Source: Actinacidiphila cocklensis
Lineage (GTDB): Bacteria; Actinomycetota; Actinomycetes; Streptomycetales; Streptomycetaceae
Length of the DNA: 64,000 bases
Direction of reading: 5' to 3'
Assembly: GCF_907177275.1 (NCBI RefSeq)
Contig: NZ_CAJSLV010000043.1
Span: forward strand, 1 to 64,000
Positions 1 to 64,000 of this stretch are shown piece after piece. The notes beneath the pieces were generated by a model, which was given only the letters and a program-made list of their open reading frames with translations, did no database searches and had not been told where the DNA came from. The position numbers and the translations under genes were made by a program. How positions within the stretch are numbered: position 1 is the stretch's first letter; every line of letters starts with the position of its first letter.

Positions 1-234
1 CCGACGCGCAGCCGGGCCACCGGCCTGCCGACCATCAGACCCAGAACGCGAAACGGTCCACCAACTCCGTCGACAGACCGTCACGAAAGATCGAGGCTAG
101 AGCCTGGCCGGTCGATCACGCATCGGTGTGTTGTAGCCTCCGCGTGGGGTGGAGGGGTCGGCTCGAACGTGCACGTCGCCGGACTGTAGGAGTGGGGCTG
201 CCGTTCTGCCATTAAAGGCGAGAAATGGGAGTGT

Positions 235-1185
235 GTGCGCATTACGGGTGCTCATGACGGGGTAGCCGGGCCAGTTTTGCTGGAGTGCGACCCGACCGGA
301 TCGGGCGGGGGCTTCGTCTTGGTCTCGACGGAGGATGGGCGTGACGGGTTGTCCCGATGGGACGCCGAGACGGGTGCGCTGCTTTGGTGTTCGAGAACGG
401 CATTGCAGGGTGTGAATGCGCTTGCTGCGGTGCGGGGGGCCGGAGCGGGGACATTGATCGCGGCGGCGGGCGAGGGAGGAGTCGATTGCTGGCAGGCATC
501 GGACGGCGAACCCTTGGCGTGGCGGAGCTCGTACCGAGGAACCGTGTGGTCGGTGGCTGCCGCCTATTTGCCGGGTGGGCGAGCAATGCTGGTAGGGGCG
601 GGACACGACAAGCGGGTGCACCGCTGGGGACTGGATACCGGAGCTCGCCCAGTTCCTGCGTTGGAGGGCCACAATGCCATCGTCACGTGCGTTGCTGCGA
701 ACAGCCTGCCTGACGGCACTGCATTGATCGCCTCGGGCGGGGACGACGGGCACGTGATTCGCTGGGATGCGGAAAGCGGACGGATGCTGGGAGCGCCGCT
801 CCAGAGCCGTGGCTTCGCTGAAATCACCAACGTGGCTTTGTTGCGCTCGCCAACTGACAGGTTGCTGGTAGCGGCGGGCGACACCAACGGCACGTTGTAC
901 CGGTGGAACGCACTCACCGGCGAGCCGATTGGACGAGCCATTGAGATGGGCGCTACCGCAAGAATGCTCTGCACGATCCACCTTGACGGCAAACCGCTCG
1001 TAATCGCCTCCGGTGAAGATGAAGTGGTGCGCCGCTGGAACGCCGTCACGGGTGAGCAAAACGACCCACCTGTGACCGGCGTTGCCGTTGCTTGCGCACA
1101 GCGTGCCGATGGGACGGTTTTTCTCGCCACCGGGACAAACAACGGCGATGTCACAGTCTGTGAGCTAGGCCGTGCCTGGCCATGA
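235..1185 (+). CDS. WD40-repeat beta-propeller protein
   Basis: 316 residues made almost entirely of WD40-like blades. Each blade ends in a recognisable W-centred strand: SRWDAETG, DCWQASDG, VHRWGLDTG, IRWDAESG, YRWNALTG and RRWNAVTG, then a final degenerate VTVCELG. That is about seven blades, enough for one closed propeller. No signal peptide, transmembrane segment or catalytic domain is visible, so a cytoplasmic scaffold is the likely role. In Streptomyces such blades usually form the C-terminus of much larger NTPase, kinase or caspase proteins, so this may be a free-standing propeller or the surviving tail of one. The GTG start follows GGGAG closely. Codon use is less GC-biased than in the genes further right, and an IS5 relic lies just downstream, which suggests acquired DNA. 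The partner is unknown. Confidence 0.75.
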   Translation: MRITGAHDGVAGPVLLECDPTGSGGGFVLVSTEDGRDGLSRWDAETGALLWCSRTALQGVNALAAVRGAGAGTLIAAAGEGGVDCWQASDGEPLAWRSSYRGTVWSVAAAYLPGGRAMLVGAGHDKRVHRWGLDTGARPVPALEGHNAIVTCVAANSLPDGTALIASGGDDGHVIRWDAESGRMLGAPLQSRGFAEITNVALLRSPTDRLLVAAGDTNGTLYRWNALTGEPIGRAIEMGATARMLCTIHLDGKPLVIASGEDEVVRRWNAVTGEQNDPPVTGVAVACAQRADGTVFLATGTNNGDVTVCELGRAWP

Positions 1186-1205
1186 TGTAACTCGCAAGTT
1201 GCCGA

Positions 1206-2139
1206 TCATGTTCGCAGCCAGATGACGAGCGCTGCGGCGGTGACGGTGCCGAGGTAGACGTAGCCGCGCTTGTCGTATCGCGTGGCTACGGCCCGGGACT
1301 GTTTCAGCTTGTTGACGGCCCTCTCGATGGTGTTGCGTTTCTTGTAGCGCTGTTTGTCAAAGCCGGGTGGCGTCCGCCGTGTGAGCCTTTGCGTCGGCGG
1401 GCAGCCTGGCTGTCGATCTTCTCCGGGATGGTGTGCCGGATACCCCGGCGCCGCAGGATCCTCCGGCAGGTGCCGTTGCTGTACGCCTTGTCCGCGGCGA
1501 GGCTGTTGGGTCTCTTGCGCGGCCTGCCCGGCCCGGTCCGCGGAACACGGATCTTGTCGAGCACCGGCTCGAGTTGGGTGCAGTCAGCCCGTTGACCGGG
1601 CGTGACCAGCAGGGACAGAGGCCTGCACCGGCCCTCGGCACTCAGGTGGATCTTGGTGGTGAAGCCGCCCCGGGAGCGGCCCAGTCCCTCACCTGCCTCA
1701 CCGCCTCCACCAGGCGGGCTTGAAGGCTCTGCCAAGGTGGTTCGCCCTGGTGTTCGCCGCCCGTTTCCCCCTTTGACGTAGCCGGCGCCGGCGGCGCACT
1801 GGTGCGGGCCCCCGCCGCGTGCTGGTGAGCGCGCACCACCGTGGAATCGACCCCGATATCCCAGTCGATCTCCCCCGCAGCGTCCGCCTCTGCCTGAACC
1901 TGCTGGAGAAGACGCTCCCACGTGCCCTCGGCCGACCACAGCCGGTGCCGCCCATAGACCGTCTTCCACGGCCCGAACCGTTCCGGCAGGTCACGCCAGT
2001 GCACCCCCGTCCGCACCCGGTGCAAAATCCCGTCGATCACCTGCCGGTGATCCCGCCACCGCCCGCACCGACCATTGCCCACCGGCAGGAAGGGCCGAAG
2101 CCGTTCCCACTCCGCATCTGTCAGATCACCCCGCCCCAT
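1206..2139 (-). mobile_element. IS5-family transposase, broken by frameshifts
   Basis: A DDE transposase of the IS5 family (IS427-like) spread over three reading frames. The N-terminal part (MGRGDLTDAEWERLRPFL; later WDIGVDSTVVRAHQHAAGA with the first catalytic Asp) runs to about 1700. The central part (GRSRGGFTTKIHL, then SLAADKAYSN with the second Asp) occupies another frame; members of this group normally join these two by programmed frameshifting. A second shift at about 1370 is not expected: one C appears to be missing in the stretch encoding KGSHGGR. The natural C-terminus (GFDKQRYKKRNTIERAVNKL to VIWLRT and a TGA) continues in the third frame down to 1206 and carries the final catalytic Glu. 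The element is therefore probably inactive. I could not delimit terminal inverted repeats or target duplications with confidence. Confidence 0.85.
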
Positions 2140-2160
2140 CCCCAGCCAACGACCAGACCA

Positions 2161-2440
2161 TCAGACAGTCACGTGATCGACCGGACAGACTCTAGGCCAC
2201 TCACGCGTGTTCCGCTGGGGTCGTGGGCAGTGACGGGGGCGTCCGGCAAACAGCAGATCGAGGTTGGGGAGGATCACCGATCCGCAGAGTCCGGCGTCTG
2301 AGCGAGTGGGGCCGCGGTAGAGGAAGAAGCGCAGTTTGTCGTCGGGTCCGGTGCGGGTGGCGAGGCAGTGGTCGGGCGGGGTGATGTCATTGACGCCCTG
2401 CGCGTGGATTCTTAGGTCGTCCAGGGGGCATGCCGCGTGA
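2161..2440 (-). pseudogene. Fragment of an unidentified gene
   Basis: The minus strand keeps an open, strongly coding-like frame here (for example PLDDLRIHAQGVNDITPPDH, then LCGSVILPNLDLLFA). Almost every third codon position in the central 200 bases is G or C, which a non-coding shadow would not show. There is no credible start, and the frame runs out beside the IS5-family transposase, so this looks like the end of a gene cut by insertion or deletion. I do not recognise the family. It lies between two decayed insertion sequences and is unlikely to be functional. Confidence 0.4.
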
Positions 2441-2815
2441 CCGGGCCGGATGATTAATCGGCACCCACGCCTGTCCGGCTGCTCGCACCAAGGCCAGCGC
2501 CACCAACACCTGCTGTCCGCCGTCACCCACGCCCCCACCGTCACCCTGGCCCAGCGGGAGGTAGGGGCCAACACCAACGAGACGGCCGCCTTCCGCCCGC
2601 TGCTGGAACCACTCGGTCTTACCGGCACTATGGGCACCTTCGACCCCCTGCACAGCGTCAAAGACCAGGTGCGCTGGCTGGTGCAGGAGAAGAACGCCCA
2701 CTACATCGCGGTGATCAAGGGGAACCAGCCGACCGCGTAACCCGACTCAAGGCCCTCCCATGGGACCAGGGTCAGTACGATCAGCGACATCATCGATGTG
2801 ATGGCGCGCAGAGAG
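2440..2815 (+). pseudogene. ISAs1-family transposase relic
   Basis: An internal slice of an ISAs1 (H-repeat-associated) transposase. The frame reads HLLSAVTHAPTVTLAQREVG, then VGANTNE, LLEPLGLTG, TFDPLHSVKDQVRWL and HYIAVIKGNQPT, the usual order in this family. Upstream the match continues in another frame (ACPAARTKASATN). Downstream, after a premature TAA, it resumes in a third frame as RLKALPWDQGQYDQ. Both ends of the gene are absent. It is non-functional and marks the left flank of the next gene as a rearranged junction; the XRE-type regulator that commonly precedes such metalloprotease genes may have been lost here. Confidence 0.75.
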
Positions 2816-2942
2816 CAAGGCAAGTCCACTGCCGAAGACGGTAGTTGACAGGCATTCGGCCGTCTCGGCAGCCTACCTGCGGGTGTAGTCCGCCGGCAGG
2901 CCGGAGCACGGTCCGGCCCGCCGGCGAAGGATCAGCGCCGCC

Positions 2943-3533
2943 ATGGAAGAGGAGCGCCACTTGACCATCGACCGGGGCCACAGACGGTTATGGAGGAGCT
3001 GTCGGCGCACGGTCGACGCTCTCGAACTGCCCGTGCCGTTCGACACCGCGGACTTCATCCGCGCCCTGGCCGCCCGCCGGGGCAGGCCGATCGAACTGAT
3101 CCCCGTCTCGGCCCGCCCGCACCTCCCGTGCGGCGTCCTGGTCACCACCGCGGAGGCCGACCTCATCCTCTACGCGGTCGACACCACTCCCTTGCACCAG
3201 CAGCACATCCTGCTGCACGAAGCCGCCCACCTCCTGTGCGGCCACCACGACGACGGCTCCGCCCTGGCGGCCGCGGCCGGCATCCTGATACCCGGCCTCC
3301 CCACGGCGCTGGTCGAGCGCGTGCTGGGCCGCACCGTCTACACCGAGCCGCAGGAACACGAGGCCGAACTCGTCGCCTCCCTCATCCTCTCCCGCGTCAC
3401 CCCGCAGCCCAGGCCGCAGGCCCGGACCGAGGCCGCCCGCCTGGAGGTCCTCTTCGGCCGTCCGGAACCGCCCGGACCCGACACCGGTTCCGGCCCCGGC
3501 TCCGGCTCCGGCTCCGGGAGCGGCGACCGGTGA
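2943..3533 (+). CDS. ImmA/IrrE-family metallo-endopeptidase-like protein
   Basis: 196 residues. The core carries the zinc motif HEAAH (in LLHEAAHLLCGHH, residues about 92-105) and a downstream EHEAELVASL helix that supplies the third ligand, as in ImmA/IrrE (DUF955) proteins. In that family the protease cleaves or is tied to an XRE-type repressor; in Streptomyces such genes are often annotated as a toxin component and sit upstream of a membrane protein, as here. The stop overlaps the GTG of the next frame by four bases (GTGA), indicating translational coupling. The C-terminus is a low-complexity Pro/Gly/Ser tail. Leu16 is a TTA codon, rare in Streptomyces and possibly bldA-dependent. No XRE partner gene is present; an ISAs1 relic occupies that place. 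The start is uncertain because its ribosome site is weak. Confidence 0.7.
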   Translation: MEEERHLTIDRGHRRLWRSCRRTVDALELPVPFDTADFIRALAARRGRPIELIPVSARPHLPCGVLVTTAEADLILYAVDTTPLHQQHILLHEAAHLLCGHHDDGSALAAAAGILIPGLPTALVERVLGRTVYTEPQEHEAELVASLILSRVTPQPRPQARTEAARLEVLFGRPEPPGPDTGSGPGSGSGSGSGDR

Positions 3534-4143
3534 TCGACGCCACCGCGTATCTCGCCGCCGCCCTCTTCATCGGCTTCGCCGCCTGGCGGCTGTCGGCGGC
3601 CAGGGGCGTCAGCGCGCAGCTGTGCATCGGCGGCTTCGGGCTGTGCATCGGCGGCGCACTGCTGCTCAACGCACCGACCAGCATCACCGCCCTGGGCGAG
3701 CTGGTGCCGGACCGCCAGTTCCCCGTACTGCTGGTGCACCAGCTCAAACTCGGCGCCTTCAGCTTCCTCGCGCTCATCGCCCTGACCCTGCGCCAGCCGT
3801 CGGTCGACCGCCGTGCGATGCGGCGTCACAAGATCGCCGGATGCGCCCTCCAGGTGGTCTCCGCCGCGCTCTTCGCCAGCGCGAACGTCACCGTCACCGG
3901 TGAGGAGGTCGTGGTACCGGGAGAGCATGCGCTCTTCTTCGCCTGGAGAACCGGCGTGCCGGCCGCAAGCCACTGGGGGCGTCCGAGGCAGGCTGGCACC
4001 CCGCGGGACCTCCTCCGGTGTCCTCCGGCACGCTCGACGCGGAGACGACCTGGCTCCTCCAGGTCGCCGACGCGTTCGCACGCCGCCCCGAGATCTCCGA
4101 GGTCCGCCGCCGGCTGCTGGCCCAGGAGGAGCACCCCCGGTGA
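3530..4143 (+). pseudogene. MAB_1171c-like membrane protein gene, internally deleted
   Basis: Starts with GTG overlapping the previous stop. The first ~135 codons encode several hydrophobic segments (AAALFIGFAAWRL, LCIGGFGLCIGGALLLNA, LGAFSFLALIALTL, GCALQVVSAALFASA), the usual N-terminal membrane part of this family, which follows ImmA/IrrE-type genes in Streptomyces. After about 3935 homology stops and the frame turns to Arg/Pro-rich nonsense. From about 4018 another frame encodes what looks like the natural C-terminus (LDAETTWLLQVADAFARR, then a TGA at 4141). The middle of the gene has evidently been deleted with a frame change, so the membrane half of this two-gene unit is dead. The family name rests on arrangement and general resemblance. 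Confidence 0.55.
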
Positions 4144-4236
4144 GGCCTTCTCGGCCGACAGCGCCGGTCCTGGGCTCCCAGCGGCCGAGGACCTTCGCGC
4201 GGTGGACGTGGGTTCACGGCCGCCTTTCGACGCGCC

Positions 4237-4380
4237 GCTGACCGACGCCGGACACTGCTCTGGAACCAGAGCCACCTTCTCCACGCGCTCAGCGAGTTCG
4301 AGATCTTCTCCAACGGGCATCGGCCCCGCCGGGCACTCGGTCAAGCCGCTCCACTCCGAGCACCCCCCGCTCAAACAACG
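4237..4380 (+). pseudogene. Tail of an integrase-core transposase
   Basis: One frame reads TLLWNQSHLLHALSEFEIFS, then NGHRPRRALGQAAPLR. This is the hallmark C-terminus of rve-type (integrase core) transposases, whose intact forms end with an N-x-x-H-L-L-x-A-L, Y-N-x-H-R-P-H series. Nothing upstream belongs to the rest of that protein. The same transposase family left an N-terminal scrap near 62.1 kb and another near 63.8 kb. Non-functional. Confidence 0.6.
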
Positions 4381-4431
4381 AACCAGCCCAGATCAGACGT
4401 CCGAGGTCCGTCGATCCGACCGTCTCGGCGC

Positions 4432-4890
4432 TCAACCGGAATCGGCAGACGTCTCCGCTGTGATCCCTCTGAGCAGACCGGTGGACTGGCCCACCTCGAT
4501 GAGATAGCCGTCGGGGTCCCGAAGGTAGCAGCGCAGCTCGGACCCGCGGTCGATGGGTGCGGTGAGGAATTCGGCCCCTCTCGCGACGGCATGCGAGTAA
4601 AAGGCGGCGATGTCGGCCACCCGCACGTTGAGAAAACTGGAAGCACGATCCCCGCTCGGGGGAGCTTCCAGCGTAACCCCCGGCTTGTCAGGCGTGGGCC
4701 CGCCCCCCGGATTCATGATGATCCAGCTGTTGGCGACTTTGACCATCGCCGGATTCTCTTCCATCACGACCTCGCCACCGAATACGTCGGCGTAGAAACC
4801 CCTGGAAACAGCGACGTTGCGCACCGTCAGGTAATGCGCAAGGAGGAGGCCGTGCTTCGGTGCGGGCAAATCTACGTCAGGTTTCATCAT
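4432..4890 (-). CDS. VOC (glyoxalase/bleomycin-resistance) family protein
   Basis: 152 residues with the paired beta-alpha-beta-beta-beta modules of the vicinal-oxygen-chelate superfamily. Module one begins HYLTVRNVAVSRGFYADVFG; module two includes FLNVRVADIAAFYSHAVARG and ends RCYLRDPDGYLIEVGQ, which contains the typical late metal-ligand Glu. Members bind a divalent metal and act on small molecules (glyoxalase, dioxygenase, antibiotic sequestration); the substrate cannot be read from the sequence. The start is the first of two adjacent ATGs, eight bases after AAGGGA. An ECF41-type promoter lies upstream at 4994-5020, placing this gene at the left edge of the sigma regulon. The long leader (about 100 bases) contains no obvious structure. 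Confidence 0.85.
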   Translation of the reverse strand: MMKPDVDLPAPKHGLLLAHYLTVRNVAVSRGFYADVFGGEVVMEENPAMVKVANSWIIMNPGGGPTPDKPGVTLEAPPSGDRASSFLNVRVADIAAFYSHAVARGAEFLTAPIDRGSELRCYLRDPDGYLIEVGQSTGLLRGITAETSADSG

Positions 4891-4993
4891 CCGTTGTCCC
4901 TTCGATGGCCCGGGCTGTGGTGGGGTCAGGTCAGCCGTTCCTGAGCCATTTCGCTCACACAGGCGCGGCGATCACACCCGCACATGCCTCATT

Positions 4994-5020
4994 GACCGAA
5001 CAGGCACCTGAGCTGTGACA
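4994..5020 (-). promoter_or_regulatory. ECF41-type promoter of the VOC gene
   Basis: On the minus strand: TGTCACA, a 16-base spacer, GGTC. Both boxes are exact matches to the consensus seen across this window. It faces the VOC gene, whose start is about 104 bases beyond the -10 box. Confidence 0.75.
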
Positions 5021-5070
5021 CCGGCCGTCGTTCGTGTTCCGTCTGAGCGCGGACATCGGGGACTCCCCCG

Positions 5071-7884
5071 TCAGCCTGCTCGCGCCGTGTCCTCGCCCCT
5101 GGTGTCCACGGCCGGGGTACTCGCAAGGGCTCCCTGCAGCGCGCGGCGCGAGGTGATCCCGAGCTTCACATAGACCTTCCGCAGGTGCCACTCCACGGTA
5201 TGGGGGCTGATGAAGAGTTCCGCGCCGATCTTCGCGTTCGTCAAGCCGTCGGCGGCGAGAGTCGCGACTTGTGACTCCTGGGGCGTGAGGGCGCTCGCCA
5301 GCATGTCCTCCCGCGCCCTTACGTGCTCACCGGTGGCGAGCAGTTCGCGGCGGGCCCGTTCGGCGAACGCGCTCGCACGCATCCCGTCGAACATCGCATG
5401 AGCGGTCCGGAGGTGCGTCCTGGCCAGCGATCGGCGCTGGCTGCGCCGCAGCCACTCGCCGTACAGCAGGTGGGTGCGTGCCACCTCCACCGTCACACCG
5501 CCGCGGCCGAACTCCTCGATCGCGGTGCGATACAGGCGATCGGCCTCGTCCCCGTCGGTGAGCAGAGCCTGGCTGCGGGCGCCGGCGCCGCGTGCCCAAC
5601 CCGAATCGGCGGCCCGGGTGAGCTCGATGAGCCGGGCCAGCGAGGCGCGGGCCTGATCGAGTTCACCGCAGCGGGTAGCGGCCTCGACGTGTTCGACCAG
5701 CGACAGTCCGGTGAAGTTGAAGCCGTCGTGCTCGATGCCCGTGCGTGCGGCCTCCATCGCCTCCTCGTACCGTGCCAAGCCGTTGAACAGCACCCCCTGG
5801 ATGTAGCCCATGGCTCCCAGCAGGGACACCTCGCCCCGCTGGTCGGCGCTGTGCTTGGCCTCGTCGATGATTCCGGCCGCGAGGTCCGCCTCGCCTCGCC
5901 ATGCGGCCAGGACGAGCGCCGCGTACTTGTGCGGAGCGTGGCCGGTCGCGGCGGCGATCGCGTCGGCTTCGTCGATCATCCTGGCTGCCTGGTCGAAGTT
6001 GCCGTAGTGGATGTGCACACCACCTGCGTAGATAAGGGCCGGTGGCAGTGCCCCGAGCGCGCCGACGTCGCGGGCCAGGCGCACCGCCCGGTTCGACAGC
6101 GTGTCCCACGCGTGCAGGTCCCAGGCGTAGTGAATGAACGCTTCCAGCGCGACCGGGACCAGCAGAAGCCAGCGCATGGTGGCCTCCCGGGTGCGGAGCT
6201 CCTCGTGGGCGAGCAGTTCCAGCGCGCCGCGCAGCGCCGGGATACCGGTCTCGTAACCGTCCGTCAGTAGCGCGGCCACACCGTCCAGGAGCAGGTCGGC
6301 GGCCCTGGAGCCCGAGGGCGGCGCACCCGACCCGCGGGCCGCGATCGCGGCGGCACGGGCACCCGTGGGACCGTGGACCCGGCCCGCGAAGATGGTCGTG
6401 CTGATCGCTTCGAGGTACGTCTCCCGCGCCAGTGGCGACCCGGCCGCGGTGAACTGTGCGGCGGCGTCGAGGAGCAGGGGTGCCGCCTCGTCACTGCGGC
6501 TGCGGGCGAAGAGAATCCTGGCGCGCAGGCGTGCCAGGCGGGCGCGGTCCAGTGCGCTCAGGGGACACAGCTCGGCAACCGTCGCAAGCTCGGTGGCCCG
6601 GTCAGGCGCGGCGGCCGAGAAGTGGGCCTCGGCCGCCGCGAGAGCCCGGCGCCCACGCGGCCACCGGTCCGGCGTCACCTCGGCCGCGCGTTCCAGCAGC
6701 ACCGCCTCGGCCGCGATGCCGCCGCGCTGGCGTGCGCGGTCGGCGGCCTGCTCCAGTCCCGCGGCCACGTCCTCGTCCGGCCCGTCGGCGGCCTCGGCGG
6801 CGTGCCAGGCGCGCCGGTCGGGGTCCAGAACCGGGTCCGTCGCCTCGGCCAGCGCCCGATGCACCGCTCGGCGCTCCTCGGGCTCTGCTCCGTGGTAGAC
6901 CGCCGAACGGACGAGCGGATGCCGGAACCGAACCGACTCACCGAATTCGATCAGGCCGGCGGCCTTGGCCGGTGCGGCGTAGGGAGTGATCTCGAGCGAG
7001 GCGGCTGCGCGGACCAGAAGGCGCGCGTCACCGACCGGTTCCGCCGCGGCGATCAGCAGCAGTTTCCGCGTCGCCGCCGGCAGCGACGCGAGCCGGCCGG
7101 CGAAGTCCCGCTCGATGCGACTGGCGAGCGGGCCCTGGATGACCGGGTAACTCGCGGAGTCCAGGCCATAGGCCAGTTCGGCGGCGCTGCGCCCGCGGGA
7201 GAATTCGAGCAGCGCCAGTGGGTTGCCGTGCATCTCGGCCACGAACCGGTCACGGATCCGCTTCTCCAGCCTCCCGCCGACCGCGGCCTCGAGGAGCTCC
7301 CCCGCCGCGGTGGTGTCGAGACCGTCGATCCGCAGCTCCGGCAGACCGGTGAGTGCCGCCTGCCCCTCGGGGTCACGCACCGCGAACGTCATCGCCACCG
7401 CCTCGGCCAGCAGTCTCCGGGCCACGAACTCCAGGGTCTGCAGGGACGCCTGGTCCAGCCACTGGGCGTCGTCGACCAGAACGAGCACCGGCCGGGTCTC
7501 CGAGGCCCGCGTGAGCAGGGTCAGCACGGCGAGACCGACCAGGAAGCGGTCGGGCGGGTCCCCGGCTGCCATCCCGAACGCCACGCGTAGGGCGTCGCGT
7601 TGAGGTTCCGGCAACGCTTCGAGCTCGCCCAGGAACGGCGCACACAGTTGGTGCAGGCTCGCGTAGGGCAACTCCATGTCGGCCTCGATGCCGTGAGCCC
7701 ACGTCACCTTCCCCGCTGACAACCGCGAGGCCACGTAATTCAGAAGCACCGACTTCCCGATGCCGGCCTCGCCACGGACGACCAGGACTCGGGACCCGCC
7801 TTCGCGCAGGCCGGCCAGCAGGTCGTCGAGCGCCGTGCATTCGCGATGCCGTCCAACCAGGTCCGGAAGCGGGCTGGCGATCAT
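5071..7884 (-). CDS. LAL-type LuxR family transcriptional regulator
   Basis: 937 residues with the layout of large ATP-binding LuxR regulators. An N-terminal AAA/STAND ATPase has Walker A GEAGIGKS (about residue 40) and Walker B VLVLVDDAQWLD. A long helical, TPR-like middle follows. The C-terminal LuxR helix-turn-helix reads LTPQESQVATLAADGLTNAK, then SPHTVEWHLRKVYVKLGI. Such proteins activate nearby genes in response to ATP and a ligand or partner. The ATG chosen follows GAAGGAG at good spacing; an upstream GTG would add 31 residues of poor composition. It is one of three close paralogues in this window (others start at 9732 and 29036), all inside or beside the ECF41 regulon, so control of that locus is the natural guess. 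No ECF41-type promoter precedes it. Confidence 0.9.
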   Translation of the reverse strand: MIASPLPDLVGRHRECTALDDLLAGLREGGSRVLVVRGEAGIGKSVLLNYVASRLSAGKVTWAHGIEADMELPYASLHQLCAPFLGELEALPEPQRDALRVAFGMAAGDPPDRFLVGLAVLTLLTRASETRPVLVLVDDAQWLDQASLQTLEFVARRLLAEAVAMTFAVRDPEGQAALTGLPELRIDGLDTTAAGELLEAAVGGRLEKRIRDRFVAEMHGNPLALLEFSRGRSAAELAYGLDSASYPVIQGPLASRIERDFAGRLASLPAATRKLLLIAAAEPVGDARLLVRAAASLEITPYAAPAKAAGLIEFGESVRFRHPLVRSAVYHGAEPEERRAVHRALAEATDPVLDPDRRAWHAAEAADGPDEDVAAGLEQAADRARQRGGIAAEAVLLERAAEVTPDRWPRGRRALAAAEAHFSAAAPDRATELATVAELCPLSALDRARLARLRARILFARSRSDEAAPLLLDAAAQFTAAGSPLARETYLEAISTTIFAGRVHGPTGARAAAIAARGSGAPPSGSRAADLLLDGVAALLTDGYETGIPALRGALELLAHEELRTREATMRWLLLVPVALEAFIHYAWDLHAWDTLSNRAVRLARDVGALGALPPALIYAGGVHIHYGNFDQAARMIDEADAIAAATGHAPHKYAALVLAAWRGEADLAAGIIDEAKHSADQRGEVSLLGAMGYIQGVLFNGLARYEEAMEAARTGIEHDGFNFTGLSLVEHVEAATRCGELDQARASLARLIELTRAADSGWARGAGARSQALLTDGDEADRLYRTAIEEFGRGGVTVEVARTHLLYGEWLRRSQRRSLARTHLRTAHAMFDGMRASAFAERARRELLATGEHVRAREDMLASALTPQESQVATLAADGLTNAKIGAELFISPHTVEWHLRKVYVKLGITSRRALQGALASTPAVDTRGEDTARAG

Positions 7885-8029
7885 GCGACGTGGCTCCTTC
7901 GGGGACTCCGGGGGCGGAAAAGCTCCCACAGCGATTCTCGGAACGATCCTTGTCACGATACCTGGGATGGTCTCCACACGTTGTGCCCAGATGTTGTGAT
8001 GGAATCCACGCCGAGAATGACCCCGCGGC

Positions 8030-8056
8030 TGTCACATCCGAGCCTTCTATCCGGTG
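8030..8056 (+). promoter_or_regulatory. ECF41-type promoter before a flavoprotein relic
   Basis: TGTCACA, 16 bases, GGTG: exact -35 and one mismatch in the -10. It faces the degraded flavoprotein gene starting near 8073, just as an exact copy faces the intact homologue at 32047. This suggests the promoter was duplicated along with the gene. Confidence 0.6.
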
Positions 8057-8072
8057 GCCCACTGCCTATGGC

Positions 8073-8397
8073 GTGTCCGCCGCAGTCACGGGAGGTCCAA
8101 TTTCTTCACTCGGACACCAACTCGCCACATCCGTCATCGTGGTGGGGGCCGGTAGCCCCGGACTCCGGGCGGCCGTCGAAATCGCCGACGCCGGTGTCGC
8201 GGTCCTGGCAGTGACCAGACACAGGGGCGATGAGGTTCACATGGCACACCCGCATCTGGCGTCGTGCGTCCGCACGTCGCCATGAGAACACCGGCGACGC
8301 GTTCCGCCTTGCCGTCACTGACGTGCAGGCCGATCCGGTGTGGTCTCCGAGGGCCGGGGGGCGCCGTGAACCGGTTCCGCCCATCCCCGCCGTCTAG
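8073..8397 (+). pseudogene. Relic of an SdhA/FrdA-like flavoprotein
   Basis: The first part reads ATSVIVVGAGSPGLRAAVEI, then ADAGVAVLAV, the FAD-binding beta-alpha-beta fold. It aligns with residues about 10-37 of the intact flavoprotein at 32047 (STTVLVIGTGGAGLRAAIEL). After a deletion and a +1 frame change, a second block reads HTRIWRRASARRHENTGDAF, matching HTRIWRRTSSRRDENTGDSF of the intact gene some 165 residues later. The frame then ends at a TAG overlapping the HxlR-type gene stop. Everything between and after is missing, so it cannot make a functional enzyme. It is a clear sign of an ancient duplication within the locus. Confidence 0.8.
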
Positions 8398-8798
8398 CCG
8401 TGACTGCCGCGCCGCGAGACGGTGGGCGTGTCGGGTAGGTGGCGGGACGCCCATCCCGCGAGTTCGCCCAGGATGGGCATGAGAGCCGTCCCGTCCGGGG
8501 TCAGACGGTAGCGAACCGTGATGGGCGGGCCGGTCTTCACCTCGCGGAGGGTGAGACCGGCGGCGGACAGTTCGGAGAGCCGCTCCGAGAGGACGGAGTC
8601 GCTGATGCCTTCCACCGCGCGCCGCAACTCTGCGTAGCCCAGGGGTCCGTGCTGGAGGGTGGCCAGGATGACGCCGTTCCACCGCTTGCCGAGGAAGGTG
8701 AACGCCTTGGCCAGCGCACCGTCGCAGGCGGCCGGATGGTGCGACTCCGCACTCGCGCCGCCCGAGCGGGCCGACCGAGCGCCCTTTGCTTCCTCCAT
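8394..8798 (-). CDS. HxlR-family transcriptional regulator
   Basis: 134 residues. A single winged helix-turn-helix of the HxlR type: CDGALAKAFTFLGKRWNGVI opens the domain with the family Cys and the KRW motif. It is followed by LATLQHGPLGYAELRRAVEG, the recognition region ISDSVLSERLSELSAAGL, and the wing ITVRYRLTPDG. HxlR proteins respond to reactive aldehydes, quinones or other electrophiles, often through the conserved Cys. It is divergent from a nitroreductase-like gene with about 105 bases between starts, the usual arrangement of an HxlR regulator and its redox-enzyme target. No ECF41-type promoter is present in that gap. Confidence 0.88.
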   Translation of the reverse strand: MEEAKGARSARSGGASAESHHPAACDGALAKAFTFLGKRWNGVILATLQHGPLGYAELRRAVEGISDSVLSERLSELSAAGLTLREVKTGPPITVRYRLTPDGTALMPILGELAGWASRHLPDTPTVSRRGSHG

Positions 8799-8903
8799 GC
8801 CTTCAGCGTAACCGGGTGCTACTCTGCAGGCCGCACGCTCTGTTTTTAGAAGCGACATGGATTTCAGTAGCCACTTCGCCATAACGAGCCCGGAGAATCC
8901 TCT

Positions 8904-9512
8904 ATGTCCGTTACCGGAACCCTTCCCGGAGTCAACGACGATGCCCGCGCCGCGCTGTTCACCGCCGCGCGCACCGCTTACTCCTTCGCCGGCACGCCCG
9001 TCGACGACGAGAAGCTGACGGGTATCTGGGAGCTCGCCCGATGGGCACCGACCGCGGCGAACCTGCAGCCGCTGCGCGTCCTGTACATCCGTACGCCCGA
9101 AGGCAAGGAGCGCCTGCTGCCGAACCTCAACGAGGGAAACCGGCCCAAATCGGCCTCGGCACCTGTCGTCGCTGTCCTCGCCGTGGACGACCGCTTCCAC
9201 GACCACATCCCGCACATCCTTCCCATCCGTCCCGAGATGCAGGGCCACTTCGAAGCCGATCCCGCCCAGCGTGACGGCATCACGTCCTTCAACGGGCCGC
9301 TCCAGGCCGGCTACTTCATCCTGGCCGTCCGCGCCTTCGGCCTGGCCGCCGGACCGATGGGCGGCTTCGACCCGGCCGGGATCGACAAGGAGTTCTTCCC
9401 GGACAACGGCTGGCGCTCCATCCTCGTGGTCAACATCGGCCACGCGGCCGGGGCGCCGGAGTTCGACCGCATGCCCCGCGTGCCCCACGAGCACGCCCTC
9501 GACTGGGCCTGA
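8904..9512 (+). CDS. Nitroreductase family protein (malonic-semialdehyde-reductase-like)
   Basis: 202 residues. FMN-binding nitroreductase fold: RTAYSFAGTPVDDEKL, ELARWAPTAANLQPLRVLYI, the central VVAVLAVDDRFHDHIPHILP, and the C-terminal GWRSILVVNIGH. The length and the APTAANLQPLR motif fit the RutE/malonic-semialdehyde-reductase branch, which reduces aldehydes or nitro/quinone groups with NAD(P)H. GGAG lies eight bases before the ATG. The divergent HxlR gene is its probable regulator. It sits inside the redox-rich locus but lacks the shared ECF41-type promoter. Confidence 0.85.
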   Translation: MSVTGTLPGVNDDARAALFTAARTAYSFAGTPVDDEKLTGIWELARWAPTAANLQPLRVLYIRTPEGKERLLPNLNEGNRPKSASAPVVAVLAVDDRFHDHIPHILPIRPEMQGHFEADPAQRDGITSFNGPLQAGYFILAVRAFGLAAGPMGGFDPAGIDKEFFPDNGWRSILVVNIGHAAGAPEFDRMPRVPHEHALDWA

Positions 9513-9731
9513 CTCCCACAGCCGCGCCTACCGCCCCGGCAATTCGCGCGCGCGTCGGGCAGCTCTCCTGTGGGCGGCGCAAAGGCATCCTCGGCGGTTG
9601 CCCCGGGAAGCCACAGTGCCCGCTCGCGCCGGAGGCCGCGCAGCGCAGAAGAGATCCGCCCGCCTGCACCGATACGTCGGCCTCGGCCGCTCACGATGTT
9701 GTTAAGCTCGACGCGTGCGGGGATCATCGGG

Positions 9732-12473
9732 GTGAGTGAGGACGGTCCGGAGCGGCTGCGCGGCCGGCGCCGCGAGTGTGAGGTGCTCGACGGGCTGATC
9801 TCGGGCGTGGAGTCCGGAAGCAGTGCCGTCCTGGTCCTGCGCGGTGATGCCGGGATCGGGAAGTCCGCTCTGCTGGATCACCTGGCGGCACGCGCCGCGG
9901 GCTACCGCATCGCCCGCGGGGCGGGCGCCGAGTCGGAGATGGAGCTTCCGTTCGCGGGGCTGCATCGGCTGTGCGCCCCGTTCGTCGGACGCGCCGATTC
10001 CCTTCCGCCTCCACAGCGGGAAGCGCTGTCCACGGCGTTCGGGGTGAGCATGGGACCGCCTCCGGACCGTTTCCTGGTCGGTCTGGCCGTCCTCGGACTG
10101 CTCACCGACGTGGCCGCCGAGCGGCCGTTGTTCTGCCTCGTCGACGACGCGCAGTGGCTGGACCGCGTCTCGGCGCAGACGCTGGCGTTCGTGGCGCGCC
10201 GCATGCTCGCCGAACCGCTGGCGCTCGTCTTCGCCTCTCGCGAGCGGCGGGGACGCGACGAGTTGGCCGGTCTGCCCGAACTGGCACTCGACGGCCTCGA
10301 CGACACCGACGCCCGCGCGCTTCTGGACGCGGCGGCGAACGGGCCGATGGACGAGCGGATCCGCGTCCGCGTCCTCGCCGAAGCACGCGGCAACCCGCTC
10401 GCTCTGCTGGAGCTCCCCCACGGCCGGATCGAGGCGGAACCGGCCGGTGGGCTCGGCCTGTCCGATCCCGGACCGGTGGCCGGCCGCATCGAGCGCAGCT
10501 ACCTCGCACGGGTCCGCTCGCTGCCGACGGCGACGCAGCGGCTGTTGCTGACCGCCGCGGCCGAACCGATCGGCGACGTGACGCTGCTCAGGCGTGCCGC
10601 CGCGCGTCTGGACATCAGCCAGGACGCGGCCGGCCCGGCGGTCAGGGCGGGGTTGCTCGAGGTCGGGGCCATGGTGCGTTTCAGGCACCCGCTCCTACGC
10701 TCGGCGATCTACCGGTCGGCCGGGCTGGCGGACCTGCGGCAGGTTCACCGCGCCCTGGCAGAGGAGACCGATCCCCTCCTCGACCCCGACCGTCGCGCTT
10801 GGCACCTGGCGCAGGCGACGGTTCGGCCGGACGAGTCGATCGCCGCCGAACTGGAGGCGTCGGCGCAGCGGGCGCTGGCGCGAGGGGGCACCGCCGCGGC
10901 GGCCGCCTTCCTCGCCCACGCCGCGGCACTGACGCCTCACCCGGGGCGCAAGGCGACGCGTGCGCTCGCTGCGGCTCAGGCGAAACTCCGCGCCGGTGCA
11001 CCCGCCGCGGCGCGCGAACTGCTGGCCCTGGCACGGAGTGGAGTCCTCGACGACCTGGGTCGCGTCCGCGTGGACCTCGTCCAGGCCCGGATAGCCCTCG
11101 CCTCCAGCCGCCTGGACGAGGCGCTCCCCCTGCTGCTGGCCACCGCGCAGCATGCGGTGCCGCTCGATGTCGGCCTGGCTCGCGAGACCTTCCTCGACAC
11201 CCTGTCGGCCGCCATGTTCGCCGGGCGCCTCGCCACCGGCGTGAGCGTCCGCGAGGTGGCGTCGGCGGCGCAGAAGACGTCGGCGCCCACCACGAAACCG
11301 CCGGGCAACGCCGATCTGCTCCTGAACGCCTTCGCCGCACGGTTCACCGGCGGTTACCGCGTCGCGGTCGCCGCCTCGCACGACGCCCTACGGGCGTTCC
11401 GGCGGGAGTCCGACCCTGATGAGGTCCTGCGCTGGTCGTGGCTGGCCTCCGCTCTGGCGGCCGAGATGTGGGACTTCGAGGCGTGGACCGAGTTGGTGGC
11501 ACGCCACGTGCGAACCGCCCGCGCCGTCGGCGCGCTGACCGAGTTGCCCCTCGCGCTCAACTCGCAGGTCGTCGTCCACACGTGCGCCGGGGAACTTGAG
11601 GCCGCAGCACTGCTCACTGCGGAGATCGACCGGCTGCAGGAGGCGGTCGGCAGCAACTTCGCGCCGTACGGCACGATGACACTCGCCGCCTGGCAGGGAC
11701 GCGGACGCGAAGCCGCCCCGCTGATCGAGGCCAGCATGGAGGACGCGCTGCACCGCGGTGAGGGAATCGGCGTGGCCATCGCGCAGCGGGCCGGAGCGGT
11801 GCTCCACAACGGTCTGGGCAGGTACGAGGAGGCGTTCGGCGCAGCCCGTCTGGCGAGCGCGCATCCGCAGGACCTGGTCGCAGCCCACTGGGGACTGGTC
11901 GAACTGGTGGAAGCCGGCGTGCGCAGCGGTCGCCTCGACGCGGCCGAGGCCGCACTGGTCCGGCTGACCGAGACCACGGACGCGGCCGCCACACACTGGG
12001 CGTTGGGAGTCCAGACTCGCTCCCGTGCACTGCTGAGCCGGGGGAAAGCAGCAGAGGAGCTGTACCGGGAGTCGATCGAACGGCTCGGCAGCAGCCGGGT
12101 GGCGATGGAGACCGCCCGGTCGCACCTGCTGTACGGGGAATGGTTGCGGCGGGAGAGCCGCCGCGCCGACGCCCGGGAGCAGTTGCGCAAGGCACACGCG
12201 CTGTTCACGCGGTTCGGTGCGGGTGCGTTCGCCGAACGCGCCGTCCGCGAGCTGCGGGCCACCGGCGAGACGGTGGCCCGGCACGACGGTGCCCCCACGG
12301 CGACGCTCACCCCTCAGGAGACCCAGATCGCGCATCTGGCCCGCGAGGGGTTCACCAACTCCGAGATCGGCGCCCAGCTGTTCCTCAGCCCGCACACCGT
12401 GGAATGGCATCTTCGGAAGGTGTACGCCAAGCTCGGCATCGCCTCCCGCCGGCTCTTGCGCACCGCGCTGTGA
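9732..12473 (+). CDS. LAL-type LuxR family transcriptional regulator
   Basis: About 913 residues. Same architecture as the regulator ending at 5071: N-terminal ATPase with Walker A GDAGIGKS and Walker B LFCLVDDAQWLD, TPR-like helical middle, and C-terminal LuxR helix-turn-helix (LTPQETQIAHLAREGFTNSE; SPHTVEWHLRKVYAKLGI). The GTG start is chosen because GGGGA lies eight bases upstream and a TAAGCT -10-like box at 9702 would put transcription start near 9714; an in-frame ATG at 9696 is the alternative. The stop is 24 bases from the convergent ferritin-like gene. The three paralogues differ mostly in the middle region, as expected if they sense different signals. Confidence 0.88.
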   Translation: MSEDGPERLRGRRRECEVLDGLISGVESGSSAVLVLRGDAGIGKSALLDHLAARAAGYRIARGAGAESEMELPFAGLHRLCAPFVGRADSLPPPQREALSTAFGVSMGPPPDRFLVGLAVLGLLTDVAAERPLFCLVDDAQWLDRVSAQTLAFVARRMLAEPLALVFASRERRGRDELAGLPELALDGLDDTDARALLDAAANGPMDERIRVRVLAEARGNPLALLELPHGRIEAEPAGGLGLSDPGPVAGRIERSYLARVRSLPTATQRLLLTAAAEPIGDVTLLRRAAARLDISQDAAGPAVRAGLLEVGAMVRFRHPLLRSAIYRSAGLADLRQVHRALAEETDPLLDPDRRAWHLAQATVRPDESIAAELEASAQRALARGGTAAAAAFLAHAAALTPHPGRKATRALAAAQAKLRAGAPAAARELLALARSGVLDDLGRVRVDLVQARIALASSRLDEALPLLLATAQHAVPLDVGLARETFLDTLSAAMFAGRLATGVSVREVASAAQKTSAPTTKPPGNADLLLNAFAARFTGGYRVAVAASHDALRAFRRESDPDEVLRWSWLASALAAEMWDFEAWTELVARHVRTARAVGALTELPLALNSQVVVHTCAGELEAAALLTAEIDRLQEAVGSNFAPYGTMTLAAWQGRGREAAPLIEASMEDALHRGEGIGVAIAQRAGAVLHNGLGRYEEAFGAARLASAHPQDLVAAHWGLVELVEAGVRSGRLDAAEAALVRLTETTDAAATHWALGVQTRSRALLSRGKAAEELYRESIERLGSSRVAMETARSHLLYGEWLRRESRRADAREQLRKAHALFTRFGAGAFAERAVRELRATGETVARHDGAPTATLTPQETQIAHLAREGFTNSEIGAQLFLSPHTVEWHLRKVYAKLGIASRRLLRTAL

Positions 12474-12497
12474 GCGGCGTCTCATTCTCGAACGGAA

Positions 12498-13568
12498 TCA
12501 TCGGCGCAGCTCCGGTTCGACGTACTCGAACGTCGGCCCGGCGGTCGTGCCGTCGCCGTCCGGCATGTCCATCAGGGCCTGGGCCTGGGCCTTCAGCGCG
12601 TACATCGTGCCGGTCGCGGCCGCAAGTCTGTCCGGGCTGCCGTTGAACGCCTCCTCCAGCAGCTGGAGCAGGCCGCAGTAGGTGACGTTGAACTCCTCCT
12701 GGGCGGATCGGATCGCGCTGCCCGCCGGGTGATCCGCCACCAGCGGGTTGGGGCGCATCGGGCGGACGCCGGCCAGGTCGACCGTGACCGTTTCCCCCGT
12801 GGGGCCGGACAGCGGTGTGTCACCGCGCAGGTAGCGCCGGCCCAGTTTGAGCTCCTGGTACCGGTAGTAGTGCGAGACCTCATCGCGTTCGGGGTGGAAG
12901 ATGTCCCGGTCGCCGTCCCACACTTCGCCCCGCGCTGTGCCCTCGCCCTGCTCGACGATCTCCTCCAGTGCCGCCAGCGCCGAGCCCAGGTCGTTGACCG
13001 CGGTCAGCTTCCCGCCCGTGTGGCGGAAGGGGCCGCCGGTGACCTGTCGGGCCGGGTCTCCGCAGAAGACCGCCGCATCGCCGAGTTCGGCGCAGAGGTG
13101 GCGCAGCCCGTCTTCGATCGCGTCGTAGAACTGGCCGATCGTCTGGTAGCCGTCGTCCTCAGCCGGCGCACCGGGCAGGGCCGGCTGCTCGAGCCGCAGG
13201 AACATCTCCACAGCCTCGGGCCCGAAAGGTACGAGGGACAGGCGCAGGGAGCGGTCGCCATGAGGCAGGGTCCGGGGATGCGGCTGCAGCAACTCCGGCG
13301 TGTCCAGGCGCGGCCGGCCGCCGACCGCGTTGAGGAGATTCGCCGCCAGGGCCAGATGGATCATCTCTTCCACGAAAACGCCGCCGACTGCCTCGACAGC
13401 GTCCGGGTTCAGCCGGGGATCGAGCGAGTAGAGCGCGCAGAGATAGGGCGGCAGCGTGGCGTGTTCCAGTTCCAGCGCCCACTGGAGGTGCTCGCGAAGG
13501 CTTTCGAGCGTCGCTATCCGCGTCGCCGAGGGTGCCTCGGCTGCTGCCGGCTGTTCCTGGTGGTTCAC
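12498..13568 (-). CDS. Ferritin-like domain protein (VioB-type)
   Basis: 356 residues. A four-helix ferritin-like domain with the ExxH metal pattern is visible: ALELEHATLPPYLCALYSL (helix one), FVEEMIHLALAANLLNAVGG (ExxH in helix two), then HPERDEVSHYYRYQEL with another E/H pair. This pattern belongs to the ferritin-like family found in VioB-type iminophenylpyruvate dimer synthases and many stand-alone proteins. A diiron oxidative role is plausible; the substrate is unknown. The GTG start follows GAGAGAA. An exact ECF41-type promoter faces it at 13715-13741, divergent from the promoter of the epimerase-like gene on the other strand. The leader is about 147 bases. Confidence 0.8.
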   Translation of the reverse strand: MNHQEQPAAAEAPSATRIATLESLREHLQWALELEHATLPPYLCALYSLDPRLNPDAVEAVGGVFVEEMIHLALAANLLNAVGGRPRLDTPELLQPHPRTLPHGDRSLRLSLVPFGPEAVEMFLRLEQPALPGAPAEDDGYQTIGQFYDAIEDGLRHLCAELGDAAVFCGDPARQVTGGPFRHTGGKLTAVNDLGSALAALEEIVEQGEGTARGEVWDGDRDIFHPERDEVSHYYRYQELKLGRRYLRGDTPLSGPTGETVTVDLAGVRPMRPNPLVADHPAGSAIRSAQEEFNVTYCGLLQLLEEAFNGSPDRLAAATGTMYALKAQAQALMDMPDGDGTTAGPTFEYVEPELRR

Positions 13569-13714
13569 GAGTGTTCTCTCATTTCGTTTGTCCGACGTGG
13601 CCGTGAGCTGCGTCGGTTTCCGGAGCGGTTGCCGGTAGTGGGGTGCCGGGAGGCGTCGCGGTGCGGCTGATGCCGTCCGCGCGTCCGCGCCCCCCCCGCG
13701 CATCGCTCAGGGTT

Positions 13715-13741
13715 GACCGGGCTGGCGGTGGATCTGTGACA
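13715..13741 (-). promoter_or_regulatory. ECF41-type promoter of the ferritin-like gene
   Basis: Minus strand: TGTCACA, 16 bases, GGTC, both exact. Its spacer begins GATCCACCG, identical to the first nine spacer bases of the cupin promoter at 30922-30948, hinting at common descent of the two promoters. Confidence 0.8.
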
Positions 13742-13799
13742 GTGGCAGCGCGAGCTCTTCCCACGCACAGCTGTTCCGTCTTCGGGCATCCGTCCTCAG

Positions 13800-13826
13800 T
13801 GTCACAACATGTGCACGCATGCGGTC
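13800..13826 (+). promoter_or_regulatory. ECF41-type promoter of the first epimerase-like gene
   Basis: TGTCACA, 16 bases, GGTC, exact. It is back to back with the ferritin-like gene promoter; the two -35 boxes are only 58 bases apart. It drives the gene starting at 13911 and possibly the sigma gene beyond. Confidence 0.8.
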
Positions 13827-13910
13827 GTAGATGTGCCGAGCGACGGGCGTCGCCGGCACATGGACGAAGAACTCAGCGGGCTCGTCGGCCCTGGAGGAGA
13901 AGAGACCCAC

Positions 13911-14762
13911 ATGCGAGTCGTTGTCGCGGGAGCCACCGGCCGAATCGGTTCCAGGACGGTCGTCCGGCTTCGGGACCACGGTCTGGAGGTCGTGCCCGTG
14001 TCGCGCGCCGAGGGCGTCGACGTCACCACGGGAAAGGGCCTCCCCGAGGCGCTGCGGGGTGCCGAGCTGGTGGTGGACGTCACCGACGCGCCGTCCCGTC
14101 GGGGACGCGCGAGCGGGGCGTTCTTCGGCACCGCGACGCGCAACCTGCTCGACGCCGCTGACTCGGCAAGGGTCGAGCACTACGTGGTGCTGTCCGTCGT
14201 GGGGACCGAGCGTCTGTCCGCAGGGTACTTCCGGGCGAAACTGCTGCAGGAGGAGCAGGTGCGCAGGTCGCCGGTCCCCCACTCCATCGTGCGTGCCACA
14301 CCGTTCTTCGAGACGGTCGAGACGGTGTCGCGTTCGGTGGCCCACCCGGACGGTGTACATGTCGCACCCGTGCGGGTGCGTCCGGTGTCGACGGACGACG
14401 TCGCCGCTGCCGTCGCCCGGGGCGCCGTCGGCATGCCGGTGTTCGGCCCGGTGGAGATCGCCGGACCGGAGGAGCACCGCCTGGACGACCTCGTCGGGAA
14501 AATGCTGGCCGCGCGGGGGGACATGCGCGAGGTGGTCGTCGACGCCCAGGCACCCTTCCTCGGCGCTGTGCCCGGCGAGTGGACGCTGCTCCCCGTGGCG
14601 AACGCCCGTCTGGGGCACACCACCTTCGCCCAGTGGCTGGGAGACCGCGACGACCCGCTGCCGGTCCGCGGCAGCCGGTGGGTCAAGCGGCACCGGCAGT
14701 CGCCGGACCCGGAGGGCATCTGGCCGGCGGGCACCGGGGACGCCGGGCGCCGGAGCGCGTGA
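13911..14762 (+). CDS. NAD(P)H-binding epimerase-like protein (NmrA/atypical SDR)
   Basis: 283 residues. The N-terminus is a Rossmann fold with the GATGRIG dinucleotide motif (RVVVAGATGRIGSRTVVRL). The family continues with YVVLSVVGTERLSAGYFRAK, which has the Tyr-x-x-x-Lys pair of SDR enzymes, and a C-terminal substrate-domain stretch (VEIAGPEEHRLDDL). Atypical SDRs of this kind act as epimerases, reductases or redox sensors; the substrate is unknown. ECF41 sigma factors are known for nearby targets of exactly this kind. An exact ECF41-type promoter lies 85 bases upstream of the ATG, and the sigma gene follows about 190 bases downstream on the same strand. A close paralogue starts at 16047; this copy is about 35 residues longer at the C-terminus. 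Confidence 0.87.
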   Translation: MRVVVAGATGRIGSRTVVRLRDHGLEVVPVSRAEGVDVTTGKGLPEALRGAELVVDVTDAPSRRGRASGAFFGTATRNLLDAADSARVEHYVVLSVVGTERLSAGYFRAKLLQEEQVRRSPVPHSIVRATPFFETVETVSRSVAHPDGVHVAPVRVRPVSTDDVAAAVARGAVGMPVFGPVEIAGPEEHRLDDLVGKMLAARGDMREVVVDAQAPFLGAVPGEWTLLPVANARLGHTTFAQWLGDRDDPLPVRGSRWVKRHRQSPDPEGIWPAGTGDAGRRSA

Positions 14763-14954
14763 CGTACCCGGGGGCGCATGGTGAGCCCGGTCGACACGGG
14801 TCGTGCGACGGTGGTCGCGGAAGGGGCCGGGACCGGGTTCGCCCCTGCGTCCGATCGCACCGACACCACCGTGGTGGCGGTCCGACTCACGGCCTCGGGC
14901 AGGAGGAGCGGCCGGTCCTGCTTGTAGAATGTGCCCCTGAAGTGGAGGACATGC

Positions 14955-15851
14955 ATGCGCGCTGGCGACGACCCGAGGTCCCTCGACCAGGCCGCGAGGG
15001 ACTTCGTCGCGGCGCGGCCCAGGCTCTTCGGCATCGCCTACCGCGTACTCGGCAGTACGGTGGAGGCCGAGGATGTCGTCCAGGAGGCGTGGCTGCGCTG
15101 GCAGGGCGCCGATCGCGCCGGGATCAACGAACCGGCCGCCTTTCTCGCGACGGTCACCGTCCGGCTGGCGATCAACGTGGCCCAGTCCGCCAGGGTACGG
15201 CGCGAGTCGTATACGGGCCCCTGGCTTCCCGAGCCCGTTGACACGACGGCGGATCCGTACCTGGGCGCGGAGCGGGCCGAGGCACTCGACCTGGCGGTCC
15301 TGTTCCTCCTGGAGAAGCTGAATCCCGTGGAGCGCGCCGCCTACGTGCTGAGGGAGGCCTTCGACTATCCGTACCGCCGCATCGCCGAGGTCCTGGAGAC
15401 CAGCGAGGCCAACGCGCGGCAGCTGGTGACACGTGCCCGCAGACGTCTGGCCGCGGAACGCCGGAAGCCGGTCAGCCGCACCGCGCACCGGCGCATGTTG
15501 GAGGTGTTCCTCGCCGCGGCGCAGACCGGTGATCTGTCGGGGCTGGAAGATGTCCTCACATCAGACGTCGTGAGCTACTCCGACGGCGGCGGGGTCCGCG
15601 GGGCGTCCAAGATCCCGGTCCGCGGGCTGCCGCACGTCTCCCAGTACCTCGCCGCCTTCGCCCCGCGCTTCTGGCCTGGGTCGGACGTCCGCTGGGTCGA
15701 GGCCAACGGCAGGCCCGCCGTCCTGGTCTCGGCGGGCGGCGAGGCGAAGGCCCTGCTCTGTGCCGACGTGTCCGAGCGCGGCATCGAACGCATCATGTGG
15801 GTGATGAATCCGGTGAAACTGGCCCCCTACCTCGCCTCGCTCGAGGCCTGA
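14955..15851 (+). CDS. sigJ: ECF41-group RNA polymerase sigma factor (SigJ-like)
   Basis: 298 residues. Sigma region 2 spans about 15-80 (LFGIAYRVLGSTVEAEDVVQ); region 4 about 110-165 (YVLREAFDYPYRRIAEVLET). Between them is WLPEP (90-94), a signature of ECF41. The C-terminal ~120 residues form a SnoaL-like domain with DGGGV (210-214) and a terminal NPVKL, matching the family's DGGGR and NPDKL signatures. In characterised ECF41 proteins this fused domain modulates sigma activity in place of a separate anti-sigma factor. The ATG used has GGAGG six bases upstream. The gene lies between two epimerase-like genes with ECF41-type promoters, the typical ECF41 neighbourhood. No such promoter precedes the sigma gene itself, so autoregulation could only occur by read-through from 13800. 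Confidence 0.93.
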   Translation: MRAGDDPRSLDQAARDFVAARPRLFGIAYRVLGSTVEAEDVVQEAWLRWQGADRAGINEPAAFLATVTVRLAINVAQSARVRRESYTGPWLPEPVDTTADPYLGAERAEALDLAVLFLLEKLNPVERAAYVLREAFDYPYRRIAEVLETSEANARQLVTRARRRLAAERRKPVSRTAHRRMLEVFLAAAQTGDLSGLEDVLTSDVVSYSDGGGVRGASKIPVRGLPHVSQYLAAFAPRFWPGSDVRWVEANGRPAVLVSAGGEAKALLCADVSERGIERIMWVMNPVKLAPYLASLEA

Positions 15852-15975
15852 GGCAGGCCCCGCACGCCACGGACGCCCCTGACACTCTCTTCGCGCACCC
15901 GGGCGGGCACAGTGTGACAGCACCTTTTCCCCAGTGACCACTTCCGACTCCAGGGAGTGGTTCCTGCTCCTCTGC

Positions 15976-16002
15976 TGTCACACATCACGCCACTGTCCGG
16001 TC
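15976..16002 (+). promoter_or_regulatory. ECF41-type promoter of the second epimerase-like gene
   Basis: TGTCACA, 16 bases, GGTC, exact; the -10 ends 45 bases before the ATG at 16047. It lies about 125 bases after the sigma factor stop. Confidence 0.82.
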
Positions 16003-16046
16003 TGTCCTGGTGCAGATCGAATGAGAAACCTCGAAAGGACTCCGTC

Positions 16047-16793
16047 ATGAAGGTCGTAGTGATCGGTGGGACCGGGCTCATCGGCTCGAAGGTGGTCGCC
16101 AGGCTGGGTGAGCACGGGCACGAGGCGGTCCCCGCCGCGCCCAAGACCGGGGTCAACACCCTGACCGGCGAGGGCTTGGCCGAAGCCCTGCAAGGCGCGG
16201 ACGTCGTGATCGACGTGTCCAACTCGCCCTCCTTCGAGGACCAGGCCGTCATGGACTTCTTCCGCACCGCCACGGGCAACCTCCTCAAAGCGGAGGCCGG
16301 CGCGGGCGTGACGCACCACGTCGCCCTCTCCGTGGTCGGCACCGAACGCCTCCAGGAGAGCGGGTACTTCCGCGCCAAGCAGGCTCAGGAGGCGCTGATC
16401 AAGGAATCCGGGATCCCGTACTCGATCGTCCACGCCACGCAGTTCTTCGAGTTCGTGAAGAGCATCGCCGCGGAGGCGACCGACGGCGACACCGTTCGCC
16501 TGGCCCCTGTCAACATCCAGCCGCTCGCCTCCGACGACGTGGCCGCCGTCGTCGGCCGTACGGCTGTCGGCACGCCGGCCAACGGCCTGATCGAGATCGC
16601 AGGCCCCGAGGTCTTCCGGCTCGATGAGCTGATCCGCAAGGGGCTCGCCGTCAAGAACGACCCGCGTACGGTCGTCGCGGACGTGCACGCTCGGTACTTC
16701 GGCGCCGAACTGCAGCACAGCACGCTCCTGCCGGGCCCGTACGCGCGGATCGGTGAGGTCACGTTCGCCGACTGGCTCGCCCGGCAGCAGTAA
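16047..16793 (+). CDS. NAD(P)H-binding epimerase-like protein (NmrA/atypical SDR)
   Basis: 248 residues, clear paralogue of the gene at 13911. It has the Rossmann motif KVVVIGGTGLIGSKVVARL, the middle block HHVALSVVGTERLQESGYFR followed by AK, and the C-terminal block IEIAGPEVFRLDEL. It should bind NAD(P)H and act as an epimerase, reductase or sensor on an unidentified small molecule. The ATG follows GAAAGGA at ideal spacing. With the upstream sigma gene it forms the pairing regarded as the core target arrangement of ECF41 factors. The 257 bases after it, before the next convergent gene, contain no gene or repeat that I can support. Confidence 0.88.
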   Translation: MKVVVIGGTGLIGSKVVARLGEHGHEAVPAAPKTGVNTLTGEGLAEALQGADVVIDVSNSPSFEDQAVMDFFRTATGNLLKAEAGAGVTHHVALSVVGTERLQESGYFRAKQAQEALIKESGIPYSIVHATQFFEFVKSIAAEATDGDTVRLAPVNIQPLASDDVAAVVGRTAVGTPANGLIEIAGPEVFRLDELIRKGLAVKNDPRTVVADVHARYFGAELQHSTLLPGPYARIGEVTFADWLARQQ

Positions 16794-17050
16794 GAAGAAA
16801 CGGTTTTCCCGGGCGCCACGCCGTGGTCGCCGAGGTACGAGGGAAGTTCTCCTTTTTCGGGGGGCTGCTGAACGGGACGGCTCCAAGCCGACGAGGGCAG
16901 GCCATCGCCATCGATGCCCTGCCCTTCCATGTGCGGGACGCTTCTCCCGAGCCGGTGGTGCCCGTAGCCCCCTGTCGCATGAGCCGGGAAGCAGGCCGGG
17001 GTGGCGGAACGCGGGGCTGGGCGCGCCTTCTCGTCGCTCCGCCGCCGGGC

Positions 17051-17392
17051 TCAGCCGTGCGCTGTGAGGATCGCCGTGACGAAGACGGCCATGGCAGCGG
17101 TGATCAGGGTCATCGTGACCAGGATGCCCCGCAGCCAGCGCCCGAATCGGCGGTGCTGCTGCTCTTTCACCGCGTTGACCTTGTCGGCGATGTGCCTCGT
17201 CACCATGCGGGCGACGTAGATCTGTTCCTCCACGTACCAGCGCTCGATGTCCTCCTTCTGCTCGGCGGTCAGCCCCGACTCCTCAGCGGTGAAAGCGCCC
17301 ACGCGGCGCCGTGCCGCTCGCAGATGAGCCTGCCGGAACAGGAAGCTCTCGATGTCGGCCAGGCCCCGGGAGGCCTCCTGGCGGATGTCCAT
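17051..17392 (-). CDS. Small single-span membrane protein, function unknown
   Basis: 113 residues. The N-terminal two thirds are charged and helical (ESFLFRQAHLRAARRRVGAF, then DIERWYVEEQIYVARMV), consistent with a cytoplasmic coiled region. The C-terminus is one transmembrane helix (GILVTMTLITAAMAVFVTAI), a tail-anchored layout. I do not recognise a family with confidence. The ATG follows GGAG. An exact ECF41-type promoter at 17575-17601 points at this gene across a 183-base leader, the longest in the set, so it is probably part of the sigma regulon. The divergent neighbour is the CxxC decarboxylase-like gene. Confidence 0.75.
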   Translation of the reverse strand: MDIRQEASRGLADIESFLFRQAHLRAARRRVGAFTAEESGLTAEQKEDIERWYVEEQIYVARMVTRHIADKVNAVKEQQHRRFGRWLRGILVTMTLITAAMAVFVTAILTAHG

Positions 17393-17574
17393 GATGTGTG
17401 CTCCATCGGGAAGACGGGAAATGGAAGGCACTGGCACTACCCGTTCAGCGCGCCGGAGACGAAGCCGGTGCTGCGGACGTCGATGAGTGCCCGCCGCTGC
17501 TCCGGGCGGCTCCTCCAGGGCAGCCGCAATGACACTGGTTCTCGGGCTTTGCGGTGTGCTGTCCCCACCGAAAA

Positions 17575-17601
17575 GACCGGGGAACGTGGCTTCTTGTGAC
17601 A
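17575..17601 (-). promoter_or_regulatory. ECF41-type promoter of the small membrane protein gene
   Basis: Minus strand: TGTCACA, 16 bases, GGTC, both exact. It is the nearest upstream signal for the gene starting at 17392. The intervening leader holds no convincing alternative start. Confidence 0.75.
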
Positions 17602-17706
17602 CCTCTCCGTCCTTCGGCGGGCTGCCCGGCGACCGGGACGAGAGGGCCCGGGCCTGCTCCACCTCGGGCCGGACACGCTGCCGAGCGGCCGCACGCACTC
17701 TCGGCG

Positions 17707-17733
17707 TGTCACAGAACGTGGGCCGTCCTGGTC
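17707..17733 (+). promoter_or_regulatory. ECF41-type promoter of the CMD gene
   Basis: TGTCACA, 16 bases, GGTC, exact; the -10 ends 38 bases before the ATG at 17771. It is divergent from the promoter at 17575-17601. Confidence 0.84.
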
Positions 17734-17770
17734 AATAGTGTGTAACGCACCAGGACAAGGAGTTCACACT

Positions 17771-18244
17771 ATGGAAGCCCGTCTCGACTACTTCAGCAGC
17801 ACGGTCGGGAGCAAGGTCCTCAAGTACCTCAACTCCGCGAACAAGGCGGTGGCGGACTCGAGCTTGCCGCACAAGACGCAGGAACTGGTGAAGATCCGCG
17901 CCAGCCAGATCAACGGCTGCGGCTTCTGCACCGACATGCACACCAAGGACGCCGCGCACGCGGGCGAGACGCAGTTGCGACTCAACCTGGTGGCGGCCTG
18001 GCGTGAGGCCACGCTTTTCACCGACGCCGAGCGTGCCGCGCTGGAGGTGGCCGAGCAGGCCACCCGGATCGCCGACGCGGCCGGCGGGGTCACGGATCAG
18101 GCGTGGGCCGAGGCCGCCAGGCACTACGACACGGAGCAGCTCGCCGCACTGGTCTCGCTGCTCGCCGTGATCAACGCCTACAACCGGGTCAACGTGTGCA
18201 GCCAGACACCCGCCGGGAGCTACCAGGCCGGCCAGTTCGGCTGA
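17771..18244 (+). CDS. Carboxymuconolactone decarboxylase (AhpD-like) family protein
   Basis: 157 residues. The AhpD-like signature is complete: E38, Cys50-Gly-Phe-Cys53, His57 (QINGCGFCTDMHTKDA). This redox-active CxxC with nearby Glu and His gives AhpD-type proteins weak peroxidase or disulfide-reductase activity; true lactone decarboxylases usually lack the second Cys. It is most likely a thiol-based peroxidase or stress protein. AAGGAG precedes the ATG by eight bases. This is the classic target class of ECF41 sigma factors, and an exact promoter stands upstream. A perfect 20-base hairpin (18321-18366) follows, then a cupin gene on the same strand. Confidence 0.92.
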   Translation: MEARLDYFSSTVGSKVLKYLNSANKAVADSSLPHKTQELVKIRASQINGCGFCTDMHTKDAAHAGETQLRLNLVAAWREATLFTDAERAALEVAEQATRIADAAGGVTDQAWAEAARHYDTEQLAALVSLLAVINAYNRVNVCSQTPAGSYQAGQFG

Positions 18245-18320
18245 GCCGGACGCGCACCTCAGGAGTTTTTCCCGCTGACGGGGAGCGGCGCCAAGGCACC
18301 GCCGCCCCCTGTTGTCCGTT

Positions 18321-18366
18321 CCTGCGCACCACCTGCGGGCTGCCCCGCCCGCAGGTGGTGCGCAGG
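18321..18366 (+). terminator. Perfect 20-bp inverted repeat after the CMD gene
   Basis: Arms of 20 bases match perfectly around a 6-base loop, followed by ATTTCT rather than a full T run. It lies 77 bases past the CMD stop and 45 bases before the cupin GTG. It can terminate the CMD transcript, or act as an attenuator or stabilising hairpin if the cupin gene is read from the same promoter. Confidence 0.7.
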
Positions 18367-18410
18367 ATTTCTGTACGCCCCGCCACGTGTGCGTACCCGA
18401 CCGAAAGACG

Positions 18411-18899
18411 GTGATCACCATCTCGTACCCCGAGCAGGTCTACTACGGCGAGAACGGCGAGATCAGTGCCGGGTTCCGCCCGGCGAGCACACCACCGAAC
18501 CTCGGCGTGCCCGGCGATGGCACCCACTATCTGGCCACCAGTGACGTCACCCGCGGCGAGTTCGGCCTCTACCGGGTCCAGATGGCCCCGCGGGCCGGTG
18601 GGCCCAAGACGCACTTCCACCGCACCATTTCGGAGTCGTTCTACATCCTCGGCGGCACCGTACGCATCTACGACGGCGACCGGTGGACCGACGCGCACGA
18701 GGGCGACTTCCTGCACGTACCGCAGGGCGGCCTGCACGCGTTCCGCAACGACTCCGACGCTCCCGCCGACATGCTGCTGCTCTTCACGCCGGGGGCGCCG
18801 CGCGAGGAGTACTTCGAGCAGGTCTCGCAGCTGGCGGGCGCCTCCGAGGAGGAGCGCACCCGCTTCTTCGAGAAACACGACTCGTACTTCGTCGAGTGA
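18411..18899 (+). CDS. Cupin-domain protein
   Basis: 162 residues from the GTG. The double-stranded beta-helix cupin motifs are clear. Motif one reads GGPKTHFHRTISESFYILGG (metal ligands His-x-His and Glu); motif two is GDFLHVPQGGLHAFRNDSDA with the final His. The C-terminal helix ends FFEKHDSYFVE. Cupins bind metals and range from dioxygenases to sugar isomerases; this small-molecule type is often annotated as quercetin-dioxygenase-like, without proof. There is no own ECF41-type promoter, and the ribosome site (GAAAG) is weak, so expression may depend on read-through past the hairpin from the CMD promoter. The start is not certain. Confidence 0.8.
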   Translation: MITISYPEQVYYGENGEISAGFRPASTPPNLGVPGDGTHYLATSDVTRGEFGLYRVQMAPRAGGPKTHFHRTISESFYILGGTVRIYDGDRWTDAHEGDFLHVPQGGLHAFRNDSDAPADMLLLFTPGAPREEYFEQVSQLAGASEEERTRFFEKHDSYFVE

Positions 18900-19003
18900 C
18901 GCTCCGGCGCCGAGGGTCATCCCGCCGTCCTGGTCTGCCCTCGGCGCTGCTGCGCGTCGGCGGACGAAGCCGGCTGCTTCGCCGAGGCGGACACAGAGGA
19001 AGA

Positions 19004-19035
19004 GGGGCGGGACGCCTGGAGAGGCGCCCCGCCCC
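19004..19035. terminator. Bidirectional hairpin between convergent genes
   Basis: A GC-rich stem of 14 bases with one mismatch around GGAG, between the stops of the cupin gene (plus) and the secreted hydrolase gene (minus). It can end both transcripts. Confidence 0.6.
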
Positions 19036-19049
19036 GTCGACGTTTCCGG

Positions 19050-19895
19050 TCAGCCGGCGCTGCCGGCCGCCGCCTGCTCGATGACCTTGGCGACTTCACC
19101 CGGGTGGGACACGCTCACCGCGTGCGAGGCGCGGACCTCCACCGTGTGGGAGTGGGCGCGCTCGGCCATGAAACGCTGGACCTGCGCCGGGATGTTGCGG
19201 TCCTGCGTCGCCACCACGGTCCATGACGGGATGGTCTTCCAGGCGGGTTCACCGGCGCCGTCACGCAGGGCGGCGTTGGTCACCGGCCGCTGGGAGACCG
19301 CCATCAGGTCGGTGACGCCCCGGGGTACGTCGGCGGCGAACTGGTCATGGAATTCGGCCGGGTCGATGGTCAGGTCGAGGTCCTTCGAACCGTCGGGCAG
19401 GGTGATCGGAACGGCGTTCAAGGTGCCCCCGAGCGTGCTGCCGGGGAACTTCGCCGACAGGTCGAACGCGCTCTCGCCCTTCTCGGGCAGGAATGCGGCG
19501 ACGTAGACGAGCGCCTTGACGTTGGCGGAGCCGGTGGCGGCGTCACTGATGACCGAGCCACCGTAGGAGTGTCCGACGAGCACGACGGGCCCCTCGATGC
19601 CGGCGACGATCTCCTTGACGTAGGCGGCGTCGCCAGGCAGCCCGCGCAGCGGGTTCGCCGCCGCCACGACCGGGTAGCCGTCCCGCTTCAGCCGCTTGAC
19701 GACGCCGTCCCAGCTGCCGGAGTCGGCGAACGCGCCGTGCACCAGGACCACGGTCGGCTTCCTGGCGGGTGACCCGTGTGCCTTGCCCGCGCTCGCGGGC
19801 GGGACGGACAGGGCGAGGAGGGCGACGGCGACGCCCGCCGTCGCCATGAGCGTGAGCGGCGTTCGGACGTGCCGCAGGAGCAGGGGGCTCTTCAT
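19050..19895 (-). CDS. Secreted alpha/beta hydrolase
   Basis: 281 residues. The signal peptide covers residues 1-36, with a hydrophobic core (LMATAGVAVALLALSVPPAS) and an Ala-Ser-Ala cleavage site. The mature part is a compact alpha/beta hydrolase: VVLVHGAFADSGSWDGVV gives the oxyanion His-Gly, and GHSYGG holds the nucleophile (Ser110). A late HAVSVSHPGEV supplies the probable catalytic His. The family resembles salicylate-esterase/EstC-like hydrolases seen widely in Streptomyces; substrate unknown. The upstream hydrolase stops 27 bases before this start, so the two form an operon served by the near-consensus ECF41-type promoter at 20929-20955. Confidence 0.88.
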   Translation of the reverse strand: MKSPLLLRHVRTPLTLMATAGVAVALLALSVPPASAGKAHGSPARKPTVVLVHGAFADSGSWDGVVKRLKRDGYPVVAAANPLRGLPGDAAYVKEIVAGIEGPVVLVGHSYGGSVISDAATGSANVKALVYVAAFLPEKGESAFDLSAKFPGSTLGGTLNAVPITLPDGSKDLDLTIDPAEFHDQFAADVPRGVTDLMAVSQRPVTNAALRDGAGEPAWKTIPSWTVVATQDRNIPAQVQRFMAERAHSHTVEVRASHAVSVSHPGEVAKVIEQAAAGSAG

Positions 19896-19922
19896 GGGAG
19901 TGCCTTTCGTCGGGGGTGTGGC

Positions 19923-20879
19923 TCAGCCGGCGTGCAGGACGGTGCGCAGGGTGCCGGCCGCCTGGCGGATGGCCCAGGTCGAAGCTGCCGTCGACCGGAC
20001 GGCGTTGAGCATCATGAAGTCGTGCAACGTGCCGTTGTAGCGGACGCTGGTGGTGGGCACGCCGGCCTGCGTGAGCTTGCGGGCGTAGGATGCACCCTCG
20101 TCGCGCAGGACGTCGTTCTCGTCGACGATGACGAGCGCGGGCGGCAGGCCCTGCAGCTCCTCCAGCGAGGCACGCAGTGGCGACGCGGTGATCTGCGCGC
20201 GCTCGGCGGGGTCGGTGGTGTAGCAGTCCCAGTACCAGGCCATGGCCTTGGCGGTGAGGTGCGGGCCGTCGGCGAACTGCCGGTAGCTCGCGGTGTCCTG
20301 GGCGGCATCGGTGACGGGGTAGTACAGCGACTGGTGGACGAAGTGCACGTCGCCGCGCTGCTTGGCCATGAGGGTCAGGGCCGCGGCCATGTTGCCGCCC
20401 ACGGAGTCACCGGCCACGGCGAGGCGGGAGACGTCGAGGCCGCCCTTGGCGCCGTTCGCGGTGATCCACTGGGCGGCGGCGTAGGCCTGCTCGATGGCGA
20501 CCGGGTAACGAGCCTCCGGCGATCGGTCGTACTCGACGAAGACCACGGCCGCCCCTGCTCCAACGGCCAGTTCGCGCACCAGGCGGTCGTGGGTGCCCGC
20601 GTTGCCGAGCACCCAGCCACCACCGTGCACGTAGAGCACGGCCGGCAGCGGACCCTCGACGCCGAGGGGCTTGACGACGCGCACCCGCACCTCTCCGGAC
20701 GTCGCGGGCACCGGCACGGTGAGCCACTTGTCCTGCACCTCGGGCTTCTCGACGGACCCGGACTGGATGTCGTCGAGGAGCTTGCGGGCGCCCTCCGGGC
20801 CCAGGTCGTAGGTAAAGGGCGGGGTGGCGGCTGCCACCGCGAACTCGTGTGCGGCGGGCTCGAGAACGGGTTTGTCCAT
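19923..20879 (-). CDS. HSL-family alpha/beta hydrolase (lipase/esterase)
   Basis: 318 residues. The hormone-sensitive-lipase (family IV) signatures are present: HGGG oxyanion motif at 85-88 (LYVHGGGWVLGN), nucleophile elbow GDSVGG with Ser159, then the acid/His region VIVDENDVLRDEG and LHDFMML with the catalytic His. There is no signal peptide, so it is cytoplasmic, unlike its operon partner downstream. AGGAGG is well placed before the ATG, which supports this start over an upstream one. The promoter upstream has an exact GGTC -10 at correct spacing but a -35 of TGTCAGC. Likely an esterase acting on small acyl esters. Confidence 0.9.
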   Translation of the reverse strand: MDKPVLEPAAHEFAVAAATPPFTYDLGPEGARKLLDDIQSGSVEKPEVQDKWLTVPVPATSGEVRVRVVKPLGVEGPLPAVLYVHGGGWVLGNAGTHDRLVRELAVGAGAAVVFVEYDRSPEARYPVAIEQAYAAAQWITANGAKGGLDVSRLAVAGDSVGGNMAAALTLMAKQRGDVHFVHQSLYYPVTDAAQDTASYRQFADGPHLTAKAMAWYWDCYTTDPAERAQITASPLRASLEELQGLPPALVIVDENDVLRDEGASYARKLTQAGVPTTSVRYNGTLHDFMMLNAVRSTAASTWAIRQAAGTLRTVLHAG

Positions 20880-20928
20880 AAGGGTCTCCTCCTGAGACTG
20901 GAAGGGTTGGATGCCTCTCACCTTTGAG

Positions 20929-20955
20929 GACCGGATATCTGGTGAAAGGCTGACA
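20929..20955 (-). promoter_or_regulatory. Near-consensus ECF41-type promoter of the hydrolase operon
   Basis: Minus strand: TGTCAGC, 16 bases, GGTC. The -10 and spacing are exact and the -35 has two mismatches; the -10 lies 50 bases before the ATG at 20879. Probably a weaker member of the regulon. Confidence 0.6.
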
Positions 20956-21030
20956 AAAGGTCTGGACACCTCGGCCGTTGGGCCTGCGGGGCAGGGCCTC
21001 TCGCCGGGCACGGACTGCCCGGCGTGAGCG

Positions 21031-22512
21031 TCAGGGCAGCGGCCTGGGTGGCTCGTGGGCGGTGAGGAGGTGAAGGCGCTGCGGGTCGAGCGGCTCGTGG
21101 ATCTCGGTGTAACCGCCGTTCGGGAGGCGCACGATGACGCCGGTCTCGCGGCCGTGCAGCACCATGTCGCGGTCGCGTTGCTGGAGGCCGAGGGCGAGCC
21201 GCTTCGTCACGGTGTAGACCACGGGCGGCACGGCGAAGAGTCCGATGCGGACGGCCCACGTCACCGAGTTGACGGACACACCGAACTGGGTGGCGATCAG
21301 GTCGTTGGCCCCGCCGACAAGCGCCAGCAGGTACACGCTCAGCCACGCGGTACCCAGCGCGGTGCGCACCGGGCGGTTGCGCGGCCGGTCCAGCAGGTGG
21401 TGCTCACGGCGGTCGCCGGTGACCCGGGCCTCGATGAAGGGGTAGGCGCCGAGTACGAGGAAGAGGCCGGTGCCGGCCAGCAGCGGCACGAGCACGTCCA
21501 GGACGAGCGTGTGCCCCCACAAGGTGACCTCCCAGCCCGGCATGACGCGCAGCAGACCGTCGAGCGCGCCCATGTACCAGTCCGGCTGCGACCCTGTCGA
21601 CACCTGGTCGGGGCGGTAGGGGCCGTATTCCCACACAGGGTTGATCTGCGCGACCGCGGCCATGGTGAAGATCACCGCGGCCACCAGGAAGAAGTAGCCG
21701 GCCGACTTCACGGCGTGCACCCGCAACGGCAGGCCCACCACATTGCCTTCGGTCCGTCCGGGGCCGGCCCACTGGGTGTGCCGGTGCCGCAGGAGCAGGG
21801 CCAGGTGCGCGACGAGGAGTGCGGTGATCACGGCAGGGAGGAGCAGGACATGGAGGGTGGCGAAGCGGGCCTCCAGGTCGTGGCCGGGGAAGTCGCCGCC
21901 GAAGAGGAACGAGGACAGGTACGTGCCGACCACGGGGACGGCCAGCAGGGTCCCGTTGACGACCACGAGGCCGGTGCCGGACAGCAGGTCGCCCGGCAGG
22001 TCGTAACCTGTCAGGCCCTCGGCCATGCCCACGACCAGCAGGAAGAAGCCCAGTATCCAGTTCAGCTCGCGCGGTTTGCGGAAGGCCCCGGTGAAGAAGA
22101 CCCGCATCAGGTGCGCGAGGACGGCGGCGAGGAAGACCAGCGCCGCCCAGTGGTGCGCCTGGCGCATCAGCAGGCCGCCGCGGGTCTCGAACGAGATGTG
22201 CATCGTCGAGTCGAACGCCTCGGACACGGTCTGCCCTTTCAGCGGCGCGTAACTGCCGTGGTAGACCGTCGGTTCCATCGAGGGGTGGAAGAACAGGGAC
22301 AGGTAGACGCCGGTGACGACGAGGACGAGGAAGCTGTAGAGGGCGATCTCCCACAGCATGAACGACCAGTGGTCCGGGAAGATCCTGCGCAGCGCGGCTT
22401 TCGACCGCCCGCCCGTTCCCATGCGCGTCTCCGCCCACTGGGCGAGCCGCTGTCCTGCGGGTCCCTGCCGTGATGCAGTCGGCTGGCTCTTGTCGCCCAT
22501 TCCCTCACTCAT
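21031..22512 (-). CDS. Cytochrome b of bc-complex type, isolated QcrB paralogue
   Basis: About 493 residues. Eight or more membrane helices carry the cytochrome b heme ligands: a His pair in RQAHHWAALVFLAAVLAHLM and a second in FATLHVLLLPAVITALLVAH. The quinol-site neighbourhood and QPDWYMGALDGLLRVMPGWE are typical of actinobacterial QcrB. Normally QcrB works with the Rieske protein QcrA and diheme cytochrome QcrC; neither is encoded here, so this is a stand-alone paralogue. ATG at 22512 is preferred, but GTG at 22554 lies almost at the predicted transcription start of the ECF41-type promoter and would give a leaderless message. A WhiB gene ends 38 bases upstream on the same strand. Confidence 0.9.
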   Translation of the reverse strand: MSEGMGDKSQPTASRQGPAGQRLAQWAETRMGTGGRSKAALRRIFPDHWSFMLWEIALYSFLVLVVTGVYLSLFFHPSMEPTVYHGSYAPLKGQTVSEAFDSTMHISFETRGGLLMRQAHHWAALVFLAAVLAHLMRVFFTGAFRKPRELNWILGFFLLVVGMAEGLTGYDLPGDLLSGTGLVVVNGTLLAVPVVGTYLSSFLFGGDFPGHDLEARFATLHVLLLPAVITALLVAHLALLLRHRHTQWAGPGRTEGNVVGLPLRVHAVKSAGYFFLVAAVIFTMAAVAQINPVWEYGPYRPDQVSTGSQPDWYMGALDGLLRVMPGWEVTLWGHTLVLDVLVPLLAGTGLFLVLGAYPFIEARVTGDRREHHLLDRPRNRPVRTALGTAWLSVYLLALVGGANDLIATQFGVSVNSVTWAVRIGLFAVPPVVYTVTKRLALGLQQRDRDMVLHGRETGVIVRLPNGGYTEIHEPLDPQRLHLLTAHEPPRPLP

Positions 22513-22550
22513 CCCTGGTTCGTTCTCGGTACGTCGCGGCCGAACGGGGC

Positions 22551-22868
22551 TCACGAGGATGACCAGGTAGCGACAAATGGTGTGACAAATAGTGACGCGT
22601 CACACAGTGCTTCTCGCGCACGTCCGGCGTCGTGCCTCGCGTGGAGCTGCATCAGGTGGCGCTCCCCCTGCGTGGTGCCACCCCAGATCCCCTCCACCGC
22701 ACCGGCCCGAAGCGCCCAGTCCAGGCACTCCGCGATCACCGGGCACGCACGGCACACGGCCTTGGCCTCCTCCGTCTGGAGCAGGGGGAGACCGCTGGTG
22801 GTGTTGCCGAGGGGGAAGAACAGGTCGGGGTCCTGGTGGCGGCAGTCCGCCTTCGTACGCCAGTTCAC
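22551..22868 (-). CDS. WhiB-like [4Fe-4S] transcription factor
   Basis: 105 residues from a GTG with AGGAG upstream. All four cluster ligands are present: Cys9, Cys39, Cys42, Cys48 (VCRACPVIAEC), followed by the beta-turn GIWGGTT and a basic C-terminal segment. WhiB proteins bind an oxygen- or NO-sensitive iron-sulfur cluster and interact with the principal sigma factor. The last ~20 residues (ALCDASLFVTPFVATWSSS) are an unusual extension; their codons contain the ECF41-type promoter of the downstream cytochrome b gene, so the coding tail and the promoter share bases. Its own exact ECF41-type promoter is at 22940-22966. A second WhiB gene of the same subtype starts at 34137. Confidence 0.92.
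   Translation of the reverse strand: MNWRTKADCRHQDPDLFFPLGNTTSGLPLLQTEEAKAVCRACPVIAECLDWALRAGAVEGIWGGTTQGERHLMQLHARHDAGRAREALCDASLFVTPFVATWSSS
22561..22587 (-). promoter_or_regulatory. ECF41-type promoter of the cytochrome b gene
   Basis: Minus strand: TGTCACA, 16 bases, GGTC, exact, lying inside the last codons of the WhiB gene. Transcription should start near 22554, exactly where an in-frame GTG of the cytochrome b frame occurs. Confidence 0.8.
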
Positions 22869-22939
22869 GGTTTTCTCCTGGTGTGGCTGTCTCTTCGCTG
22901 GGATGGCCGTGCCGGCCGTCGGGTATGCGGTGCACGGGA

Positions 22940-22966
22940 GACCGGGCGCCCGGATCAGGTGTGACA
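22940..22966 (-). promoter_or_regulatory. ECF41-type promoter of the first WhiB gene
   Basis: Minus strand: TGTCACA, 16 bases, GGTC, exact; 72 bases from the -10 to the GTG start. It is divergent from the weaker promoter at 23028-23054. Confidence 0.82.
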
Positions 22967-23027
22967 CCGGTGCTGGAGCGGGGTGCCGTCGCAAGGTCGA
23001 CGTACTGCCGAGGCAGGGGGAAGGGGC

Positions 23028-23054
23028 TGTCACGACCGCCCGGGCCATCTGGTC
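23028..23054 (+). promoter_or_regulatory. ECF41-type promoter of a small-protein gene
   Basis: TGTCACG, 16 bases, GGTC: one mismatch in the -35, exact -10 and spacing. It stands 59 bases before the ATG at 23113. Confidence 0.65.
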
Positions 23055-23112
23055 AGTCCGGTGATGGCGGCCTGCCTGGGCCGCCCGACAGGACCGGCCG
23101 AGGAAGAACCGC

Positions 23113-23307
23113 ATGCTCTTTCACCCCGACCAGCCGTTCGAGATGCCCTTTCACCCCGACCAGCCGCTCGAGCCCGCCGTCGGCGTCGTGCTGGCGGCCG
23201 AAGCCGCCCTGCTCGAAGCCCGACTGCGGATGCTGCGGGAGGCACTCGACAGCATCGACGCGCGCATCGCCGCTGTCACCGAGGAACTGCGCCGGCCGGA
23301 CCGCTAG
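23113..23307 (+). CDS. Small helical protein with an N-terminal tandem repeat
   Basis: 64 residues. The N-terminus holds two adjacent copies of FHPDQP followed by Phe/Leu-Glu, encoded by a nearly perfect 24-base tandem repeat (from 23116). The rest is a charged amphipathic helix (AAEAALLEARLRMLREALDS; IDARIAAVTEELRR) that could form a coiled coil. GAGGAAG precedes the ATG. I know no family for it. A near-consensus ECF41-type promoter stands upstream, which argues that it is a real gene of the regulon. The next gene on this strand, 83 bases on, also begins with a coiled coil, so the two products may interact. Confidence 0.6.
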   Translation: MLFHPDQPFEMPFHPDQPLEPAVGVVLAAEAALLEARLRMLREALDSIDARIAAVTEELRRPDR

Positions 23308-23390
23308 GGGAGGGGTTTGCCCCCACCGCACCCGGCAGCCGTTGCATTCCGAGGGAACGGTGGTAACAATGGTGCGGTCGAGAGGAACAC

Positions 23391-23921
23391 ATGGTCTCTG
23401 CAGCCCGTCGGCCACCGAACACGGCGTATGACATCGAGGCCACGGCCGAAGGTCTCCAGGAGGAACTGGCCCGCCTGGAAATCCAGAAGCAGGCCCTGGA
23501 GCGGGAGTTGTCCGCGGTCGTCGCCCATCTGGGCTCCGTCCAACGCGTCCTGGGTACGCTCCGGGCCGTGCTCCCCACCCAGGAGCCGCCGGCGCCCGGC
23601 GCTCCTGCCGAGTTGCCGTTCCCGGAGGCGCCCGCCGCCCCGTCCGTGCCGGCCGCTCCCGTCGAGGAGCCGTCCCTGGTCGCGGCGGACGGCGCCCCGT
23701 CCGGGGACGACGAGCAGAGGGCGTACGGAAGGCTCACCGAGCAGATCCTGGAGTTCTTCGCCGGGACGGGCGGCGCCGACGTACGTGCGCGGGACGTGGC
23801 CTCCGCGCTCGGCCGGGACACCGACAACGGCAGTATCAACGCCGTCCGGAGCACTCTGGACCGACTCGTCGGCACTTCCCGTATCCGGCGCAGCGGGCGC
23901 GGGCTCTACCGCGCCATGTAG
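23391..23921 (+). CDS. Coiled-coil plus winged-helix-like protein, function unknown
   Basis: 176 residues in three parts. Residues about 12-60 are a strong coiled coil (ATAEGLQEELARLEIQKQAL; ERELSAVVAHLGSVQRVLG). Residues about 62-105 are a flexible Pro/Ala linker. The C-terminal 70 residues resemble a winged helix (YGRLTEQILEFFAGTGGADV; SALGRDTDNGSINAVRSTLD; RLVGTSRIRRSGRGLYRAM). That pattern suggests a dimerising DNA-binding protein. GAGAGGAA precedes the ATG. It follows the small repeat protein on the same strand, so it may be read from the promoter at 23028. A GGAAC box 17 bases before a GGTC just upstream might be a separate ECF-type promoter, but I give it little weight. Confidence 0.7.
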   Translation: MVSAARRPPNTAYDIEATAEGLQEELARLEIQKQALERELSAVVAHLGSVQRVLGTLRAVLPTQEPPAPGAPAELPFPEAPAAPSVPAAPVEEPSLVAADGAPSGDDEQRAYGRLTEQILEFFAGTGGADVRARDVASALGRDTDNGSINAVRSTLDRLVGTSRIRRSGRGLYRAM

Positions 23922-23986
23922 CCCCCCGCCGGGGGATCGCACCGAGCGGACCGCACCGTGTGATCCGGGCTGCCGCACGAAGCCCA

Positions 23987-25336
23987 TTACGGGGTGGGAG
24001 CGTCCGCAGCCCGCTCTTCGTGGCGGGGTTCTCCATGGGTGACAAAGGCTTCTCGCGGCCGCTGTACCGAGGCCAGCGAGACGATGTCGCGTCCGTAGAG
24101 GGCGGCGGTGCACCACACGGCGAGCACCCGGGCCTTGCGTTCCCAGGTAGGGACGGCGAGCACATGGTAGCCCCGGTGCATGAGCCAGGCTGGGAAGCCC
24201 TTGATGACCAGGTGGTGGTACTGGAATATGCCGCGGCCCAGGCCCAGCGTGGCCACCACGCCCAGGCTGCGGTGGACGTAGTTCTTCGCGGGCCTCCCCC
24301 GGAGCGAGGCCAGGATGTTCCGCGCCATGCGCTTGCCCTGCCGTACCGCGTGCTGCGCGTTGGGCACGGTGAGCGCGCCGGGCGTGTCCGCCGCGAGGTC
24401 GGGCACCGCCGCGTCGTCGCCGGCGGCCCATACGTCCGGCACCGCCTGGGCGGGGGTGCCCACCCGCAGGTCAGGCCGGACAATGAGCAGGCCGCGTTCG
24501 TCGACCGGAAGGTCGGTGCGGTTGTGCACGACGGGGTTCGAGGCGTTGCCCGCGGCCCACACGATGAGGCCCGAGTCGAATTCCTCACCGTTCGACAGCA
24601 CGACGTGGCTCTTCTCGGCGGAGACCAGTTGGGTGTTCAGGTGCACGGTCCCGCCGCGCTTCTCCAGGGAGCGGACAACCCACTCGCCGGGCCGGTCGGT
24701 TACTTCGGGCAGGATCCGGCCGCGTGCCTCGACCAGGTGGAAGCGCAGCTCCTCCGCGTCGATCTCCGGGTAGTGCTTGAGCGACGCGGTTGCGAGGGCC
24801 AGGAGCTCGCCGAAGCCCTCGACGCCGGAGAAACCACCGCCGACGAAGGTGACGGTGAGGAGCTTCTCGCGCTCGGGCCCTCGCGGCAGCCCCGAGGCGC
24901 GGTCGAACGACGTCAGCAGCCGGTCGCGGATGGCGACGGCCTCCTCGACGTGCTTGAGGCCGAACGCCTCCTCGCTCAGTCCCGGGATGGGGAAGGTGCG
25001 GGTGACGGCACCGGCGGTGACCACGAGGATGTCGTAGCGCAGCACGAGGTCCGGACCGCTCTCCGGCCGGACGGTGACACAGCGGTCGTTGTTGCGGATC
25101 TCCATCACCGCGCCCGCGACGAGCCGGGTGCGGTGCAGGTGCCGCCGCAGCGAAACCGCGGCGTGCCGAGCCTCGACAGAGCCGGCCAGCACCTCGGGCA
25201 GGAAGGGCTGGTAGGTCATGTACGGGCGCGGGTCGACGACGGTGACACGGCCCTCGCCTCTGCGCAGCTTCTTCTCCAGGCCCCACGCGGTGTAGAAGCC
25301 CGCGTAACCGCCGCCGACTATCAGGATCTCACGCAC
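23987..25336 (-). CDS. NAD(P)/FAD-dependent oxidoreductase (type II NADH dehydrogenase-like)
   Basis: 449 residues. There are two dinucleotide-binding folds: the FAD site REILIVGGGYAGFYTAWGL at the N-terminus and the NAD(P)H site VTFVGGGFSGVEGFGELLAL near residue 165. The flavin-contacting VWAAGDDAAVPDL and the C-terminal NAQHAVRQGKRMARNI are typical of NDH-2. A hydrophobic C-terminal stretch (HHLVIKGFPAWLMHRGYHVL) fits monotopic membrane attachment. It would pass electrons from NADH to quinone without pumping protons. The GTG start overlaps the end of the preceding sigma gene by eight bases; AGAGGA lies upstream. An exact ECF41-type promoter sits inside that sigma gene, so this gene can be expressed separately from it. 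Confidence 0.9.
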   Translation of the reverse strand: MREILIVGGGYAGFYTAWGLEKKLRRGEGRVTVVDPRPYMTYQPFLPEVLAGSVEARHAAVSLRRHLHRTRLVAGAVMEIRNNDRCVTVRPESGPDLVLRYDILVVTAGAVTRTFPIPGLSEEAFGLKHVEEAVAIRDRLLTSFDRASGLPRGPEREKLLTVTFVGGGFSGVEGFGELLALATASLKHYPEIDAEELRFHLVEARGRILPEVTDRPGEWVVRSLEKRGGTVHLNTQLVSAEKSHVVLSNGEEFDSGLIVWAAGNASNPVVHNRTDLPVDERGLLIVRPDLRVGTPAQAVPDVWAAGDDAAVPDLAADTPGALTVPNAQHAVRQGKRMARNILASLRGRPAKNYVHRSLGVVATLGLGRGIFQYHHLVIKGFPAWLMHRGYHVLAVPTWERKARVLAVWCTAALYGRDIVSLASVQRPREAFVTHGEPRHEERAADAPTP

Positions 25337-26102
25337 AGTGTCCTCTGTTCTCTCGGTCTCTCCAGTGAAGACCGGCGAAGAACACTGGTTGTGACAGTGT
25401 TCGCGGACCCTTGTGCGGTTCGCCCGTGGGCCGGTCGGCGTCACTGAGGAGGACCTGCTCCAGACGTGCCAGGTCACCTTCCTGCGCGGCGGCGAGGAAC
25501 GCCTGCACGAAACGGCGGTGCGTGAGGGAATCCACGGTTTGCCGCCGGCGCTGTTCAGCCAGACGCTGTTGTGCCCGTGTGACCTGCTGCCTCGTGTTGA
25601 CGACGCTGAGGTGCAGGAGCCCGGCGATCCGGTCGTAGGGGTACCCGAACCCCTCCCGGAGGACGTAGGCGGCCCGCTGCCGGGGCGTCAGCGTCTCCAG
25701 GAGCAGGGTGACCGCCCGCTCCAGGTTGTCCTGGCGTTCGGCCACCACGTCCGGGGTGGCGGCGTTGTCCGGTGGTTCCGGAAGCCACGGGGTGGCGCAG
25801 TACTCCCGCCGTCTGCGAGCGGACTGGAGTACGTTGATCGCCGCCCGGACGGTGATCGTCCGGAGGAATGCCGAGGAGCTGCGTACGGCCGTGCGGTCGG
25901 TGCGCTGCAGCCGGAGCCATACGTCCTGGAGGACGTCTTCGGCCTCGCTCGCGTTGCCGAGGATGCGGTAGGCGATGTTGATCAATGACGGCCGCGCCCG
26001 GAGGAACTCGGACGCCGCGTCCTCCAGGTCGTCGATGGCCGAGGTCGCCGCGCCACCGTCCGACACCGGTATGCGTGTGGCTTCTCTCAGGTACGTGTCC
26101 AC
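25329..26102 (-). CDS. ECF41-group sigma factor lacking the SnoaL-like domain
   Basis: 257 residues from a GTG with AAGGAG well placed. Sigma regions 2 (LINIAYRILGNASEAEDVLQ) and 4 (AYVLREGFGYPYDRIAGLLH) are intact and WLPEP (106-110) marks it as ECF41-like. After region 4 it keeps only the linker helix (LTHRRFVQAFLAAAQEGDLA, the same helix as in the SigJ-like factor at 14955). It then ends in ~40 unrelated residues; the DGGGR and NPDKL signatures and the whole SnoaL-like fold are absent. Those last codons carry the promoter of the next gene. Loss of the regulatory domain could give an unregulated or inactive factor. Start-side residues 1-30 are poorly conserved. Confidence 0.85.
   Translation of the reverse strand: MDTYLREATRIPVSDGGAATSAIDDLEDAASEFLRARPSLINIAYRILGNASEAEDVLQDVWLRLQRTDRTAVRSSSAFLRTITVRAAINVLQSARRRREYCATPWLPEPPDNAATPDVVAERQDNLERAVTLLLETLTPRQRAAYVLREGFGYPYDRIAGLLHLSVVNTRQQVTRAQQRLAEQRRRQTVDSLTHRRFVQAFLAAAQEGDLARLEQVLLSDADRPTGEPHKGPRTLSQPVFFAGLHWRDRENRGHCA
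25370..25396 (-). promoter_or_regulatory. ECF41-type promoter of the NDH-2-like gene
   Basis: Minus strand: TGTCACA, 16 bases, GGTC, exact, embedded in the 3' coding end of the second ECF41 sigma gene; 34 bases from the -10 to the GTG start. Confidence 0.82.
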
Positions 26103-26264
26103 GGTCGGCTCCTTCGCTGGGTGGGTCAGCGGCCTCAATCGCCGCTGGGACCAACCTCGCCCGGCAGCTCGGCAACCGCGCCATTGACCGTGCGTGGGAC
26201 CTGCGTGGTGCTCCATGGTGATGCCGTGGTGGAACCATGGCCGCGTACCCCCGGAGCCGGTGGC

Positions 26265-29036
26265 TCAGGACGTGGTCGCCGTGTCTTCGAGCTGCACCGG
26301 GTCGATGTCCTTGCGCGAGGAGATTCCCAGCTTCGCGAACACCTTGCGCAGGTGCCATTCGACTGTGTGGGGGCTGAGGAACAGCCGGGCACCGATCTCC
26401 GGGTTCGTGAAACCCTCCTGGGCAAGTCGTGCGATCTCGGCCTCTTTCGCCGTGAGGACGGCCGGCGTCGCCGGGGCGCGTTCGTGCACCTTCACGCCCG
26501 CGGCCTGCAGTTCCCGCCGCGCACGCTCCGCGAATGCCTCGGCCCCCGCATCGCTGAGCATCTCGTATGCCTCGCTCAGCTGGATACGAGCCTCCTTCCG
26601 CCGCTGCTTCGAGCGGAGCCACTCGCCGTAGCGGAGCCGCGCCCTGGCGCTGTCCATCCGGGTCCCTGCGGTGTCGAGCTGCTCGATCCCTTCCCGGTGC
26701 AGGCCGTCGGCGGTCCGCCCTACGCTCAGGAGGGCACGGGTGGCGGCGGAGATGCCACGCGCCCAGGCGGTTCCGCTGACCTGGGCCATCTCCTCGATCG
26801 TCCGCACGGCCTCGGCTGCGTGGGCTGCCCGTCCCAGTCGTACGGCCGCTTCGACAAATTCCACCCGGGACTGGAGGGACAATCCGAGTTCCTGCGGGTT
26901 CTCGCATCCGCGCTCGGCGGAGACGTAGGCCTCTTCGTATCGGCCGAGGCCGTTGCAGAGGACTGCCGACGCCCACTGCGTAGCGGTCGTCACTTTGCCC
27001 TCCGCCTGCAGGAGACGGTCGTGCGTGACCGTTTCGATCGCCTCCCGGGCCAGGGCCTCCCGTCCCTTGAAGGACTCCACGAGAAGTGCTCCGTAATGGG
27101 CGAAGAAGCTGCTGCCCGTGGCTTCACCGATCGCGTCCGCTTCCACGGCAAGGGAGGCGGCGCCGCGAAGGTCACCGGCGAACACCCGGTTCGACAGGCG
27201 CAGCAGGAGCGCGGAGGGCAGCACGGCGAGCGCTCCGTTGCTGCGGGCGAGGTCGACCAACCGCGCCGAGAGCTCGGACCAGGCGTCGAAGTCCCAGGTG
27301 CTGTGCGCCATCCGGCACACGAGCGGAAGCCAGCCCAGGGCCTCCTCCCGTGAGACACTTTCCGTCCGGAACGTGGCCACGGCCTCAAGGATGACCGGCG
27401 CGCCCACGGCGTATCCGTCGGTGACCGCCCGGGCGATACCGGTCAGCAGAAGCCCCTCACGGCTCCCGGTGTCGACGTGGCCGGGCGCGCTCAGCACCGC
27501 CTCGGCAACGTCGCAGACTCCGCCGGTGGCCAGCCGGCCCGCGGTCAGGGCCGCGTAGATGGCGTCGCGGTATGTCTGGACGGCGAGTTCGGAGTCGTAC
27601 GGCTGGAGCCGCCTGGCCGCTTCGAGCAGCAGCGGCAGTCCGGCGCTGGCGCTCTTGGCCGCGGACATGATCTGTCCTCGGAGGAGCGTCGCCTGCCCTT
27701 CTGCGGCCTCGTCGAGACGGCTCAGTTCCGCCGCATCGACCAATTCCAGTGCCGCGTCGAAAGCGCCCGCCTGGTATGTGGCCTGCGCCGTGGCCAATGC
27801 CCTGGCTCCGCGCCGTGCCGGATCCGGAGTGAGTTCGGTGGCCCGGTACAGGAAGGCCGCCGCCGCAGCGATCCCGCCACGCCGTTGCGCCCGCTCGGCG
27901 GATCCCTCCAGTTCGGCAGCGACCGCCTCGTCCGGTTCCGCTGTTGCGCTCGCCAGGTGCCACACGCGACGTTCGGGATCCAGTCCGACGTCGATCGAGT
28001 CGGCCAGAGCCTTGTGCACGCGCCGCTGTTCCTCGAAGCCGACGGCGCGGTACGCCGCGGAGCGAACCAGCGGGTGCCGAAAGCGCACCCATGTGCCGAG
28101 GATGAGCAGGCCCGACGCCTCGGCTTGGGTCAGGGCGGTGTCCACGCAGATGCCCAGGCGCTCGGCAGCGCGGCGCAGCAACGCCACGTCACCGATAGGC
28201 TCGATCGCGGCGATGAGAAGCAACTGCTGCGTCTCGGCCGGAAGTGACCGGATCCGCCGGAGGAAGCCCGTCTCGATCTGGCTGGACAGAGGCCGCGCCT
28301 CGGGTCCACCGAATCCTCCGGCCATTTCGACGGCGGTCAGGCCTCGCGGCAGCTCCAGCAGGGCCAGCGGATTGCCGCGCGTCTCGGCGACGATACGGTC
28401 CCGCACACGCCGGTCGAGCGGTCCGGTGACGACTGCGTCGAGGAGCCGGTGGGAATCGCGCTCGTCCAGTCCACGGACCGGTAGCTCCGGCAGGTCGGCG
28501 AGGATCTCGCGCGAGCCGGACTCACGGACGGCCAGAACGAGCAGAACCGATTCAGCCAGCAGCCGACGAGCCACGAACTCCAGAGTCTGGGCGGATACAC
28601 GGTCCAGCCACTGCGCGTCGTCGACCAGGCAGAGCAACGGCTCCTCGCCGCCTGCTTCGGCAAGGAGGGTCAGGACGGCCAGGCTCACCAGAAACCGGTC
28701 AGGGGCGTCGCCGGCCTGCATACCGAACGCCGTGCGCAGTGCGTTCCGCTGCGGCTCGGGAAGAGCGTCGAGGCGGGGCAGCAGCGGAGCGCACAGTTGG
28801 TGCAGCCCGGCGTAGGAGAGCTCCATCTCGGATTGCACCCCGGCCGCCCTGACGACGCGGCATCCGACCGCTTGGTCGAGCAGGTGGTTCAGCAGCTCGG
28901 TCTTCCCGATTCCCGCCTCACCGCGCACCACGAGGACGCCGCTTCGCCCGGCCCTGGCCTGCGTGAGGAGGCCATCGAGGACCCTGCACTCCTCCCGCCG
29001 CCCGATGAGCTCAGTTCCTGCTCCACCTCTCGCCAT
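26265..29036 (-). CDS. LAL-type LuxR family transcriptional regulator
   Basis: 923 residues. Walker A GEAGIGKT lies near residue 40, Walker B is LLCLVDDAQWLD, then come a TPR-like middle and the C-terminal LuxR helix-turn-helix (LTAKEAEIARLAQEGFTNPE; SPHTVEWHLRKVFAKLGI). GGGAGG precedes the ATG by five bases. It is the third LAL paralogue of the window, directly upstream of the truncated ECF41 sigma gene and on the same strand (162 bases apart). It could be co-transcribed with or control that gene. The stop is followed only by short sequence before the sigma start. Confidence 0.9.
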   Translation of the reverse strand: MARGGAGTELIGRREECRVLDGLLTQARAGRSGVLVVRGEAGIGKTELLNHLLDQAVGCRVVRAAGVQSEMELSYAGLHQLCAPLLPRLDALPEPQRNALRTAFGMQAGDAPDRFLVSLAVLTLLAEAGGEEPLLCLVDDAQWLDRVSAQTLEFVARRLLAESVLLVLAVRESGSREILADLPELPVRGLDERDSHRLLDAVVTGPLDRRVRDRIVAETRGNPLALLELPRGLTAVEMAGGFGGPEARPLSSQIETGFLRRIRSLPAETQQLLLIAAIEPIGDVALLRRAAERLGICVDTALTQAEASGLLILGTWVRFRHPLVRSAAYRAVGFEEQRRVHKALADSIDVGLDPERRVWHLASATAEPDEAVAAELEGSAERAQRRGGIAAAAAFLYRATELTPDPARRGARALATAQATYQAGAFDAALELVDAAELSRLDEAAEGQATLLRGQIMSAAKSASAGLPLLLEAARRLQPYDSELAVQTYRDAIYAALTAGRLATGGVCDVAEAVLSAPGHVDTGSREGLLLTGIARAVTDGYAVGAPVILEAVATFRTESVSREEALGWLPLVCRMAHSTWDFDAWSELSARLVDLARSNGALAVLPSALLLRLSNRVFAGDLRGAASLAVEADAIGEATGSSFFAHYGALLVESFKGREALAREAIETVTHDRLLQAEGKVTTATQWASAVLCNGLGRYEEAYVSAERGCENPQELGLSLQSRVEFVEAAVRLGRAAHAAEAVRTIEEMAQVSGTAWARGISAATRALLSVGRTADGLHREGIEQLDTAGTRMDSARARLRYGEWLRSKQRRKEARIQLSEAYEMLSDAGAEAFAERARRELQAAGVKVHERAPATPAVLTAKEAEIARLAQEGFTNPEIGARLFLSPHTVEWHLRKVFAKLGISSRKDIDPVQLEDTATTS

Positions 29037-29399
29037 GGCAGCCTCCCGGCCGCCACGATACCCGGCTGTTCAGCGCCCGCCACGCGTGTCTCAAAACCGC
29101 GGATTCCTCGGTTCACCTTTCCGTCCGGCAGCACTCGATCCGCTCCCGTCCCTCCCGGTCCGACGCCGTCGCACCGCCGCACGCACCCTCCTCACCTCGG
29201 CATTTCCCCCGAAGGGACGCGAAGCGCGAGCGGGACGAGCGACGGCGAGGCTTCTCGTACCCACGTACCGGCCGCAGCTGCGGGTGGCCGGAAGACGCTG
29301 CGACCGGCCTGCGCGACACCCGGGCGCCTGGTGCGCGCCGGCCACCGCCAACGATCACCACGACCGGCGAACCCGTACGGGCGGGGCACCAGGCGGAGG
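29037..29399. other. Intergenic region, no gene seen
   Basis: 363 bases between the LAL gene start and the DUF427 gene stop. Open frames here are shadows with poor composition. On the plus strand TGTCTCA, 16 bases, GGTT occurs at about 29087, but no plus-strand gene follows. I see no RNA gene or strong hairpin. Confidence 0.5.
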
Positions 29400-30176
29400 T
29401 CACCGGGTGGAGTCGGTGGACTTCGGCAGCAGGAAACCGTCGACGTACAGATCGACATGCTCGTTGTAGAACGCGGTGAGCCCGGCGATGCGGTTGGCGT
29501 GGATGGTCGGGAGGTCGTACGTCCAGGCAATGTCCTCGTGGGAAGCGGTGGCGCTGTCGAACGACCAGTAACTGCTGGTCGTTCCTTTGTACGGGCATCG
29601 GGTCACCGTGTCCGAACGCCGCAACCGGGACCAGTCGACGTCCATGGGGTTGAGGTAGTAGCGGGTCGGCAGGCCGGTCTCGAACAGCTTCACGCACCCG
29701 ACGGCCTCTGCCAGCACGGCACCGTCCGACTCGACACGGACGCTGCTGCTGGAACGCAGGGCGTCCACGCGGGAGTACGGGCTCCGGGGATGAACGAAGA
29801 CCGGCTCTTCCTCCTCGAACCACGCGTCCAGCGCCTCCCACTCGAAGCGCACGGTGTCGCGCAGAGGTCCCGGAGCGCCCTCCCCCCAGACCCACCCGGC
29901 CCCCGCACGGATCTCCGGACCTACCTGCAGGGTGTGACGGTGCGCGGGGCCGGCACCGAGTTGCTCCGTGTGCTTGTCGTCGTGGAGCACGCCGTCCACC
30001 AGGTCCTCGATCGGGATGCTGAACTGGGGGTACGCCTGCCATTCCCACACGTACAGCGCGCGGCGCGTGTCGAAGGCGACCCGACCACCGATCATTCCCC
30101 GGATACGGCGGGGAACGGGCTCGACATGGCCGATCGGGACGATGAGGCTCGGGTGCAGGACACTTTCGGTTGCCAT
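29400..30176 (-). CDS. DUF427 domain protein (two copies)
   Basis: 258 residues holding two tandem DUF427 units. The first is around GGRVAFDTRRALYVWEWQAY (residues 25-100). The second has the characteristic block VRVESDGAVLAEAVGCVKLF, then GLPTRYYLNPMDVDWSRLRR and CPYKGTTSSYWSF (residues 125-235), ending IAGLTAFYNEHVDLYVDG. The biochemical function of DUF427 is not established; the fold is beta-rich and often appears near oxidoreductases. GAGGTGATC lies before the ATG. The cupin gene upstream on the same strand is separated by a strong hairpin. No ECF41-type promoter is found directly before this gene, so membership of the regulon is open. Confidence 0.88.
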   Translation of the reverse strand: MATESVLHPSLIVPIGHVEPVPRRIRGMIGGRVAFDTRRALYVWEWQAYPQFSIPIEDLVDGVLHDDKHTEQLGAGPAHRHTLQVGPEIRAGAGWVWGEGAPGPLRDTVRFEWEALDAWFEEEEPVFVHPRSPYSRVDALRSSSSVRVESDGAVLAEAVGCVKLFETGLPTRYYLNPMDVDWSRLRRSDTVTRCPYKGTTSSYWSFDSATASHEDIAWTYDLPTIHANRIAGLTAFYNEHVDLYVDGFLLPKSTDSTR

Positions 30177-30300
30177 AGTGATCACCTCGTGTTCGCTGTG
30201 GTGTGCTCGCCCGGCCTGGTGGCTGTCCTGGAAGCCGGGGGCTCTCATGTCAGAACTCCCGTACTGGCCAAACGTCCCCAGTCCGGGACCCCGGGAGTGC

Positions 30301-30350
30301 CGGCATGCCGCCGTCCGCCGCCCGAGCGGGAGGCGGACGGCGGCATGCCG
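30301..30350 (-). terminator. Perfect 19-bp inverted repeat after the cupin gene
   Basis: Arms of 19 bases around a 12-base loop, starting 7 bases past the cupin stop. Strong factor-independent-type stem without a T tract. It separates the cupin transcript from the DUF427 gene. Confidence 0.7.
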
Positions 30351-30356
30351 CGAAGA

Positions 30357-30824
30357 TCAGGCATGGGGCCGCGGGGCGCGCAGGTGGGCACGCCTGTCCA
30401 GCTCCTCCTCGTCGACGAGTTCGAGCATGGGTTTGCCAGGGGCGCACATCATCGTGACGACGAACTCGGTCCTCTCGTCGGACAGGGCGTTGCCGTCCTG
30501 GTAGTGGATGGGGTCGCCGCCGGGCTCCCAGAACGTGCCGCCGGCTTCGACGACCCGCTCGGGCTCGCCCTCGAGTTCGAAGCGCACCGCGCCCTTGATG
30601 ACGTAGCCGAACGCCGGGCCGGAGTGTCGGTGCGGCGGGGTGCCGGGGTCACCGGGCTCCCACTGAACGTGGATGGTCATCGCCGAGGCACCGTCGGGAA
30701 TGGTGATCGGAGAGGCGTCCTGGAGCATCTTCGCCGCTCGTGTCCAGCTCGGGCCGTCCTCGCCGACGGTTCCGCCACCGTGGGCGCCGTGGGCGCCGTG
30801 GGCGTGCTGTGAATTCTCCGACAT
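30357..30824 (-). CDS. Cupin-domain protein
   Basis: 155 residues. Cupin motif one: GTPPHRHSGPAFGYVIKGAV (His-x-His and downstream ligand); motif two around GGTFWEPGGDPIHYQDGNAL with the last His. The N-terminus has a short His/Ala/Gly repeat (HAHGAHGAHGGG) that might bind metal. Likely a small metal-binding oxygenase, isomerase or sensor; the substrate is unknown. GGAAAGG precedes the ATG. An exact ECF41-type promoter lies at 30922-30948, so this cupin is a direct regulon member, unlike the cupin at 18411. Confidence 0.87.
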   Translation of the reverse strand: MSENSQHAHGAHGAHGGGTVGEDGPSWTRAAKMLQDASPITIPDGASAMTIHVQWEPGDPGTPPHRHSGPAFGYVIKGAVRFELEGEPERVVEAGGTFWEPGGDPIHYQDGNALSDERTEFVVTMMCAPGKPMLELVDEEELDRRAHLRAPRPHA

Positions 30825-30921
30825 GGAGTCACACCTTTCCTTATTCCACCGTGGTCCTGTGCGGCATCTCCCGCCGCCACGGTGTTCTTGCGTCCGGTCA
30901 TGAAGACCGCTCGACCCTCCT

Positions 30922-30948
30922 GACCGGGTCTCCGGTGGATCTGTGACA
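30922..30948 (-). promoter_or_regulatory. ECF41-type promoter of the cupin gene
   Basis: Minus strand: TGTCACA, 16 bases, GGTC, exact; about 98 bases from the -10 to the ATG. The first nine spacer bases match those of the ferritin-like promoter at 13715-13741. Confidence 0.8.
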
Positions 30949-31028
30949 GGGCAGACGCTCGCCCTCGCCCATCACCGATCCCCGCACCTGATGCGCGGCA
31001 AGGCCGGTACCTGCGCCCTGTGACGCCG

Positions 31029-31661
31029 TCAGTGAGGCATGAGCAGCATCACGGCCGTCCCCAGCGCCATCGCCCCATCGCGCAGGTGACCGTACGGGCC
31101 GTCCGTCGCCGCAGCGCGGTGCGCGGTGTCCGCGGCGGACCACGGAGGGGGCAGCGGATTCAACCACCTCATTGCGTAGACGAGGAGATAGAGCGTCAGC
31201 AGTACGGTGATCGCGTCAGCCGTTGCCGGGGCAGCCGCGGCGTGGGCGACAGCCGCAGCATGATGCGTCACCGGGACGCTCCCGGCCAGGGCGTCGGGGG
31301 GAAGGACCATCCGGCCGTCGGGCATCCGCGGCATCCAGGCCATCGCCGCCATGCCGACCGCAAGTGGCAGCCAGCCGGCGATGGCCGCCACCGCGTGCCC
31401 GGTGCGGCGGTGGAGCGCGGTCAGCGGGAACCACAGGGCGGCTGCCGTGAAGAGCACCGCCATGGTCGGACCTGACAGCCAGCGGTGGAGGTTCCACGGC
31501 ATCGCCGACATGGCCACGGCCATCACGGCGTGCAGGAGGTGGTCCACCCGGTTCCGGCGCCCCATCCCCGCCTGCCGGATGCCGTGCAGTAACGCGTGCA
31601 ACGCCACCAGCAAGAAGAGCGTCGTCAGTATGCAGCGCACAACGCCGACGGGAGTGTCCAT
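31029..31661 (-). CDS. DUF5134 family membrane protein
   Basis: 210 residues with five or six hydrophobic helices (CILTTLFLLVALHALLHGI; HLLHAVMAVAMSAMPWN; MAVLFTAAALWFPLTAL; IAGWLPLAVGMAAMAWM; ITVLLTLYLLVYAMRWL). His- and Met-rich loops (MAWMPRMPDGRM, HHAAAVAHAAAAP) suggest copper handling. DUF5134 members often neighbour copper-related or M56 peptidase genes in actinomycetes, though none is adjacent here. The ribosome site is weak and the start could be slightly downstream. No ECF41-type promoter was found for it. Confidence 0.75.
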   Translation of the reverse strand: MDTPVGVVRCILTTLFLLVALHALLHGIRQAGMGRRNRVDHLLHAVMAVAMSAMPWNLHRWLSGPTMAVLFTAAALWFPLTALHRRTGHAVAAIAGWLPLAVGMAAMAWMPRMPDGRMVLPPDALAGSVPVTHHAAAVAHAAAAPATADAITVLLTLYLLVYAMRWLNPLPPPWSAADTAHRAAATDGPYGHLRDGAMALGTAVMLLMPH

Positions 31662-31984
31662 GGGGCACGTCAGGTGGCGGGACGCTTGGCCACGCTACCG
31701 CCCGACTCGCGAGTCGCGCCGCACGCGGCCCCACCCGTCCTTCCCCGCCGTCCCTCCTGCCGGCCGTGGCCGGGGGCGAAGTGGTCCTGTACCGGCGTCT
31801 CATCTGACACTGGGTGCGCCTTTCCTCATACGTGTCTGTTCACGTTCCTGACCGGGTGAGCGAGCGGTTCGTGACATGGCACGGCCCCGAAGAGTGGAGC
31901 CACGGGCTCGGCGGGTGCCCCGTCCTGCCGCCCGCAGTCAGCCGGCGGGCTCGGCGGCGTGACCGGGGATCCCGACAGGTCCCG

Positions 31985-32011
31985 TGTCACAAACCGCGGC
32001 CTGACCTGGTC
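31985..32011 (+). promoter_or_regulatory. ECF41-type promoter of the intact flavoprotein gene
   Basis: TGTCACA, 16 bases, GGTC, exact; 36 bases to the GTG. The remaining ~320 bases back to the DUF5134 gene show no gene or hairpin that I can support. Confidence 0.83.
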
Positions 32012-32046
32012 CTTGCCATTGACCACCCAAAGAGACGGGAGCACTC

Positions 32047-33777
32047 GTGCCTATCACCGAACGACGTCTTTCCACCACGGTGCTGGTGATCGGCACCGGC
32101 GGGGCCGGCCTGAGGGCGGCGATCGAGCTGGCGGAGGCCGGCGTCGATGTGCTTGCCGTCGGCAAACGTCCCAAGGAGGACACCCACACCTCCCTTGCCG
32201 CCGGCGGGATCAACGCCGCCCTGGCCACCATGGACCCCGAGGACAGCTGGCAGCAACACGCCGCGGACACCCTCAAGGAGAGTTACCTGCTTGCCGACCC
32301 CCGCACGGTCGAGATCGTCACTCAGGGCGCGGCCCGCGGCATCGATGACCTGGAGCGGTACGGCATGGCCTTCGCCCGCGAGGAGGACGGCCGGATCTCG
32401 CAGCGCTTCTTCGGCGCCCACACGTTCCGCCGCACCGCCTTCGCCGGCGACTACACCGGCCTGGAGATCCAGCGCACGCTCATCCGGCGGGCGAGCCAGC
32501 TGCGCATACCCGTACTCGACAGCGTCTACATCACCCGCCTCCTGGTCCATGACGGTGCCGTCTTCGGGGCCTACGGCTTCGACCTCACCAACGGCGCCCG
32601 TCACCTGGTTCACGCGGACGCCGTCATCCTCGCGGCCGGCGGGCATACGCGCATCTGGCGGCGCACCTCCTCGCGGCGCGACGAGAACACCGGCGACTCG
32701 TTCCGCCTGGCCGCAGAAGCGGGAGCCCGGCTGCGTGACCCCGAACTGGTGCAGTTCCACCCCTCCGGCATCCTCGAACCGGAGAACGCCGCCGGCACCC
32801 TGGTCAGTGAGGCGGCCCGCGGCGAGGGCGGCGTCCTGCGCAACATCCTCGGCGAGCGGTACATGAGCCGCTACGACCCCCAGCGCATGGAACTGTCCAC
32901 GCGCGACCGGGTGGCTCTGGCCTCCTACACCGAGATCAAGGAAGGCCGCGCCACCCCCAACGGTGGGGTGTGGCTCGACGTCTCCCACCTCCCCCGCCAG
33001 ACGATCATGAACCGGCTCCCCCGGGTCTACCAGACGCTCCTCGACCTGCAGATGCTCGACATCACCCGCGACCCCATCGAGGTCGCCCCCACGGCCCACT
33101 ACTCGATGGGCGGCGTCTGGGTCCGCCCCGAGGACCACAGCACCGATGTCCACGGCCTGTACGCCATCGGCGAGGCCTCCAGCGGCCTGCACGGGGCCAA
33201 CCGCCTCGGTGGCAACAGCCTCATCGAGCTCCTCGTCTACGGCCGCATCACCGGCCAGGCGGCCGCAGCCTACTCGGAGTCCCTGACCGCGCAGCCCCGG
33301 TCCACGGCCGCCGTGGCCCAGGCCCGGGCCGAAGTCGACGAACTGCTCTCCGCCGACGGACCCGAGAACGTCCGCGCCCTTCAGCGAGCCATCCGGAACA
33401 CCATGACCGAGCACGCCGGCGTCGTCCGTGACGAACAAGGTCTGCGCGCCGGGCTCACGGAACTGGACACCATCGAGAAGCGGATGGAGAACGTCGGAGT
33501 CCACCCCGACATCGCCGGCTTCCAGGACCTGGCCCACGCCTTCGACCTCAAGTCGGCGGCCCTGGCGGCCCGCGCGACCCTGGAAGCCGCGCTGGAACGA
33601 CGGGAGACCCGCGGTTGTCACAACCGCAGTGACTTCCCCGACATGGATCCCGCTCTGCGCGTCAATCTCGTCTGGTCCCTGACGACCGGAATCACCCGGG
33701 AGACCATTCCGCCCGCTGCGGGAGAGATCGCCTCCCTCATGACAGATGTCACCACCGAGGGGAAACTCATGGAATAG
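32047..33777 (+). CDS. SdhA/FrdA-like FAD-binding dehydrogenase, isolated flavoprotein subunit
   Basis: 576 residues. FAD site: TTVLVIGTGGAGLRAAIELA. EDTHTSLAAGGINAAL contains His47, aligned with the His that covalently binds FAD in succinate dehydrogenase/fumarate reductase; L-aspartate oxidases lack it. VQFHPSGI, YSMGGVWV and HGANRLGGNSLIELLVYG are substrate- and FAD-site motifs of SdhA/FrdA. The C-terminal helical domain is present. There is no iron-sulfur subunit or membrane anchor gene nearby, so it must use another electron partner or act alone. The GTG follows GGGAG. An exact ECF41-type promoter precedes it, and a decayed copy lies at 8073-8397. Confidence 0.9.
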   Translation: MPITERRLSTTVLVIGTGGAGLRAAIELAEAGVDVLAVGKRPKEDTHTSLAAGGINAALATMDPEDSWQQHAADTLKESYLLADPRTVEIVTQGAARGIDDLERYGMAFAREEDGRISQRFFGAHTFRRTAFAGDYTGLEIQRTLIRRASQLRIPVLDSVYITRLLVHDGAVFGAYGFDLTNGARHLVHADAVILAAGGHTRIWRRTSSRRDENTGDSFRLAAEAGARLRDPELVQFHPSGILEPENAAGTLVSEAARGEGGVLRNILGERYMSRYDPQRMELSTRDRVALASYTEIKEGRATPNGGVWLDVSHLPRQTIMNRLPRVYQTLLDLQMLDITRDPIEVAPTAHYSMGGVWVRPEDHSTDVHGLYAIGEASSGLHGANRLGGNSLIELLVYGRITGQAAAAYSESLTAQPRSTAAVAQARAEVDELLSADGPENVRALQRAIRNTMTEHAGVVRDEQGLRAGLTELDTIEKRMENVGVHPDIAGFQDLAHAFDLKSAALAARATLEAALERRETRGCHNRSDFPDMDPALRVNLVWSLTTGITRETIPPAAGEIASLMTDVTTEGKLME

Positions 33778-33870
33778 CTGTCGCCGGCCCTGAGAAGCGC
33801 CGGGCACACCGGGACCCTTCCACGGAAGGTGAGCACGGTTGCCCGGCAGCGCCGACGGACCGTCGGGTTC

Positions 33871-34137
33871 TCAGGCGGCGTTGACCGTCGCCGCCGGCTC
33901 GCGCGCCGAGCGCTGCCGCATCGCGCGGCGCTCCCCCTCCGTCGTGCAGCCCCAGATCCCCTCGACCGGCCCCACGTCGATGGCCCACGCCAAGCACTGC
34001 CTCGTCACGGGACAACGGCGGCAGACGGCTTTCGCCTCGTCCGTCTGCAGCACTGCCAGACCACTGTTGATGCCGCCTACAGGGAAGAAGAGATCAGGGT
34101 CTTCGCGTAGGCAGAGGCCCTGTGCGCGCCAATCCAT
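33871..34137 (-). CDS. WhiB-like [4Fe-4S] transcription factor
   Basis: 88 residues. Ligands Cys9, Cys39, Cys42 and Cys48 are in place (VCRRCPVTRQC). It is nearly superimposable on the WhiB protein at 22551-22868 (both DPDLFFP, LQTDEAKAVC, EGIWG). The turn motif reads GIWGCTT instead of the usual GGTT, adding a fifth Cys close to the cluster domain. AGGAGG lies before the ATG. An exact ECF41-type promoter is at 34226-34252. It probably forms or senses through an iron-sulfur cluster and works with a sigma factor; a second copy under the same sigma suggests paired or antagonistic roles. Confidence 0.92.
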   Translation of the reverse strand: MDWRAQGLCLREDPDLFFPVGGINSGLAVLQTDEAKAVCRRCPVTRQCLAWAIDVGPVEGIWGCTTEGERRAMRQRSAREPAATVNAA

Positions 34138-34225
34138 GGAACACCTCCTGGGTATCGCGGGAATACCGCTTCGTCGCGTCGGGAGACGTGAAAAGGCGGT
34201 GAACGTGCCCGCGCTTCACTTCAGA

Positions 34226-34252
34226 GACCGGACGGCCGACGTGGGTGTGACA
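34226..34252 (-). promoter_or_regulatory. ECF41-type promoter of the second WhiB gene
   Basis: Minus strand: TGTCACA, 16 bases, GGTC, exact; 89 bases to the ATG. The surrounding gap (34138-34446, 309 bases) shows no further supportable gene. Confidence 0.82.
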
Positions 34253-34446
34253 CCGGCTTTCGAAACGATGGCCGCTCCGGAACAGACCCGGGTGCTCGCA
34301 GTCACCGGCACCGGAGAACGGACACCAGTGCATCACGCATCCACGGGTGCCTCGGTGGAAAGCGATGTGCGCGAGGCCGCCGGATCAGCTCGGACGAAGC
34401 GGAGTCGTGCTCCATCCGAACGGCCGGCTCGCCGCATCCACGACCG

Positions 34447-35181
34447 TCACTCGCTCGGGTGCGCAAGCCAGTGGTCCTCCAGGGCCTTGGCGACCTCCGC
34501 GGGCCGCTGGAGTACCGTCCAGTGATTGCAGTCCATCTCGATCACCGCGGAGGCGTGCAAGGAGACGCCGAGCTTGCGCCCGAACTCAATCTGGCAGGCG
34601 GGGTCGAGCGCCCCCCAGAAGACCAGGCACGCCGCCGACACGGCGGACAGTCCCGGCTCCCACTCCACCCCCACGGTGAGCGCCGACCGGTACAGCCGGA
34701 GGATCGCGTCCTTCATGGGCTCGTCCACGCGGCTCGACATCTCCCCGGCCAGGTCGCGGGGCACGGCGAAGCCGGCCACCAAGTCGTCGGTGAAGGACTC
34801 CGCTTGCAGTTCGGCCATGTAGCGGTCGCCTTCGACCTGGTCCTGCCATACCTTGGCCAGCGGGTGCCAGACGTAAGAGGAGTGGATCGGCCCGTTGCCT
34901 CCTGCCCAGGTGCGGACCAGATCGGGACGCAGGTAGGCGACGCGGAGGGTGAGGATGCACCCCCAGTCGTGACCGACGAGGTCCACCGGCGCTCCGATCC
35001 GCTCCAAGCGCTGGATGAGCCAGTCCACGTACTCTTCCTTGGTGCAACCGAAACCGGCCGGGCGCACGGCGCCGAAGCCGGGCAGATCCCACGCCTCCAC
35101 GTCGGTCCTGGTCAAGTGCTGCCGCACACCGTCCCACACACGACGGGTGTCAGGAACGCCGTGGATCAGGATCGCAGGCAT
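34447..35181 (-). CDS. Alpha/beta hydrolase, dehalogenase/epoxide-hydrolase type
   Basis: 244 residues. HGVP oxyanion motif at 7-10; nucleophile elbow GHDWGC with Asp72 in place of Ser, the mark of haloalkane-dehalogenase and epoxide-hydrolase branches. A cap region follows, then the acid segment LVFWGALDPAC and a late His in MDCNHWTVLQRP. It would hydrolyse epoxides, haloalkanes or similar electrophiles by an aspartyl-ester mechanism; the substrate is unknown. GAAGGAAGC precedes the ATG. A TGTCACA box lies about 60 bases upstream but points the other way, so regulon membership is not supported. Confidence 0.87.
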   Translation of the reverse strand: MPAILIHGVPDTRRVWDGVRQHLTRTDVEAWDLPGFGAVRPAGFGCTKEEYVDWLIQRLERIGAPVDLVGHDWGCILTLRVAYLRPDLVRTWAGGNGPIHSSYVWHPLAKVWQDQVEGDRYMAELQAESFTDDLVAGFAVPRDLAGEMSSRVDEPMKDAILRLYRSALTVGVEWEPGLSAVSAACLVFWGALDPACQIEFGRKLGVSLHASAVIEMDCNHWTVLQRPAEVAKALEDHWLAHPSE

Positions 35182-35237
35182 GAATTGCTTCCTTCGTCAG
35201 CGGCCGACGCCTCGTGTGCGAAGGCGGGATCACATCC

Positions 35238-35264
35238 TGTCACACTGTTCTTGGCCCGCTCCGT
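35238..35264 (+). promoter_or_regulatory. Orphan TGTCACA element
   Basis: Exact TGTCACA on the plus strand, but the expected -10 position reads CCGT (CGTC occurs at spacing 17) and no plus-strand gene follows. It may be a dead promoter marking the right edge of the regulon. The 224-base gap around it has no gene that I can support. Confidence 0.3.
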
Positions 35265-35405
35265 CGAAGATCGGTGTCCCTCCTGCGGGAGGTCGGCCGG
35301 AGCACCGCCACTGGGCCAGGGCCGACCCGTCCCAGGCCGCGCCGGACAGACGTTCTCCACGAGTTTTCCAGCGGTGCCACAAAGCGGACATTGCCGGATG
35401 CGGTC

Positions 35406-35966
35406 CTAGCGACCGGCCGTCGGGTGCCACTCGCGGCGGAGGAGGCCGAAGACCCAGGAGTCGGAGACGTCGCCGTTGACGACGCAGTCCTCCCGGAGGG
35501 TACCTTCGCGGACGAAGCCGAGCTTCTCCAGGACCCGGGCAGACGCCGCGTTGCGGGTGTCGGTCTCGGCCTGGACGCGGTTCAGGTCCAGGATGTCGAA
35601 CGCCCACCGCAGCACGGCGTGGGCGGTCTCCGTGGCGTAGCCGTGGCCCCACGCGGCGGCGTCGAAGACGTAGCCCAGGGAGGCGCTGCGGTAGTCCGGG
35701 TTCCAGCCGGTCAGGCCGCACCAGCCGATGAACGCGCCGTCGGAGAGGCGGTCGACGGCCACCCGCGCTCCCGTGCCTTCCTCCTCGATCGTCCGGCAAG
35801 CCGTGATGAAGCGCTGGGCGCGGAGTGGTTCGGTCCATGGCGGGGAGTCCCAGTACCGCAGCACGTGGGCGCTGCTGTGGAGCGCGTAGAGCGGCGCCGC
35901 GTCGGCGTCGGTGAACGGCCGCAATCGCAGGCGGGCGGTGTGCAGCTCGGGCGTGGGCAATTCCAT
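35406..35966 (-). CDS. GNAT family N-acetyltransferase (RimJ/RimL-like)
   Basis: 186 residues. Begins LPTPELHTARLRLRPFTDAD, the RimJ-type N-terminal signature. The acetyl-CoA pyrophosphate loop region is SLGYVFDAAAWGHGYATETA (R/Q-x-x-G-x-A type, here GHGYAT), with the C-terminal NAASARVLEKLGFVREGTLR typical of the family. It transfers acetyl groups to an amine, either protein N-termini or a small molecule. The start at 35966 has AGGA nine bases upstream; an ATG nine bases earlier is possible. It stands alone between the ECF41 locus and the MFS gene. Confidence 0.88.
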   Translation of the reverse strand: MELPTPELHTARLRLRPFTDADAAPLYALHSSAHVLRYWDSPPWTEPLRAQRFITACRTIEEEGTGARVAVDRLSDGAFIGWCGLTGWNPDYRSASLGYVFDAAAWGHGYATETAHAVLRWAFDILDLNRVQAETDTRNAASARVLEKLGFVREGTLREDCVVNGDVSDSWVFGLLRREWHPTAGR

Positions 35967-36021
35967 GCGGAGCATCCTGCCGCGTCACGCTCGCCCCCGA
36001 CCATCTACGAGTGCGGCGGAC

Positions 36022-37284
36022 TCACCCGTGCCCGCGCCCTCCGGGGGACAGTTCGAGCTCGCTCGGCGACGTCTGGGCCTGTCGGGGAAGCAGGAGCGGG
36101 GTGGTCAGGATGAGCAGCCCTGCGACCGCGAGAGCGGTGCGCGGGCTTGTGACGTCGGCGAGCAGCCCGGTAAGCGCCGTGAGGACGGCGATGGACGCCT
36201 GCTGGCCGATCGACCAGGCCGACAGGGTGCGGGCGACGAGATGCTTGGGGGTGTGTTCGAGCCGGTAGGTGGCGAGCACCGGGCTGTACAGGCTCATGTT
36301 GACGATGATCGCCAGCTCGACGGCCATCACGGTGACGAGGCCGACGACGCCGGGACGGACGAAGGCCAGGCCGATCAGCCAGACGGCGCGCAGGGTGCCG
36401 ACGGTCCGGAAGACCTGATGCCGGCCGAAGCGGGCCACGACATGGCGGGCCAGCCGCGACCCGATGAGACCGCCGAGGCAGGGGGCGGCGAAGGCGAGGC
36501 CGTACTGCCAGGGCGGGAACCCGAGCCGGCGAAGCAGGAGCACGGCAAGCAGCGGCTCGGTGGCCATGATCAGACCGGCGACGAGCATCTGGTTGAGGTA
36601 GAGCGGCCGCAGACCGGGGTGACCCATGATGTGCCGCCAGCCGTCGAGCAGCGCGCCCGCCCGGACCGGGCTCCTGTCGGTCGCTCGCGGCGTTCGCGGC
36701 GCCTCTTCCCGGCCGCGGATCGCGGTGATCCCCAGCGCGGAGAGCAGGTAGCTGAGCGCGTCGGCCACCACGGTGGTGACCGGCCCGAACAGGCCGATCG
36801 CCGCCCCGCCCAGCGGTGGCCCCACAGCGATGGAGCTCCAGTTCGTGGACTCGAACCGCGCGTTGGCGACGAGCAGGTCGTCCGGCCGGACGAGGGCCTT
36901 GAGGTAGGCGCCGCTGGCCGCGTTGAACGCGATCTTCGCCGCGGCGACCACGGCCGAGACCACAAGCAGCTGGACGAAACCGAGCCGATCGACGGCGTAG
37001 GCGACCGGGATCGTCGCCATGGCCGCGAACCGGGCCACGTCCATCGTGATCATGACCGGGCGCTTGCGCCGGAACTCCACCCACGGAGCGAGCGGCACCG
37101 CGATCAGCGCACCCACCGCAGGCCCCACCGCGGACAGCGCCGACACCTCAGCAGGCCCGGCGTGCAACGCCAGTACAGCGATCAGCGGCAATGCCCCGAA
37201 CCCCAGCCCTGACCCGTACGCGCTCACCGCATACGCCGCCCACAGCCAGCTGAACTGCCGGCCCAACCGCCTCCTGCCCACCAT
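36022..37284 (-). CDS. MFS transporter
   Basis: 420 residues with about twelve hydrophobic helices in two halves. The loop between helices two and three carries the MFS pattern (PLAPWVEFRRKRPVMITMD), and a long basic cytoplasmic loop (REEAPRTPRATDRSPVRAG) separates the halves. It resembles actinobacterial drug-efflux MFS proteins with the MFS_3-like arrangement; the substrate is unknown. The start is chosen at the ATG preceded by GGGGAG; in-frame ATGs upstream are less likely. It is divergent from a LysR regulator across 140 bases containing a palindrome, so LysR control of this exporter is the obvious model. Confidence 0.88.
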   Translation of the reverse strand: MVGRRRLGRQFSWLWAAYAVSAYGSGLGFGALPLIAVLALHAGPAEVSALSAVGPAVGALIAVPLAPWVEFRRKRPVMITMDVARFAAMATIPVAYAVDRLGFVQLLVVSAVVAAAKIAFNAASGAYLKALVRPDDLLVANARFESTNWSSIAVGPPLGGAAIGLFGPVTTVVADALSYLLSALGITAIRGREEAPRTPRATDRSPVRAGALLDGWRHIMGHPGLRPLYLNQMLVAGLIMATEPLLAVLLLRRLGFPPWQYGLAFAAPCLGGLIGSRLARHVVARFGRHQVFRTVGTLRAVWLIGLAFVRPGVVGLVTVMAVELAIIVNMSLYSPVLATYRLEHTPKHLVARTLSAWSIGQQASIAVLTALTGLLADVTSPRTALAVAGLLILTTPLLLPRQAQTSPSELELSPGGRGHG

Positions 37285-37360
37285 GCTCAGCGCGCTCCCC
37301 TTCACGTCCCATTCGAACAAACCGACGTTGGCCAGGGAGAGGTAAGCGGGCAGAACAACA

Positions 37361-37382
37361 GCAGGTCAAACAACTGACCTGC
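37361..37382. promoter_or_regulatory. Palindromic operator between MFS and LysR genes
   Basis: A perfect 22-base palindrome: GCAGGTCA, six bases, TGACCTGC. It lies about 43 bases before the LysR GTG and about 77 bases before the MFS start. Position and symmetry fit a regulator-binding site serving both divergent promoters, although classic LysR boxes are T-N11-A. Confidence 0.65.
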
Positions 37383-37424
37383 CGGCGATCCACAATCATC
37401 GGTTGTTCACTAAGGTGGGTCGGC

Positions 37425-38360
37425 GTGGATCTCGAAGCAGTACGTACCTTCGTCGCCGTCGCGGAAGCGGGCCAGTTCCAGAAAGCCGCCGTCGACCTGT
37501 CGATCACCCAGCAGGCCGTCTCCAAGCGCATCGCCGCGCTGGAGCGCACCCTCGGCGTGCGGCTGTTCACCCGAGCCCCGCGCGGCGCTGAGCTCACCAT
37601 CGACGGGCAGGCGTTCCTGCCCCACGCACGCGAGCTGCTGCGTGTCGCCGAGCGCGCGAGCGCGTCCGTACGCCCCGGCCACCGTCCGCTGCGCGTCGAC
37701 GTGATCGCCTCGCGCAGCGCGCAGTCGGGCCTGATGCGCGGCTTCCACCGCGCACACCCCGAGATCGGCCTCGACGTGATGATGCTCTTCGACATCGAGA
37801 CGGCCGTCACCGCCATCCGCTCCGGCGCGATCGACGCGTCCTTCCGCGCCGTCGCCGCGCCCGGCCAGCCCCTTCCCGAGGACATCGAGTCCGTCCGGGT
37901 GCTCGACGAGCCGCTTCAACTCCTCACCGGCCCCGCCCACGCCCTGGCGAGCGCCCGGTCGGTGACCCTCGCTCAGCTCACCGGGCACCGGATCTGGATG
38001 CCCGGCATCGCCCCCGGCACCGAGTGGGGCGCCTACTACGACGACCTCGTCGCCGAGTTCGGCCTCACCATCGAGGTGACCGGTCCCAACTTCGGCTCCG
38101 ACGCGCTCCTCGACACCATCTCCGACACCCCGGCCCTGGCCACCTTCATGGGCGAGCACAGCCGCCTCATCTGGCCCGCCGACCACGGCCTGCGCCGCAT
38201 TCCGGTGACCGACCCGACGCCCGTCTACCCGCACTCGCTCCTCTGGCACCGCGACAACCCACACCCGGCGCTGGCCACCCTCCGCACCCACCTCGCCGCG
38301 ACGACGGCCGGCCACAGCGCCGCCGGGACCTGGGCACCGGGCTGGGTGATCCCGCGCTGA
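37425..38360 (+). CDS. LysR-family transcriptional regulator
   Basis: 311 residues. The N-terminal winged helix-turn-helix is canonical (FVAVAEAGQFQKAAVDLSIT; QQAVSKRIAALERTLGVRLF). A periplasmic-binding-like effector domain follows (LRVDVIASRSAQSGLMRGFH onwards, including MFDIETAV-like and PLQLLTGPAHALA segments). GTG start; the divergent MFS gene and the shared palindrome suggest it regulates efflux in response to a small ligand. Nothing abnormal in length. Confidence 0.92.
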   Translation: MDLEAVRTFVAVAEAGQFQKAAVDLSITQQAVSKRIAALERTLGVRLFTRAPRGAELTIDGQAFLPHARELLRVAERASASVRPGHRPLRVDVIASRSAQSGLMRGFHRAHPEIGLDVMMLFDIETAVTAIRSGAIDASFRAVAAPGQPLPEDIESVRVLDEPLQLLTGPAHALASARSVTLAQLTGHRIWMPGIAPGTEWGAYYDDLVAEFGLTIEVTGPNFGSDALLDTISDTPALATFMGEHSRLIWPADHGLRRIPVTDPTPVYPHSLLWHRDNPHPALATLRTHLAATTAGHSAAGTWAPGWVIPR

Positions 38361-38737
38361 CCGGCTCACCGGTCTTCCTGGTGGCGGCCACCGCGGAACG
38401 CACCGCGTTCCGACGGGTGGCCGGCACGGGCCGGACCGTCGCCTCACGTGGCGTCGCGGCCTTCTTGTGCTGTCCACCGCGGTGCCCGATCAGGACCCGC
38501 GGCCGCGGGCCTGAGCCCGCGGTGGAAGCGCGGGCTCGCGCAGGAGAGAGGACCTTTCGACCGCCGCACGCCTCGACGTAGGCGAGCAGGACGGCGAGTC
38601 CTGGCACCGCAGGCCGGGTCGACCGCCCCGGCCGGGTGCGGGGTTCGTACGGACCACCGTCGCCGGAGTCGGGCGGCAGGCGGCAGGTGGGGCGGCTCGC
38701 TGAGAGCCCGCCCCACCTGCCGCTTCGGATCGGTGGG
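38361..38737. other. Intergenic region with terminator hairpin
   Basis: 377 bases between the convergent LysR and subtilisin genes. A perfect 16-base stem at 38680-38723 around a 12-base loop lies 14 bases beyond the protease stop and should end that transcript. The remainder is GC-rich with several short inverted repeats and no credible gene. Confidence 0.7.
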
Positions 38738-41700
38738 TCAGTGTCGCAGCTTCAGGCGGTGCAGGCCGCCGGCGACGGTACCGACGTAGAGGTAGCCGCC
38801 GTCCGGACTCGCCGCCAGCGTCGTGGCGTTCAGGTTCTGCAGCCCGTTGGAGATGTTGGCCCAGGTCTGGCCGTTGTCGGTGCTGCGCAGGACACCGCGG
38901 CCGCCCCTGGGCAGGTTGTTCACCAACGACGACGTCGTGGCCGCGTACAGCGCTCCGCCGACCCGGATGATGTCCGAGACGCTCGTCGGGAGCCCTCCGG
39001 TGTCCGCGGTCCTGAAGGACCGCCCGCCGTCGCTGCTCACCCGGACGCCGTCACCGCCGACGAGCAGCCGGCTGCCGTCGATCGCCAGCGCGGAGACGGC
39101 ACCGTCGGCGACCTTGGTGACCGTGGCCCCGCCGTCGTCCGACCGGTAGAGGCCGCTGGTGTTGCCCAGCCACAGGCGGAGCGGGTCGTGCGGGTCGCCG
39201 GCCACGGCGTCGAAGAAGGCGTCATGGTGGAGGGCCTTCCATGTGCTGCCGTTGTCCGCGGTCGCGAACAGGCCCGCGTCGTCGAGGGTCGTGTACCCGA
39301 CGAGCACCCGGTCAGGGTCGGCGGGGTCGATGGTGAGCGACGTCGGGTTCTCCTGGAAGAGCGCCTTCTGCTCCCACGTCGTGCCGCCGTCGTCGCTCCG
39401 GTAGATGTAGAACGTCCCGTCGCCCGAGCCTTCGCGAACCTTCCACACCACCTTGGGGTTCTTGGGCGACACGGCGACCAGCCTGACCGTCTCGCCGAAC
39501 CGTCCCTCGTTGCCCGAGGCACCCCATTCAGCGGCTCCGACCGGCAGTTGGGCGCGCTGGACCCCGTAGGGCGTACCCGCGAGCAGGGTGTTCCCGGTGA
39601 CGGCCAGGTCGTGGACCGTCCCGCCCTGGACCCCGATGCGCCGGTAGCCGGCGGCGGTGCCCCGGTAGAGGCCGGCCGTCTGCTCGGCGATCGTGAACGA
39701 TCCGTCCGCCCAGCGGTCGTAGTCCAGCGGTATCGCACTGGCCGCCGGGTTGGGGATCGGCGACCAGACACGGCCCTCGTTGCGGCCGAGCCAGCTCTCG
39801 CCGGCCGCCGCCAGGAACACGTCGCCGCCGGAGATCCGGAGGCCGTCGCCGATCCAGGGCTGTGCAAGCAGGGTGGACCAGGTGCCTCCGTGGTCGTACG
39901 AGCCGACCACGCCGGTCTGCTGGTCGTAGGCGACGACGGCGGAACCGTCCGCAGTCAGTGCCCTGATGCCGCCGGAGGAACGGTAGACCTGCCGGACCGC
40001 TCCCGGGGTGCCGGAGACGATGCCCGGTCGCACCCAGACGCCGTCCTGGTTCGCAAGGTACAGGTCGTTCCCGCCGACCGCCGCCCACCTGACGTCACCG
40101 GGGACCCCGGTGGGATACCCCGTCCAGGTGTCTCCCGCGTCGGTGCTGACGAGGAGTCCGCCGTCGGTCACCGCGATCAGGGCGCGGGTCTTGTCGTCGG
40201 CGACCAGCGCGGAGATGCGGGTGTTCGGTACGGCGAGTGCCGTCCAGGTACGGCCCCGGTCCTGCGTCCGCAGGACCGTGCCCTGTGTCACCGATCCACC
40301 GCTGACGGCGTACCACCAGCGGTCCGCCCGCTTGGCGTCGATGACGACGGCTCCGCTGCCACCGGACACCGGGAGGCGGTTGAGCTGGGTCCAGGTGGTG
40401 CCGCTGTCGGTGGTGAGCCACGGTCCGGCCTTGCCGCTCTGGGTGACGACGGCCTCCCGGGGCGCGCTGGGGGCGATGGTGAGCTCCCCCGCCTCCGAGT
40501 TGGGGCCGACCGGCTCCCACCGGTCGCTCCGGCTGTCCTGAGGGGTGACCTCGAAGAAGGCTGAGCCGACGAGATGCTGCCCGGTGGTGGCGATGCCGCT
40601 GACCGACACCCGGTACGCCCCTGGGGCGCCGACGGTCACCGCCGCCTCGTACGAGGTACCGCTGTCGGCCACCGCCGGGACGGTGACGGCCTTGCCGTGC
40701 GGCGGGGTGACGACGATGGCCGGCGGTGCGCCGAGCGGGACGGGGCTGCCGACGAACACCGTGGAGTGGCCGTCGCTCGGGTCGGGCGTGGCCTGCACCA
40801 GCATCGGCCGGGCGACCAGCAGGTAGGGGACGGTGATGGCCGGGCCGAGGTCAGGGGTGACGGTGACGTGTCCGCTGACCTCGGCGGCGGCAGCCGGGCG
40901 GGCCGCCTTCAGCGTCACGGTGGCGGTGGCCGTCCCGCCGGGCGCGATGTCGAGGCGCCCGGGGTTGATCGTGGCCGCGCCGCCGGCCGTCAACGTGGCG
41001 GCGAGCCGCCGTGTTCCGGTGTTGTGGAGCGTGACGGTCCTCGTGCCGCCGATGGTCTGCCGGGAGAGGTCCGCGAGCCCGAAGGAGAGCGTCGCCGGTT
41101 CGGCGGTGACCACCGCGCCGGCCGCCGCGGACACGTCGAGCCGCCCGGAGCCCGCGGTGGTCGGTGCGACGCCGTCCAGCGGTTTCGCGGTACCGACCAG
41201 CGCGGACTTCACGTCCTCGGGTGACTCCCCCGGGTGCAGTTGCCGCAGCAGCACCGCCGCGCCGGCCACGTGCGGAGCGGCCATCGACGTACCGGACATG
41301 CGGTACTCGCCGGGCGCGTACAGGCCCTTCGGTACGGTGGAGCGGATCTCCACGCCGGGCGCCACCAGGTCGGGCTTCAGTTCCAGCCGCTGCGAGGGGC
41401 CGCGGGAGGAGAACGACGCGATCTGGTCCGTGGCGTCGGTGCCCCTGACCGTGACGGACGTCCGCCCGCTCGCCAGCCGGGCGCTCAGCTCGGCGCACTG
41501 GCCGTCGTCGACGCCCATGAGGACGATCTTGTCCATGCGCTGGGAGTCGCCGGAGTCCTCGATGCCGGGGGCGTCGGCGGAAACCGTCGCGACTCCCGGC
41601 TCGGCGGCGGTGAACTGGGGGCCGCCCCCGCTGCCGGCCGGAGGGCCGACGAGCAGGGCGAAGGCGCCGCGCTGCTCCGCCTGCCGGGCCAGGTCCACGG

Positions 41701-42880
41701 TCGGGTCCGCCCGGACCAGCACGATCTTGCCGTGCAGGTCGCCGATCCGCGACCAGTCCGTGCCGTCGCCCCCGTCCACCAGGGGGGCGGTGACCGGTGC
41801 GAGGGGCGGGTTGGCCGACAGGGACAGCCGGGTGGTCTGCAGGAGCTCGGGGTGCGGCCCGGCCAGATACGCCGTCGGCAGCACGAGGTTGCTCGTCGAG
41901 GCGCCGACCGCGATGACCCCGTCGGCGGACGCCGGACTGATGACGGTGCTCGGGCCGGGACCGGCGTTCCCGGCGGCCGCCACCACGACAACGCCGGCGC
42001 GGGTGGCGGCCGTCGCGGCCAGGCCCACCGGATCGGTACCGTCGCCTGTGCCGCCCAGGCTCATGTTGATCACGTCGGCGCGGTGCGGGTTCGCCGGGTC
42101 GGCCGCCGCCTCGATGCCCGCGATGATGTCGGACTCCCAACCGGTGCCGTCGGCTGCCATGACCTTGTACGCGACGATGCTTGCGTCGGGGGCGACGCCG
42201 GTGATGCCGCCCTTCTCCGCGGCCCTGCCCGCGATGATCCCCGCGACATGGGTGCCGTGGCCGTTGTCGTCCATCGGGTCGGCGTCGCCGTTGGCGAAGT
42301 CGTAGCCCGCCACGACCTTGTGTCCGGGGCCGAATCCACCGCCGAGGTCGGGATGGGTGTAGTCGACGCCGGAGTCGATGACGGCGACCGTCACCCCCGC
42401 TCCACGGGTGGCCGTCCCCGCCGGGTCCTCGCGCTTCCACACGTCGGGCGCTCCGACGAGCGGAACGCTGACGTCGGTCTGCGCCTTCATCGGGGCGTCG
42501 GGCACGACGGCCGTGACGCCCGGCAGCGTGGACAGCCGGGCGACCTCGCCGGCGGGCACCGTCATCGCCACCGCGTCGACGAGGAGGTTGAAGGCGCGGA
42601 CCGACGCGGGGTGCAGACCGGCCTGCCGTGCCCTGCCGAGGAGGTCCTGCTGCCGCGAGGCCAGCGTTCTGCGTTGCGCGGCGACCGCGGGGGCATCGGC
42701 CGCCCGCACCCGGCCCCCGGGGACGGCGCCGACCGCGGCGGCCCCGGAGAGCTCCACGATCACCCGCTGTCCGGGCGCCGGGGGAACCGAGCCCGCGGCG
42801 GTCGGAATCCCGGCGAGGAGCCCTCCGGCAACGACGGCTGCCAGACCGGCGCTGAGCGATGTTCGACGAGTGAATGCCAT
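38738..42880 (-). CDS. Giant secreted subtilisin-like protease with Asp-box propeller
   Basis: 1380 residues. Signal peptide 1-30 (twin-Arg-like FTRRTSLSAGLAAVVAGGL). An inhibitor-like propeptide follows, to about 135. The S8 domain has Asp169 (VTVAVIDSGVDYTHPDLG), His208 (DDNGHGTHVAGIIAGR) and the Ser in SGTSMAAPHVAGAAVLL near residue 540. A protease-associated insert (LHGKIVLVRADPTVDLARQA) lies between His and Ser. After an Ig/fibronectin-like stretch, the C-terminal ~600 residues carry repeated Asp-boxes (TTDSGTTWTQ, STDAGDTWTG, SDDGGTTWEQ, RSTDNGQTWAN), a sialidase/sortilin-type propeller. Probably degrades proteins outside the cell, with the propeller binding substrate or glycans. Divergent from a TrmB/LuxR-like regulator 92 bases away. 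Confidence 0.9.
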   Translation of the reverse strand: MAFTRRTSLSAGLAAVVAGGLLAGIPTAAGSVPPAPGQRVIVELSGAAAVGAVPGGRVRAADAPAVAAQRRTLASRQQDLLGRARQAGLHPASVRAFNLLVDAVAMTVPAGEVARLSTLPGVTAVVPDAPMKAQTDVSVPLVGAPDVWKREDPAGTATRGAGVTVAVIDSGVDYTHPDLGGGFGPGHKVVAGYDFANGDADPMDDNGHGTHVAGIIAGRAAEKGGITGVAPDASIVAYKVMAADGTGWESDIIAGIEAAADPANPHRADVINMSLGGTGDGTDPVGLAATAATRAGVVVVAAAGNAGPGPSTVISPASADGVIAVGASTSNLVLPTAYLAGPHPELLQTTRLSLSANPPLAPVTAPLVDGGDGTDWSRIGDLHGKIVLVRADPTVDLARQAEQRGAFALLVGPPAGSGGGPQFTAAEPGVATVSADAPGIEDSGDSQRMDKIVLMGVDDGQCAELSARLASGRTSVTVRGTDATDQIASFSSRGPSQRLELKPDLVAPGVEIRSTVPKGLYAPGEYRMSGTSMAAPHVAGAAVLLRQLHPGESPEDVKSALVGTAKPLDGVAPTTAGSGRLDVSAAAGAVVTAEPATLSFGLADLSRQTIGGTRTVTLHNTGTRRLAATLTAGGAATINPGRLDIAPGGTATATVTLKAARPAAAAEVSGHVTVTPDLGPAITVPYLLVARPMLVQATPDPSDGHSTVFVGSPVPLGAPPAIVVTPPHGKAVTVPAVADSGTSYEAAVTVGAPGAYRVSVSGIATTGQHLVGSAFFEVTPQDSRSDRWEPVGPNSEAGELTIAPSAPREAVVTQSGKAGPWLTTDSGTTWTQLNRLPVSGGSGAVVIDAKRADRWWYAVSGGSVTQGTVLRTQDRGRTWTALAVPNTRISALVADDKTRALIAVTDGGLLVSTDAGDTWTGYPTGVPGDVRWAAVGGNDLYLANQDGVWVRPGIVSGTPGAVRQVYRSSGGIRALTADGSAVVAYDQQTGVVGSYDHGGTWSTLLAQPWIGDGLRISGGDVFLAAAGESWLGRNEGRVWSPIPNPAASAIPLDYDRWADGSFTIAEQTAGLYRGTAAGYRRIGVQGGTVHDLAVTGNTLLAGTPYGVQRAQLPVGAAEWGASGNEGRFGETVRLVAVSPKNPKVVWKVREGSGDGTFYIYRSDDGGTTWEQKALFQENPTSLTIDPADPDRVLVGYTTLDDAGLFATADNGSTWKALHHDAFFDAVAGDPHDPLRLWLGNTSGLYRSDDGGATVTKVADGAVSALAIDGSRLLVGGDGVRVSSDGGRSFRTADTGGLPTSVSDIIRVGGALYAATTSSLVNNLPRGGRGVLRSTDNGQTWANISNGLQNLNATTLAASPDGGYLYVGTVAGGLHRLKLRH

Positions 42881-42972
42881 GGGCAGCAGTAGTACGTGCA
42901 GCGGTCTGACCACGGCAATGTTTCTCCGTGGCCCGTTGATGCCAGTGGCACACGTGGGCCAGAATTCGGCCG

Positions 42973-43920
42973 GTGATCACCGAACTGACCGCCGCGGGCA
43001 TCGACCCGTTCGACGAGGGCGTCTATCGCGCGATCCTCGCCCGGCACACCGCGCGCCCCGCAGAACTCGCCGCCGACCTCGGCCACTCCCCGGATCGGAT
43101 CGCCCGCGCGCTGGACCGGTTGCGCGACCACGGGCTGGTCGGCCGGCTCGCCGGGCCCCGCCGCCGCTACGCAGCGATCGAGCCGCGGGCGGCGATGGAG
43201 GCACTGATCAGAGCCAGGACGGCCGAGCTGGACCGGGTCAGGAGCGCGGCGACCGAACTGTCCCTGCTGTTCGCCGGGGCGCAGGAAGGCGCCACCGACG
43301 ACGTCGAGATCGTCACCGGCAGCGAAGCGCTGGGCCGCTGGTTCGTACGCCTGCAGCAGCAGGCCTGCAAGGAGGTCATCGCCCTCGACCGGCCGCCGTA
43401 CGCGCTGACCACCTCCAACCCGGTGGAGATCGCCGCACTGGCTCGCGGCGTGGAATACCGCTCGGTCTACGCCCCTGAGGCGCTGCAGTGGCCGGGCGTC
43501 CTCGGTGACATCCGCGAGCTGATCGGCCACGGCGAACAGGCACGGGTGCTGCCGGGGTTGCGGGTCAAACTCGCCATCGCCGACCGCCGGCTCGCCCTGA
43601 TGCCGCTGTCGCTCGACCTCAGCGACGTACGGGCCGCGGTCATCCACCCCTCCACCCTGCTCGACGCGCTCGTCGACTACTGGAAGATGTGCTGGCGGCA
43701 GGCCACTCCGCTGGACTCCCCCGCCGAGGACCCGCTCGACGAGGAGGACAGGCAGTTGCTGACCCTCCTGGTCAGCGGCCTCAAGGACGAGGCGATAGCC
43801 CGTCAGCTCGGCTTGTCGATCCGCACCATGAGGCGCCGGATGAGCCGCCTGCTGGCGTTGCTCGGCGCGGCCAACCGCTTCCAGGCCGGAGTCATCGCGG
43901 CCCGCAGCGGCTGGCTGTGA
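42973..43920 (+). CDS. TrmB-like/LuxR helix-turn-helix regulator
   Basis: 315 residues. The N-terminal winged helix resembles TrmB (YRAILARHTARPAELAADLG; DRIARALDRLRDHGLVGRL). The middle is a phospholipase-D-like ligand domain (ACKEVIALDRPPYALTTSNP). The C-terminus is a LuxR-type helix-turn-helix (EEDRQLLTLLVSGLKDEAIA; RQLGLSIRTMRRRMSRLLAL). Having two DNA-binding ends is typical of this Streptomyces family. GTG start, divergent from the subtilisin-like protease. A paralogue (44126-45112) is divergent from the second giant protease, so each probably controls its own protease gene. Confidence 0.85.
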   Translation: MITELTAAGIDPFDEGVYRAILARHTARPAELAADLGHSPDRIARALDRLRDHGLVGRLAGPRRRYAAIEPRAAMEALIRARTAELDRVRSAATELSLLFAGAQEGATDDVEIVTGSEALGRWFVRLQQQACKEVIALDRPPYALTTSNPVEIAALARGVEYRSVYAPEALQWPGVLGDIRELIGHGEQARVLPGLRVKLAIADRRLALMPLSLDLSDVRAAVIHPSTLLDALVDYWKMCWRQATPLDSPAEDPLDEEDRQLLTLLVSGLKDEAIARQLGLSIRTMRRRMSRLLALLGAANRFQAGVIAARSGWL

Positions 43921-43932
43921 CTCCGCGCGCCG

Positions 43933-43972
43933 CCTTCCGGTCCGGCGACTCGCGCGGCCGGCGAGCGGAAGG
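43933..43972. terminator. Hairpin between convergent regulator genes
   Basis: An interrupted stem (CCTTCCG with CGGAAGG, inner CCGGC with GCCGG) 12 bases after the stop of the regulator at 42973. The rest of the ~205-base gap has no gene. Confidence 0.5.
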
Positions 43973-44125
43973 GGGCGGGTCGAGGATCGCCTGTCGAGGC
44001 CGTTGCGTGCGGCCGGGTGACGCAGCCTGGGATCACGGTCCTTGGGCTCCGGCGGTGACCTGGCTCGCGTCGAAGGCGTCGTCACCGGCACCGGCACCGG
44101 GAGCGGTCCGCACCGTCCTCGGCCG

Positions 44126-45112
44126 TCACAGCCAGCCGCGACGGACGGCCTGCGCGCCGGCCTGGAAGCGGCTCGTCGCACCCAGGCGAGCAGTCAGCTC
44201 GTTGATACGCCGGCGCAGTGTGCGCTCGCTGATGCCGAGCTGGCGCAGGATCGCCTCGTCCTTCAGCCCGGCGTTGAGCAGGTGCAGGAGGGATCGGTCC
44301 GCGGGCAGCAGGTCCGGGTGGCCCTCGTTGGCCGTCGTCGTCCCGCCTGTCCCGGAGAACACCGGGACCGCCTGTGCCCAGTGCGCCTCGAACAGCTCCC
44401 GCAGCGCGTCGCACAGCCGGGATCGCCGGACGAGTGCCGCCGAGGTGCGGATGCCCTCGGCGCTCGCGGTCAGCGGGATCACGGCCTCACGGTCGTCGAC
44501 GAGCACCATCTTCAGCGGCACCCGGGGCGCCACCCTGGCCTGCTCGCCCAGGGACACCAGGGAGCGCAGCCGATCCGCGCGGTCCGGGATCGCGAGCACC
44601 TCGGTCGAGTAGACCGCGCGGACGCTGATGCCGCGCCCCAGCAGGTCCTGCTCGGCGCTGGACGCGGTGTGGTCGACCGTGACGTAGGGCGGGGTGTCGA
44701 AGGCGAGGACCTCCTGCTGTGCCCCGGCCATCAGCTCGGTCAGGTGTGCCGTGATCGCGATGGGCCCCTCGATGACCTCGACCAGGCGGTGCGGATCGGT
44801 CCGCAGCATCCGCTCGTGGAAGTCGGCGGCGTAGGTCTCCAACGCCGCGGTGGTGCGGTCCAGTTCGGCACGCCGCGTCCGGATCATCGCGGCCAGGCCC
44901 AGGCGTGGGTCCACCGCGCTCCAGCGCAGCGGGCGGCCGGGCGCGAGCTCGGCCAGTCCGGCCTCCGTCAAGGTCTCCAGGATCCGGCGTACCCCGGCCG
45001 CGGACACGTCGGACACATGGTCGGCGACTTCCTGAAGGGTCAGTGGGGGCTGGACGACCAGCATCCGATAGACCCGCTCGCTCGCCTCGTCCAGCCCGAC
45101 GGACTCCAGCAT
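44126..45112 (-). CDS. TrmB-like/LuxR helix-turn-helix regulator
   Basis: 328 residues and the same design as the regulator at 42973. N-terminal winged helix: GLDEASERVYRMLVVQPPLT; LQEVADHVSDVSAAGVRRIL. Middle sensor domain: GAQQEVLAFDTPPYVTVDHT. C-terminal LuxR-type helix-turn-helix: ADRSLLHLLNAGLKDEAILR; QLGISERTLRRRINELTARL. Both proteins end in an almost identical tail (SRFQAGAQAVRRGWL here, NRFQAGVIAARSGWL there). Divergent from the sedolisin gene with 200 bases between starts. It is the likely local regulator of that protease. Confidence 0.87.
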   Translation of the reverse strand: MLESVGLDEASERVYRMLVVQPPLTLQEVADHVSDVSAAGVRRILETLTEAGLAELAPGRPLRWSAVDPRLGLAAMIRTRRAELDRTTAALETYAADFHERMLRTDPHRLVEVIEGPIAITAHLTELMAGAQQEVLAFDTPPYVTVDHTASSAEQDLLGRGISVRAVYSTEVLAIPDRADRLRSLVSLGEQARVAPRVPLKMVLVDDREAVIPLTASAEGIRTSAALVRRSRLCDALRELFEAHWAQAVPVFSGTGGTTTANEGHPDLLPADRSLLHLLNAGLKDEAILRQLGISERTLRRRINELTARLGATSRFQAGAQAVRRGWL

Positions 45113-45314
45113 GGCGCCCTCCTCTCATCGTGGGAATGCTGGCACGGGCGCAGCCTAACCGTCTTGGCCGATACCGGCAGCTGCCGGAATCGGCCACCGT
45201 TGCTTCTGCCGGACGGCCCTCACCGATGCCAGAGTGCTGCCACTCCCCCGTGCGGCGACAACCTCTGGACCAGGCAGAGTCGTCGCACCCGATGACGGAA
45301 GCGACGGACAGCCG

Positions 45315-48300
45315 ATGAGACGAAGTAGGGGCATACGCTCCAGCACAGTGGCAACTGTGCTGGCAGTCGGCGCGGCCCTGCTGGCGATGCCCGCAGCCCA
45401 TGCGGACACTTCGCAGAACCACAAGGAGCTGCGCCTCGACGCGGGCTCCCTCGCGAAGCTGAGCAAGCGGTTCGAGAACCGCATCGACGGGACGTCGGCG
45501 CAGGTGGCCTCCCAGGAGCACAGCGGCTCGGCCGCGCTGCCCCCCTCGGCCGCACCATCCGCCGCCGGCCGCGGCAGCGCCGCCGCACCCGCACCCGCAT
45601 CCCCGTCCGCTTCCGCGTCCACCGCCACGACGTTGCAGCAGACCGGCCAGGCGGAGACGGCACGCGGCTACGCGGTGACCACGGCCCTGCCGGGCACCGG
45701 CGACTGGGTCGCCGTCTTCAGTGGCGGCACCATCACCCGGTACGACGCCAAGGGCAAGCAGGTCTGGGACCGTACGGCGACCTCGTTGTACACGGACTGG
45801 AAGGTCTCGCCGACCAACTGGTACCAGCCGAACCCGTACGTGCCGAACCTCTACGAGGGTTACGACCCGTACCAGATGTCGTCGACGGGCCGGCACCCGT
45901 ACGTGACCGGCGACTTCAACCACGACGGCACCGACGACATCGCCGTCGCCTACGCGGTGGCGGACTACCCGTTCCGTCCGTTCACCTCGCCCGGCTCCGA
46001 CCTGGACTACGGCACCTTCGTCACCGTGCTGGACGGGGGCACCGGGAAGACCACCTGGAGCAAGCTGGTCCCCGGCTCGGTCGGCAACATGCTGGCCCAG
46101 GACGGCAAGCTGATCGTCGCCAACTCCACCGGCCCCAGCTGGACGTACGACCCGACCCCCGAGCAGGGGGACAGCCGCAGCAACCTCACCGCGTACAGCT
46201 TCGCTCCCGCCGCGGGCGGAAAGCTGACCGGGACAGCCGCCTGGACCTACTCCACGCGGGCGCCGTGGGCGAACTGGGGCGACCTGGAGTCGCTGGACAG
46301 CGGGCGGATCGCCGCGTCCTGGTCCGACACGCCGATGGGTCTGGGCAGTCCGCGTCCGCCCGCCGGGCACGTCCTGGTCATCGATCCCTCGAACGGCCGG
46401 GTCGCGACCGACACCAGGACTCCGGGCTATCCCCGGATGGTGGCGCAGGACCCGCAGACCGGCCGCGTCCTGGTCGTCGAGCAGAACGACCCCTTCGACA
46501 GCGTGCGCTGGGACCTCACCTCCATCGACCCGCGCAGCGGGACCCGTTCGGTGATCGCCTCCCGCGAGGGCACCATCCCGGAGGACTTCCAGGTCGTCCC
46601 GGACCCGCACGGCCATGAGGTGCGCTACGCGGTCGCCGAACTCGGCATCAACGCGGACCTGACCGACGGGCAGAGCACCGTCTCCGGTTGGGACGACCGC
46701 GGCAGGACCGTCTGGTCGCAGACCACCGCCTCCACGGTCGGCGGCCCCAACGCGCCGGTTCTGGCCCTGCAGTACGACACCCACGGCAGCGGCGAGGTCG
46801 TCGCCTCGGTCTCCGACCCCGCCAACGACTCCGCCACGCTGCAGAACGGCCCGGAGCACACCCAGGTCCTCGGCTTCGACGCGCAGAGCGGATCTGTCGA
46901 CTGGAAGCAGGAGGGCTCCGTCTCCGGCGACCAGCTCACCCCCTACCAGGGGCGCCTGCTGACCGTCGGCTACGACAGCACCGCCTACTTCTTCGACCCG
47001 GAGAAGGGCCTGCCCCAGCCGCTGCCGCTGTTCGCCGACCCCTACGCCGCGGTCGCCGCGGACGTGAACGGCGACCACGTCAAGGACCTGGTGGTCGGCG
47101 GCCAGAGCCGCGGCGTCTTCGCCCTCGACGGCCGGACGCTGAAGAACGCGAAGCCGGCCCTGCTGTGGCAGGCGACCGTCGGCGGTTCCGTGCACCAGCT
47201 GACGACCGGCGCCTTCGCAGACCGGAACGGACACCCCACCGCCTCGGTGGTGGCCGCCACCGGCACCGGATTCTCCGTCCTCGACCTGCGCACGGGAGCG
47301 GTCCGCAGCAACGTGCCCACAGGGAAGGGCTACACCGGCTCGGTCACCGTCACCCCCGACGGCCACGGCGACTCCCAGATCGTGGTCCCGAACACCACCC
47401 TGACCGCCTACTCCGCCGACGGCACCCCCAACTGGACCTACACCCCGACCGGTACCGCCGGGAAGTCCCTGGTCTTCTCCACCGTCACCACCGACTCCGC
47501 CGGCCACCTGCTGCTGGAGTACGGCGGCAGCTACCCGGAGACCGGCACGCCTGCGGTCTCCGACCCGGCCCCCACCGCGGTCAGCCTGGACCCGGCGACG
47601 GGTACCCCGCTCTGGGCCACGCCGACCAGCGACCCGGGCGCCGGCTGGGTGGCCCCCGGCGACAGTGTCTACGCCGACCCGGCAGTGCCCGGTGCGGACG
47701 GTCACGCCGCGGCGTTCGCCTTCCGCGGGCAGTCCTCGGCCAACACGCACCTCATCGAGTTCCTGGACACCCGCACGGGCGCCGTCGCCTCCCACTACGA
47801 GAGCCCCGGCTCCATCGGATTCGAGTCCTTCACCGCCTCCCGGCAGAGCGGGCTTGTCGAGACCCGGCAGTTCAACGCCACCGTCTATCCCACGGACGGC
47901 AGCGCGCCCTACCCGTTCACCGACTACCTCAACGCCCACAACGGCGTGTTCACCCACAGCAGCAAGGGCACCGAAGGGTTCGTGACCGCGGAGGAGGGCC
48001 TGCTGACCTACCCCAGCCCCGTGCCGAACACCGACAACGTCGTCATCGGTGAGAACGACTTCGCTCTGGGCGCCAATGCGGTCACGACGGCCGAGCTCGG
48101 CAACGGCACAGCTGACGACGTGATCGGGCTCGCCTTCGACTGGCGCGGCTTCGACCTGGCAGTCCAGGCGGTCGGCGGCGGGGGTTTCGCCAGCGACGCC
48201 TTCCCGCACGGCCTGACCACCTACCAGCTCACCGACACGCCGGGCACCGCTGCCGGGACCTCCCCGTCCGCGGCAGCCACGCCGACCGCCGACGGCCCCG

Positions 48301-49472
48301 CGAGCCCCCTGCCGGGCACCGGCATGCCGGTCGCCACCACCGCGTTCCCGGTCCAGGTGAAGGCCACGCTCCCGGCGGCGAAGGTGCACAGCGACGCAGC
48401 GGACAACGACGCCGAGACGACGCGCGGCTACAGCCCGCAGCAGATCCAGGCACGCCTGGGCCTCAAGGGTGACGGCACCGGCCAGACCGTGGCCATCGTC
48501 GACGCCTTCGACTACCCGACGGCCGAGGCGGACCTGAACCACTTCGCCACCCACTTCGACCTGCCGCCCACCTGCGACACGGTGGACGCCGGCGCGGACT
48601 GCTTCGACTTCCAGCAGGTCTACGCCGACGGCAGCCGGCCGGCCGGCAACACCGGCTGGAACGAGGAGGCGGCGCTGGACATCGAGTGGGTGCACTCGGT
48701 CGCCCCGCACGCGAAGATCGTCCTCGTCGAGTCGGCCGACGCGTCGATGGCGGCCCTGGAGCGCGCCGACGACGCAGCCGCGGCGCTGCACCCCGCGGCG
48801 GTCAGCAACAGCTGGGGCTCGGGCGAGTTCTCCGAGGAGGGCTTCTACGACGGCCACTGCAAGCTCGCCGACTCGGTCTGCGTGCAGTCCACCGGCGACG
48901 CCGGCTACCCCTCGGGGTACTCGGCGACCAACCCCTACGTCCTGGCCATCGGCGGCACCAGCCTCCAGCTCGACGCGGCCGGCAACACCACCGACGAGAC
49001 GGCGTGGCGCTCGACGGGCGGCGGCCTGAGCTACTTCGAGCCGCGACCGGCATACCAGGACGGCGTCCAGACCTCGCCGCTCCGGGCCACACCGGACGTC
49101 AGCATGGTCGCCGACCCCGCGACCGGCGTGCCGGTGTACGTGACGATGACGACCGTCACCGGCACACAGCGCTCCGTGTGGGTCGAGGTCGGCGGCACCA
49201 GCCTGGCGGCGCCGATCTGGGGCGCCGTCATCGCCTCCGCCGACCAGCTGCGGGCGGCGGCGGGCAAGCCGCACCTGGCCTCGGCGGGTCCTGACGGCGA
49301 CACCGCACACGCGGACGTCTACGCCCTCGGCAGCGACCACCTGCGTGACATCACCTCCGGCGCCAACGGCGCCTGCGGTGCGGAGTGCACCGCGGGACCC
49401 GGCTACGACACCGTCACCGGCCTCGGCTCTCCGACCACCGGAGTGGACACGGCCCTTGCCGCGATGAAGTAA
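45315..49472 (+). CDS. Giant secreted sedolisin (S53) protease with beta-propeller N-terminus
   Basis: 1385 residues. Signal peptide about 1-31 (VATVLAVGAALLAMPAAHA). Residues ~110-990 form a long repeat region of PQQ/FG-GAP character (TGDFNHDGTDDIAVAYAV; VAADVNGDHVKDLVVGG), which builds calcium-binding propellers. The C-terminal ~340 residues are sedolisin-like: catalytic Glu and Asp in NEEAALDIEW near residues 1117-1121, the SNSWGSGE and STGDAGYPSG regions, and the nucleophile Ser in GGTSLAAPIWG near 1296. Sedolisins are acid-active serine-carboxyl peptidases, normally with an N-terminal propeptide; here a propeller takes that place. A perfect 19-base terminator follows. Transcribed away from its presumed regulator. 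Confidence 0.88.
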   Translation: MRRSRGIRSSTVATVLAVGAALLAMPAAHADTSQNHKELRLDAGSLAKLSKRFENRIDGTSAQVASQEHSGSAALPPSAAPSAAGRGSAAAPAPASPSASASTATTLQQTGQAETARGYAVTTALPGTGDWVAVFSGGTITRYDAKGKQVWDRTATSLYTDWKVSPTNWYQPNPYVPNLYEGYDPYQMSSTGRHPYVTGDFNHDGTDDIAVAYAVADYPFRPFTSPGSDLDYGTFVTVLDGGTGKTTWSKLVPGSVGNMLAQDGKLIVANSTGPSWTYDPTPEQGDSRSNLTAYSFAPAAGGKLTGTAAWTYSTRAPWANWGDLESLDSGRIAASWSDTPMGLGSPRPPAGHVLVIDPSNGRVATDTRTPGYPRMVAQDPQTGRVLVVEQNDPFDSVRWDLTSIDPRSGTRSVIASREGTIPEDFQVVPDPHGHEVRYAVAELGINADLTDGQSTVSGWDDRGRTVWSQTTASTVGGPNAPVLALQYDTHGSGEVVASVSDPANDSATLQNGPEHTQVLGFDAQSGSVDWKQEGSVSGDQLTPYQGRLLTVGYDSTAYFFDPEKGLPQPLPLFADPYAAVAADVNGDHVKDLVVGGQSRGVFALDGRTLKNAKPALLWQATVGGSVHQLTTGAFADRNGHPTASVVAATGTGFSVLDLRTGAVRSNVPTGKGYTGSVTVTPDGHGDSQIVVPNTTLTAYSADGTPNWTYTPTGTAGKSLVFSTVTTDSAGHLLLEYGGSYPETGTPAVSDPAPTAVSLDPATGTPLWATPTSDPGAGWVAPGDSVYADPAVPGADGHAAAFAFRGQSSANTHLIEFLDTRTGAVASHYESPGSIGFESFTASRQSGLVETRQFNATVYPTDGSAPYPFTDYLNAHNGVFTHSSKGTEGFVTAEEGLLTYPSPVPNTDNVVIGENDFALGANAVTTAELGNGTADDVIGLAFDWRGFDLAVQAVGGGGFASDAFPHGLTTYQLTDTPGTAAGTSPSAAATPTADGPASPLPGTGMPVATTAFPVQVKATLPAAKVHSDAADNDAETTRGYSPQQIQARLGLKGDGTGQTVAIVDAFDYPTAEADLNHFATHFDLPPTCDTVDAGADCFDFQQVYADGSRPAGNTGWNEEAALDIEWVHSVAPHAKIVLVESADASMAALERADDAAAALHPAAVSNSWGSGEFSEEGFYDGHCKLADSVCVQSTGDAGYPSGYSATNPYVLAIGGTSLQLDAAGNTTDETAWRSTGGGLSYFEPRPAYQDGVQTSPLRATPDVSMVADPATGVPVYVTMTTVTGTQRSVWVEVGGTSLAAPIWGAVIASADQLRAAAGKPHLASAGPDGDTAHADVYALGSDHLRDITSGANGACGAECTAGPGYDTVTGLGSPTTGVDTALAAMK

Positions 49473-49484
49473 CCGGCAACCACA

Positions 49485-49526
49485 CCCGGAGGGGCCTGGC
49501 ATCAGCAGATGCCAGGCCCCTCCGGG
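49485..49526 (+). terminator. Perfect 19-bp terminator stem of the sedolisin gene
   Basis: Arms of 19 bases around the loop AGCA, 12 bases after the stop codon. Very stable, no T run. Confidence 0.85.
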
Positions 49527-49570
49527 CATACCGGCGGGCCGAGGGAACGGCCTCTGAACTGCAAGAACAC

Positions 49571-49614
49571 CGTCGGGACGACAGGATTTGAACCTGCGAC
49601 CCCTTGACCCCCAG
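49571..49614 (-). tRNA. 3' part of a tRNA-Pro gene (probable att scar)
   Basis: On the minus strand this reads as the right half of tRNA-Pro: the anticodon loop CTGGGGG, the 3' anticodon stem TCAAG, the variable loop, the T arm GCAGGTTCAAATCCTGT and the acceptor strand CGTCCCGA. The sequence upstream does not supply the matching left half (no D arm, no complementary CTTGA or CGGGACG). So this is not a working tRNA but a segment such as integrative elements leave when they recombine into the 3' end of a tRNA gene. No integrase gene is adjacent. The remainder of the 49527-49809 gap has no gene. Confidence 0.75.
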
Positions 49615-49809
49615 CGGTCGAAATCAACTGCGTCTGCCGTTCACCCGTCCAATTACCCAGGTCAGGGCCTGCCTCGTCCAACCCGCGTGACACCTGCCAC
49701 CGCCTCATGACGCACAGTCCGTGAGAGCTCCGTGAGAAGCGCGAGCCGCTGCCCTGGCCATCGGCCAGAGCCAGCACCTGGCCGGAGCGCCGTGCCCCTG
49801 CGATTCCCC

Positions 49810-50526
49810 CTACCCCCGGCCGTTCCTCACCCTCGCGGCGAACCGCAGGGCCACCTTCCGCCATACAGCGGCGGCGGTCAGGTCTTCCCGAAGGGCCACA
49901 CGGTGCAGCTCCTCCCGGTCCGCTCCGTAGCGTTCCAGCCGAGCCGCGGACCACCGGGTGAGGCTCTCCGGCGCGACCTCGGGGTGGAACTGCACGCCCC
50001 ATGCTGCCGCCCCGACCCGGAACGCCTGATAGGCGCACCGCTCACTACTCGCCAGCCAGTGTGCTCCCTGCGGCAGGCGCACGATCGCGTCCACGTGGTT
50101 CTCCACAGCCGTCGGCCGCTCCGGCAGCTCCCGGAACAGCGCATCATCCGCCGCCTCATGGCGCAACGTCAGCACCGTGCTGCCGAACTCCGGCTCCCCA
50201 TGCGCTCCCTCCACCGCACCGCCCGCGACCTGGGCGAGCATCTGGCCGCCGAGGCAGATACCGAACATCGGCACCCCCCGCTGCAGTGCCTGCTCCACCA
50301 GCGCCCGAGTACCCGCCAGCCACGGCGCCCGCTCGTCGTCATCGGGCAGGTACCCCCCGCCCAGCACGACCAGCGCGTCGTGCTCCAGCCGCCCCGGAAG
50401 CTCCTCCCCCGCGTCCGCCCGCACCACCTCCATGCCGACACCGCCCTCGGCGAGCCAGCCGGACCACCGCCCAGGCCCACTGTGCGCACTGCTCTGCACC
50501 ACCAGCACCGTTGCCCCAACAGCCAT
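49810..50526 (-). CDS. Class I glutamine amidotransferase-like protein
   Basis: 238 residues. The triad of class I amidotransferases is present: Cys91 in FGICLGGQMLA and the His/Glu pair in WGVQFHPEVA. LVVLGGGYLPDDDERAPWLA holds the oxyanion neighbourhood. Stand-alone proteins of this GMP-synthase-like type release ammonia from glutamine or act as gamma-glutamyl hydrolases on small molecules. The ATG is chosen because the family fold begins right after it; GGAG is rather close to the start. It stands alone beside the tRNA-Pro scar. Confidence 0.85.
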   Translation of the reverse strand: MAVGATVLVVQSSAHSGPGRWSGWLAEGGVGMEVVRADAGEELPGRLEHDALVVLGGGYLPDDDERAPWLAGTRALVEQALQRGVPMFGICLGGQMLAQVAGGAVEGAHGEPEFGSTVLTLRHEAADDALFRELPERPTAVENHVDAIVRLPQGAHWLASSERCAYQAFRVGAAAWGVQFHPEVAPESLTRWSAARLERYGADREELHRVALREDLTAAAVWRKVALRFAARVRNGRG

Positions 50527-51008
50527 GACTCCGACCGGTTCCTTTCCGTCACCTCCGCCCGGACACGGCCGCCGAACGGACACACCAAGCACCCCCGGCC
50601 CGAGGCAGAAGGCCACGGGACAGCGGCACCGCCTATCTCGCCGGGCTCCCGAGACCGCCCGGCACCTACCGCGGACCACACCCCCGGGGGACATCATGCG
50701 AAAGCCATCACGCGCTCGGGCCCACCCTCCACGCCGCCACCGCCGAAAGCCCCTCGCCCGCGCGTGGATTCCCTCCCCCGCGGACGGCCTGCCAGACGCC
50801 CAGCACACGCGAGGGAGGCCCGGCATGAGCCGCACACTGCACTGGCGCGCAGGCGCCGTTCAGCCGAAGAGCGAACTGCCGGGCGACCTCACACGCGCAA
50901 TCGCCCACCACTACCGGGGCCATGACTGCGGCGCGCGGGACGGCGATCCGCCGCGGCCGGTGCGGGAGCGGTGACACAGACGGCTTTGCGCTGCGTGCCG
51001 GCTCCTCT
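50527..51008. other. Intergenic region with a possible small ORF
   Basis: 482 bases. On the plus strand an ATG at 50825, well spaced after GGGAGG, opens a 49-codon frame to 50974 (begins SRTLHWRAGAVQPKSELP). The strong ribosome site and codon bias make it possible, but it could be the start of a truncated gene. Nothing else is supported. Confidence 0.35.
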
Positions 51009-52769
51009 TTACGGCGCGGAGTCCTTTATGCCCTCCCTTGTGGCCTTGTCGTAGGCCTGGGCGGGGGATATGCCGTGTCTGGTGCGGGTGGCGTCGGTGG
51101 TGAAGTTGTAGTTGCGGTCCAGGCCGATCACGTTGGTGAACCTGCTGACCTTGGCGCACTTGGCCGTGTTGTCGCCGAGCTGCCGGTTCGCGCCGTCCAG
51201 TGCGGCCTTGCGGTCGGCGTCGGTCGCGTCGGTCTTGCCGCCGGGGAAGGTCGTGCCGGTGGTCCAGTCGGAGCCGACGGTCAGGACGATGCCGGTCGCC
51301 GAGGCGTCCTGCTTGACGTCCTTCGCCGGTATGCCGAGGGCCTTGGCCACGGACCGGGCCTGGGCCTGCCGGCCGGCCGGGTAGGCCACCGAGGTGGTGG
51401 GGGTCTGGGTGCCGGTGACCGCGGTGGCCTGGGTGAAGCCGCGGTTCTTCAGCTCCTTCTGGACGTCGCCGGCGCGGCCGGGGACGAGCACGCCGTCCTT
51501 GGCGGCGCCGTTCTGGACCTTCACCGGGATCGCGGACGGCGGCACGGTAGGCGTGGCGGAGGCCGAGGCGGACGGCACGGCGGTGCCGTCATCAGTGGTC
51601 AGCGACTGGTCGTCGGCGATCGTCTTGAACAGGGCGGCCGCGCCCGGCTGCACCAATTGCGTCCCGGACTCGAGGTCCTGGGTCTGGATCGTGGCGAAGG
51701 TGACCCGCTTGGTGGGGACCTTGTTGAGGTCCTGGCCGAGGCCGATCAGCTTGGGAACGGAATGGAGAGAGTTGTCGACGGTCAGTGCGTTGGTTGCGGC
51801 GTTCGCGATCTTCCACATCTTGCTGGGGCTGCTCAGAGTGCCGTTGCTCTTGAGCTTGTTCAGCAGAGCCGTCATGAAGACGTGTTGGCCGTCGGTCCGG
51901 CCGCGGCTGTCCGTACCGTCGCCGAAGCCGTGCCGGGTGCGCAGGAAGGCCAGGGCCGCATCGCCGACCAGTTCGTGCTGCCCCTTCTTGAGCTTGAGGT
52001 GGCTGTACGGGTCGTAGATGTTGCCGTCCACGCAGACATCGACACCGCCGACGGCGTTGGACATGTCCACCACGCCCTGGAATTTGACCTTCATGAAGTG
52101 GTCGATGGGTATGCCGGTCAGTTGGTGCACGGCGTCCACGCTGCACCCGGGGCCGCCGTTGAGCGCCGAGTTGATCATCGCGTTGTGCTGCGGACCCATC
52201 TGCGCATGGCCCTCGTCGTGGCAGCCGTTCCAGTCCGTGCGCAGGTCGCGCGGGATGCTCATGACGGTGGCGTTGGTGCGGTCGGCGGATATGTGCAGCA
52301 GTATCTCCACGTCCGCGCGCTCACCGCCCTGGCCGTTCTCGCAGTGGCCGCCGAGCTTGCAGTCCGCGGCGCTGTTGCGGCCGTCCGAGCCCAGGACCAG
52401 GATGTTGATGGGGGTGCGGCCGAAGGCGTCGGGTTTCTCGTGGCCCGCGCCGTCCTTGCCGTTGGCGGACAGGTCGTCGGACTTGATGTTGCCGTTGAGC
52501 TTCCAGTAGGCGTAGCCCGCCGCGCCGCCTGCGCCGAGGATGACGAAGGCCATGGTGATGCCGACGATCTTCAGCACGCGCCTGCCGCGCCGTCCGCCGC
52601 CCTTGCGGGCCGCCTTGCGGGCCGCCGCCCTGCCGCCCGCAGGCCGCTCGTCCTCGCCGGTCGCGGGAGACGCGGTGTCGGCGTTCGGCGCCGACGGGCG
52701 TGCGCTGTGCGCGCCGGCACGACGGCGTCCGGTGCCAGGCCCCCGGGAACCGCGGGAGGGCTCGCTCAT
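51009..52769 (-). CDS. LytR-CpsA-Psr (LCP) family cell-wall ligase
   Basis: 586 residues. A basic, disordered cytoplasmic N-terminus (1-64) leads into one transmembrane helix (65-88, VLKIVGITMAFVILGAGGAA). The LCP catalytic domain follows (about 115-330), with INILVLGSDGR, the Arg/Asp-rich SIPRDLRTDW that binds the polyprenyl pyrophosphate, and AFLRTRHGFGDGTDSRGRTD. The C-terminal LytR_C domain is around 410-500. LCP enzymes attach secondary polymers such as teichoic acids to peptidoglycan at the outer membrane face. The gene is transcribed alone; the upstream ~260 bases show no conserved promoter that I can name. Confidence 0.92.
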   Translation of the reverse strand: MSEPSRGSRGPGTGRRRAGAHSARPSAPNADTASPATGEDERPAGGRAAARKAARKGGGRRGRRVLKIVGITMAFVILGAGGAAGYAYWKLNGNIKSDDLSANGKDGAGHEKPDAFGRTPINILVLGSDGRNSAADCKLGGHCENGQGGERADVEILLHISADRTNATVMSIPRDLRTDWNGCHDEGHAQMGPQHNAMINSALNGGPGCSVDAVHQLTGIPIDHFMKVKFQGVVDMSNAVGGVDVCVDGNIYDPYSHLKLKKGQHELVGDAALAFLRTRHGFGDGTDSRGRTDGQHVFMTALLNKLKSNGTLSSPSKMWKIANAATNALTVDNSLHSVPKLIGLGQDLNKVPTKRVTFATIQTQDLESGTQLVQPGAAALFKTIADDQSLTTDDGTAVPSASASATPTVPPSAIPVKVQNGAAKDGVLVPGRAGDVQKELKNRGFTQATAVTGTQTPTTSVAYPAGRQAQARSVAKALGIPAKDVKQDASATGIVLTVGSDWTTGTTFPGGKTDATDADRKAALDGANRQLGDNTAKCAKVSRFTNVIGLDRNYNFTTDATRTRHGISPAQAYDKATREGIKDSAP

Positions 52770-53029
52770 TGTTGTGATCCCTGTGACGTCGGACCCAGGC
52801 AGGCTGGGATGCTCGACTCCAAGGACGTCTGAGGCGGGCGACAGGTTGCACTCCGCTGATCAGACAATCATCTCGCCGCCTCCGGATACGCAACGACGGC
52901 AATCGCGGTCTGAGATCCCCGGCGAACGGCCGCCCCGGCACGAGGGTGGTTCGCGTGTCAAAAAGCCTTGCCGCCGGACTCGCTGCCTGTGATCATCGGT
53001 GAGCTGTGCTGGACACCTGCGGGGGGCAG

Positions 53030-53163
53030 ATGATCACGACGGTTTTTCGCAGTGCCGACCTGCCACCGGAACAGCGGCTGGTCCGCTTCGACGAGTTCCA
53101 GGTCGGCAGCCGGCAGCCGATGCGGGTGACAGGTGCGGGCGCGGAGGAATTCTGCGCGACATC
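53030..53163 (+). pseudogene. N-terminal stub of an AraC-family regulator
   Basis: The ATG opens MITTVFRSADLPPEQRLVRF, then DEFQVGSRQPMRVTGAGAEE, the usual beginning of the AraC-type activators with an N-terminal ligand-binding domain in Streptomyces. After ~43 residues the match ends abruptly where sequence of an oppositely oriented gene begins. No helix-turn-helix part remains. Clearly truncated by a rearrangement. Confidence 0.65.
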
Positions 53164-54494
53164 CCGGTCAGCGTCCAGTTCGACCAGTTCGCCGGGCAGG
53201 AGGAGTCGTAGCCCCAGTGGCCGCTGTTGCCGGCCTGGTTGGTGGTCGTCGTCGACGGCCGCGTCCCCCAGGTCAGGGCGGTCGAGGACCACGACGAGGT
53301 GATCCGCAGCGCGTTGGTGGCGGCACCCGAGGTGCCGCAGGTCGCCGAGTAGTAGTTGTAGAGCGACATCGTCGCCGACTGGATGTGCTTGCCGGTGAAC
53401 GGCGACACGTCGAACTTCAGGTACGCGCGGGCCACGTCGGAACCCGCGTCGTACGTTCCCGACTTCAGCTCCTCGGAGGAGACCTGGGAGTCGGGGTAGT
53501 CGGGCGTCTGCACCCATGTGTCGGTCGTCACCGCGAGGGTGGAAGTGGGGTCCACCGTCACCGGGTAGGTCAGGGCCGGGTCGGCCAGGAAATGCGGGTC
53601 CGGTGTCAGTACGAGGGTCTGCGCCCCGTTCTTTGCCGTCTCGATCGTCGTGCCGACCCTCGCGAGGTGCTCCGACTCGCCGGAGGCCGGGCTCTTCGAG
53701 GAGTCCCACATCATCGGCGCGGGCGCTTCGGCGACCAGCTTGCCCGCGGTGTCCTTCAGCAGCAGGTGTCCCGAGGCCGCCTGGGACAGCTTCAGCCCGT
53801 TCAGCTGCATCGGGATCCGGTACGAGACCGGCGCGCCGGGTGCGCTCGCCAGCACGACGCTGTCGGAGAACCCCTGCTTGAGTGCGGTGACCTTCAACAT
53901 CTGGCCGCTGCCCAGATCGTACGAGGCGGTCGCGCCCGCCACCTTCGGGGCCGGCAGCGTGCGCTCCCAGCCCATGCCGAACCGTGCGGTGCCCCGGACC
54001 ACCGACGCCAGTTGCGTGTCACCGCCGTCGGAGATGGCGGTGTCCGCCGCGGCGGACACCGGCTTCAGGTCGGCGCCCGTGTCGGAAAGGGAGGTGTCGA
54101 TCTCCTGCCAGACGCCGTTGCGCTTGACCCGTATCGCGTCCGCGTAAGCCTCTGTCTGGAGGGCGCCGGACGGGAGCGCCCAAGTCGACGAGTCCGCGGC
54201 CCGCCGCGACAGGATCTCGATCTTGCGGCCCTGCAGCCGAGCCATCAGCATCGCGGACGCCTCGTCCTCGGCCTGCGCCGGGCCGAGGGTCTTTTTGGCG
54301 GCCGCAGGCGCCGCGGCGGGCGCCTTCGCCCCCCGGGAGACCGCTATCGCGTCGCCGGTGCCCTGCACCATCAACGCGGCCTCGCCCAGCAGCAGCAACG
54401 CCGCCAGGGCGGCGATCCGGGTCACGTTCCCTGAGCGGCGCGGTACGCGGGATCTGGATCTTCCCGGCCAATCTGTGAGATGTGCACGACTCAT
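53164..54494 (-). pseudogene. DNRLRE-domain secreted protein, 3'-truncated
   Basis: The ATG follows AAGGAG. The N-terminal hydrophobic segment (VTRIAALAALLLLGEAALMV) is signal-like. The body is the N-terminal half of a DNRLRE-domain protein of the kind that heads wall-associated and Rhs-type giants in Streptomyces. Sandwich repeats include LTYPVTVDPTSTLAVTTDTW, VARAYLKFDVSPFTGKHIQS and LRITSSWSSTALTWGTRPST. Homology ends at NWSNWTLTG, and the frame then runs through ~40 unrelated residues on the antisense of the AraC stub to 53034. The missing part would normally include further repeats and possibly an Rhs core. Probably non-functional, though a ~440-residue secreted fragment could still be made. 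Confidence 0.7.
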
Positions 54495-55006
54495 CCAGGA
54501 CTCCTTGCACGAAGTGGAAGAGGAGCATCGTGGAGGGCAGGAATCCCTCCACCGGGGCAGGTGGTGGGGACGTGCCCACCGGGGGCAGCCTTGCCAGTGC
54601 GTCGAGACCCGTATTGACGTGTCCTCACCAATGAGTGCACTGTGCTGCACCCACGGTCCACTGGGCCGGCGCGCAATCCGGATACGGAGGACGATCCCGG
54701 CGATGGCTGTCACGGGGCCGGCCGACACGGGAATCCGAAGCGCCTGCCGGAGTCGGTTGCGGGCGGCAGTTCGGGGTCGTGCGGAGGCGGAATTCGCCGC
54801 ATTCTCTCGGCAGGGAGGCGCGGGCGGTATCCGCGTTCGCCCGGCAGTCCTCGATGATCTTCCGGAAGGAGTCGGTGTCCACCGTGGTGATATCGCAGGG
54901 GCCGGCAGGCTGCGGTGCTCGATGCGGGACGCGCCGGTCTCCGGTCGACAGTGCACAGCAGCGCGGTTCAGTGAGCGGGACAGCCGCCCTCCGAAGGGCA
55001 GGAGTC
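54495..55006. other. Gap with a coding-like fragment
   Basis: 512 bases. On the minus strand a GTG at 54882 opens an 85-codon frame (begins DTDSFRKIIEDCRANADTAR) with coding-like third positions for its first half. The beginning is reminiscent of DUF4240 proteins, but the rest is Pro/Arg-rich and unconvincing. Probably a gene start cut off by the rearrangement that affected its neighbours. Confidence 0.35.
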
Positions 55007-55336
55007 TCAGGCGAAGGCGGTGCTGGCCAACACCGCGTACACGGCGGTGCCGGCCGCCACGGACAGCGTGACGTTGCGCCGCCACACGTGCAGTCCCACG
55101 GTGACGGCGAGTGCCGCCGCGGTCGGCCAGGCCCGGTCGGGAACGCGTGGCGTGAAGTCGCGCAGCGTGTAAAGGGCGAGAACGACCATCACCCCCACCG
55201 GCATCGACGTTTTGAGGTACCCGGTCAGTGGATTCGAGCGCAGCGGCACCAGCATGGCGAACGGGAGCGCGCGCAGCGCCCAGGTGACGGCGACGGCGGT
55301 GCCGACGGCGGTGATCAGGTAGCCGGGTTCAGGCAT
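55007..55336 (-). CDS. azlD: AzlD family branched-chain amino acid transport protein
   Basis: 109 residues with three or four hydrophobic helices (LITAVGTAVAVTWALRALPF; GVMVVLALYTLRDF; AALAVTVGLHVW; VAAGTAVYAVLAS). The conserved RALPF motif after helix one is typical of AzlD, the small partner of AzlC in export of branched-chain amino acids. The ATG overlaps the azlC stop by eight bases, showing translational coupling. Confidence 0.9.
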   Translation of the reverse strand: MPEPGYLITAVGTAVAVTWALRALPFAMLVPLRSNPLTGYLKTSMPVGVMVVLALYTLRDFTPRVPDRAWPTAAALAVTVGLHVWRRNVTLSVAAGTAVYAVLASTAFA

Positions 55337-56072
55337 CGGTGGACCTCCTGCGTCTGCGGGCGAGGGCGTAGCGGATCAGCAGCCCGGCAGTGAACATCAG
55401 GAACGCCACCGGCAGCATCTCGCCGGGCAGGGCAACCCGCCCGATGAGTGCGCAGATCACAGCGAGCACGAGTACGGGCAGGTCACGATGGGCGCGGAAG
55501 GCATCGATGGCCAGCACGGTGAACAGCGCGGTCACCGCGAAGTCCAGGCCGGTGACCCGTGCGGGCACGATCGAGCCGAGCAGGGCGCCGGCGGTAGCGC
55601 CGCCCGCCCAGTACAGGTGGATGAACCCCTGGAGCAGCAGGATGCGGCGGCTGGAGTACGACTGCGCAGCCTCGTTTGCGGTGACCGCGTACACCTCATC
55701 GGAGAGGGCGAAGGTGCTGTACGCACGGGCGGCCCTGCCCTTGATCTGGTGCAGGGGGAAGGACAGGGCGTAGAAGACGTGCCGGAAGTTCACCAGGAAC
55801 GCCGTCAGCGCGACTTGCGCCAGCGGAACGGTGGCCAGGACGAGCCCGAGGAAGAGGAACTCCAGCGAACCGGCGTAGATGAGGCTGGAGAAGACGCTGG
55901 CCCACCACCAGCGAAGCCCGGAGTGGACGACCAGGACGCCGAAGGCGATGCCCATCGGGAAGGCGCCCAGACCGACGGCCCCGGAGTCCCTCAGCGCCTG
56001 CAGGGGGGCGGAGGGGGGCGGCGCCTGGGCGGCCGGCGGGTACCCGGCGCTTTCGACAGGAGGTGCTGACAT
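55329..56072 (-). CDS. azlC: AzlC family branched-chain amino acid exporter
   Basis: 247 residues. After a Pro/Ala-rich N-terminus, AzlC features appear: GAVGLGAFPMGIAFGVLVVH (first helix with GxxPxGIAFG), SLIYAGSLEFLFLGLVLA, LVNFRHVFYALSFPLHQIKG, and the FALSDEVYAVT block that marks the family. About seven to eight helices. With AzlD it forms a two-component exporter for leucine/valine-type amino acids or analogues. It is divergent from an Lrp/AsnC regulator 62 bases away, which is the standard arrangement. Confidence 0.93.
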   Translation of the reverse strand: MSAPPVESAGYPPAAQAPPPSAPLQALRDSGAVGLGAFPMGIAFGVLVVHSGLRWWWASVFSSLIYAGSLEFLFLGLVLATVPLAQVALTAFLVNFRHVFYALSFPLHQIKGRAARAYSTFALSDEVYAVTANEAAQSYSSRRILLLQGFIHLYWAGGATAGALLGSIVPARVTGLDFAVTALFTVLAIDAFRAHRDLPVLVLAVICALIGRVALPGEMLPVAFLMFTAGLLIRYALARRRRRSTDA

Positions 56073-56094
56073 GACGTAATTCTATGAGTATCTG

Positions 56095-56108
56095 CACCTT
56101 ATATGGTG
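56095..56108. promoter_or_regulatory. Candidate Lrp-type operator
   Basis: CACC, six A/T bases (TTATAT), GGTG in the short, unusually AT-rich gap between azlC and the Lrp-type gene. Symmetry and location suggest a binding site; Lrp proteins favour AT-rich degenerate palindromes. Confidence 0.45.
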
Positions 56109-56134
56109 TCTCATTATGGCTGTAAAGTCGCACT

Positions 56135-56593
56135 GTGAACAATGAACAGGCGCTGGATCGCATAGACCGCGACATTTTGTTTCATCTCCAGCGGGACGGT
56201 CGGCTGACGAACGTCGAATTGGCCCAGCGCGTCGGCCTGACACCGCCGCCGTGCCTGCGGCGGGTCAAGAGGCTGGAGGAGTCCGGCGTCATCGCGGGCT
56301 ACCGGGCGCGCGTCAACCCTGAGGCCATCGGCCGCGGTCTGGAGGTGACGGTCTCCATCGAGGTCTCCGTCAGCGATCTGAAAACCCTGGAAGGCCTTGA
56401 GGCAGCGATCGCCGGATACGAGGAAGTCGTCGAGTTCCGCCGCCTGTTCGGCACCCCCGACTACCACCTGCGCGTCCTGGTCGCTGACTACGCGGCGTAT
56501 GAAGCCTTCGAGTTCCGCAAGCTCATCGGCATCCCGGGCATCGCCCGGGTGATCTCCCAGCCCACCATGAAGACGATCAAGGACATGGGGTAG
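56135..56593 (+). CDS. Lrp/AsnC-family transcriptional regulator
   Basis: 152 residues. The N-terminal helix-turn-helix is LDRIDRDILFHLQRDGRLTN; VELAQRVGLTPPPCLRRVKR. The C-terminal RAM effector domain spans GYRARVNPEAIGRGLEVTVS to the end (VEFRRLFGTPDYHLRVLVAD). The PPPCLRRV recognition helix is typical of Lrp proteins paired with azlCD. It senses amino acids and regulates the divergent exporter. GTG start without a strong ribosome site, so the message may have a very short leader. Confidence 0.93.
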   Translation: MNNEQALDRIDRDILFHLQRDGRLTNVELAQRVGLTPPPCLRRVKRLEESGVIAGYRARVNPEAIGRGLEVTVSIEVSVSDLKTLEGLEAAIAGYEEVVEFRRLFGTPDYHLRVLVADYAAYEAFEFRKLIGIPGIARVISQPTMKTIKDMG

Positions 56594-56868
56594 TACGTGC
56601 GCCTGGCAGGCGTTGCGGCCGTGCTTGGACCGTGCCCTACGTAACGCCCCTATCCCCGTCGCCATCGAGACCTCCGGTTCCGTCGGGGGGTGCGTACCGA
56701 TCGAAGAGCCTGTCGCGGAGCCCGGATGACGCAGATCCGTTCACTGATGCTCCGTCAAATCGCCCTCGCTCAGGCTGTCCAGGGCCGCTGGGAGTCGCTG
56801 GCGGATAAGATCGTAGGGCGCGGGTGGCAGTTGGGCGGGCACGACGCGGACGGGGAGCGGGAGGGCGG

Positions 56869-58251
56869 ATGGCGACGGAGGGACGGGCGCTGACCGACCG
56901 CTACCGGCTGCTGCGGCTGCTGGGCTCCGGCGGCAGCAGCAGCGTCCACGAGGCAGAGGACCTGGCGCTCGACCGCCGGGTCGCCGTCAAGCTGCTGGCC
57001 GACGGCCCCGAGCCCGCTGGCGTCGTCGCCGCCGAGCGCTTCCGGCGCGAGGCGGCGACCCTGGCGAGGATCAGCTCCCCTTATGTGGTCGCGGTACTCG
57101 ACGCGGGCACCGACGCCACCGGCACCCCCTTCGTGGTGATGGAACTGCTCGACGGCGTCGGACTCGACGCCCTCGTCGACACCCACGGAGCGCTGCCGCC
57201 CGACGTGGCGGAGGCGGTCGCGGCCAGTGTCTGCGCGGGTCTTGCGGTCGTCCACGAGGCGGGCGTGGTCCACCGTGACGTCAAACCGTCCAACGTCATG
57301 ATCACCCGGGTCGGGCGGGTGGTCCTGCAGGACTTCGGTCTGGCCCGCACCGTCGACAACTCCCCGGTCACCGAACTGGGCGAAGTCGTCGGCACCCCGC
57401 GCTACCTGCCGCCCGAGACGCTTCGCGGCGCCTCGCCCCGGCCGGCCGCCGACCTCTACGGGCTCGGCACCTGCCTCTACACCATGCTCAGCGGGCGGCA
57501 CCCCTTCGCCGGGGAAGAGGAGATCGCCCCGATCATCCTCCAGGTCGTCGACACCGGCTTGCCCCGGCTGGCCGGCACACCCGGCATCCCGGCGCGGCTC
57601 GCCGAGCTGACCGATGCCCTCACCGAGCGGGACGCCGATCTGCGCCCGGTGAGCGCCGCGGACGTGCTGGGCCGGCTGGAGACCACAGTCTCCGCGGAAC
57701 TGGTACGGCAGTTGCGCGACCTGGTGGCCGACTGTATCCGCGACCAGGCGCTGGCCACCGTGCACCGGCCCGCGGCAGACGTGCCCGCGGCCTCGGAAGG
57801 CGTCCCCCTGACCGCCCCGCGCCCCGCGCCCGGCGACGGCAGGGAGCGCCCCGAGGAGATCTCGGGCCTGCACACCACGGCGGTTCCCACGCCGGTGTCC
57901 TGGCCCACGACGTCGGCGGCCGACGGGGTGCCCGGCGGCCACCCGGTGGGGCTGAGCAGCACCACCCAGCAGATGGTGATGAGCGGCATGACCGAGGCCA
58001 AGGCCACCTCACGGTTGCGCGAGGCGGTCACCCTGGTCCACCGCGGTGACCTGCAGGAGGCGGTGCGCATCCTCGGCACGCTGGCCCGGGTCTGCCCGAT
58101 CTCGCTGGGGGCGGGCCACCCCACGACCCTGGCTGCCCAGTTCTGGCAGGCGATGTGCCTGTCGAGGGAGGGCGCCGGTGGGGAGGCGGTCGTGCTGTTC
58201 TCCGCCGTGAGCGAGCGCTGCGAGGCGGAGAGGAACAGTGGACGTGGATGA
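56869..58251 (+). CDS. Serine/threonine protein kinase of a conflict-type operon
   Basis: 460 residues. Kinase domain 1-265: glycine loop LGSGGSSSVHEAE, Lys41 in VAVKLL, HRDVKPSN at 135-142, DFG at 155-157, and GTPRYLPPE before the P+1 loop. No transmembrane helix or PASTA repeats are seen, unlike PknB. After a Pro/Thr-rich linker, the C-terminus (TEAKATSRLREAVTLVHRGD; LQEAVRILGTLARVC) looks like a TPR pair. A similar repeat ends the caspase gene downstream. It overlaps the next frame by 14 bases, so the three genes are co-translated. Likely the signalling arm of the kinase-EACC1-caspase module. Start chosen after GGGAGGGCGG. Confidence 0.9.
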   Translation: MATEGRALTDRYRLLRLLGSGGSSSVHEAEDLALDRRVAVKLLADGPEPAGVVAAERFRREAATLARISSPYVVAVLDAGTDATGTPFVVMELLDGVGLDALVDTHGALPPDVAEAVAASVCAGLAVVHEAGVVHRDVKPSNVMITRVGRVVLQDFGLARTVDNSPVTELGEVVGTPRYLPPETLRGASPRPAADLYGLGTCLYTMLSGRHPFAGEEEIAPIILQVVDTGLPRLAGTPGIPARLAELTDALTERDADLRPVSAADVLGRLETTVSAELVRQLRDLVADCIRDQALATVHRPAADVPAASEGVPLTAPRPAPGDGRERPEEISGLHTTAVPTPVSWPTTSAADGVPGGHPVGLSSTTQQMVMSGMTEAKATSRLREAVTLVHRGDLQEAVRILGTLARVCPISLGAGHPTTLAAQFWQAMCLSREGAGGEAVVLFSAVSERCEAERNSGRG

Positions 58252-58792
58252 GACGGGCACGATCGGCGGCACCTTTGCCGCCGCCGGGGAGGTCGAGGTA
58301 GTCCTGACCCTGGCGGCCGCAGGGACGGCGGAGGACGATCTGCGGTCGCTGCTGCGCTGGCTGCGGGCGGACGAGTCGCTCGCGGGCAGGGCGGCAGGCC
58401 GAATACGGGACGGCGCGCCACCGCAGCCGGGCGCCATGGGCCTGGCCTTCGACGTCCTGCAGCTCACGATCGGGTCCGGGCTGTCAGCGGGGGCGCTGGC
58501 CGTCTCCCTCGCGCAGTGGCGGGACGCGCGGCGCCGCCCGCCGGGCATCACGCTGCGGCGCGGGCAGACGACCGTCGAGATCCCCGCGAGCGGGCCGGTC
58601 GACGTGGCCGCGCTGACCCGCGCCCTCCAGTTCCTCGGAACACAGCCGCAGGCCGACCTCCCGCTGCCAGCCGCGGCTCCGTTGGCGGCCGCTCCGCCGG
58701 ATGCCCATCCGCCGCCGGTTCCCGCCCAGGGGCCGACGCGGGCGGCGATCGTACGCGCCGGGGAAGCGGCGGGTGATGGAACGCCTTCCTGA
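58238..58792 (+). CDS. Effector-associated constant component EACC1-like protein
   Basis: 184 residues. Residues about 17-130 match what I know of EACC1: a small beta-alpha fold beginning VEVVLTLAAAGTAEDDLRSL, then LRWLRADESLAGR, a hydrophobic helix FDVLQLTIGSGLSAGALAVS, and an RPPGITLRRGQTTVEIPASG strand pair before VDVAALTRALQFLG. The last ~45 residues are Pro/Ala-rich. EACC1 proteins accompany caspases, trypsins and other effectors in NTP-dependent and related bacterial conflict systems and are thought to recruit or restrain the effector. It overlaps the kinase gene upstream by 14 bases and the caspase gene downstream by 17. Confidence 0.75.
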   Translation: MDVDETGTIGGTFAAAGEVEVVLTLAAAGTAEDDLRSLLRWLRADESLAGRAAGRIRDGAPPQPGAMGLAFDVLQLTIGSGLSAGALAVSLAQWRDARRRPPGITLRRGQTTVEIPASGPVDVAALTRALQFLGTQPQADLPLPAAAPLAAAPPDAHPPPVPAQGPTRAAIVRAGEAAGDGTPS

Positions 58793-59924
58793 TCCGATGG
58801 GCTCGCGGGCCGTCCTCATCGGCACTGCGGCCTACCGGCAACTGGAGCAGTTGCCCGCCGTTACCGCCAACCTGCGGGACCTGGCGCAGGCTCTGGGCGA
58901 CCCCATGCTGTGGGGGCTACCCGACCGGCACTGCGCCGTCGTCACCGATCCGCAGGACTCCTCCGCCCTGCTCGACCCCGTACAGAGTGCGGGTGAGGAC
59001 GCGGAGGACACGCTCCTCGTCTACTACGCCGGGCACGGGTTGCGGGACGCGGACTCCGCCGACCTCTACCTCGCACTGACCGGGTCGCGCGCCAACACCG
59101 GCTACACGGCGGTGGGTTACCAGCACTTGCGGGCAGTGGTCAGACAGTCCCGTGCCCGCCGCAAGATCATCGTACTGGACTGCTGCTTCAGCGGCCGGGC
59201 CGCGAAGGCGCTGACCGGCGGCATCATCGACGAGGCAGCGGTGGACGGCGCCTACGTGCTGGCGGCCTCGCCGCGGGACCGGGTGGCACTGGCCCCGGAC
59301 GGCGAGAGGCACACCGCGTTCACCGGGGAGCTGCTCGACATCCTGCGGTCGGGCATCGTCGACGGGCCGGAACTCATCGACCTGGAGACGATCTACCAGG
59401 AGCTGGACGCTCGGCTGCGGTCCAAGAACCGGCCCCGGCCGCAGCGGCACCAGGAGAACAACACCGGCCGGCTCCCGCTGGTCCGCAACCGTGCCGCGAC
59501 CGCGGAGCCGCTGCCGGCGGGTCCGGTGCTGCGCGAGGAGGTGCGCGCCGCCATGCTGGGCGCGGGGCTGTCAGTGGCCCGCATGCTGCGTTCGGCAGGC
59601 CGCAGCAGGGACGCGCTGCCGGTACTGCGCCTGGTCCTGCAGGAGGGCACCCCGGAGCCGGGCGCGCACAACTTCGCCGTGCAGCTCGAACTGGCCGAGC
59701 TGCTGGCCGACACGGGGCAGAGCCGGGAGGCCGTCGAGGTGCTGGAGCAGGCGTTCCTGCAGACCCGCAAGTCCTTCGGGCCGGAGGCGGTGTTGGTCTG
59801 CCGCCAGCTGGCTGACCTGCTCCAGGAGGCCGGCAATCACATACAAGCCTGCGAGGTGCTCAAGCACGCCCTGGACCTGATGGAGGTCGGCTCCGCGGTG
59901 GCCGCGGCGGAAGGCCAGGCGTAG
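58776..59924 (+). CDS. Caspase-family (C14) peptidase with C-terminal TPR
   Basis: 382 residues. The caspase p20 core has AVLIGTAAYRQLEQLPAVTA, catalytic His87 in LLVYYAGHGL, and the catalytic Cys in LDCCFSGRAAKA (136-137). It ends near residue 250 with LIDLETIYQELDARL. The C-terminal third is TPR-like (LSVARMLRSAGRSRDALPVL; LELAELLADTGQSREAVEVL), which may bind the matching repeats of the kinase. Bacterial caspases of this kind act as effectors of regulated cell death or phage defence by cutting host proteins once activated. GGGGAAG lies before the GTG-ATG pair at 58773-58776. The gap after it (59925-60122) holds no gene. Confidence 0.88.
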   Translation: MERLPDPMGSRAVLIGTAAYRQLEQLPAVTANLRDLAQALGDPMLWGLPDRHCAVVTDPQDSSALLDPVQSAGEDAEDTLLVYYAGHGLRDADSADLYLALTGSRANTGYTAVGYQHLRAVVRQSRARRKIIVLDCCFSGRAAKALTGGIIDEAAVDGAYVLAASPRDRVALAPDGERHTAFTGELLDILRSGIVDGPELIDLETIYQELDARLRSKNRPRPQRHQENNTGRLPLVRNRAATAEPLPAGPVLREEVRAAMLGAGLSVARMLRSAGRSRDALPVLRLVLQEGTPEPGAHNFAVQLELAELLADTGQSREAVEVLEQAFLQTRKSFGPEAVLVCRQLADLLQEAGNHIQACEVLKHALDLMEVGSAVAAAEGQA

Positions 59925-60122
59925 CCCTGTCCCTGCCGAAAACCTCGACCATGCAGCTCATCGCCGCTATCGGTTCGTCCTGGGTGAGCACCGGGCGCGA
60001 TCCACCTGAACGTGTGCAACGGAAGGGTCGACCCAACGTGATCACGTTCAAAAAGGCGTGCCCTCAACGACCGTCGAAATGCCTGCCGCCCTGCACGGAC
60101 GAGGTTTTCGGTAAGGGGACCA

Positions 60123-60938
60123 TCAGGATTGAAGGGCGAAGCCGCTTACAGCGGCGGCGATCGCGCCGGGTGCCTGCAGGTGCATCATGTGGTCGGCGCC
60201 GGGGATGTCGGCGTCCTGGCAGTGCGGGAAGTGCTGGTGCAGCAGTGCCCGGCCCTCTGCGAAGAAGGGGGCTTCGCCGTGATCCCCGACCACCGACAGC
60301 ACCGGGGCGCTCAAGGCGGTGGCGCGTTGGGCGTCGAGCGTCCACTCGGTCAGTGCGGGGAACTCTGCGCGGTAGAAGACCTCCGTGTCCCGTTCGGCCA
60401 GTTCGAGGGCGCCAGGTCCGGCGGTCGCGATGAGTTGCCGCCAGTTCGGGCCTGCCATGCCGGCGAAGGTGGCGTGTGCCGCGCCGGCCATGTCGCCGGC
60501 TTCGTAGAGCGCGAGGATCGGTGCCATGCCGACCGAGAAGCCAGACCAGCTGGGCACTTCGGTGAGGATCGGCTCCAGCAGGGTCAGGCTGCGTATCCGG
60601 TCCGGTGCAGAGAGGGCTGCCTCCAGGGCGATGACCGCACCGGAGGAGTAGCCGAGCACGTGCGCGCTGTCCAGCCGGAGCACGTCGAGCAGGCCGAGAA
60701 GGTCAGCGGCCTGCCGGGCGATGCTGACCGGCCAGGCCCGCCCGGTGCTGCCGGTCATGCCGCGCCGGTGGTAGCGGATCGTCTGCACGGAGGGGGCCGG
60801 CTCTCCCAGGGCCGCCGCCAGTGGGACGAGCCCGGTCGCGAGGTTGGACCCGTGGACGAGCAGCAGTGGTTCGCCCTGCCCCGAGATCTCGTACGCGAGG
60901 TCGATTCCGTCGACGTGTGCGGTCTTCACTAAGGTCAC
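60123..60938 (-). CDS. Alpha/beta hydrolase
   Basis: 271 residues. LLLVHGSNLATGL gives the oxyanion region. VLGYSSGAVIALEAALSAPD holds the nucleophile Ser in G-Y-S-S-G, LSVVGDHGEAPFFAEG the acid, and IPGADHMMHLQAP the catalytic His. It is translated from a GTG that overlaps the monooxygenase stop by four bases, so the two genes are coupled. Its third codon is TTA, which may make it depend on the bldA tRNA. The divergent TetR-type gene beyond the monooxygenase is the likely regulator. Substrate unknown. Confidence 0.88.
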   Translation of the reverse strand: MTLVKTAHVDGIDLAYEISGQGEPLLLVHGSNLATGLVPLAAALGEPAPSVQTIRYHRRGMTGSTGRAWPVSIARQAADLLGLLDVLRLDSAHVLGYSSGAVIALEAALSAPDRIRSLTLLEPILTEVPSWSGFSVGMAPILALYEAGDMAGAAHATFAGMAGPNWRQLIATAGPGALELAERDTEVFYRAEFPALTEWTLDAQRATALSAPVLSVVGDHGEAPFFAEGRALLHQHFPHCQDADIPGADHMMHLQAPGAIAAAVSGFALQS

Positions 60939-61237
60939 GCGCCAGGGAGCTTGGCGCCGAGGATGTCGACGAAGTCCACGGTCGGCGGCCCGGCGAACAG
61001 TTCGGGGGCAGCGGCCTCCAGTGGCTTGCTGTAGGTGTCCCAGTGGGCCTGGCGGCCGGCCTCGTCCTCGAAGGCGTCGAAGACGGCGAAGGACGTGGGG
61101 CCGATACGCAGGGCGTGCCAGGCGATGGTCGAGACGTCGCCCTTCACCTGCTGGAGGGCGTGCTGCAGCATGCTCTCGACCTCGGTGACCTTGTCGGGCT
61201 TGGCTTCCAGGCGGATGAGAATTCCCAGGGCGACCAT
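60935..61237 (-). CDS. Antibiotic biosynthesis monooxygenase (ABM) family protein
   Basis: 100 residues, the typical size of a single ABM ferredoxin-like fold: VALGILIRLEAKPDKVTEVE at the start, then ISTIAWHALRIGPTSFAVFD-like central strands and DEAGRQAHWDTYSKPLEAAA with the conserved His. Members include cofactor-free quinone-forming monooxygenases and YgiN-like quinol oxidases. First gene of the two-gene operon with the alpha/beta hydrolase, divergent from the TetR-type gene. Confidence 0.87.
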   Translation of the reverse strand: MVALGILIRLEAKPDKVTEVESMLQHALQQVKGDVSTIAWHALRIGPTSFAVFDAFEDEAGRQAHWDTYSKPLEAAAPELFAGPPTVDFVDILGAKLPGA

Positions 61238-61315
61238 GAGTGGGCTCCACTTCTGTAGTGATCGTTCGATAAGAAGCTATCAGACATCTCTAGCGATCGG
61301 TATAGAATCGAGAGG

Positions 61316-61915
61316 ATGAAGACAGGCAGGCCACGATCCTTCGATCGCGATGAGGCGCTGGAAGCCGCCGTCGCGGTCTTCTGGCAGTACGGCTACGACG
61401 CCACGTCCATCGCGATGCTGACCGGCGCGCTGGGTATCGGCGCGCCCAGCCTTTACGCGGCCTTCGGCGACAAGAAGACACTCTTCTTCGAGGCCCTCGA
61501 CCGCTACAACCACACCTACGGGGCCTTCACCGTCCGCGCTCTGACCGAGGAGCCCGACGCCCGCGCGGCCGTCACACGGCTGCTGCACGACGCGTCGGCC
61601 GCCTACACCCGGCCCGACCGCCCGCCGGGCTGCCTGCTGATCACCGCGGCCACCAACTGCTCACCGCAGTCCGCCGACGTCGCCACCCACCTGCGCGACA
61701 TCCGCGCCCAGGCCAGAACCGCACTCGAAACCAAGATCGCCGACGCCGCACGCACCGGCACCATCCCCCCGGGTACCGACATACGAGCACTCGCCGCCTT
61801 CTACGCCGCCGTCCTCCAGGGAATGTCCGCCCAAGCCCGCGACGGCGCCACCACCACCGACCTCCGCCACATCGCCGACACCGCCCTCCAAACCTGGCCC
61901 ACCACCACGACATAA
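61316..61915 (+). CDS. TetR-family transcriptional regulator
   Basis: 199 residues. TetR helix-turn-helix at the N-terminus: [60 protein letters not shown]. The C-terminal ligand domain contains [20 protein letters not shown], common in the AcrR/YxaF-like branch whose members answer to quinones, flavonoids or drugs. The 78-base gap to the divergent monooxygenase gene is AT-rich by local standards and contains short inverted repeats such as GATA-N6-TATC at about 61269, a plausible operator. It likely represses the monooxygenase-hydrolase operon and itself. Confidence 0.92.
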
Positions 61916-62030
61916 CACCCGCACCAAGCCCGCAGCCACGCCATGTGCCCCGCGTCCTGGAGGGCGACCGGAGCACAGAGGGGAGGGGGCCGATATCGTT
62001 GGAGTAGGTCGGTATGCGGCGTCTCGGTCG

Positions 62031-62140
62031 GAGGACGCCACGAACGTCGAGCTCCTCGTACTGCGCCACGAGGCCGCGGTGTTGCATCGGCAACCCGGCA
62101 GCCGGCCACGCCTGACATGGCCGGATCGCGCGGTGTCATC
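62031..62140 (+). pseudogene. N-terminal scrap of an integrase-core transposase
   Basis: The frame reads [20 protein letters not shown], then [11 protein letters not shown]. This is the start region of a common Streptomyces rve-type transposase ([22 protein letters not shown]). The homology stops after ~35 residues. The same protein family supplies the scraps at 4237 and 63761. Non-functional. Confidence 0.65.
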
Positions 62141-62216
62141 GACGCATTCTTCGACCTTGCCGACACGATCGCCTCTAACTTCGTTGCGACAGGTCAGCGG
62201 CCCGGCAGGGCGCGGC

Positions 62217-63533
62217 TCAGACCAGTTCGGGCCGCGGTTCCACCGGTCGCGGTTCCAGCGGCAGCTCCGCCACGGGCTCCAGGTCCCAGCGCCGTGTGGT
62301 CCGCACGTAGTTGAGGACCACCGAGGCCAGCGCCAGGACGAGAAGCGGTCCGAACACCCGCGGATGCCTGGCCATCTCCACCGGCAGGTAGCGGTAGGAC
62401 ACCAGCAGCACGACGAAGACCGTCGCACCGCGGGCGACCAGTCGCGACGCCGACCAGTCCCAACCGCGGTCGAGCGCGCGCATCGCCGCCTCGACGGTGA
62501 GTGCGAACACCACGCCGGCGACGAGGTCCACGCCGTAGTGGTAACCGAATCCCAGCGTCGCCGCGAGCGTGGCGACCAGCCAGAACGCGCCGGCGGCCCG
62601 CAGGACCCGCGGACCCTTGCGCGAGTGGATGAAGATCGTGGTCGCCCATGCCGTGTGCAGGCTGGGCATGCAGTTGCGCGGGGTGATCCCGTCGAACGCC
62701 ATCCGGTGCGGGGGCCTGATCGGTGTCGGCGTGTCCGGCCACAGGTTGGCCACCGCCCAGTGGCCGCCGTCGGCGCCGAAGGCGAAGACCGGGCCGACCA
62801 CCGGGAAGATCATGTAGACGGCTGGCCCGAGCAGGCCGATGACCAGGAAGGTACGCACCAGATGGTGACCCGGGAAGCGACGCTCCACCGCCACGTTGCG
62901 CAGCTGGTACAGCGCGACGATGGCCGCTGCCAGCGGGAGCTGGCCGTAGACGCCGTGCAGCACGTGGGCACCCACCGGACCGGTGGCCGCGACGACCCGG
63001 CCCACCAGCCACGACGGGTTGCCCAGCGCGTGATCGGCGGTCGCCACGTACTGGTCGAACACCATCGGGCGGGTCTTCGACGTGATGAGCAACCAGGTGT
63101 CGCCGGTCTTGTGGCCGGTCACCAGCAGCAGGCCGAGACCGACGCCCTTGAGCAACAGGGCGCGCTCCTGGCCGGTGCGGCGCGTGACGGCGATGACCGC
63201 ACAGCCCAGGATCACCCACAGGGCGCCGTTGCCGAAGTGCATCCCGGCGCCTACCGCCCACCGCACCAGGCAGAAGACGATGTCGACGCCGATCGCCGCG
63301 CCGACCGCGATGAACCGCTGCCGCCAGGTGAGCACCACCGTCATCAGCGCCAGTCCGGCGTACAACAGCGGCCCCGAGGTGGGGGCGAACACCACCTCGC
63401 GTGCCTGGTTGGTGACCGGTCCGGGCAGACCGTAGTGGCGCGCGGCGATCTCCAGCGAGACGAGGAATCCGAGGATCGCCGCGCCTGCCGTGCCCCATAG
63501 CACCGCTCGTGGCCGGCGCCATGCGGTGACCAT
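62217..63533 (-). CDS. PAP2-superfamily membrane protein (inositol-phosphorylceramide-synthase-like)
   Basis: About 438 residues with ten or more hydrophobic segments. The PAP2 active-site motifs lie late: [15 protein letters not shown] (phosphate-binding SLH with catalytic His) and [16 protein letters not shown] (second His and Asp). That matches the PAP2_3 branch, whose members move or cleave phospho-head-groups on lipids. The N-terminal half carries additional helices ([32 protein letters not shown]). The ATG is uncertain because the ribosome site is weak; an ATG 105 bases upstream is in frame. It is flanked on both sides by transposase scraps. Confidence 0.82.
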
Positions 63534-63760
63534 TGTTCTGCTGCTTATTCGCGGAAACGCCCGCGATGTCTTGGGTATCAATTTTGGCTGATTCGTCGGA
63601 TATCGGCCGCACGGAGCACTCTTCGTGCCGGATGGCACGCTTTTCTCCCGGCGAAGGCCGGCCGAAGAGGGCGATCCCCGTGAGTTCGAACATGTTACCG
63701 GGAGCCGAACGGGGGTCGGACGCCCGGTCTTCGGGCGCCCTGTGGGCTCAAAAACAGGAA

Positions 63761-63888
63761 GTGCGCTACGAACCGGCCGACCGCCTCCGGCTCGCCGTGC
63801 TCTCGCCCCTGATGCCGCGGTACCGCCGGGCGCAGGTCTTCCCGATCACGCCCGCCACGCTGCCGGCCTGGCACCGCAAACTCGGAGC
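63761..63888 (+). pseudogene. Integrase-core transposase scrap
   Basis: The frame reads VRYEPADRLRLAVLSPLMPR, then YRRAQVFPITPATLPAWHRK. It matches the segment DRAWLAALSRLLPRRRWAEV, PVTPATLLAWHRRL found in rve-type transposases of this genus. Both ends are missing. The final ~110 bases of the window are open in one frame but I cannot assign them. Confidence 0.6.
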
Positions 63889-64000
63889 CGGCTGTCCCAC
63901 GCTCGCCGCCGACCCCGATCACGGCACCGGGACGTTCTCCCTCGATCTCCCCTCCCCCGACCGCCGGCGCAACAACATCCGCCGCGGCGGCTACCCCACC

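Follow-up and report, generated by a model that had tools for sequence, protein, structure and literature searches.

Sigma factors of the ECF41 (SigJ) type are widely distributed and, in the sections of Wecke et al. (2012, PMC3426412) drawn on here, are described as controlling one neighbouring gene, a single target per sigma, from promoters with a TGTCACA -35 and a CGTC -10 box; their linker carries a WLPEP motif. The 64,000-nt stretch of DNA analysed here (the window), from the Streptomyces-like soil bacterium Actinacidiphila cocklensis, raises the question of whether one such factor could serve a much larger set of genes, as it contains 12 exact copies of TGTCACA-N16-GGTC where 100 dinucleotide shuffles of the window gave an expectation of 0.04 copies and a maximum of 1.

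Sites and genes of the island

A sequence-only reading of the window had listed fifteen copies of the motif in an island of 30 kb with about fifteen transcription units, 12 exact and three near-exact, with exactly 16 bases between the boxes, about 0.03 copies expected by chance and none outside the island. All fifteen coordinates were recovered, and a scan of the whole genome (9,137,899 bases, 134 contigs) returned 12 exact matches, 12/12 inside the island, with 0 for the reversed control. The spacer was exactly 16 in 12/12 exact sites, and no other spacer was found in a window scan of lengths 12 to 21. The chance estimate and the confinement of the motif thus held, while the set itself proved incomplete, a fourth near copy, TGTCACG-N16-GGTC at 31850 (-), having been overlooked. 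Fifteen of the 16 sites face a plausible gene start 33-188 nt away (34-183 in the earlier reading), some of these starts being uncertain; the copy at 8030 has no gene.

The copies at 8030 and 23028 carry one mismatch each and that at 20929 carries two. A window search allowing up to two mismatches gave 32 matches, 17 of them with two mismatches, against 19.25 expected for the whole search, and the two-mismatch level in the window is mostly noise; the copy at 20929 alone was retained from it because 11/12 orthologue rows of its gene have an exact site. At one mismatch the genome yielded 73 matches, 15 in the island, and the reversed control 43, so that beyond the island such matches stay near the background level. 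A relaxed scan (spacer 15-17, G or T before GTC) found 17 sites in the genome, 5 of them outside the island (control 6). Sites of the CGTC type number 6 in the genome (reversed control 2), all outside the island and none inside it. The features are listed below, with fractions giving orthologue rows that have an exact site unless stated otherwise.

4432..4890 (-): glyoxalase-superfamily protein, 152 aa (PF00903, E 6.6e-12)
4994..5020 (-): exact site for the glyoxalase-like gene, start 103 nt off; 3/3
5071..7977 (-): LAL-type LuxR regulator 1 (AAA_16 + GerE), without a site; 0/3 rows with a site
8030..8056 (+): near copy (GGTG) without a downstream gene; relic or chance
9570..12473 (+): LAL-type LuxR regulator 2
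12498..13568 (-): ferritin-like protein (PF12902), start tentative
13715..13741 (-): exact site for the ferritin-like gene 12498-13568; 3/8
13800..13826 (+): exact site for the NAD(P)-binding gene 13911-14762; 26/32
13911..14762 (+): NAD(P)H-binding/NmrA-like protein, COE-type (PF13460)
14955..15851 (+): SIG1, complete ECF41 sigma factor, 298 aa (sigma2, sigma4, GPWLPEP linker, DGGG, NPVKL)
15976..16002 (+): exact site for the NmrA-like gene 16047-16793; 48/67
16047..16793 (+): NmrA-like NAD(P)-binding protein
17051..17437 (-): small protein without assigned family, of some 113-128 aa (uncertain start)
17575..17601 (-): exact site for gene 17051-17437 or 17392; 2/7
17707..17733 (+): exact site for the CMD gene 17771-18244; 20/26
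17771..18244 (+): carboxymuconolactone decarboxylase (CMD) family protein (PF02627, E 1.6e-23)
18312..18899 (+): cupin protein, downstream of CMD; own site in 4/16 rows
19050..19895 (-): alpha/beta hydrolase
19923..20879 (-): alpha/beta hydrolase, hormone-sensitive-lipase type (NCBIfam matches below cut-off)
20929..20955 (-): degraded site (TGTCAGC) for the hydrolase 19923-20879; 11/12
21031..22512 (-): extra QcrB-type cytochrome b (NF050120, 697 bits, cut-off 500)
22551..22868 (-): WhiB-type protein 1 (PF02467)
22561..22587 (-): exact site for the cytochrome b gene; 7/23
22940..22966 (-): exact site for WhiB1; 18/22
23028..23054 (+): near site (TGTCACG) for 23113-23307; same TGTCACG form in one relative (G014)
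23113-23307 and 23391-23921 (+): two small proteins without assigned family
23987..25336 (-): FAD/NAD(P) oxidoreductase (PF07992, E 8.7e-36), labelled "NDH-2-like" in this analysis
25329..26216 (-): SIG2, ECF41-derived sigma (sigma2, sigma4, WLPEP) without the DGGG/NPxKL part
25370..25396 (-): exact site inside the SIG2 3' end, for 23987-25336; 18/24
26265..29036 (-): LAL-type regulator 3 (LAL3), directly upstream of SIG2
29400..30248 (-): DUF427 protein
30357..30824 (-): cupin 2
30922..30948 (-): exact site for cupin 2; 23/31
31029..31661 (-): DUF5134 protein
31850..31876 (-): near site (TGTCACG) for 31029-31661; 0/7 exact, 6/7 near
31985..32011 (+): exact site for the SdhA/FrdA-like gene; 68/84
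32047..33777 (+): SdhA/FrdA-like flavoprotein (PF00890 + PF02910)
33871..34137 (-): WhiB-type protein 2, 88 aa (PF02467, E 4.2e-23)
34226..34252 (-): exact site for WhiB2; 18/22

The cytochrome b gene is one of 3 QcrB-type copies in the genome and has no QcrA or QcrC gene among its annotated neighbours. Similarly, SdhB is absent from the annotated neighbours of the SdhA/FrdA-like gene, and no listed NCBIfam match to its product reaches its cut-off.

The two sigma genes

SIG1 carries Pfam r2 and r4_2 domains, GPWLPEP in the linker, and SYSDGGGVR and MWVMNPVKLA in its C-terminal extension, as expected of the roughly 100-aa extension of an ECF41 factor, of which we take DGGG and NPxKL to be the conserved motifs. 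It scores 339 bits against TIGR02957 (cut-off 323), matched to position 278 of 281, and its closest solved structure is SigJ 5xe7 (E 1.2e-43); Pfam SnoaL_2 was not reported in it at E 0.001. An NAD-binding gene upstream, an NmrA-like gene downstream and a CMD gene nearby provide the COE-type neighbourhood of ECF41 genes. In a tree that included 9 other ECF41-like proteins of the same genome, a branch with SH-aLRT 99 parts the regulon sigmas from them. Upstream of SIG1 lies an element distinct from the regulon motif, CTTGTAGAATG; among SIG1 orthologues, TAG[ACG]AT occurs upstream in 32/49 rows and the regulon motif in only 3/49.

The second gene, whose start may be the GTG at 26102 behind AAGGAG, still encodes WLPEP and scores well for sigma2 and sigma4. 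Its product has neither DGGG nor NPxKL and scores 204 bits against TIGR02957, below the cut-off of 323, the match ending at position 193 of 281. Two ECF41 sigma genes had been claimed for the island; SIG1 is indeed complete, and SIG2, without the SnoaL_2-type regulatory part, is by its sequence ECF41-derived only and not a full ECF41.

Is SIG2, then, a decaying, inactive gene that has lost its 3' end, leaving the island with one functional sigma? Its reading frame overlaps the promoter of the following gene, and in the pieces from one relative (G017) only the promoter part of the SIG2 region remains (L043:5411-5512). However, all 16 other SnoaL-less homologues retain sigma2 and sigma4 frames, 15 of them also keep the same stretch as SIG2 to the DGGG column (43-46 residues past sigma4 in 16 of the 17 proteins, 25 in one), four within the genus have the regulon motif in front, and SIG2 itself retains the linker and domain scores given above. 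Decay of SIG2 is therefore rather unlikely. The loss occurs in several branches, and several of these proteins carry unrelated tails.

Laboratory truncations offer a comparison. In the portion of Wecke et al. (2012, PMC3426412) used here, Ecf41Bli cut at 204 was about 20-fold more active, the 192 form weaker, and the 167 form, without extension, inactive. Relative to the inactive 167 form, the 204 form has 37 more residues. SIG2 and 15 homologues resemble it in retaining the early extension and lacking the rest, with the break at nearly the same place; unlike it, their losses are natural and arose in several branches, in some cases with unrelated tails.

It is thus conceivable that SIG2 rather than SIG1 runs the island, as it lacks the inhibitory part, resembles a hyperactive truncation and adjoins LAL3, which would decide the timing of a factor active whenever made. 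We consider this improbable. SIG1 is the likely driver of the island promoters because G017 combines 10 sites with a SIG1 orthologue but has no SIG2-kind SnoaL-less sigma among its 9 SIG1-like matches (eight of them extend at least to query residue 296, the remaining one, at 37% identity, to 247). SIG1 orthologues also follow the sites across the genus: among 35 genomes, one is present in 7/7 with at least five sites versus 2/28 others (Fisher P = 5e-6, only a guide because the genomes are related). One of the genomes, G001, has a SIG1 orthologue and only 1 site, away from that gene, while another (G032) shows a minimal form consisting of TGTCACA-N15-GGTC, CMD and then SIG1. A sigma match above 150 bits is lacking inside 11/67 loci with sites.

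Many relatives also encode the reverse type, class D, in which the sigma part is degenerate (no WLPEP, sigma4 degenerate or missing) and the SnoaL_2-type half is kept. The predicted regulon promoter often stands in front of class D genes; no class D protein was found in the window's own genome. In PhyR-type sigma mimicry, the targets of a sigma-like fold may be other proteins rather than DNA. Class D proteins are similar to PhyR in a sigma-like fold that possibly acts on proteins, and differ in being ECF41-derived with a SnoaL_2-type half; Pfam PhyR_sigma-like matches 4/23 of them weakly (best E 0.0014). As a tentative and doubtful extension, sensor and sigma may be split within one regulon, with SIG1 starting it, SnoaL-less paralogues serving as ungated amplifiers and class D proteins as a trans brake or ligand sensor. 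Some of these putative amplifiers would stand under the regulon's own promoter.

Promoter architecture and conservation

Site statistics were taken from 80 loci around the SdhA-like gene in named genomes (1.58 Mb). The N16 spacer was counted 356 times and no other length between 12 and 21 more than 4 times (reversed control 0); the -10 words were GGTC 356, TGTC 57, AGTC 6 and CGTC 3. The ECF41-type promoter proposed by the sequence-only reading stands as to the TGTCACA -35 box and a spacer within 16 +/- 1, but GGTC, present in 12/12 exact window sites, differs from the published CGTC -10, and the predicted island promoters represent an ECF41 variant with GGTC at -10. A logo of 387 distinct sites is nearly flat beyond the boxes, save for a pyrimidine ahead of GGTC, A or T bases following it and weaker preferences close to it; a purine occupies the position 10 nt past GGTC in 84%, a possible place for an ECF start site.

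An exact GGTC or TGTC site lies 32-52 nt upstream of 64/80 SdhA-like genes. The window and loci together contain 511 sites. A coding-like frame begins no more than 320 nt from 444 of them, and 425 of these 444 group into 26 families with at least three members; the other 67 sites are without a convincing gene. Among 15 sites checked in G025, three had no gene (L141, L142, L145) and several were >240 nt from a start. Gene order is scrambled in relatives, yet orthologues retain the site in 266/370 rows, as against 10/95 for window genes without a site, although these counts are not a random sample because one regulon gene selected the 80 loci and the rows include paralogues. Retention was poor for some window genes, such as cytochrome b (7/23), gene 17051 (2/7) and the ferritin-like gene (3/8).

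With three LAL and two WhiB genes in the island, the motif might instead be the binding site of one of these regulators or of a further factor. This is quite improbable given its fixed 16-base spacing and single orientation to the gene, the A/T bases and then a purine placed where transcription could start, a -35 identical to that of ECF41, the co-occurrence with SIG1, and the presence of a site in 0/21 LAL orthologue rows. Copies of a mobile promoter repeat with little regulatory meaning, as the many copies within a short stretch might suggest, are most improbable, since there is hardly any sequence in common among the flanks and spacers, where that view needs a shared repeat, and orthologous genes retain their sites despite rearrangement.

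Because the exact sites are confined to the island within the genome, are retained before orthologues and co-occur with a SIG1 orthologue, the island is very probably an ECF41-type regulon, in agreement with the single large ECF41 regulon first proposed. With 12 exact and at least three supported near sites in its sequence, it appears broader than the single target of Wecke et al. (2012).

A probable self-contained SIG1 regulon

We consider it probable that the island as a whole is a self-contained SIG1 regulon, with SIG1 gated and SIG2 ungated. SIG1 would be expressed from a housekeeping-type promoter, and the SnoaL_2-type domain fused to it would restrain it until a putative small-molecule or redox signal frees it. 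SIG1-RNA polymerase would then initiate at about fifteen TGTCACA-N15-Y-KGTC promoters and switch on redox and detoxification genes, namely those for the SdhA-like flavoprotein, NDH-2-like oxidoreductase, extra QcrB cytochrome b, CMD, NmrA-like proteins, cupins, glyoxalase, hydrolases and two WhiB proteins. SIG2, the paralogue without the inhibitory part, may use the same promoters signal-free at a level set by its transcription, here probably via LAL3.

To judge from their locus numbers, SCO7104, SCO7112 and SCO7120 of Streptomyces coelicolor may perhaps form an island of the same kind. Excerpts of PMC7931247, PMC2631018 and PMC11538686 give an extra QcrB (QcrB2, SCO7120) and two sigma factors (SCO7104 and SCO7112) at these nearby locus numbers. 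RpoE10 of Azospirillum, an ECF41 controlling motility and lateral flagella (as cited in PMC8999054 and PMC12826043), is alike in its multi-gene function, although the functions differ. With the ECF41 systems in the cited sections of Wecke et al. (PMC3426412), the island shares the TGTCACA -35, the spacer of 16, the WLPEP linker, the long C-terminal extension of SIG1, and CMD and epimerase/NmrA-type targets adjoining the sigma gene. It differs from them in its about fifteen predicted targets versus one, GGTC/TGTC versus CGTC at -10, a second sigma that lacks the inhibitory part, and respiratory-type targets.

About fifteen conserved predicted promoters with relatives in many Streptomyces suggest a likely physiology for ECF41, in redox, electrophile and respiratory rewiring, and would provide a clean reporter set for seeking the ECF41 signal. 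The recurrent natural loss of the inhibitory part at one place provides a natural test case for the fused anti-sigma model, and the GGTC/CGTC split suggests how several ECF41 factors may stay apart in one genome.

Distribution of the motif in the window and its genome

The exact motif TGTCACA-N16-GGTC occurs 12 times in the window, with every copy inside the island at 4994-34252, and the counts and coordinates of the sequence-only reading were confirmed. The spacer is 16 in all 12 copies, and no copy with a spacer of 12-15 or 17-21 was found in the window. Copies with one mismatch lie at 8030, 23028 and 31850 and a copy with two mismatches at 20929; the earlier list of near copies held 8030, 23028 and 20929 and had left out 31850. 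Matches with two mismatches number 17 in the window, of which 16 were taken as noise while 20929 was accepted because its orthologues support a site. Every copy except that at 8030 sits 33-188 nt upstream of a plausible gene start. This copy without a gene adjoins an HxlR-type regulator gene (about 8394-8741, minus strand) divergent from a nitroreductase-type gene (8904-9512, plus strand). Two long frames lie outside the island, at 38738-42913 (1391 codons) and 45234-49472 (1412 codons).

In the whole genome of the window (9.14 Mb, 134 contigs, with the window at C42:1-64000), the exact motif was again found 12 times, all in the island, and the reversed control gave none. The sequence-only reading had named a comparable density across the genome as counting against its claim, and no such density was found. 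The cluster could have reflected a motif spread over the whole genome, and a scan allowing one mismatch returned 73 matches, 15 of them in the island; this explanation is ruled out by the confinement of the exact copies and by the 43 matches of the reversed control. Mobile repeat copying as the source of the sites is ruled out, as their flanks and spacers have almost no common letters. Chance is excluded by that same confinement and by dinucleotide shuffles of the window, where 0.04 copies are expected and none of 100 shuffles held more than one. The motif cluster is real. Six copies of the canonical ECF41 form, TGTCACA-N16-CGTC, were found in the genome (control 2), none of them within the island; two other ECF41 genes, on contigs C12 and C113, have three of these copies nearby.

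Conservation of the putative promoter in relatives

Among 35 genomes of the genus, taken to be Actinacidiphila (Streptomyces family), as grouped in the collection and including several members that carry Streptomyces names, seven have 5-25 sites and 28 have 0-2. Across 297 genomes of the family, as read from the table of counts, at least 5 sites were found in 24 (9-25 in 21 of these) and 0-4 in 273. In two genus genomes, G014 and G017, the island genes are reordered, inverted or on separate contigs, and many are still preceded by a site. In a third, G025, the sites are partly dispersed over the chromosome. Fifteen sites outside its main cluster were checked, with frames judged by reading: one precedes a CMD (carboxymuconolactone decarboxylase) gene, one a RidA-like gene, and others an SDR, a hydrolase or another ECF41 gene; for three of the 15 no convincing gene was found. 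The common feature across relatives is the promoter, not gene order.

Retention of sites was measured for 15 site-bearing window genes across 17 island pieces and 76 named loci, counting rows of at least 50% identity, paralogues included. An exact TGTCACA-N16-KGTC lies within 250 nt upstream in 266 of 370 orthologue rows, and a near form in 285. Seven window genes without a site gave 10 site-bearing rows out of 95, accounted for by one cupin and one hydrolase with their own site in some genomes. Exact retention was poorest for cytochrome b (7/23), the gene at 17051 (2/7) and the ferritin-like protein (3/8); the DUF5134 gene had the exact site in 0/7 rows and the near form in 6/7. Four loci that are second copies of genomes (L054, L060, L102 and L110) were left out of this test, the gene count for 511 sites, the sigma motif survey and the SIG1-orthologue and class D rows described below; they are still counted among the 80 loci that follow.

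A search with the SdhA-like protein of the island yielded the best 80 of 582 relatives, with loci totalling 1.58 Mb; selected by a single gene of the regulon, these do not form a random sample. In 64 of the 80, the SdhA-like gene has an exact GGTC or TGTC site 32-52 nt upstream. Over all 80 loci the N16-GGTC form was found 356 times. No other spacer between 12 and 21 exceeded 4 occurrences, and the reversed control gave no match. As the -10 word, GGTC was found in 356 cases, TGTC in 57, AGTC in 6 and CGTC in 3. In the logo of 387 distinct sites, GGTC is preceded by a pyrimidine and leads into A/T-rich positions, with a purine (84%) at 10 nt past GGTC; these features are those expected of an ECF promoter and its start site, and the rest of the logo outside the boxes is near flat. 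Thirteen loci have no GGTC or TGTC site: ten of Microbacteriaceae, to which we presume their genera belong, one of Catenulispora and two of Streptomyces. Among the 67 site-bearing loci, 56 contain a sigma match above 150 bits; of the 13 without a site, 12 contain none. The Microbacteriaceae loci (L120-L122, L124-L126, L128-L130 and L133) encode an SdhA-like protein 83% identical to that of the island, and neither the regulon motif nor a sigma match was found in them. Pooling the window, the island pieces and the loci gives 511 sites, of which 444 are followed within 320 nt by the start of a coding-like frame and 67 are not.

Sigma factors and derived proteins

The sequence-only reading had placed two ECF41 sigma genes in the island, which stands for the first and needs amendment for the second:

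14955-15851, plus strand: SIG1, complete ECF41 sigma gene with sigma2, sigma4, GPWLPEP, DGGG and NPVKL, above the NCBIfam cut-off
25329-26216, minus strand: SIG2, ECF41-derived sigma gene keeping sigma2, WLPEP and sigma4

SIG2 lacks DGGG and NPxKL and scores below the family cut-off, which rules it out as a complete ECF41. The nearest PDB match of SIG1 is SigJ of M. tuberculosis; a Pfam search at E 0.001 reported no SnoaL_2 domain in it. A SIG1 orthologue (at least 448 bits) is present in 7/7 genus genomes with at least 5 sites versus 2/28 others, G001 and G032 (Fisher P 5e-6, uncorrected for kinship among the genomes). In G032 (L135:9711-11163), one TGTCACA-N15-GGTC site is followed by a CMD gene and then the SIG1 orthologue, the single-target layout described for ECF41 in passages of Wecke 2012 (PMC3426412). 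No regulon site was found near the SIG1 orthologue of G001. Because G017 has 10 sites and a SIG1 orthologue, on another contig, and no SnoaL-less sigma of the SIG2 kind among its nine SIG1-like matches, SIG1 alone may be enough for the regulon. The regulon motif lies upstream of SIG1 orthologues in 3/49 rows. A CTTGTAGCATG-like element takes its place before many of them (TAG[ACG]AT in 32/49 rows; in the window within 14900-14955) and is read here as a putative housekeeping -10. On that reading SIG1 synthesis would be constant, and control would fall on the protein.

Related loci contain sixteen more SnoaL-less sigmas, 17 with SIG2. The motif survey (WLPEP, DGGG and NPxKL) covered rows of at least 180 aa that are free of stops and clear of locus edges. 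Sixteen of the 17 retain 43-46 residues past sigma4, as far as the DGGG column, against 25 in the remaining one. Unrelated tails follow in several, and WLPEP is missing as well from two. In a tree of 13 class A and 14 class B rows, 16 of the 17 SnoaL-less sigmas and 9 of 16 other ECF41-like matches of the window's genome, with ambiguous rows left out, loss of the SnoaL_2 domain takes five changes by parsimony, and well-supported branches force only one. Passages of Wecke 2012 (PMC3426412) report that Ecf41Bli cut at residue 204 is about 20-fold more active, at 192 less active and at 167 inactive. Residue 204 lies 37 residues past 167, and in this the natural truncations resemble the hyperactive form. 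We infer that SIG2 is active.

The regulon motif precedes the truncated sigma gene in four relatives. The SIG2 frame extends into the promoter of the NDH-2-like FAD/NAD(P) oxidoreductase gene (23987-25336). In G017 (L043:5411-5512), the SIG2 region is reduced to a promoter-bearing 3' tail before the NDH-2-like gene, which suggests how SIG2 got its present end. In three genomes, those of the window (26265-29036, then SIG2), G014 and Embleya (relatives' loci L039 and L090), a SnoaL-less sigma gene comes immediately after a LAL-type LuxR regulator gene, as if the LAL had taken the place of the lost sensor domain.

Many relatives encode a third class, D, of ECF41-derived proteins in which sigma4 is degraded or absent and a predicted SnoaL_2-type half is retained. 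Its 47 non-duplicate rows (among them L046:15317-16201, L049:17367-18248 and L105:15340-16218 in relatives' loci) have WLPEP in 0/47 and an NPxK end in 47/47; the regulon motif lies within 320 nt upstream in 28/47. Aligning 23 of them shows the invariant residues concentrated in the C-terminal half, with most of sigma4 missing in three. Pfam matches at E <=0.01 are weak throughout: r4_2 in 19/23, r2 in 18/23 (best E 5e-7) and SnoaL_2 in 4/23 (best E 3e-5). The predicted SnoaL_2-type half rests on DGGGK/NPDKL, a SigJ match (E 2.1e-32) and a structural model (mean pLDDT 72.9, pTM 0.50) that is confident for this half only; over its whole length the model matches weakly (best PDB SigJ 5xe7, E 1.3e-11, TM 0.37). 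Genus matches of 362-447 bits were found in G002, G007 (Actinacidiphila glaucinigra), G012 and G025, and a partial one of 251 bits in G014 that is class D by sequence. In the window's own genome, where the three best matches (201-221 bits) fall on SigJ-like genes that carry WIPEP, no class D protein was found, nor was one found in G000 or G017. A match in G006 (256 bits) has WLPEP and was ruled out as an ordinary ECF41. On the boldest reading, class D would work in trans as a brake or as a sensor.

Comparison with known systems and predicted regulon content

Compared with ECF41 as described in passages of PMC3426412, the island is alike in its -35, spacer, sigma type and CMD/epimerase-type targets, and unlike in its number of targets, its -10 word and its SnoaL-less partner sigma. 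RpoE10 of Azospirillum, as cited in passages of PMC8999054 and PMC12826043, suggests that control by one ECF41 can reach beyond a single gene. Sigma factors SCO7104 and SCO7112 and QcrB2 SCO7120 of S. coelicolor are named in passages of PMC7931247, PMC2631018 and PMC11538686; they may belong to an island of this kind, and were set aside as experimental support. The abstract of PMC11538686, which offers public RNA-seq of S. coelicolor strains over-expressing sigma factors, gives 64 engineered strains and reports no transformants for three factors. Searches of open-licence PubMed Central, judged from titles, abstract starts and selected passages, turned up no description of a large ECF41 regulon with this motif. 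The sequence-only reading of one large ECF41 regulon agrees with the confinement of the exact motif, the sites kept by orthologues and the SIG1 orthologue in every site-rich genus genome, and very probably the island forms an ECF41-type regulon of unusual size.

Predicted targets in the window are:

Glyoxalase, ferritin-like protein, two NmrA-like NAD(P)-binding proteins, CMD with a cupin, second cupin, two hydrolases
Extra QcrB, NDH-2-like enzyme, SdhA-like flavoprotein
Two WhiB proteins, DUF5134, small unknown proteins

The QcrB of the island is one of three copies in the genome. Site-bearing families in relatives also include a ferredoxin and two OsmC-like families, as well as pyruvate dehydrogenase E1 and a phosphatase, both identified by sequence appearance only. 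Taken together, the target set suggests a role in redox and electrophile defence, along with a partial rewiring of electron transport.
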